From a virus: a DNA stretch of 21,569 bases. Within the stretch, counting starts at the first letter, position 1. Each line of letters starts with the position of its first letter. The position numbers and the translations under genes were made by a program. The DNA lies in the IMG/VR virus record IMGVR_UViG_3300046369_000917, positions 1 through 21,569 of that record, one strand, 5' to 3'. This document shows, piece by piece, positions 1 to 21,569 of the stretch. The notes below the pieces were generated by a model. That model searched no databases, was not told the origin of the DNA, and saw nothing but the letters and a program-made list of their open reading frames with translations.

Positions 1-256
1 ATTAGACGAAAATCATATTGGTCCGACTAACATAGCATTAAATAATCCAGAAGACTGCCATTTTTATATGGACAACATTGGTTACTTGCCTTGGGAACAA
101 GGACGAATTATAAAACTAAATTTATATAACTTGCATTGTGTATATAATTGGAGCAACGAAGATAGATATCATATTATTGCACACGGCCGACTAGGCGATG
201 GATGGAACAATCGTATAGAAGAAAGTTATCATCATTGGAGAAAAATTTATGTATAA
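1..256 (+). CDS. Aspartyl/asparaginyl beta-hydroxylase-like 2OG oxygenase, C-terminal part
   Basis: The reading frame is open at the left edge, so only about 84 C-terminal residues are present. They resemble the end of the aspartyl/asparaginyl beta-hydroxylase fold. A HIGPTNIAL segment corresponds to the strand that carries conserved basic residues in the family. It is followed by NLHCVYNWSNEDRYHII, where the His of LHCVYN fits the distal iron ligand and the Arg of EDRYH fits the 2-oxoglutarate carboxylate binder. The first HxD ligand pair would lie off the window. Known family members hydroxylate using Fe(II) and 2-oxoglutarate; the substrate here is unknown. The stop codon overlaps the next start by 8 bases, so the two genes are probably co-translated. 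A hydroxylase of the same type sits at the other end of the window (20545-21243). Confidence 0.6.
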   Translation, partial: LDENHIGPTNIALNNPEDCHFYMDNIGYLPWEQGRIIKLNLYNLHCVYNWSNEDRYHIIAHGRLGDGWNNRIEESYHHWRKIYV

Positions 257-1547
257 TATACAACATGCCGTTGTTGTACCTAAACATATAAAAGAAACAC
301 TAGACCGTGATTTATATCAAAGTTGGATGCTATACTATCAACGTGGACATTATGTAAAGCAAAGCACTAGCGAACATCCATTTGTTTTTGCTGAAACGGT
401 TGACGAAATACTTGCTATTATAAAAGATAAAGATACCGAATATTTAATATTAACATGGTTTGGTATGTATAGTTCAGACTTTTGGCATGTGCATGATCTT
501 TGTATAGACAATATTGAAAGTCACAGAACATTTGCACAAGACGAGTGGTCTGTTCTAAGTGACAATAATAAAAACACAATACAAATGGTAAATTTAAAAG
601 AGTGGAAAAAGCAAGGATGTCCTGCGTATGCCGACTTTAGTAAAAAATCTAAAACAATTAATAAGCGTATAGTAGAAAAATTACTAGATAGCAAGGCAAT
701 AGAAAATCCTAGAGCATGGAACGAAGAACTTTTACATTTCACCCAGCTACCTATTATACAAACCAATATTACTGATTTGCTTACAAAGCTAATAACTACA
801 CGAAATCCAAGACATGCTAACACGCACGATAAGGGCGTATTCTTCTTGTATAACACTGAAGCTATATGTACAGACAAAGAACGTCTAGGCACCGTACAGG
901 GCGCTATAAACACTGTTATAGGCCCTTGTAGCATGTTTAAAGCATTTATACTAGGAAGTAAGTATTTAAATGATGTTGACAATTATTTACACTTTGACAT
1001 ATTTGATCGAAACTTACAATGGAAAAAACTTATTACCGAAAACTGGAATGGTACAAAAAAAGGACTTATAAAAACATTAGAATTATGTCACGACGATGGC
1101 GACGGAGATTTTAGTTTTTGGAGTAACGGTAGTCAAAACATAATTGATAAACAATGGAATGTTTTAATTGAAGAGCTAGGTAGTGCAGAAAAGATTGAAG
1201 CAGCATGGAAAATATATCAAACAAAAAATCATGCATATGCATTAAGTAACATGTTGTTTGACGACACTGAAATTATTAATTGTTTAGAAAATTTTAATAT
1301 TACTGGTATATATCATGCTATAGGCGACATACCTGGATTTAGAAGTAATGCTTTACAGTTTGGATTGCAACAAATTAATAGTCTAACAAGAACACACCTT
1401 AAACGTGTTGCCAAAGTAAATCAAAATGTTTATGTAGATATAAAAGTTCCAGCGTCTGATTTACAGAAGTTTAAAAAGTATGATGAAATTATCGAAGATT
1501 TAGACAACGACTACGAAGAATTTTCTTTCGAACGATACTCAGAATAA
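249..1547 (+). CDS. Uncharacterised 432-residue protein, distant relative of the 9243-10604 product
   Basis: I do not recognise a defined family. The ATG at 249 follows GGAG (237-240) with 8-base spacing and overlaps the preceding stop by 8 bases. No signal peptide or membrane segment is evident. By eye it shares architecture with the protein at 9243-10604: an N-terminal alpha/beta part with EYLILTWFG (compare EHLVCIAKG), a middle FFLYNTEAI (compare FYVYNTDSN), and then a glycine-containing helix followed by a Trp-rich helical part (LQWKKLITENWNGTKKGLIKTL compare KQLYDTWDGKDYEKFIRSI). The N-terminal half vaguely recalls GT-A-type phage proteins, but no clear DxD nucleotide-sugar motif is seen there. 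The C-terminal 60 residues are charged. The last 37 bases overlap the end of the convergent radical SAM gene on the opposite strand. Function unknown. Confidence 0.85.
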   Translation: MYNIQHAVVVPKHIKETLDRDLYQSWMLYYQRGHYVKQSTSEHPFVFAETVDEILAIIKDKDTEYLILTWFGMYSSDFWHVHDLCIDNIESHRTFAQDEWSVLSDNNKNTIQMVNLKEWKKQGCPAYADFSKKSKTINKRIVEKLLDSKAIENPRAWNEELLHFTQLPIIQTNITDLLTKLITTRNPRHANTHDKGVFFLYNTEAICTDKERLGTVQGAINTVIGPCSMFKAFILGSKYLNDVDNYLHFDIFDRNLQWKKLITENWNGTKKGLIKTLELCHDDGDGDFSFWSNGSQNIIDKQWNVLIEELGSAEKIEAAWKIYQTKNHAYALSNMLFDDTEIINCLENFNITGIYHAIGDIPGFRSNALQFGLQQINSLTRTHLKRVAKVNQNVYVDIKVPASDLQKFKKYDEIIEDLDNDYEEFSFERYSE

Positions 1548-2752
1548 TTATCAAACAAGTTAGTGCCGTGATAGTTATCTAATGCGGCACTATAATCTAA
1601 AAACTGCTGCCATTTATCATTTCTATCTTCACTATTCATATAATTTAATGTATTAGTTGCAAACTTTTTGATTCTGTCAAGTTGTTTTTGTACATCAACC
1701 TTAACACTAACGTCTTGTATATATTCTTTTGCTTCATTATTGTACCATGCCCAAAATTCTTCCGTAATTTGGTGTTTTAATTCAGCAGGTAATAATTTTA
1801 TGTTTAGAGCTTCTGGATATTGTACTAGACTTGAATGAAAATATACATCTAAACTACAGAAATACTTAACAATATTAGTAAATCTTGTTATGTTGTATAA
1901 ATTTACTGTACACGTAGCACTGATATCAGTATTTGTCAGTGTATTATTTAATAATTTAATATTTTCTTCAACTTTATCTAAATTTCCTGCTGCTCTTACG
2001 TATTCGTAACAACTAGGATCGCCGTCTATACTTACTCGTAGCCATATTTTTTTAAAATTCTTCCATAAATCTAACACACTCTTGCCTTTGTATTCTAATA
2101 TGTTGAGATTTGTGTTGTAGCTTAGTCTAATATTTTTTGCATAAGGTTGCATGTCTTCTAAGAATTTGTAATGCTTACTATGATACAAAGGTTCACCGCC
2201 TGCAATCATTATTTCTTCTAAATTTGGTGCAAGCTCGTTTGCTATTTCGTCAACCATTTCCTGTGTTAGACTAACGTGTTTTACATCTTTTCTATATGTA
2301 CCGTACTCTACCATTTTATCTAGTAGAGCAGAATCACGTTTTACTGCCTGTTCCCATACGCTACTAAAATCTGGACTACAATGCCTACACATAAGATTAC
2401 AAATATTATCAAATCTTATTTCTACACTTCGTATATACTTCTCAGGAAAACTATAATCTTCGCTAATATTTTCTTTTACAAACTTTTCATCAACATAAGG
2501 AAAAGTTTGTGTGCATTGTTGACGAGTGCTTATACTACCGCTTTTTTCCATATCCCAACAACTACGACATCCAGTATTTTGAACACCATTAAGTAAATCT
2601 TTACGAACCTGCTTTATAGCATCATCATTCCATACTTCTTGTAATTTTTGTGTTCTGTAGTCACCAAGTTTATCTGGAAATCTCCAACAAGCACTTACTT
2701 TGCCTTCTTGTTTTATATTGAGATGTGTAAAGGGCATAGGACAAAAAGTCAT
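1511..2752 (-). CDS. Twitch-domain radical SAM protein (N-terminal twitch type)
   Basis: This 413-residue radical SAM enzyme carries an N-terminal twitch-like cysteine set: FCPMPF with C4, then C22, then C62 and C65 in a CRSC motif. These probably bind an auxiliary iron-sulfur cluster. The radical SAM core has CNLMCRHC (C118, C122, C125) for the 4Fe-4S cluster that cleaves S-adenosylmethionine, and AGGEPLY (185-188 GGEP) for SAM binding. The C-terminal part carries NIKLLPAEL, which recurs in its paralogues. Family knowledge: proteins of this layout are found in phages and their substrates are unknown. It is the last gene of the minus-strand run. Its start coincides with the preceding stop (1-base TAATG overlap), and its 3' end overlaps the convergent 249-1547 gene by 37 bases. 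Confidence 0.93.
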   Translation of the reverse strand: MTFCPMPFTHLNIKQEGKVSACWRFPDKLGDYRTQKLQEVWNDDAIKQVRKDLLNGVQNTGCRSCWDMEKSGSISTRQQCTQTFPYVDEKFVKENISEDYSFPEKYIRSVEIRFDNICNLMCRHCSPDFSSVWEQAVKRDSALLDKMVEYGTYRKDVKHVSLTQEMVDEIANELAPNLEEIMIAGGEPLYHSKHYKFLEDMQPYAKNIRLSYNTNLNILEYKGKSVLDLWKNFKKIWLRVSIDGDPSCYEYVRAAGNLDKVEENIKLLNNTLTNTDISATCTVNLYNITRFTNIVKYFCSLDVYFHSSLVQYPEALNIKLLPAELKHQITEEFWAWYNNEAKEYIQDVSVKVDVQKQLDRIKKFATNTLNYMNSEDRNDKWQQFLDYSAALDNYHGTNLFDNYSEYRSKENSS

Positions 2753-4113
2753 TACATTTTTCCTTTGTAATCTACATATGATTCAATCTGCTTCCACAAT
2801 TCAGGCAATGCATCTTGTAATTTTTGTTTACGTAATTTATCAAGGTCTGCACTAAATTCAACAAAGTCTTGTAAACTATTATTAGTTGGTTTGTTAAGAC
2901 TACTTATAATATGTTTTATCATGTATCTAAAGCGTACAAAGATTTCATATTCATCTAAATTATCAACTTGTTTTGATTGTTTTTTAATTATGTTTTCAAG
3001 TTTGGTAATTACGCCTTGTTTATCTGGCAACATTGTGCTAGTTAAGTATGCAGGAGTTTGTAACATTGTAGGACTAAATCTTGCTATCTCGTATATGTAA
3101 CTTACATCAGTACCTTGTTTATTTTTTCGAGTATTCTTTGAATACAAATCATTGTTTACAATAAATTTAGGTCCATAAATTTCTGTTTGTAAATTTTCCC
3201 ACCAATGCCACATATCAGGAAGTTGTAAAATATTATACAAACTAATAGTAGGTGAAAACACAATATCAAAATTTTCATGTTCTTTGGCTAAACTTAACCA
3301 TTTTTTTGCACTTTCTTCAACATCGCTCCATTTGCTAGGATATCTTATATAATCGTTTACATCTTCTAACCCATCTACACTTAAATATATCTGCACTAGT
3401 CCAAACTGTTTTAGTCTATCAATAATTTTAGCTTTAGGTACCCAACTACAATTAGTATAAATTTGTAGCATAATATTATCGGTATGTCCGCTTTCAATAA
3501 CTTTATCAATAAAAGGTATAAACGTAGGAACAATCATAGGCTCTCCGCCTGTCATTTTTATTAATTGTGTTTCTTTAAAATCATCAGCTGTAAAATCTAA
3601 ATTTATAATTTGAGGACGTTTACTAAAATCATATCTATCATCATAGTGTTTGCTAAGTTCTTTATCATCAGCATCCCACGTTGTACTTAAATCACTACTA
3701 CACATACGACATGCAAGATTGCAATATCGACCTGTAGTTAGTTCTAAATATTTAAAACTAAGTTCTTCGTTTACAGGTATTGGCCTAAATTCGTTTTGTT
3801 CGTTCCATGCATTATTAGCATTGAAGCGCATACTAAATTTATCGCCGGAGTCTTCTTTATCGCACTTATGACACCCTGGTATTTTTTTACCATCTAGCAT
3901 GTCTTGACGTAATTCACTCCAGAAGTCACTTTCCATTATTTCTTTAAATGACTTTTCTTTTACATTATATTGCGTCATAACAGGCTCGCCTTTGTCATTC
4001 CTGTAGGCAGCGTTCATATGGTCAAACCGACAACATGGTTTAGCTTGTCCGTTTGGTTTCAATTGCATATGAATCCACGGATATATACAAAAACTATTTT
4101 TTACTACTGTCAT
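2752..4113 (-). CDS. Twitch-domain radical SAM protein (N-terminal twitch type)
   Basis: A 453-residue paralogue of its downstream neighbour. N-terminal twitch cysteines are C9 (SFCIYPWIH), C27 and C28 (KPCCRF), then C81 and C84 (CHKC). The radical SAM cluster motif is CNLACRMC (C131, C135, C138) and the SAM-binding GGEP is at 189-192. The tail DLDKLRKQKLQDALPELWKQI matches a C-terminal pattern seen in the other twitch paralogues (LDK-R-x-x-x-L/F-x-D/E-A/V-x-P). The LNIxxLP signature of its paralogues is replaced by a looser STMLP, so it is a diverged copy. The ATG at 4113 lies inside the preceding gene (20-base overlap) with only a weak ribosome binding site, which suggests translational coupling. 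Reaction and substrate are unknown; a carbon-centred radical chemistry is expected from the family. Confidence 0.93.
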   Translation of the reverse strand: MTVVKNSFCIYPWIHMQLKPNGQAKPCCRFDHMNAAYRNDKGEPVMTQYNVKEKSFKEIMESDFWSELRQDMLDGKKIPGCHKCDKEDSGDKFSMRFNANNAWNEQNEFRPIPVNEELSFKYLELTTGRYCNLACRMCSSDLSTTWDADDKELSKHYDDRYDFSKRPQIINLDFTADDFKETQLIKMTGGEPMIVPTFIPFIDKVIESGHTDNIMLQIYTNCSWVPKAKIIDRLKQFGLVQIYLSVDGLEDVNDYIRYPSKWSDVEESAKKWLSLAKEHENFDIVFSPTISLYNILQLPDMWHWWENLQTEIYGPKFIVNNDLYSKNTRKNKQGTDVSYIYEIARFSPTMLQTPAYLTSTMLPDKQGVITKLENIIKKQSKQVDNLDEYEIFVRFRYMIKHIISSLNKPTNNSLQDFVEFSADLDKLRKQKLQDALPELWKQIESYVDYKGKM

Positions 4114-5134
4114 TTACATATACCGTTTTATTTTGAGTGTTCTTGCCGCATGTTCTTGCACATGTTAACAGTTTGCCTTCTGCTATACTTTTTAATTTAA
4201 ATCGTCTCTCAATATCATATAAATTTTCAATTGCTTCTTCAGGTGTAACTTTATGCAAATCAACTTTACTCATATCAAATTCTTGATTAAATTGATATGC
4301 TCCTGGACTATCGTGGTGCAATGTTCCTAAAAAACAACAAGGCATTAAATGACCTGTATGTGCTAAAAATAATTCTTTCCAATTTTGTATTTGACAATCA
4401 ATTTCTACATTATCAAACGGAGTAGGTTTATCTAATTTAAATTTAAATTGTGCAGGACCAGGAAAATGGTTTTGCTCACCAACATTTGGATGTCTATATT
4501 CAGGTGTTTCAGGAGGCTCTAAATCATACAAGCGATCACCGTCTTCCATAACTGCCCAGTTTTTATGTCCTCTAAACTTTTGTGTTACTTTGAGTCTAAA
4601 GTCCATACCTAAACTAGCAGCAAGTTCTTTTGCTTCTTCAACTTGATGTTCGTTGTGTTTAAAAACAATAAACGTCCACGCACCGTTGCCGCCTGCTTCT
4701 TGGAAAGCATTTACATTACGCCATACCTTATCCCAAACAACGCCACGTCTATATAAATGATTTGTATCTTCTAGTCCATCAAGTGCAAAATGTACTCTTG
4801 TATTCATTGCACCTAATTCTGCCCACCATTTTGCACTACGATATCCAGCGTTGGTATCTATTGCAACATCAACTTTATGTTTTTTAAACCACTTGACATA
4901 ATCTACTAAACTTTTATTTAGACAAGGATCTCCGTATACACCACTAAAGTATACATGATCTAAATTACCAGTTCGTTCTTCGGTAAAAAACTTATAAAAC
5001 ATTTCGTCTTCTAAGTCCATTGTATTAAGTCCTGGTTGTAAATATCCATCAGTGGTAAATCTACTGCACATAGGACATTTACTATTACATCTACCGCTGG
5101 CTTCTATATGTACACGTTTTAAATCAGGAACCAT
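4094..5134 (-). CDS. Radical SAM/SPASM-like protein
   Basis: The 346-residue protein starts almost directly with the radical SAM core: CNSKCPMC gives C16, C20 and C23. In the position of GGEP it has SGVYGDPCLN, a GDP-type variant shared with the 11617 paralogue. DGLEDTNHLYRR and KHNEHQVEEAKELA are conserved with the other two SPASM-like proteins here. The C-terminal part has C247, C266 and C267 (MPCCFLG), then C325 and C329 (CARTC), consistent with a SPASM- or twitch-type auxiliary cluster. SPASM proteins usually modify peptides or carbohydrates, but no substrate can be named. AAGGA about 7 bases upstream of the ATG supports the start. The gene begins on the last base of the preceding oxygenase gene (TAATG). 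Confidence 0.9.
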   Translation of the reverse strand: MVPDLKRVHIEASGRCNSKCPMCSRFTTDGYLQPGLNTMDLEDEMFYKFFTEERTGNLDHVYFSGVYGDPCLNKSLVDYVKWFKKHKVDVAIDTNAGYRSAKWWAELGAMNTRVHFALDGLEDTNHLYRRGVVWDKVWRNVNAFQEAGGNGAWTFIVFKHNEHQVEEAKELAASLGMDFRLKVTQKFRGHKNWAVMEDGDRLYDLEPPETPEYRHPNVGEQNHFPGPAQFKFKLDKPTPFDNVEIDCQIQNWKELFLAHTGHLMPCCFLGTLHHDSPGAYQFNQEFDMSKVDLHKVTPEEAIENLYDIERRFKLKSIAEGKLLTCARTCGKNTQNKTVYVNDSSKK

Positions 5135-5958
5135 TAAAGTTTCCTTGTTGTCATTAGGCTAAGTCCTGCTTTCATTGTTACTTTGTACTTAGGAAAGTCC
5201 ATGCCACTATGAGCTTGACATCGATCAAAGGCAATTAAACTTCCTCTATCCCAATTGTACATTGCTTCAAAATCAAATCCATCTAACCAGCGAGCTGGAA
5301 AATGACTTAGGTATTTTTCTCTTACTTCTGGATCAAACGATTTATTCCAATCAACTTCTTTTATACTACCGTCTTTATTGTAGCATGTTAAGTTATCATA
5401 ATTTCGAACTGTATAAAACACATCAGTATCATATTTACTATCACTTTTTGCAAAATTAGTACCATATTTTATAAATCTATTATCAAATAAACATGTGCCG
5501 CCGGGAGGATACTTGTCAGTACCCTTGTATGTTTTGTTGGTATGACCTACCCACAAAGGTATAATAATTTGTCTACCCGGTACTAGTCCGCGATCCATTA
5601 AATATTCTGGACGTCCTGTGTCAATGTGTAAATTGTAAGGACTTGCAGTCATGACAAAATTGCCTTCCCACATGCCTGTTTGCTCTAGCTCTGGTATATA
5701 CTTTTTCCATTTGTCAAAAAACTTATCTTCAATAGCAGCATTGTCGCTAAAGAAATGAAGTGTGCCAGTTTCTTTAACACGCATTTTATCATAACGTTTT
5801 AACATGTGTTCCTTGAGCCATTCTAGCTCATCTTCGTCCATAACGTCTTGTACTTGGAAACTATCGGTCCATGTTTCTTTCCATGCTGCATGGTACTCTT
5901 CTGGTACTTCAAAATCTATTTTTTCATTAGGGTCGGTGTCTAGTTTTGCTATACTCAT
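5134..5958 (-). CDS. 2OG-Fe(II) oxygenase-like protein
   Basis: A 274-residue protein with the layout of a non-haem Fe(II)/2-oxoglutarate oxygenase. NLHIDTGRP provides the HxD pair (H111, D113), RQIIIPLWV follows as the next core strand, and QAHSGMDFPKYKVTMKAGLSLM supplies the distal His (H250). A basic residue after it (K259 or K263) may bind 2-oxoglutarate. Such enzymes typically hydroxylate or desaturate a small molecule, sugar or side chain; the substrate is unknown. No secretion signal is present, so it is expected to act in the cytoplasm. It lies between an SDR-like gene (4-base overlap) and a SPASM-like radical SAM gene (1-base overlap), which fits a shared pathway. It is not obviously related to the hydroxylase-like genes at the window edges. 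Confidence 0.8.
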   Translation of the reverse strand: MSIAKLDTDPNEKIDFEVPEEYHAAWKETWTDSFQVQDVMDEDELEWLKEHMLKRYDKMRVKETGTLHFFSDNAAIEDKFFDKWKKYIPELEQTGMWEGNFVMTASPYNLHIDTGRPEYLMDRGLVPGRQIIIPLWVGHTNKTYKGTDKYPPGGTCLFDNRFIKYGTNFAKSDSKYDTDVFYTVRNYDNLTCYNKDGSIKEVDWNKSFDPEVREKYLSHFPARWLDGFDFEAMYNWDRGSLIAFDRCQAHSGMDFPKYKVTMKAGLSLMTTRKL

Positions 5959-6512
5959 TCTTCATTCCAATACTTGTCTTGCATAGGGTCTATACTTATT
6001 TCGTTAATTGCTAAACCCTTAGGTTGTTCTATAACCCACTTAATATATTCTGCTGCTGTGTCAATATCCATACATTGACGCTGGGGGTGTTTCATTGTAT
6101 TATTACTTAGCGTACCAAAACTAATATAAGTAATTTTTGGACTTACTCCCCATACACCGCTTATACCTAGTGTGTTACTATAATCTCTCAATGCCTTTTT
6201 TTCAGCATTGTATCGCCATGCTTTACCGTTTTTTACTCTGTCAGTTGTACTACCAATATTAATAATATGCGGACGATGTTTATGCTCTACGCACACTTTA
6301 TAAACTTCATCTAGTAAGTTTGTTTGATGAAATTTATAAAGAGCTGCACAGTTAATAAAAACATCATGATCAAGAACCATTTCGGCTAGTTTAACTTGAT
6401 CTGTTCTTAAACTTAAATCAAAGCCGGTGCTTTTACTACAATATTGAGCATATGGATATAATTTATATAACGCTGCTGCTACACCTTCGTTTATATTTCC
6501 TGTAATTATCAT
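5955..6512 (-). CDS. Short SDR-like (NAD(P)-binding) protein
   Basis: A 185-residue protein resembling a compact short-chain dehydrogenase/reductase or nucleotide-sugar epimerase relative. It starts with a strand and a TGNINEGVA turn, a degenerate form of the TGxxxGxG cofactor loop. NCAA at 54-57 matches the NNAG strand. The catalytic-type residues are S88 (IINIGST), Y101 and K105 (YNAEK), so the Ser-Tyr-xxx-Lys arrangement is intact. At 185 residues it is much shorter than the usual 250 or so, lacking most of the substrate-binding region. In this setting a role in altering a sugar or other small intermediate is plausible but unproven. It overlaps both neighbours by 4 bases (ATGA). The degenerate glycine loop leaves open an unusual cofactor or a non-catalytic role. 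Confidence 0.7.
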   Translation of the reverse strand: MIITGNINEGVAAALYKLYPYAQYCSKSTGFDLSLRTDQVKLAEMVLDHDVFINCAALYKFHQTNLLDEVYKVCVEHKHRPHIINIGSTTDRVKNGKAWRYNAEKKALRDYSNTLGISGVWGVSPKITYISFGTLSNNTMKHPQRQCMDIDTAAEYIKWVIEQPKGLAINEISIDPMQDKYWNEE

Positions 6513-7822
6513 ATGAACTCCGAAAAAATTGGTGCTGCATCTAACAAGTTTTCATTGCGTATCTTATCTAAGTCTTGTGTGTATTTTAAAAACTCGTTCC
6601 AGTGTGTATCATAATAACTATCACTAGTCATATACTTGACAATACTATTTTTTATATCTAATGCTTTATTAAAAGTATTTTCTGATAGATCTGCTTGTTC
6701 GCACCATTCAATAAATGACTCAAACTCATCAACTATACGTTGTTTCATTTCATCTGGTAACACTCTTATATTAAGATGCTTAGGATGGTGTGCTACATGA
6801 TTGGTAATTATAGGACGTTTTTTAGTACTATTAATTTTTTTAAAATTACTTTCTGTTAATTTCCATTTCATAAAATCAATCATATGATGCACGTTGTATG
6901 CTGTAACTGTAAATGCTAACCAACCCATTATATTAGGCGGGGTGTTATCTAGTATTTGTAAGTTTTTTAAGACCTTGTTCCATTTTGCAGGATGGCGTTG
7001 ATATTCAAGAACTGCACCCATGCCGTCAACACTTGCACCTACACGAACTTGTTTGAAACTTTCCCATAGTTTAACAACTCTAGGAGGTAGTGTGCTCATG
7101 TTTGTATTATATTCTACAATCATTTGCTTTGCACTTCCGTTTTCAATACAGCGTTCTAAAAAGTCGTAATGTCTTTCAATTAACAACGGTTCGCCACCAG
7201 CAAAATACACATGCTTAATATTTTGTGCATTTGCTTCAAGTTGTTCCCAAAATGGTTCGTAATTGGGCCAATCAAATTCAGTAGCACACAATTTATTACC
7301 AACTTGTTTAATTTCAATTTCGCCACTAGTATCTTTGAAAGTATTTTTACCTGTAAGTTTTATCCAATCATCGTACCATGCATCGCTGTCAGTAGGCCCA
7401 CACATTCTACACTTTAAGTTACAAAAATTACCAAAACGTAAATCATAATATTCAACAGGTGTTTCGTTTATATCAATACTACCGTCAAATTCAGTTTGCT
7501 GCATTGCTTTTTGTTTAGTAAACTTTGGCCAATTTTGTTGTTCGTATTGTCGTCTACTATTAAGTCCTGTTTCTTCTTCACTACGGCAACGTCCGCACTC
7601 TTCACTCCACTTGCCAGTAAGCATATTAGAACGTATAGTTTTCATAAAGTCGGCATTTCGAGCATCTTCTAAAACATCAACACCGGCGTTATATGCAGTG
7701 CCATCTTCTTTACGTATTACACCTTTGTTCTTTGTCACATTGGCTTGACAGCATACACGTATGTCGCCGTTTGCTCTTACTGCTTGGAATATCCAAGGAA
7801 TAGGACAAAATGTATCAGACAT
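6509..7822 (-). CDS. Twitch-domain radical SAM protein (N-terminal twitch type)
   Basis: A 437-residue member of the twitch radical SAM group. The N-terminal auxiliary cluster candidates are C6 (TFCPIPW), C24 and C25 (RVCCQA), then C76 and C79 (CGRC). The radical SAM motif CNLKCRMC gives C134, C138 and C141, and AGGEPLL places GGEP at 209-212. The C-terminal HLNIRVLPDEM and DLDKIRNENLLDAAP match the paralogue signatures. The next radical SAM gene upstream (7815-9215) is its closest companion by eye: both carry HHPKHLN/YHPPHLN and a FINK/FKKIN-type segment before it. It overlaps that gene by 8 bases and the SDR-like gene by 4. Its substrate is unknown. Confidence 0.93.
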   Translation of the reverse strand: MSDTFCPIPWIFQAVRANGDIRVCCQANVTKNKGVIRKEDGTAYNAGVDVLEDARNADFMKTIRSNMLTGKWSEECGRCRSEEETGLNSRRQYEQQNWPKFTKQKAMQQTEFDGSIDINETPVEYYDLRFGNFCNLKCRMCGPTDSDAWYDDWIKLTGKNTFKDTSGEIEIKQVGNKLCATEFDWPNYEPFWEQLEANAQNIKHVYFAGGEPLLIERHYDFLERCIENGSAKQMIVEYNTNMSTLPPRVVKLWESFKQVRVGASVDGMGAVLEYQRHPAKWNKVLKNLQILDNTPPNIMGWLAFTVTAYNVHHMIDFMKWKLTESNFKKINSTKKRPIITNHVAHHPKHLNIRVLPDEMKQRIVDEFESFIEWCEQADLSENTFNKALDIKNSIVKYMTSDSYYDTHWNEFLKYTQDLDKIRNENLLDAAPIFSEFI

Positions 7823-9215
7823 CTTTGAATATATCCTTCATTTGCGGAAATACATCTTGCCAATGTAATCCACGCTGTTTGTCACATAATTCTATAAATT
7901 CTTTCATTTCGGGTAAGCGTCTACTCCAGTCTTCACTTTCCATAAAACTAAGCATACCTTCTAGTCTTTTCTTACCATACGGAGCAGCTTCCCACATACT
8001 CTTTGTGACTTTGCCTTTGTGCCAACTAGGAACACCTAGTTCCCAGTTTTCTTCCCACCATGGATAGAACTCTTCATACTTTTTACGTACTTCTGCTTTA
8101 AACCATTCTGGCAGTACTTTAACATTCAAGTGCGGAGGATGGTAAACAAAGTGGTAGTTTATACCACCTGCACCAAACGGCCACATGTTTATTTTATTAA
8201 ACTTTTGCTCTAACTTCCATTTGATAAAGTCTGGCAAATAGTAAATGTTTAATGCTTGCACTGCACATGCAACTGTAACTTCTACGTTATTACTAGTCTG
8301 TGTATCTAAAATACGAAACACTTCTTCCTGACGTTTCCATTTGCTTGGATAACGTATATAATCATTCATTTCGTGTATGCTATCTACCGAGTAGTGAAAA
8401 CGCACCAGCTTGAATTCTTTCCATAGATCAAATAAATCATCTCTCCATTCAACTCCGTTTGAGTTGTAACGTAGTTCAAGGTCTTTTGCATAACCCATTT
8501 TAATTGCATGTTCAAGTATTTCATAGTGTTCCTCGATAATAAGACTTTCGCCGCCTGCAAAATATATCTGTTGCATACTTGGCATTTGCTCGTAAAACTG
8601 ATCCCAAAACACATCATTTTGTTTGTGCCAGTTATAACTACTGCCGTTGGTGCTACCTTTGTCTTGCCATTGCATTGTTTCTTTTAGAGATTCATTTTCA
8701 ACAGCAGGAAAAATCTTTTTGTAGTCTTTTATCCAACCACTACTATCATGCGGACTACACATTACACATGCCAACTGACATTTTGTTCCAAAACGCAAAT
8801 CAATATATGCTAGTTGTGGAGGCACTTCGCCGTCTTCGGTTGTGTTTGCTATCAAGTCATCTACATTAGTGCGTTGACTCCAATATGCAGTTTCCCACAT
8901 ACGTTTACTATTATGTCCTGCTTCTTCTTCTCTATAACACTTTAAACAACTAGGAGGCTTTTCGCCATTCATCATTTGCTTACGAACATTTTTCATGTAC
9001 TGACTATTCCAAGCAGTTTGAAAATCTGTTACATTTAAGTTGTTTGGCTTGCCATCATCTGTTTTAAGAATACCAACTTGTCCGCCATGTTCTTTGTCGT
9101 TGGTTGCGCCTACACTGCTGGCATTTGCAGTACAGCAAACTCGCATACTGCCGTCTGGTCTTGTGCTTAGATGTACCCACGGTAAGATACAAAATGTTTC
9201 TGATACTTTACTCAT
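7815..9215 (-). CDS. Twitch-domain radical SAM protein with GGES variant
   Basis: A 466-residue twitch radical SAM protein. Candidate auxiliary-cluster cysteines are C9 (FCILPWVHL), C27 and C28 (RVCCTA), then C90 and C93 (CLKC). The radical SAM motif CQLACVMC gives C146, C150 and C153. The SAM-binding turn is GGES (221-224) instead of GGEP, a conservative change at the proline. The C-terminal part has HLNVKVLPEWF and DKQRGLHWQDVFPQM. This is the only gene in the minus-strand run preceded by a real gap (27 bases). The sequence upstream of its ATG (GGAATAAATACGTT) has only a weak ribosome binding site. It may start a sub-group of genes, but no convincing promoter is visible. Confidence 0.92.
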   Translation of the reverse strand: MSKVSETFCILPWVHLSTRPDGSMRVCCTANASSVGATNDKEHGGQVGILKTDDGKPNNLNVTDFQTAWNSQYMKNVRKQMMNGEKPPSCLKCYREEEAGHNSKRMWETAYWSQRTNVDDLIANTTEDGEVPPQLAYIDLRFGTKCQLACVMCSPHDSSGWIKDYKKIFPAVENESLKETMQWQDKGSTNGSSYNWHKQNDVFWDQFYEQMPSMQQIYFAGGESLIIEEHYEILEHAIKMGYAKDLELRYNSNGVEWRDDLFDLWKEFKLVRFHYSVDSIHEMNDYIRYPSKWKRQEEVFRILDTQTSNNVEVTVACAVQALNIYYLPDFIKWKLEQKFNKINMWPFGAGGINYHFVYHPPHLNVKVLPEWFKAEVRKKYEEFYPWWEENWELGVPSWHKGKVTKSMWEAAPYGKKRLEGMLSFMESEDWSRRLPEMKEFIELCDKQRGLHWQDVFPQMKDIFKDV

Positions 9216-9242
9216 AACGTATTTATTCCATTAACTACGCAC

Positions 9243-10604
9243 TTAATTATTTTTTGTTTGATTCAAAAAATTCTGTGCTATTTTTTCAACTTTAATATAC
9301 TTGTCTCTTGTTAAACCCGGATTTCCATAAGGCATTGCAAAATCTCCAAATACATGTACAGTTGCCGGTATTCTACTTATTAAGTAGTCTTGCGCTCTGA
9401 CTCTGTCGATTAGTCCGTGAAACATAGAAGTAGGTTTGTAGTGATATACATTACTTAGCCACAATATTTTGTTTCCATCTATATCTAAAAAATCGTGTAT
9501 TTTATCTGCTTGGTCTGTTTGTTGTCTTACTAGTAAGTAATTTACTCTTTCAAATTTTACTTTTACTTTACTTCTAAATTCATTCCACCAACTGCACCAT
9601 TGTTCAAGGCTACCCCAATGCTGAATAAAGTCTTTTTCAAAGTCTCCAAAGTTTTCTGCAACAAAATTTCCATTATAAATTCTTGTATCTATACTACGAA
9701 TAAACTTTTCATAATCTTTACCATCCCATGTATCGTACAGTTGTTTCATAACATATAAACTAAATTTGTCATAGTCTGCAAACATAAGTTCAAAGTTATC
9801 AGCATATCCTATTTCGTGAATAGTTTTTAAATGATTGAGTCCTGCTGCTACTGTTACCATACGTGTTAAAGGCTGTTCATTTGTACATTTTTTTACAAAT
9901 CTTGGATCAGTGTTATTTGAGTCGGTGTTATAAACATAAAATTTACTTATATGTTGCTTGCTTGTAAGCTGAGCTAACTTGTCACCTGCATCATCAGTGT
10001 CTGGATACAAATAAAATTTACTCTTACGTACATAGTCATCAAAACTTCTTATTGTATATCCGTTAGATAAAATGTCATCTATAATCTTATAACCGGGTTT
10101 TACATTTATATACTCGTCTTTAAATACACTAGGCGCTATCCAATAAGGTGTGTATTCATCGTGATGGTTTTCTTCACTACGGGTTGGCTGAGTAAGTGTT
10201 ACTGTCTCTGAGTGTGAACTAAAATTACAATCGCTAATTTTGCTTAACTTTTTCATATTTAGATAGAATATTTGATCATGTAACTCTATATAACGCTGTT
10301 GCCTATCTAGAACATGCCCGACTAATATATCATCATCGACTAAAAAACTATCTAATGTTTCTAAGAATCTGCCGTCAACTTCTAAATCATTGCCTTTTGC
10401 AATACAAACAAGATGTTCTACATTATTATTTTTTGCATAATCTATTGCACTTTGATGAGAAGTAAATTGTTTTATGTTAGTTAGCCCTATTTGTGCGCCT
10501 AATTCTATCCACCAAAAGTCTGTAAGATTTTCGCTAACGCCTTTTACAATATCGTTATCTATTAATAAATGGTTATTAATCCATGCTACAAAAAATTTTC
10601 TCAT
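9243..10604 (-). CDS. Uncharacterised 453-residue protein, possibly glycosyltransferase-related
   Basis: The start is taken at the ATG at 10604 (MRKFFVAW) because it overlaps the preceding stop as ATGA. A longer frame from 10643 would run well into the preceding gene. The first 150 residues read as alpha/beta: VEHLVCIAKGNDLEVDG, then DDDILVGHVLD and ELHDQIFYLNMKKL. This pattern of GH-x-LD followed by LH-x-Q-x-F-x-LN resembles proteins annotated as glycosyltransferase-like in marine T4-type phages, from memory. The C-terminal half is Trp- and Tyr-rich and helical, with FYVYNTDSN and a GLNHLKTIHEIGYADN segment that appear related to the 249-1547 protein. No signal peptide or membrane segment is seen. 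It sits between radical SAM genes. Function uncertain. Confidence 0.85.
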   Translation of the reverse strand: MRKFFVAWINNHLLIDNDIVKGVSENLTDFWWIELGAQIGLTNIKQFTSHQSAIDYAKNNNVEHLVCIAKGNDLEVDGRFLETLDSFLVDDDILVGHVLDRQQRYIELHDQIFYLNMKKLSKISDCNFSSHSETVTLTQPTRSEENHHDEYTPYWIAPSVFKDEYINVKPGYKIIDDILSNGYTIRSFDDYVRKSKFYLYPDTDDAGDKLAQLTSKQHISKFYVYNTDSNNTDPRFVKKCTNEQPLTRMVTVAAGLNHLKTIHEIGYADNFELMFADYDKFSLYVMKQLYDTWDGKDYEKFIRSIDTRIYNGNFVAENFGDFEKDFIQHWGSLEQWCSWWNEFRSKVKVKFERVNYLLVRQQTDQADKIHDFLDIDGNKILWLSNVYHYKPTSMFHGLIDRVRAQDYLISRIPATVHVFGDFAMPYGNPGLTRDKYIKVEKIAQNFLNQTKNN

Positions 10605-11620
10605 ACCTTTGTTACCCTTTTCTTTGTGCATACATCTGCACACCTTTTAATTTTACCACACTTGCCTTCGCCGATGTCGTTATCAAAACTTTCAATCAAA
10701 TCATTTTGAAAAAATTGATGTTGTACAATATCATCTATGCTATTATGTAGTAAACTGTTAAATGTATCACCGTAATTTTTATTAATTCTAGATGTTAGAT
10801 GATCATACATATTATGACGCATAAAATATCCATTATGCAAAAAACAGCAAGGCCAAATTTTACTATCATAACTTAGAAAATACATTTCACGTTCTAAACT
10901 ATGACAGCTGATTGGCAACTTTTCTTTTTCGCTGTAGTCTTTAGGAGGCAGATCTATATTAGGAACTGGCCTGTTTGCTATTTTCTTTTTTACAATGCTA
11001 AGTTGTGTTTCTGTTTCGGTAATGTGAGATAAATCGTGGCGCTTATGAAAACTTTTAAAACCCATTTTATATGCAAGTTCTTCTGCTTCGTCAACTTGAT
11101 GTTCGTTCCACGGAAATATCAAGTATTGCCAAATAATCCTTGCACCAGTGTCTATAGCAGCTTGAGCATTTTCTATAATTTTGTTAAAATCAGTTTTTTG
11201 TCTGTAAATATGATTTGTACTAGAAAGTCCATCGATGCTAAAATGTAAACTATGATTTTCAAATTTCAACAATTCTTCTCCTACTTTTGTAAAGTATTCA
11301 GGAGAACGCAAACTTCCATTTGTGTGTATACTAGGTACTATTTTATTGTTAATGCTACTAGCTATAGATAGAAACTCTGTAAATTGAGGGTGCATCAACG
11401 GATCGTCAACTGTACCACAAAATTCTAAATCTGTTAGTGTACTCATTGTATCTGATTCAAGTAACTTTTTGTAGACTTCTAGTTGTACTATTTTCTTTTT
11501 TGGAATAATTTTTTTAGTTTCATTGTAATTAAATTGCTCTGTTCGATGACAACCTAAGCACAATGCATTACACATGCTTGAAAGTTCTAATTGTAGTATC
11601 TTGGCTTTGCCAAAATTCAT
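10601..11620 (-). CDS. Radical SAM/SPASM-like protein
   Basis: A 339-residue radical SAM protein with CNALCLGC (C17, C21, C24) close to the N-terminus. The GGEP position is occupied by FCGTVDDPLMH, so the glycine-rich turn is diverged (DDP instead of GDP). SIDGLSSTNHIYRQ and PWNEHQVDEAEELA are shared with the paralogues at 4094 and 11617. The C-terminal auxiliary-cluster candidates are C239, C258 and C259 (WPCCFLHNG), then C321, C327 and C331. It overlaps both flanking genes by 4 bases (ATGA), so translation is probably coupled. The expected chemistry is radical-based modification of an unknown substrate. Confidence 0.9.
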   Translation of the reverse strand: MNFGKAKILQLELSSMCNALCLGCHRTEQFNYNETKKIIPKKKIVQLEVYKKLLESDTMSTLTDLEFCGTVDDPLMHPQFTEFLSIASSINNKIVPSIHTNGSLRSPEYFTKVGEELLKFENHSLHFSIDGLSSTNHIYRQKTDFNKIIENAQAAIDTGARIIWQYLIFPWNEHQVDEAEELAYKMGFKSFHKRHDLSHITETETQLSIVKKKIANRPVPNIDLPPKDYSEKEKLPISCHSLEREMYFLSYDSKIWPCCFLHNGYFMRHNMYDHLTSRINKNYGDTFNSLLHNSIDDIVQHQFFQNDLIESFDNDIGEGKCGKIKRCADVCTKKRVTKV

Positions 11621-12702
11621 TTAAATTGCTCCGCAAATGGATCAAATTCAGTACCACATTTTTGCGCACATACACCTAGTTTACCATCTTTTACACTAGA
11701 TAAATTCCAGCTGTTTTGTATATCAGACAATAGTGTTCCATTCATTACATCTTGTAAATCGTTGTCAATAACGTCGATGCCTTCTTTACCTCCAGCACGA
11801 TCAATAAAATCCCAAACCTGTTCTACTCTTGGATCAGGATGCCACCATTTATACATACGCCCGGCTGTCCAACAACACGGCATCATTAGTCCTTCGGCAG
11901 TAATAAAGATATTACCTTCTGCTGCAACTTTACATTTAATTTTACAAGTATCATAGTAATCGGCCATGCTGCCGTATTCTTTTGTTAATTGCTTTTCTTT
12001 TAGCAATGCAAGATTTACATTTTCTATTTTTTTAGGCTTTGCTAAGTTTTGCGTATCTTCGCCTTTGCGATTTTTTGCTTGATGCGTTTCTTTACCTGTG
12101 AGTTTTGCAGTACTAAAGAATCTTCCGGTTTTTTTCTTAATAAATTTTTCGCAGCCCCATTTGTTAGCAAGTGCTTCTGCTTCGTCTACTTGATGTTCGT
12201 TATGCTGGAATATAATATAATCCCAACGAGCTCTGCCGCCGGCATTTATAAATGCTCGCATATTACGTTCTACATTATCCCAGACAACATTCTGCCTGTA
12301 TAAATGATTAGTGTCACTAAGACCATCCACGCTGAAAATAACAGCACCCATTCTACCAAAGACTTGGGCAAGTTCACTCCACCACGCTTCATCTTTTGCT
12401 CCTGCGTTTGTATTCATTGAGAGCCACATATTAGGATTGTGTTCTCTAAAGTAACGAAAAACTTCTAATGTGTCTTTAGCAACAATAGGATCGCCTAAGT
12501 TACCGCACATGAACATTGTTTTTAACTGTGCAATAAATTCGGGTTTAAAGATACGTTTGCAATCTTCTAAACTTAATTCTGCATTTGTAATATGAGGATT
12601 GTCTGCTCCGCCATTCATGTTTCTATCACACATAGGACATGCTGCTTGACATTTTTGTGTAATCTCTAAATGAACTGTTCTAACATCACTATAACTATAC
12701 AT
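11617..12702 (-). CDS. Radical SAM/SPASM-like protein
   Basis: A 361-residue radical SAM protein. The ATG at 12702 is chosen. A TTG at 12714 in the same frame would add four residues and overlap the preceding gene; it cannot be excluded. CQAACPMC near the N-terminus (C18, C22, C25) binds the SAM-cleaving cluster. MCGNLGDPIVA takes the place of GGEP and matches the GDP form of the 4094 paralogue. SVDGLSDTNHLYRQ and QHNEHQVDEAEALA are the shared core signatures. The C-terminal half has YDTCKIKC, MMPCCWTAGR and GVCAQKC, consistent with a SPASM-type auxiliary cluster. A Lys-rich insertion lies mid-protein (KKKTGRFF to KKIENVN). It overlaps the downstream gene by 4 bases. Confidence 0.9.
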   Translation of the reverse strand: MYSYSDVRTVHLEITQKCQAACPMCDRNMNGGADNPHITNAELSLEDCKRIFKPEFIAQLKTMFMCGNLGDPIVAKDTLEVFRYFREHNPNMWLSMNTNAGAKDEAWWSELAQVFGRMGAVIFSVDGLSDTNHLYRQNVVWDNVERNMRAFINAGGRARWDYIIFQHNEHQVDEAEALANKWGCEKFIKKKTGRFFSTAKLTGKETHQAKNRKGEDTQNLAKPKKIENVNLALLKEKQLTKEYGSMADYYDTCKIKCKVAAEGNIFITAEGLMMPCCWTAGRMYKWWHPDPRVEQVWDFIDRAGGKEGIDVIDNDLQDVMNGTLLSDIQNSWNLSSVKDGKLGVCAQKCGTEFDPFAEQFK

Positions 12703-12704
12703 TC

Positions 12705-13055
12705 CTAGTCCCAATACATTTTATTATTCTTTTGATAGAAGTATTCTTTTTCTAATTGTAACATATCATTATAGGTAAGTCTATGATGAAATGTACCGTA
12801 TCCTATACTTATACTAAAACGCACATACGGATCTAACTTACGCTCAGGTCTAGGTCCGTGTTTTTTATATTCAATAACTGCATAACCGCCTTCAAATTCA
12901 AACTCTATGCCAGTTTGCCAATTATCAATTATTTTTTCAAAGTCAGATATTGTAAATCTATAACCATTTACTAAAGTTTCATTTATCTTTACACTAACAT
13001 CTACTCGATTTTGATCTTTGAATAAATAAATTTTTAAAGGTTGTGTAAATTTCAT
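12705..13055 (-). CDS. Small uncharacterised protein (116 residues)
   Basis: No family is recognised. The 116-residue protein appears beta-rich in its first 95 residues, with alternating hydrophobic strands (LKIYLFK, VDVSVKIN, IEFEFEGGYAVIEY, VRFSISIGYGTF), and ends in a short helix rich in Tyr, Glu and Lys. It has no cysteine, no signal peptide and no membrane segment. It overlaps the preceding gene by 4 bases (ATGA) and ends 2 bases before the ATG of a SPASM-like radical SAM gene. This tight packing suggests it is made together with that enzyme, as a partner or structural protein. A virion-associated protein is also possible, because small beta proteins of this kind are common in phage structural regions. 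Confidence 0.8.
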   Translation of the reverse strand: MKFTQPLKIYLFKDQNRVDVSVKINETLVNGYRFTISDFEKIIDNWQTGIEFEFEGGYAVIEYKKHGPRPERKLDPYVRFSISIGYGTFHHRLTYNDMLQLEKEYFYQKNNKMYWD

Positions 13056-13276
13056 TCTATCACCAACTTTACCTTTTTGCCTGGGCCAGTTTGACTTGGC
13101 AAATCACCGTATTCCTCAATATACCATTTGATTACAGCTTTATACCATTGTTGACTATTATGGTGTGCTTGTTTATTAAATTGCCAAATATTATTATTTG
13201 TAGCCTGCATTGTACTCAGAGCTCTTGCACTTTCTTTTTGTAACTGTCTTAAACTTAATATTTCTAAATCTATCAT
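13052..13276 (-). CDS. Small uncharacterised protein (74 residues)
   Basis: A 74-residue protein of unknown function. The first 50 residues are predicted helical by composition (LEILSLRQLQKESARALSTMQATNN and following), with Gln, Asn and His enrichment. A WY-x-x-x-IKWYIEEYG segment follows, and the C-terminus is short and basic (GPGKKVKLVIE). There is no cysteine and no leader-like Gly-Gly site. It overlaps both neighbours by 4 bases (ATGA), so it is a real coupled gene despite its size. It could be a small structural protein, an adaptor, or a substrate of one of the neighbouring enzymes. Nothing in the sequence decides between these. Confidence 0.75.
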   Translation of the reverse strand: MIDLEILSLRQLQKESARALSTMQATNNNIWQFNKQAHHNSQQWYKAVIKWYIEEYGDLPSQTGPGKKVKLVIE

Positions 13277-14160
13277 GGACGTCCTATAACCATAAATCTT
13301 TTATATCCATATAATTCTTGTTCACCAGCGTATTCAAGTCGCTCCATTGGAAACTTTTTACACATATGATCTATACTATGTACGCAATTTACATGTTCTT
13401 CAACATCAAACAAGTTATTACTTTGAATAACAAACAATGGATCGCTTTCCATTGGTCTATGCACAAATTTTTGATACCACGTACTAGGCATGTGTTCGGC
13501 ACTTGTATTAAACACTAAACTTGGTTGTGTTTTTTCAAATATTTCTTTGTCAGTTGTATAATTTTTAACATTATAAGTACACCCTGTTCTGCTGATCCAT
13601 TCCATGTTTTTATCTAAATCGCTGCTACTTGCCATTGGTAGTTTCATTTCAACAGATTTTACTTTATAACCTTCAATACGCTGTGCATTAAAAATCTTAT
13701 CACTAATGTAACATGCTTCAGAATCAACATCAAACACTCTCATTTTATTATATTCTATAACTTGCTCAAGGAACAAACGTATCTGTCCGTACCATCCTCC
13801 GAGTACATACACAGTATCAAATTCTTTTTGTATTTTTGCAAGTTCTTCCATTGCCCATATTTTACTATTTACTTGCCCTCTACTAAATGCATCTTGTAGG
13901 AAAATAGGATTATAATTATTTCTATAATACTTGTCAAATATATCAAAAATATCGTTAGTTGTTTGTTTCTTTAAAAAATGTAAAAATTCTGCAATGTTAA
14001 GATCCAATGACAAATTTATCATATTGTCCTTTGAATACATCATTGATAAGAAAAAATCAACAAGCATTTTTGATTCTTTATCATTGACAAAATCAAAATA
14101 TTCTTGTAGGCCATGCAACCAACTTATATTATCTACTGCAATTTCATTATTTACATTCAT
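13273..14160 (-). CDS. Class I SAM-dependent methyltransferase-like protein
   Basis: The ATG at 14160 is preferred because AGGAG lies about 10 bases upstream; a TTG at 14166 would have poor spacing. The 295-residue protein has a helical N-terminal half. A Rossmann-type motif follows: VYVLGGWYGQ (GGWYG at 121-125) matches the glycine-rich SAM loop and VFDVDSEAC (about 143-150) the acidic end of strand 2. LVFNTSAEHM (about 216-224) would be the strand 4 active-site loop. Proteins of this type with a GGWYG motif occur in marine T4-like phages and are annotated as methyltransferases, from memory. The substrate is unknown; a sugar or other small molecule is plausible from the setting. It overlaps the preceding gene by 14 bases and the following one by 4. 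Confidence 0.7.
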   Translation of the reverse strand: MNVNNEIAVDNISWLHGLQEYFDFVNDKESKMLVDFFLSMMYSKDNMINLSLDLNIAEFLHFLKKQTTNDIFDIFDKYYRNNYNPIFLQDAFSRGQVNSKIWAMEELAKIQKEFDTVYVLGGWYGQIRLFLEQVIEYNKMRVFDVDSEACYISDKIFNAQRIEGYKVKSVEMKLPMASSSDLDKNMEWISRTGCTYNVKNYTTDKEIFEKTQPSLVFNTSAEHMPSTWYQKFVHRPMESDPLFVIQSNNLFDVEEHVNCVHSIDHMCKKFPMERLEYAGEQELYGYKRFMVIGRP

Positions 14161-15178
14161 TACCAAATCTCTCCTCTAACCAATCAAAGTCATTAATCTT
14201 TTTTAATTCTTCACTGTTGTGTTTACTACGAGCACCAAATACTGCTCCTGACTTTGCACCTTGGAATGCATAATCAGCAAAGTCTCCTGTACCTTTTGTA
14301 CACCAAGTAACAAGACGTTGTTGTGTTTCGTTATCTTTTTGTCTGTCTATTACACGACTACTTAGCTTTGCACATTCTCTAAATGCACTTTTCCATGTAT
14401 TAAAAGGATCAGTGTTAAATCCAGTAATGTTGCTTACTTTCATCATTGCTACAAATTTGTTACTGATACTTGTGGTCATATCAGGCTTACTTGTGTCCAT
14501 ATTAATTGTTTCTTCTCTTGGAAACAACTTTACTCCGCCGTATCCATATTCAAGACCGTTTACCGGGTTAATACTGCGCCAAACGTGTACTGCTTTACTA
14601 TTCCACCATTCAGGTACATAGTCAAAATTAAAGTTATCAACTATTTCAGCATCACCGTCAACTATCCAGACTCTGTCAGATGTACAAAGTTTTGCAGCTT
14701 CAATGTGTGCCTGGTGTATTCCTTTTACTCCATGTACCCGTTTAGCTCGTGGAAATCTTTCTAACAAATTTTGATAATTTTCATCTGCGTTTGGCTCTTG
14801 ATAGCTGATGAAAACTATATCACTTGTTTCACTTATTGGTGTGCTTGCAGAAATATCTGTAAACTTTTTGTTAATATAAAATCTAGCAGCAAGCTCTCCT
14901 GGCCCGTGATGGCTTCCTTTTGGCATAAGTGCAACACCGTCGTAATTTTTACCATTTAAAAATACGTGTGTATACTCTATATCAGCCGGCTTAGATGTGT
15001 ATGTAAAATCCCAATCATTATTGAGTTCTACTTCCGGATATACAATCCATAACATCTTTGTATTCGATTGTGCCTTTGCTGAAACAACGGATTCTGCCGT
15101 TTTAGCAATTATAAATTTTTGTTTTAACTTTAGGTACTGAGGATGATCATTTGATCCAATAAAATATATATCATACAT
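14147..15178 (-). CDS. Glycosyltransferase-like phage protein
   Basis: A 343-residue protein with IVFISYQEPNADENY, then RFPRAKRVHGVKGIHQAH, then RVWIVDGDAEIVDNF. The DGD at 174-176 fits the metal- and nucleotide-sugar-binding DxD of GT-A glycosyltransferases. I recall closely similar EPNADEN...VHGVKGIH proteins in T4-like cyanophages; their acceptor is unknown. An N-terminal stretch (MLWIVYPEVELNNDWDFTY) looks like a diverged copy of the DGD segment (VWIVDGDAEIVDNFNFDY), hinting at an internal duplication. It is the first gene of the 14-gene minus-strand run. The ATG has no ribosome binding site and falls at the predicted +1 of a TTGACA promoter, so it may be translated from a leaderless mRNA. 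Confidence 0.75.
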   Translation of the reverse strand: MYDIYFIGSNDHPQYLKLKQKFIIAKTAESVVSAKAQSNTKMLWIVYPEVELNNDWDFTYTSKPADIEYTHVFLNGKNYDGVALMPKGSHHGPGELAARFYINKKFTDISASTPISETSDIVFISYQEPNADENYQNLLERFPRAKRVHGVKGIHQAHIEAAKLCTSDRVWIVDGDAEIVDNFNFDYVPEWWNSKAVHVWRSINPVNGLEYGYGGVKLFPREETINMDTSKPDMTTSISNKFVAMMKVSNITGFNTDPFNTWKSAFRECAKLSSRVIDRQKDNETQQRLVTWCTKGTGDFADYAFQGAKSGAVFGARSKHNSEELKKINDFDWLEERFGNECK

Positions 15179-15184
15179 AAACTA

Positions 15185-15213
15185 ATTATTACACAGATCC
15201 GTGTTCCTGTCAA
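15185..15213 (-). promoter_or_regulatory. Sigma70-type promoter for the minus-strand run
   Basis: Read on the minus strand: TTGACA (15213-15208), 17 bases, AATAAT (15190-15185), 6 bases, then the ATG at 15178. The -35 is an exact consensus match and the -10 is partial. A TAATAA hexamer one base earlier gives 16-base spacing. The start codon sits where transcription would begin, with no Shine-Dalgarno sequence between. It would drive the run of 14 genes that starts with the glycosyltransferase-like gene. Confidence 0.5.
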
Positions 15214-15222
15214 CTATTTAAT

Positions 15223-15230
15223 GATAAATA
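15223..15230 (+). promoter_or_regulatory. Late-promoter-like GATAAATA
   Basis: GATAAATA differs by one base from the T4-type late promoter box TATAAATA. It lies in the only sizeable intergenic region, 87 bases upstream of the start at 15318, oriented toward the B12-type radical SAM and glycine-tetrad genes. A virion protein gene downstream makes late expression reasonable. One weak match in AT-rich sequence is not proof. Confidence 0.25.
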
Positions 15231-15233
15231 TTT

Positions 15234-15262
15234 TTTACATAATGATAAGCCTAGGATAATAT
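15234..15262 (+). promoter_or_regulatory. Possible sigma70-type promoter for the plus-strand genes
   Basis: TTTACA (15234-15239), 17 bases, TAATAT (15257-15262) on the plus strand, about 55 bases upstream of the ATG at 15318. The -35 matches the consensus at 5 of 6 positions and the -10 at 4 of 6. It would give a transcript with a leader of about 50 bases that contains the ribosome binding site of the radical SAM gene. In AT-rich DNA such matches arise easily, so confidence is modest. Confidence 0.3.
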
Positions 15263-15317
15263 TTAGGATTACATTCCAAGATCAAGTAGCAACTTTTGAT
15301 AAAGTTAAGGAAATTAT

Positions 15318-16940
15318 ATGTCAGAAATAATCATATTTAATGATTGTAACGGACCATTAGGATTTGGAAGATACGCAGGACCATATAGATTAGCAACAGA
15401 CTTGAGAGACAACGGGTTTACTGTTCAAGTTGTTGAATTTTATGGTGACATGGAAGTTGAAGAAGTCGAACAGGTAATAGAATCATGTGTTACAGACGAA
15501 ACTCTTTGGGTAGGGTTTGCAACAACGTTGTACGGTAAGCATCTTTCTTTCAAAGAACAACTAAAAGTATGGCTTACTCCTCCTATGGGCGCACTTTCGC
15601 AACTAGGTGAAATTTGGCATACGCTCTGGCCTCATACAGAAGAACAGACGCAAGGGTTTTTTAAAAAAATTAAAGAAACAAATCCCAAAACTAAAATTGT
15701 TGTTGGCGGCTATAAAGCATTATTAGAAAGTACTGAGAATGTAGACTATTGGATATTAGGACAAGGTGATGCATCTTCCATTGCATTATCAAAGCACTTA
15801 AAATTTGGCGACAAACTTAAAGTTATCGAAATGGAAAACAGCAACGTAATTACAGATAAGATGTACGACTTTGCAGGATTTAATGATAGTAAAATTGTAT
15901 GGCACAAATCAGATCATATTTTTCCAAATGAAGAATTACCAATTGAAACTGCTAGGGGATGTATTTTTAAATGTGCGTTCTGTGCTTTTAATCTAAATGG
16001 AAAGAAGTTTGGAGATTATACTAAAAACGGTGATACATTAAGAGACGAACTTATGTATAACTATGAACATTTCGGCACGACCGGTTATATGGTTAGTGAC
16101 GATACAATGAACGACAGTTTAACAAAAATAAAATATTTGCACGAAGTAATTACCAGTTTACCTTTCAAAATTAATATTAGCGGATTCTTACGTTTAGATG
16201 TTATTGCTGCCCAGCGTGAAATGATTCCTCTTTTGCACGAAATGGGACTAGTCACTGCCAACTTTGGTATTGAAACATTTAATCAGGAAGCTGGAAAAGC
16301 TATAGGCAAGGGTGCAGATCCTCAAATGTTAAAAGAGTTTCTCTATGAATTAAAAGACGCATGGAAGGACGATGTTTACACAGGGGCCAATTTTATTATT
16401 GGATTACCAAAAGAAAGTAAAGAAAGTGTTTTAGATACAATGGAGTGGCTACATAGGCCCGATGTACCGTTACATGTTATTGCATATAATAGATTATATA
16501 TTAAACAATTTAATAGAGGGATAAACCCATTACACATAAGCGATTATGATATGTTTAAATATGGATTTAAAAAATCAGTAGACGGGTGGCAATATAATGC
16601 TACTAGTAAAATTGAAGACGACTCTCAAAAATACGACATCCAGCATAACGAAAACGACATGAATTGGTTTGAATGGACATCTCCATATATGACAGCACAA
16701 GAAGCAGACCAACTTGTAGAACAATTCTATTATGATCCACGAAATGCACACAAAAAATTTACACTTGCTGGATTTGTACAGTATAATAGAATTAAAAATT
16801 TAGGGTATAACAAAGAAGAAACATATAGAGCACAAACAAATGACCCTAAATTTATAGTAGATGCTATAAACCAACGCAGAGATATGAAAGAACAATATCT
16901 ACAAAAACTTCTGATAAATAAGTGTAGGAGACAAACATGA
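15318..16940 (+). CDS. B12-binding-type radical SAM protein
   Basis: A 540-residue protein with the layout of class B (cobalamin-binding) radical SAM enzymes. Residues 1 to about 165 look like a B12-binding Rossmann fold: GPYRLATDLRDNGFTVQVVE, then IVVGGYKALLES and DYWILGQGDAS. The usual DxHxxG cobalamin His motif is not visible, so any cobalamin would be bound without a His ligand. The radical SAM core carries CIFKCAFC (C215, C219, C222), followed by a TIM-barrel pattern with FLRLDV, ANFGIETFNQEAGKAIGKG and GANFIIGLPKES. Relatives methylate carbon centres or rearrange rings; the substrate is unknown. AAGGA about 6 bases before the ATG supports the start. Its stop overlaps the start of the fibre-like gene as ATGA, so the two are probably coupled. 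Confidence 0.88.
   Translation: MSEIIIFNDCNGPLGFGRYAGPYRLATDLRDNGFTVQVVEFYGDMEVEEVEQVIESCVTDETLWVGFATTLYGKHLSFKEQLKVWLTPPMGALSQLGEIWHTLWPHTEEQTQGFFKKIKETNPKTKIVVGGYKALLESTENVDYWILGQGDASSIALSKHLKFGDKLKVIEMENSNVITDKMYDFAGFNDSKIVWHKSDHIFPNEELPIETARGCIFKCAFCAFNLNGKKFGDYTKNGDTLRDELMYNYEHFGTTGYMVSDDTMNDSLTKIKYLHEVITSLPFKINISGFLRLDVIAAQREMIPLLHEMGLVTANFGIETFNQEAGKAIGKGADPQMLKEFLYELKDAWKDDVYTGANFIIGLPKESKESVLDTMEWLHRPDVPLHVIAYNRLYIKQFNRGINPLHISDYDMFKYGFKKSVDGWQYNATSKIEDDSQKYDIQHNENDMNWFEWTSPYMTAQEADQLVEQFYYDPRNAHKKFTLAGFVQYNRIKNLGYNKEETYRAQTNDPKFIVDAINQRRDMKEQYLQKLLINKCRRQT
16926..16930 (+). promoter_or_regulatory. Ribosome binding site of the glycine-tetrad protein gene
   Basis: AGGAG six bases before the ATG at 16937, inside the end of the radical SAM gene. 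It is one of the strongest ribosome binding sites in the window, which fits a protein needed in quantity such as a virion component. Confidence 0.7.
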
Positions 16941-18214
16941 GTATAATACCTGGTGACACAGTAAGATTAACAATTACAGGCAGCGATAGCTCTGTTCTAG
17001 TAGATAGCTGGAGTAGTTCAATTAGAGGTCCTGTAGTAGGCAGTGACAATTCAACATTAGTCGATACTGCAAACAACGTACTATTAGGAAAACTCGACGG
17101 AGTATTGGCTGGGAATGTTACAGCTAGTAACGGCGCTGTTGTTTTAAATCCAGGTAGCACAGGTGCTGATGCTGTGTTTATAGGAGATGTCACAGGCGAC
17201 TTAGTTGGGGAAGTGTTTGGAGATGTCACAGGCAATTTACAAGGTGACGTAATTGACGATCAAGAAAATGTTATATTGGATGCCACTAATCGTACACTAA
17301 CAATAGATACTGTTACTGTACAAAACATTGTTTTACAAAACGATCTCACTGTTACTGACTTAACTTCAGCTACAGCAACTATCGGGCAATTATATGGCAC
17401 TCTGTTAGGCGATGTCTCTGGTCAACATTATGGAGAAGTGTTTGGCGATGTAACAGGTGACTTGACTGGTAATGTTACAGGTAATTTAATTGGCAATGTC
17501 GAAGGTGATGTTTTTGGAAACACAACCGGTGAGCATTTTGGCAATGTTGTCGGTGATGTTTTAGGTGACACAACTGGTACACACACCGGTAATGTCGAGG
17601 GCAATGTTGTTGGCGATTTAGAAGGTATGGTTAGAAATGAGTCCCATATAGGATTATCTATTTCAGACAATGGTATAATATCTATCGGCGGCAGTCCAAA
17701 CATTACCACAATATCAACTGGTCCAGAACTTGCTGATACTACATTAGTTAATAACTTTAGAGAAAAGAACGATTTTATAGTTGTTCCTCATTCAACAAAT
17801 TTAGCAGGACAACGTGCGCATTTTCATAGAGTAAGCAACGGAGAAAAAGCAAGTATAGCACCTGGCGAAATATTAGACTTTAAAGCAATATTAGCTCATA
17901 ACGGAACCGATTATGCACAAGCAGGAGCATGGGGTTATATTGCAGATCCAGAATCAACAATATCAAATACAGGCAGTATTAGAACACTATTTGGTGTAAG
18001 TGTAGCCGACGGAACAAATCCACCAGATATAATAGGACCAAAAAGATTAAGTGTAAACCACCAAGGTACAGTTGGCGGATATGCATTTCAAGCACACCCT
18101 ATCAACAGTACACAACGTAATGATTTAGACGCCCAAGCAGGTATGATTATTTTCAACAATAGTACAAATAAATTCCAAGGATATAATGGCAGTATGTGGG
18201 TTGACATAAGCTAA
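16937..18214 (+). CDS. Glycine-tetrad repeat virion/tail-fibre-type protein
   Basis: A 425-residue protein, probably an extracellular virion part such as a fibre or tail-associated protein. Residues 1-50 contain a repeated GSDxSxLVD unit. A short Gxxx block spans about 83-106 and a long one runs from G154 to G230, with Gly at every fourth residue for 20 consecutive positions (GDVT, GNLI, GNVE and similar). This regular spacing suggests a repetitive beta structure. The C-terminal 170 residues are a separate domain ending in GMIIFNNSTNKFQGYNGSMWVDIS, a tail typical of phage virion and fibre proteins, where it may be the trimer tip. No signal peptide or membrane segment is seen. Its start overlaps the stop of the B12-type radical SAM gene by 4 bases. 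Confidence 0.8.
   Translation: MSIIPGDTVRLTITGSDSSVLVDSWSSSIRGPVVGSDNSTLVDTANNVLLGKLDGVLAGNVTASNGAVVLNPGSTGADAVFIGDVTGDLVGEVFGDVTGNLQGDVIDDQENVILDATNRTLTIDTVTVQNIVLQNDLTVTDLTSATATIGQLYGTLLGDVSGQHYGEVFGDVTGDLTGNVTGNLIGNVEGDVFGNTTGEHFGNVVGDVLGDTTGTHTGNVEGNVVGDLEGMVRNESHIGLSISDNGIISIGGSPNITTISTGPELADTTLVNNFREKNDFIVVPHSTNLAGQRAHFHRVSNGEKASIAPGEILDFKAILAHNGTDYAQAGAWGYIADPESTISNTGSIRTLFGVSVADGTNPPDIIGPKRLSVNHQGTVGGYAFQAHPINSTQRNDLDAQAGMIIFNNSTNKFQGYNGSMWVDIS
17185..17629 (+). repeat. DNA encoding degenerate Gxxx tetrapeptide repeats
   Basis: Degenerate 12-base units encode glycine every fourth residue within the fibre-type gene. A closely repeated pair at 17207-17233 and 17431-17457 both encode GEVFGDVTG with synonymous differences, which points to an old internal duplication kept by selection on the protein. 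Between the two Gxxx blocks lies a non-repetitive stretch of about 48 residues. Such arrays can lengthen or shorten by recombination. Confidence 0.7.
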
Positions 18215-18229
18215 TCTTTATGCTATTAT
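18201..18229 (+). promoter_or_regulatory. Sigma70-type promoter at the end of the fibre-type gene
   Basis: TTGACA (18201-18206), 17 bases, TATTAT (18224-18229), 6 bases, then the ATG at 18236. The -35 is exact and the -10 matches at 5 of 6 positions. There is no Shine-Dalgarno sequence before this ATG. The spacing is identical to the element upstream of the minus-strand gene starting at 15178. The -35 lies in the last codons of the fibre-type gene. Confidence 0.5.
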
Positions 18230-18237
18230 AATAGCAT
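18220..18237 (+). repeat. Perfect 18-base palindrome over a start codon
   Basis: ATGCTATTATAATAGCAT is a perfect inverted repeat with no spacer. It contains the -10 hexamer of the proposed promoter and ends on the first two bases of the ATG at 18236. It could be an operator for a dimeric regulator. As RNA it could form only a weak AT-rich hairpin, and it is not followed by a U-tract, so a terminator is unlikely. Confidence 0.6.
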
Positions 18238-18895
18238 GAGTAAATTATATTTTGGAGTGTGTCCATACGGAACAGTATGCGATGTTTTTATTAATACATT
18301 AGCAGGTTGGAGTGACGAATGGGTACAACCATGCACACCCGATATAACCAATACAGGACATCTAATACACAACAATCATGAACAATATGTTTTAGATTTA
18401 ACCAACAATAATCCAATGCAATTTAGAAATATCGATTGGACAGATCGCCTGTCTGATATTGAAGCAGTTCTTAGTAATGCTGGAGATAAAAAAGTATGGA
18501 TTGGTAATTTTTCAAGCAAACAAGCAAGACTAATTAAAAAACATTTTGGTAGTGATGCGACTACTGTAGGAATTACATATACTCCTAACACACGTGATCT
18601 AGTATTAGAAAATGTAATTACATATTATTCTGGCTTATCTACCGAAACAGATAAAGAAAAATACAATGTAGGAATGAATGTAAGATATCAGATGAATAAA
18701 GACAAATGGGAAAAAATGGTTCCATACTCTTTTCAACTAGATACTGATTTTTCAATCGATCTTGCAGATTTTTTAAAGCCAGATAATTATATTGATGCGG
18801 TTGAACAGATTGACGGACTGCGAAATGAAAAACAATTAGAATATTATTTTACATGGTTGTTTAGAACCAAGGAGAGATTAAATGAAAATAAGTAA
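18236..18895 (+). CDS. Uncharacterised 219-residue protein
   Basis: No family is recognised. It opens with a strand and YFGVCPYGTVCDVFIN, which superficially resembles a nucleotide-binding start but has no Walker motif. A strand KKVWIGNFSS is followed by a helix and TTVGITYTP, suggesting an alpha/beta core, and then a charged helical C-terminal half. No signal peptide or membrane segment is seen. The ATG lacks a ribosome binding site and lies at the predicted +1 of a TTGACA promoter within an 18-base palindrome, so a leaderless transcript is possible. Its last 14 bases overlap the start of the TauD-like oxygenase gene. A transferase-type function would fit the fold impression, but this is only a guess. 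Confidence 0.8.
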   Translation: MSKLYFGVCPYGTVCDVFINTLAGWSDEWVQPCTPDITNTGHLIHNNHEQYVLDLTNNNPMQFRNIDWTDRLSDIEAVLSNAGDKKVWIGNFSSKQARLIKKHFGSDATTVGITYTPNTRDLVLENVITYYSGLSTETDKEKYNVGMNVRYQMNKDKWEKMVPYSFQLDTDFSIDLADFLKPDNYIDAVEQIDGLRNEKQLEYYFTWLFRTKERLNENK

Positions 18896-19970
18896 AATAC
18901 CCGGATGTGGAAGTTTTGGCGTTTTTATCGATGATGTCGACTTTAATAATATGACTGACGAACAATGGACAGATATCGGTAAGATACATCTTAAAGAAAT
19001 GGTTACAATAATACGTGGAGCAAAATTAGATAAAGACACGTATTATAAATGGATGAGAAAATGGGGTAAAGACCGCATGACATTTTGGGGATTGCTTTTC
19101 CAAAAGTATCCTTGGTGGAATGGTAAACTAGACAGCATTATGACACACCCAGATGTTAGCGAAGACGATAAAAATAGCATTTGGGGATTTTTCCGTGTAA
19201 GAGAAGGTGTTGGTCAAGAACAGGGCAATATTATCCGTGTTAGTGGCAAGAAAGACGAATACGGAAATCCATTAGGAATGTTCGCAGAAGGCGAGCTACT
19301 ATGGCATAGTAATGAAAGTGGTAATATAGCATTTGCCCCCGGTGTAGCACTGCTCGGAATGGAAGGCACAACTAAAAGTGCTACTGGATTCTTAACAACT
19401 GTTGATTACTATCAAGATGTAAGCGAAAGTTTCCGTAGTGAACTTGACGAAATGGTCTTACTACATAACTTTACACCAGGCAAAATTAACCCAGGTTTAA
19501 ACAGTAATCAAGATAATTTAATGTATAAAAATATGGCACCAGATCCTGATGCAGAGATTCCTATGGTAATACGCAGCCCGGGCGGACATAAAGGTTTGCA
19601 TTATAGTTTCAATACAGTTACAGGCATCAAAGGCATGTCTGACGCAGAAGCTCTCAAAGTACTAGAAAAAATTAAATCAGAATTAGAAGTAGACAAATAC
19701 ATTTACGATCATTGGTATAAACAAGACGGCGATTTGTGTTTGTTTGATAACAGCATTACACAACATAGACGTTTAGGTAGCACTGATAATAGACTATGCT
19801 TAAGGTATCAATACGATTATACACATTTGCAGGACGAACCGTGGATGCCCTATTTGCAACAACCTTATATTAATAGCTACATTGATCGTATTAGCTTTGT
19901 AGTAAATGCAATGCAAAACAAAGAATTTAAATTACCAAACAAGGAAACTTATGAAGCACTGGCATCTTGA
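18882..19970 (+). CDS. TauD/TfdA-type 2OG-Fe(II) oxygenase-like protein
   Basis: A 362-residue protein with the layout of TauD/clavaminate synthase-type oxygenases. FAEGELLWHSNES carries the first iron ligand H142. GDLCLFDNSITQHRRLG carries the distal His H295, and R308 (LCLRYQYDY) fits the 2-oxoglutarate-binding Arg. The expected HxD is H142-S-N144 followed by E145, so the usual Asp ligand is replaced by Asn. The protein may use E145, bind iron with two His, or be altered in activity. Typical members hydroxylate small molecules; the substrate is unknown. The start is supported by AAGGAGAG 5 bases before the ATG, and it overlaps the preceding gene by 14 bases. The downstream gene starts inside its last 20 bases. 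Confidence 0.85.
   Translation: MKISKIPGCGSFGVFIDDVDFNNMTDEQWTDIGKIHLKEMVTIIRGAKLDKDTYYKWMRKWGKDRMTFWGLLFQKYPWWNGKLDSIMTHPDVSEDDKNSIWGFFRVREGVGQEQGNIIRVSGKKDEYGNPLGMFAEGELLWHSNESGNIAFAPGVALLGMEGTTKSATGFLTTVDYYQDVSESFRSELDEMVLLHNFTPGKINPGLNSNQDNLMYKNMAPDPDAEIPMVIRSPGGHKGLHYSFNTVTGIKGMSDAEALKVLEKIKSELEVDKYIYDHWYKQDGDLCLFDNSITQHRRLGSTDNRLCLRYQYDYTHLQDEPWMPYLQQPYINSYIDRISFVVNAMQNKEFKLPNKETYEALAS
19941..19945 (+). promoter_or_regulatory. Ribosome binding site deciding the start at 19951
   Basis: AAGGA five bases before the ATG at 19951. The same frame also has an ATG at 19906, but nothing comparable precedes it and it lies deeper in the oxygenase gene. The later start is therefore preferred. Confidence 0.6.
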
Positions 19971-20562
19971 AACATATAACGGAACACAAGATTTAACAGA
20001 ATTTTTTATTGAAGCAGAAAAAAAGCGTTACTACAATAATAGTAACGCCGATATGCTTTTATCATCTCTTGACAACGAAAAAGATTCAACTCTATTTTTG
20101 TTATATAATTACGAAAACATTGTCGGTTGTGTTGTAAGTCATAAACTAACAGGCTTAGAAATACTAGGAAAAAATGCTTATCGTATCGGTGCTAGAATTT
20201 GCATGTTAGGAAACCTTGTACAAGGTGAACGTAATCATGGCTCGTTGCGCAATTTAAGAGGTGCTCCTAGACCACACGATCATCCAAGTGCGCAGTTTTT
20301 AATACCTGCTTGTATTGAGCACTGTGGCAGAGACACACCGTTATATATAAGTACACACCCTAGTCCTATTGCAAAACAAAGGGCAGTTCATACACGCTGG
20401 GCTCCAGAATGGCGTAAACAGGGCTTTTTAGAAGATCCTATTGAATTAGAGTACAGAGGTACAATACAAAGTTTTTGGAAATTTAAAGTAGATAATTACT
20501 ACAAAGAAATGCAAGACGAACGCTGGCCTGAGGCTGAAGAAATACTACCGGTTCTTACTTAA
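19951..20562 (+). CDS. Possible GNAT-like acetyltransferase
   Basis: A 203-residue protein from the ATG at 19951, chosen over 19906 by its ribosome binding site. The order of elements recalls a GNAT fold: an N-terminal helix (TQDLTEFFIEAEKKRYY), a strand STLFLLYNYENIVGCVVSHKL, a strand RIGARICMLGNL, and a C-terminal PLYISTHPSPIAKQRAVHTRW with a helix. The usual acetyl-CoA loop (Q/R-x-x-G-x-G/A) is not visible, so the assignment is weak. A His- and Arg-rich loop GAPRPHDHPSAQ is conserved-looking. It overlaps the TauD-like gene by 20 bases, and its 3' end overlaps the convergent hydroxylase-like gene by 18 bases. If it is an acetyltransferase, acetylation of a sugar or amino group would fit the island. 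Confidence 0.45.
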   Translation: MKHWHLETYNGTQDLTEFFIEAEKKRYYNNSNADMLLSSLDNEKDSTLFLLYNYENIVGCVVSHKLTGLEILGKNAYRIGARICMLGNLVQGERNHGSLRNLRGAPRPHDHPSAQFLIPACIEHCGRDTPLYISTHPSPIAKQRAVHTRWAPEWRKQGFLEDPIELEYRGTIQSFWKFKVDNYYKEMQDERWPEAEEILPVLT

Positions 20563-21243
20563 CATTTCATCTGCTTGCTTCTTGCGTTTTTCATACTGAT
20601 TTTGTTCAAACAAGTCTTCCCAATTATTGGGTAATTCAAAATCTGAAGCAAGATAATAATCCTCAAACTTTTGATAACTTTGATCTAATAAATTTACATA
20701 ATCTTGATCAGTGTAACTGCCGTCCCATGGTGCGCCTAATGCTAGAGTAAATTTTGTATCTCCTGATGTGTTGTGCATCTCGTGAGGCCATTTACCGCTC
20801 ATTACAAATGGCTTATCTATTGCAGTTGGCGTTACACTGGTATCTTTTCCTATAAAGTCCAAGTCATCTACATTACCTTGCATAACATATCTAAACTTGT
20901 GCTGCGATGTGTTAAACATTTCAGGACTACAATCAATATGTAATGGATTCTTATAATCATTAGGTGTAGTAATAATCATTATTCTACTACGTTGTTTTGT
21001 AATTTTGAATAGTACGTCTTCGCACCATTGTTTTAGTTTAGGCATTTCAAATGCCCAAGGCATCCATTGAAATTTATCTTTATCCGTTGGATTATACATA
21101 ACTGGCACATGCCAACAATTTCTATATTCGTCTTGATATATTTTGCTAAAATCTAAACTGTTTAAATAATCCATATGATCTAATGGAGGATTTTCAATAT
21201 CTAGAGGCAAGTATAGTAAGTCGTCAAATAATTGTTTATCCAT
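20545..21243 (-). CDS. Aspartyl/asparaginyl beta-hydroxylase-like 2OG oxygenase
   Basis: A 232-residue protein from the ATG at 21243, which overlaps the preceding stop by 8 bases. A longer frame from 21273 is possible but less likely. NPLHIDCSPEMFNTSQHKFRYVMQGN supplies the HxD pair (H102, D104) and the family's following strand. PHEMHNTSGDTKFTLALGAPW supplies the distal His (H157) and a basic residue (K164) that may bind 2-oxoglutarate. The arrangement matches the aspartyl/asparaginyl beta-hydroxylase fold, as in the partial gene at the left edge. The substrate could be a protein side chain, peptide or small molecule. It is the partner gene of a twitch radical SAM gene upstream and converges on the acetyltransferase-like gene with an 18-base overlap. 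Confidence 0.7.
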   Translation of the reverse strand: MDKQLFDDLLYLPLDIENPPLDHMDYLNSLDFSKIYQDEYRNCWHVPVMYNPTDKDKFQWMPWAFEMPKLKQWCEDVLFKITKQRSRIMIITTPNDYKNPLHIDCSPEMFNTSQHKFRYVMQGNVDDLDFIGKDTSVTPTAIDKPFVMSGKWPHEMHNTSGDTKFTLALGAPWDGSYTDQDYVNLLDQSYQKFEDYYLASDFELPNNWEDLFEQNQYEKRKKQADEMLSKNR

Positions 21244-21569
21244 TTGTATCTTTACACAAATCAAAAAAGTCACTCATTTCAGGAAATGCTTCTTTGAAGT
21301 TTGTATTCCTTCTTTTATCATGTTCGTTAAAGAAACGCCAGAAGTCAATTCGTCCTTGCATAACCTTGGCTGGATCATAGTTAGTACTATCCATATAATC
21401 TACTACCCGTCTAAAGCGTTCATATTCCATTGTAGTAAATGCATCTTTACGTTCGTCATCTAAGTTGTCTTTGATAAACTGTAAATGACTGTGCATATAC
21501 TCCATGTATTCTTGTGGTAAAATATTTATATCGTACTGCAACGGCTCTTTCAAATAAGGTGTATCAAAC
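21236..21569 (-). CDS. Twitch-domain radical SAM protein, C-terminal part
   Basis: The frame is open at the right edge, so the N-terminal twitch and radical SAM core lie outside the window. About 110 C-terminal residues remain. They match the end of the four complete twitch radical SAM proteins here: TPYLKEPLQYDINILPQEY corresponds to the LNIxVLPxE signature, RVVDYMDSTNYDP to the YMxSE/TS segment, and EHDKRRNTNFKEAFPEM to the LDKxRxxxxxDAxP tail. The assignment rests only on this similarity. It overlaps the following hydroxylase-like gene by 8 bases. Confidence 0.75.
   Translation of the reverse strand, partial: FDTPYLKEPLQYDINILPQEYMEYMHSHLQFIKDNLDDERKDAFTTMEYERFRRVVDYMDSTNYDPAKVMQGRIDFWRFFNEHDKRRNTNFKEAFPEMSDFFDLCKDTNG

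Follow-up and report, generated by a model that had tools for sequence, protein, structure and literature searches.

A radical SAM-rich island beside a fibre-like gene in an uncultured marine T4-like phage shares its core module with Bdellovibrionota

The window analysed here, a 21.6 kb stretch of DNA from an uncultured marine T4-like phage, is taken up over 48% of its length by radical SAM ORFs, of which eight are complete and a ninth is present by its tail. We found that the CxxxCxxC motif is intact in all eight complete ORFs, and PF04055 scored above its cut-off for seven of the eight proteins, the exception being the protein at 10601, which has no Pfam match and matches radical SAM models at the 1e-11 level. 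The coordinates and motifs given for these frames in an earlier note were correct, and the profile searches agreed with them. Moreover, four full proteins passed the curated cut-off (170 bits) of NF033640, the model for N-terminal twitch radical SAM proteins, with 314, 299, 379 and 423 bits for the ORFs at 1511, 2752, 6509 and 7815. The three compact enzymes (4094, 10601 and 11617) had been called SPASM-like; neither PF13186 nor TIGR04085 matched them, and the label finds partial backing only, as they keep conserved C-terminal cysteines. The ninth protein, another N-terminal twitch enzyme (c14, 21236..21569, minus strand), is represented by its C-terminus, with 49 bits to NF033640 at model positions 307-398 (aligned 21236-21568), and its catalytic motif falls outside the window. 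It is complete at 25873-27246 of an 80-kb contig of the same species (G015), where it has 457 aa, contains CxxxCxxC and is identical to the window over the overlap. This contig also carries a T4-like gp23-type capsid gene, of which the window itself has none, and the capsid is nearest to those of jumbo phages. Window genes with a comparable homologue were under purifying selection (pN/pS 0.03-0.39), indicating that the radical SAM set is not there by chance.

Seven of the radical SAM enzymes lie in a 14-gene operon on the minus strand, whose genes overlap by 1-43 nt with a single gap of 27 nt. The first gene (c3, 14147..15178; 61 records) encodes a protein without Pfam match whose AF2 model (pLDDT 85) resembles GT-A glycosyltransferases (best Foldseek E 1.2e-5, TM only about 0.26). 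The second (c18, 13273..14166; a variant, c5, occurs elsewhere) encodes a putative class I SAM-binding Rossmann protein with an N-terminal helical domain (AF2 pLDDT 82), whose model resembles methyl- and aminoalkyl-transferases, with spermidine synthase, nicotianamine synthase and methyltransferases matched at a Foldseek E of about 2e-6. These structure matches are weak (TM about 0.4 for c18), the resemblance is one of fold only, and the profiles of both proteins gave no match to solved structures by sequence. Next come a conserved 74-aa protein (c2, 13052..13276), with 246 viral_contigs matches, found in phage contigs only, and a pN/pS of 0.03, and a 116-aa accessory protein (c22, 12705..13055; 14 records). 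They are followed by two compact radical SAM enzymes, the core enzyme c1 (11617..12714; PF04055 34 bits; 82 records), for which solved structures gave a marginal match only, to NifB, and the divergent c20 (10601..11620; NF033640 9e-12), and by a 466-aa protein without family match (c32, 9243..10643). The central core enzyme, the twitch protein c0 (7815..9215; 145 viral_contigs matches), likewise matched solved structures only marginally, namely SkfB and a tRNA deaminase. Downstream lie a second twitch enzyme (c7, 6509..7822; 43 records), a short-chain-dehydrogenase-like protein (c9, 5955..6512; SDR chains in the PDB at an E of only about 0.01), a protein without profile match that was read as a 2OG oxygenase by eye only (c38, 5134..5958), the third compact enzyme (c44, 4094..5134; PF04055 47.6 bits) and two further twitch enzymes, both with an N-terminal SPASM match (PF13186), c51 (2752..4113) and, as the last gene, c37 (1511..2752). 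The 3′ end of the operon adjoins a plus-strand gene without family match (c99, 249..1547), preceded by the end of an aspartyl/asparaginyl hydroxylase-like oxygenase gene (2..256, plus strand; PF05118 9e-4, under the curated cut-off). No sugar-nucleotide enzyme scored above its profile cut-off in the window.

The operon is separated from a plus-strand, fibre-containing operon by a 139 bp divergent promoter region (15179..15317), in which a sigma70-type promoter (TTGACA-17-AATAAT at 15213-15185) faces the radical SAM genes and a late-type motif (GATAAATA) faces the fibre side. This divergent arrangement is kept across relatives, and the sigma70-type promoter is, judging from its sequence, probably early. 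A late motif before c0 was also considered; it occurs in the window and in just 7 of 51 distinct sequences, and was rejected. The plus-strand operon opens with a radical SAM gene (c33, 15318..16940; PF04055 58.6 bits) whose last 4 nt are shared with the fibre gene. Its earlier designation as B12-binding was upheld in part: PF02310 reached 17.4 bits against a cut-off of 32.1, while B12-radical-SAM models align across the region, the PhpK and ladderane-type models at 65-73 bits, under their cut-offs. The viral_contigs matches of c33 were near-identical ones (about 99%) only, and the cultured phages searched gave no protein match to it. The fibre-like structural protein (c27, 16937..18214) has GDVTGD-type repeats, a C-terminal match to unnamed phage families and an N-terminal family found in 50 records. 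Further along this strand are c28 (18236..18895), without family match above cut-off, a TauD-family 2OG oxygenase (c29, 18882..19970; PF02668 4e-15; phrog_24590 1e-147) and c12 (19906..20562; 34 records), without family match and acyltransferase-like by eye only; c39 (20545..21273), on the minus strand, has no family match and is oxygenase-like by eye only.

We then compared the radical SAM content with that of other phages. Nine cultured phages had 0-6 radical SAM matches (0.6 per 100 kb), and relatives of at least 20 kb selected by their capsid had a median of 0 (1.6 per 100 kb). In contrast, 25 contigs sharing c0 carried 4-19 matches (13 per 100 kb) and 6-13 motif ORFs per 21.6 kb, which makes the window an ordinary case for the lineage it belongs to. 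Thus, the density described earlier as exceptional for a phage is so against the cultured phages and the capsid-selected relatives, but radical SAM islands are routine in this uncultured lineage. A DNA-level search of cultured phages gave no match, and protein searches gave distant matches only, in Vibrio phages K566/K567 and in Mosig. The cassettes flanking the core differ strongly between related phages, whose cargo includes UDP-sugar dehydrogenase, nucleotidyltransferases, carbamoyltransferase, nitroreductases, AMP-binding enzymes, Trp halogenase, Asn synthase and QueC-like PP-loop proteins.

Comparable genomes and islands have been described. TARA_ERS488813_N000010, an environmental T4-like genome of 183 kb from the sea, has 12 radical SAM genes, which its authors labelled Fe-S proteins (Nishimura et al., 2017, PMC5332604); it is alike by description, and the part of that report dealing with it gives no module, operon or function. 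In pelagimyophages, the host recognition cluster is a variable island that lies close to genes for tail fibres and holds glycosyltransferases as well as radical SAM cassettes (Zaragoza-Solas et al., 2020, PMC7029224); however, by its capsid the species of the window stands closest to jumbo phages, and the cultured pelagiphages HTVC008M and Mosig gave one and two matches, respectively. Pelagibacter phage Mosig EXVC030M (MT647606) has an analogous island, in which MoaA-annotated genes accompany Asp/Asn hydroxylase, nitroreductase, desaturase, TauD, carbamoyltransferase and a sugar aminotransferase, but it has far fewer radical SAM genes, and tblastn with the protein at 7815 found no match in it.

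Outside phages, the core of the operon, consisting of c0, c1, c11 (just outside the window) and the glycosyltransferase-like and SAM-transferase-like proteins, is also present in chromosomes of Bdellovibrionota, again as a module whose parts co-occur. We found c0 in 15 of 291 sampled genomes, of which all 15 had c11 and 14 had c1; in held-out genomes the counts were 6/6 and 5/6. The bacterial c0 proteins, of the same NF033640 family, are about 55-64% identical to that of the phage, and c1, about 47% identical, is encoded close to c0. In these loci, where family-2 glycosyltransferases abound, we found proteins related to c3 and homologues of c18, as well as Asp/Asn hydroxylase and QueC-like proteins. 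Neither fibre homologues nor c2 were found in the Bdellovibrionota loci examined, and c2 was therefore rejected as a shared substrate of the bacterial module. For the core, three findings together give good support to the previously proposed single multi-step pathway: the genes overlap in one operon, its promoter is conserved, and bacteria carry c0, c1 and c11 jointly. The proposal holds less well for the variable cassettes and for all nine enzymes together, since the cassettes differ between relatives and the enzyme at 15318 belongs to the opposite operon. What is new is that seven enzymes share one operon of 14 genes, which is led by a conserved promoter of sigma70 type and diverges from a fibre gene that has a late-type motif, and that the operon core recurs as a bacterial module.

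We tentatively favour, at somewhat less than even confidence, a reading in which the island tailors a surface glycoconjugate. The core would probably have been gained long ago from a Bdellovibrionota-like bacterium, and the operon, probably expressed early, would supply seven radical SAM enzymes together with glycosyltransferase-like, SAM-transferase-like, dehydrogenase-like and other proteins. Judging from its family, each radical SAM enzyme would cleave SAM reductively and then abstract hydrogen from a substrate, and with the glycosyltransferase and transferases these enzymes would most likely make or rearrange unusual sugars on a glycoconjugate of the infected cell's surface. The altered glycoconjugate may change a receptor or exclude rival phages, and the variable cassettes may diversify the product. 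Counted in favour are the operon overlaps, conserved divergent promoter, purifying selection and c0/c1/c11 co-occurrence, together with the glycosyltransferase-rich bacterial islands, the fold likeness of c3 and c18, the phage cargo with its UDP-sugar dehydrogenase, nucleotidyltransferases, carbamoyltransferase and nitroreductases, and the Mosig island. The low TM scores of these fold matches count against it, as does the absence from the window of any sugar-nucleotide enzyme scoring above its cut-off.

Twitch/SPASM-type enzymes act on peptides as well as sugars. The enzymes might instead act post-translationally on structural proteins of the phage itself, its fibre or others, through epimerisation, crosslinks, C-methylation or hydroxylation, like a RiPP toolkit on a repeat protein, which we regard as possible though doubtful. 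A fibre-like gene adjoins the glycosyltransferase-like gene divergently in 39 of the 47 records having it, the window's B12-type radical SAM gene overlaps the fibre gene, with TauD downstream, and fibre type corresponded to cassette type in 10 of 10 and 27 of 27 classified records; this adjacency and association suit protein modification equally well. However, the Bdellovibrionota loci that hold the core yielded no fibre-like gene, the promoter types of fibre gene and operon differ, and adjacency may reflect mere linkage and common descent.

It is unlikely that the product is a natural-product-like, diffusible compound (small molecule or cofactor) made from a peptide or a sugar during infection. 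The AMP-binding enzymes, Trp halogenase, Asn synthase, QueC-like proteins and carbamoyltransferase of the relatives would suit it, and c2, next to glycosyltransferase, SAM transferase and radical SAM genes, may recall mycofactocin gene sets in outline; yet c2 is confined to the phage loci in this comparison and most of its sequence is conserved, and in the operon, with hardly any intergenic space, no dedicated precursor peptide was recognised. We give an equally low probability to a hypervariable island in which unrelated accessory genes have come together with no joint product, a reading that the strong cassette variation around the core would allow, but against which stand the single overlapping operon, the purifying selection and the co-occurring core common to bacteria. 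Anti-defence or nucleotide chemistry seems more improbable still: the candidate-defence model PDC-M51A gave 52 bits for the protein at 15318 and QueC-like PP-loop proteins in relatives' islands could hint at 7-deazaguanine-type DNA modification, but the window has no QueC-like gene, and the viperin reading was rejected, its weak matches (16-24 bits in NCBIfam against a 180-bit cut-off; 17-30 in PADLOC) being far too low.

We consider it possible though doubtful that this phage lineage deploys the bacterial multi-radical-SAM module early, coupled to fibre type, to make an undescribed class of product. What multi-radical-SAM islands make has been an open question since the first such phage genomes were noted, and the core shared by bacteria and phage (c0, c1, c11, glycosyltransferase and SAM transferase) offers a defined target for asking it. 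An answer along these lines would tie oxygen-sensitive radical chemistry to the surface interaction between marine phages and their hosts.

The window, a viral fragment of 21,569 bases, contains eight complete open reading frames that keep CxxxCxxC intact, at the positions that the earlier note had listed; the C-terminal 110 residues of a ninth radical SAM protein are encoded at its right edge. Its assignment of these frames to the radical SAM proteins was borne out by profile searches, in which seven of the eight complete proteins met the Pfam Radical_SAM cut-off, while the product of 10601-11620 did not reach it and was matched by other radical SAM models at 1e-11. The N-terminal twitch model NF033640 (cut-off, 170 bits) recognized four window proteins at 299-423 bits, and the tail of the ninth aligned with the end of this model. 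Radical SAM frames make up 48% of the window. The full ninth gene, motif included, lies on the 80-kb contig G015 of the same species, with protein identities to the window of 74-100% (at least 94% for most genes), as do a portion of another radical SAM gene, c11, and the gene for a T4-type major capsid protein. This capsid protein shares 64-71% identity with its best matches among phages, most of which are jumbo phages (Vibrio phage 2.275.O, PA5oct and GAP32 among them).

Marine T4-like genomes rich in radical SAM genes have been described before: a T4-like 183-kb genome carrying 12 of them was published in 2017 (PMC5332604), followed in 2020 by radical SAM cassettes from the pelagimyophage host recognition cluster (PMC7029224). 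We counted PF04055 matches. Nine cultured phages had 0-6 matches each, or 0.6 per 100 kb. The median was 0 among 24 environmental contigs selected by capsid, the fairer background though many are short; their density was 1.6 per 100 kb, and the highest count was 12, on a contig of 374 kb. The density is exceptional against both sets, as the earlier note had claimed, but not within its own lineage, where 25 contigs having the central enzyme c0 had 4-19 matches each (13 per 100 kb), a figure biased upward because this set was selected by a radical SAM gene. Moreover, the 41 relatives represented by 20 kb or more had 6-13 motif-bearing frames per 21.6 kb (median 9), compared with 8 in the window. 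Taken together, these counts show that the cluster is rare in the cultured phages examined and commonplace within a single uncultured marine lineage. Vibrio phage K566 (255 kb) had six matches genome-wide, and three annotated radical SAM genes lie near one another at 156937-173536.

The left operon comprises 14 minus-strand genes running from 15178 down to 1511, with overlaps of 1-43 nt and only one gap, of 27 nt. The putative B12-type radical SAM gene (15318-16940, plus strand) overlaps the fibre-like gene (16937-18214) by 4 nt; next on this strand, up to 19970, come a gene without recognized family and a TauD-type oxygenase gene. In the 139-bp divergent region (15179-15317), kept in relatives, a sigma70-type promoter points to the radical SAM operon and a late-type GATAAATA to the fibre operon. 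The operon-facing match in the window, TTGACA-17-AATAAT, means little alone because shuffling the region would be expected to give 3.7 promoter-like sites. Among 19 distinct intergenic sequences of relatives, the perfect TTGACA-17-TATAAT occurs in 7, and the reverse complement of ATAAATA facing the fibre gene in 16, versus 1.4 expected. In three contigs, ATAAATA is also enriched genome-wide at positions immediately ahead of genes (in G015, 6 genes versus 0.13 expected). By analogy with T4, this arrangement suggests that the operon would be expressed early and the fibre late. ATAAATA also lies directly ahead of c0 in the window (9216-9242), a site shared by only 7 of 51 distinct sequences.

Full-length homologues of c0 (7815-9215, minus strand), at ~55-64% identity, were found in Bdellovibrionota MAGs. 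The contigs concerned reach 936 kb, and in several the neighbours are housekeeping genes. The compact radical SAM gene c1 (11617-12714; ~47%), c11 (~65%), and GT-like and SAM-transferase-like genes accompany c0 there. Among 291 sampled Bdellovibrionota genomes, 15 had c0, together with c11 in all 15 and c1 in 14; in genomes outside profile building, c11 accompanied c0 in 6/6 and c1 in 5/6. The E-value limits were chosen by us, and the co-occurrence p-values overstate independence because these genomes are related. In the c0 tree, whose root is uncertain because the outgroup is very distant, the phage clade, including phage-like contigs binned into MAGs, lies inside the Bdellovibrionota sequences and adjoins Bacteriovoracia. 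Phage-clade c0 was seen at L123, L132, L133, L136 and L137, labelled as Neisseriaceae, Rickettsiales, Gammaproteobacteria, Chloroflexi and Acidimicrobiaceae MAGs; several of these resemble phage contigs that ended up in MAG bins. Each tested Bdellovibrionota genome had 10-33 N-terminal twitch matches, and two regions (G030:C1:745513-774880 and G040:C192) carry more than 12 such genes in ~30 kb. No description of the c0/c1/c11 module, the operon or the promoter arrangement was found in the literature searched, which covered few subscription journals and preprints.

Across 86 loci, with genes called by a plain longest-ORF script that leaves starts and small genes approximate, the order c3 (14147-15178, GT-like), c18 or c5 (13273-14166, SAM-transferase-like), c2, c1, c0 is mostly preserved, and the neighbours vary. 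For comparable window genes, pN/pS, as uncorrected proportions with synonymous sites near saturation in most pairs, ranged from 0.03 to 0.39, with the fibre highest; the gene at 15318 had no comparable homologue. The lowest value, 0.03, belongs to c2 (13052-13276, 74 aa), indicating very strong purifying selection. c2 matched 246 viral contigs and no known family, and no copy of it was seen in the Bdellovibrionota loci.

The chemistry predicted for each enzyme is that of radical SAM proteins at large. The predicted models resemble a GT-A-like glycosyltransferase (14147) and a class I SAM-binding transferase (13273), both with weak structural matches. Among the non-radical-SAM proteins of the bacterial islands, family-2 glycosyltransferases come first, and the Asp/Asn hydroxylase and QueC families are represented too. 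Families in the phage-island cargo include Asp/Asn hydroxylase, nitroreductase, desaturase, TauD, AMP-binding, Asn synthase, nucleotidyltransferase, UDP-sugar dehydrogenase, carbamoyltransferase and halogenase; in relatives' islands (L008-L093), a Trp halogenase, fatty acid desaturases, carbamoyltransferase and QueC-like proteins were seen. The cultured pelagiphage Mosig (56458-68955) has a smaller analogous island, with similar genes plus a sugar aminotransferase.

Two cassette types pair with different fibre types, a pairing that may be mere linkage. Modification of the fibre by the radical SAM enzymes is a less probable reading than the one favoured below. A small-molecule product and a collection of unlinked genes are both unlikely, to a similar degree, and anti-defence or nucleotide chemistry is the least likely. 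Given the two transferase-like models, the cargo of the bacterial and phage islands and the grouping in Mosig, we tentatively favour, ahead of these alternatives, that the islands may tailor a surface glycoconjugate.
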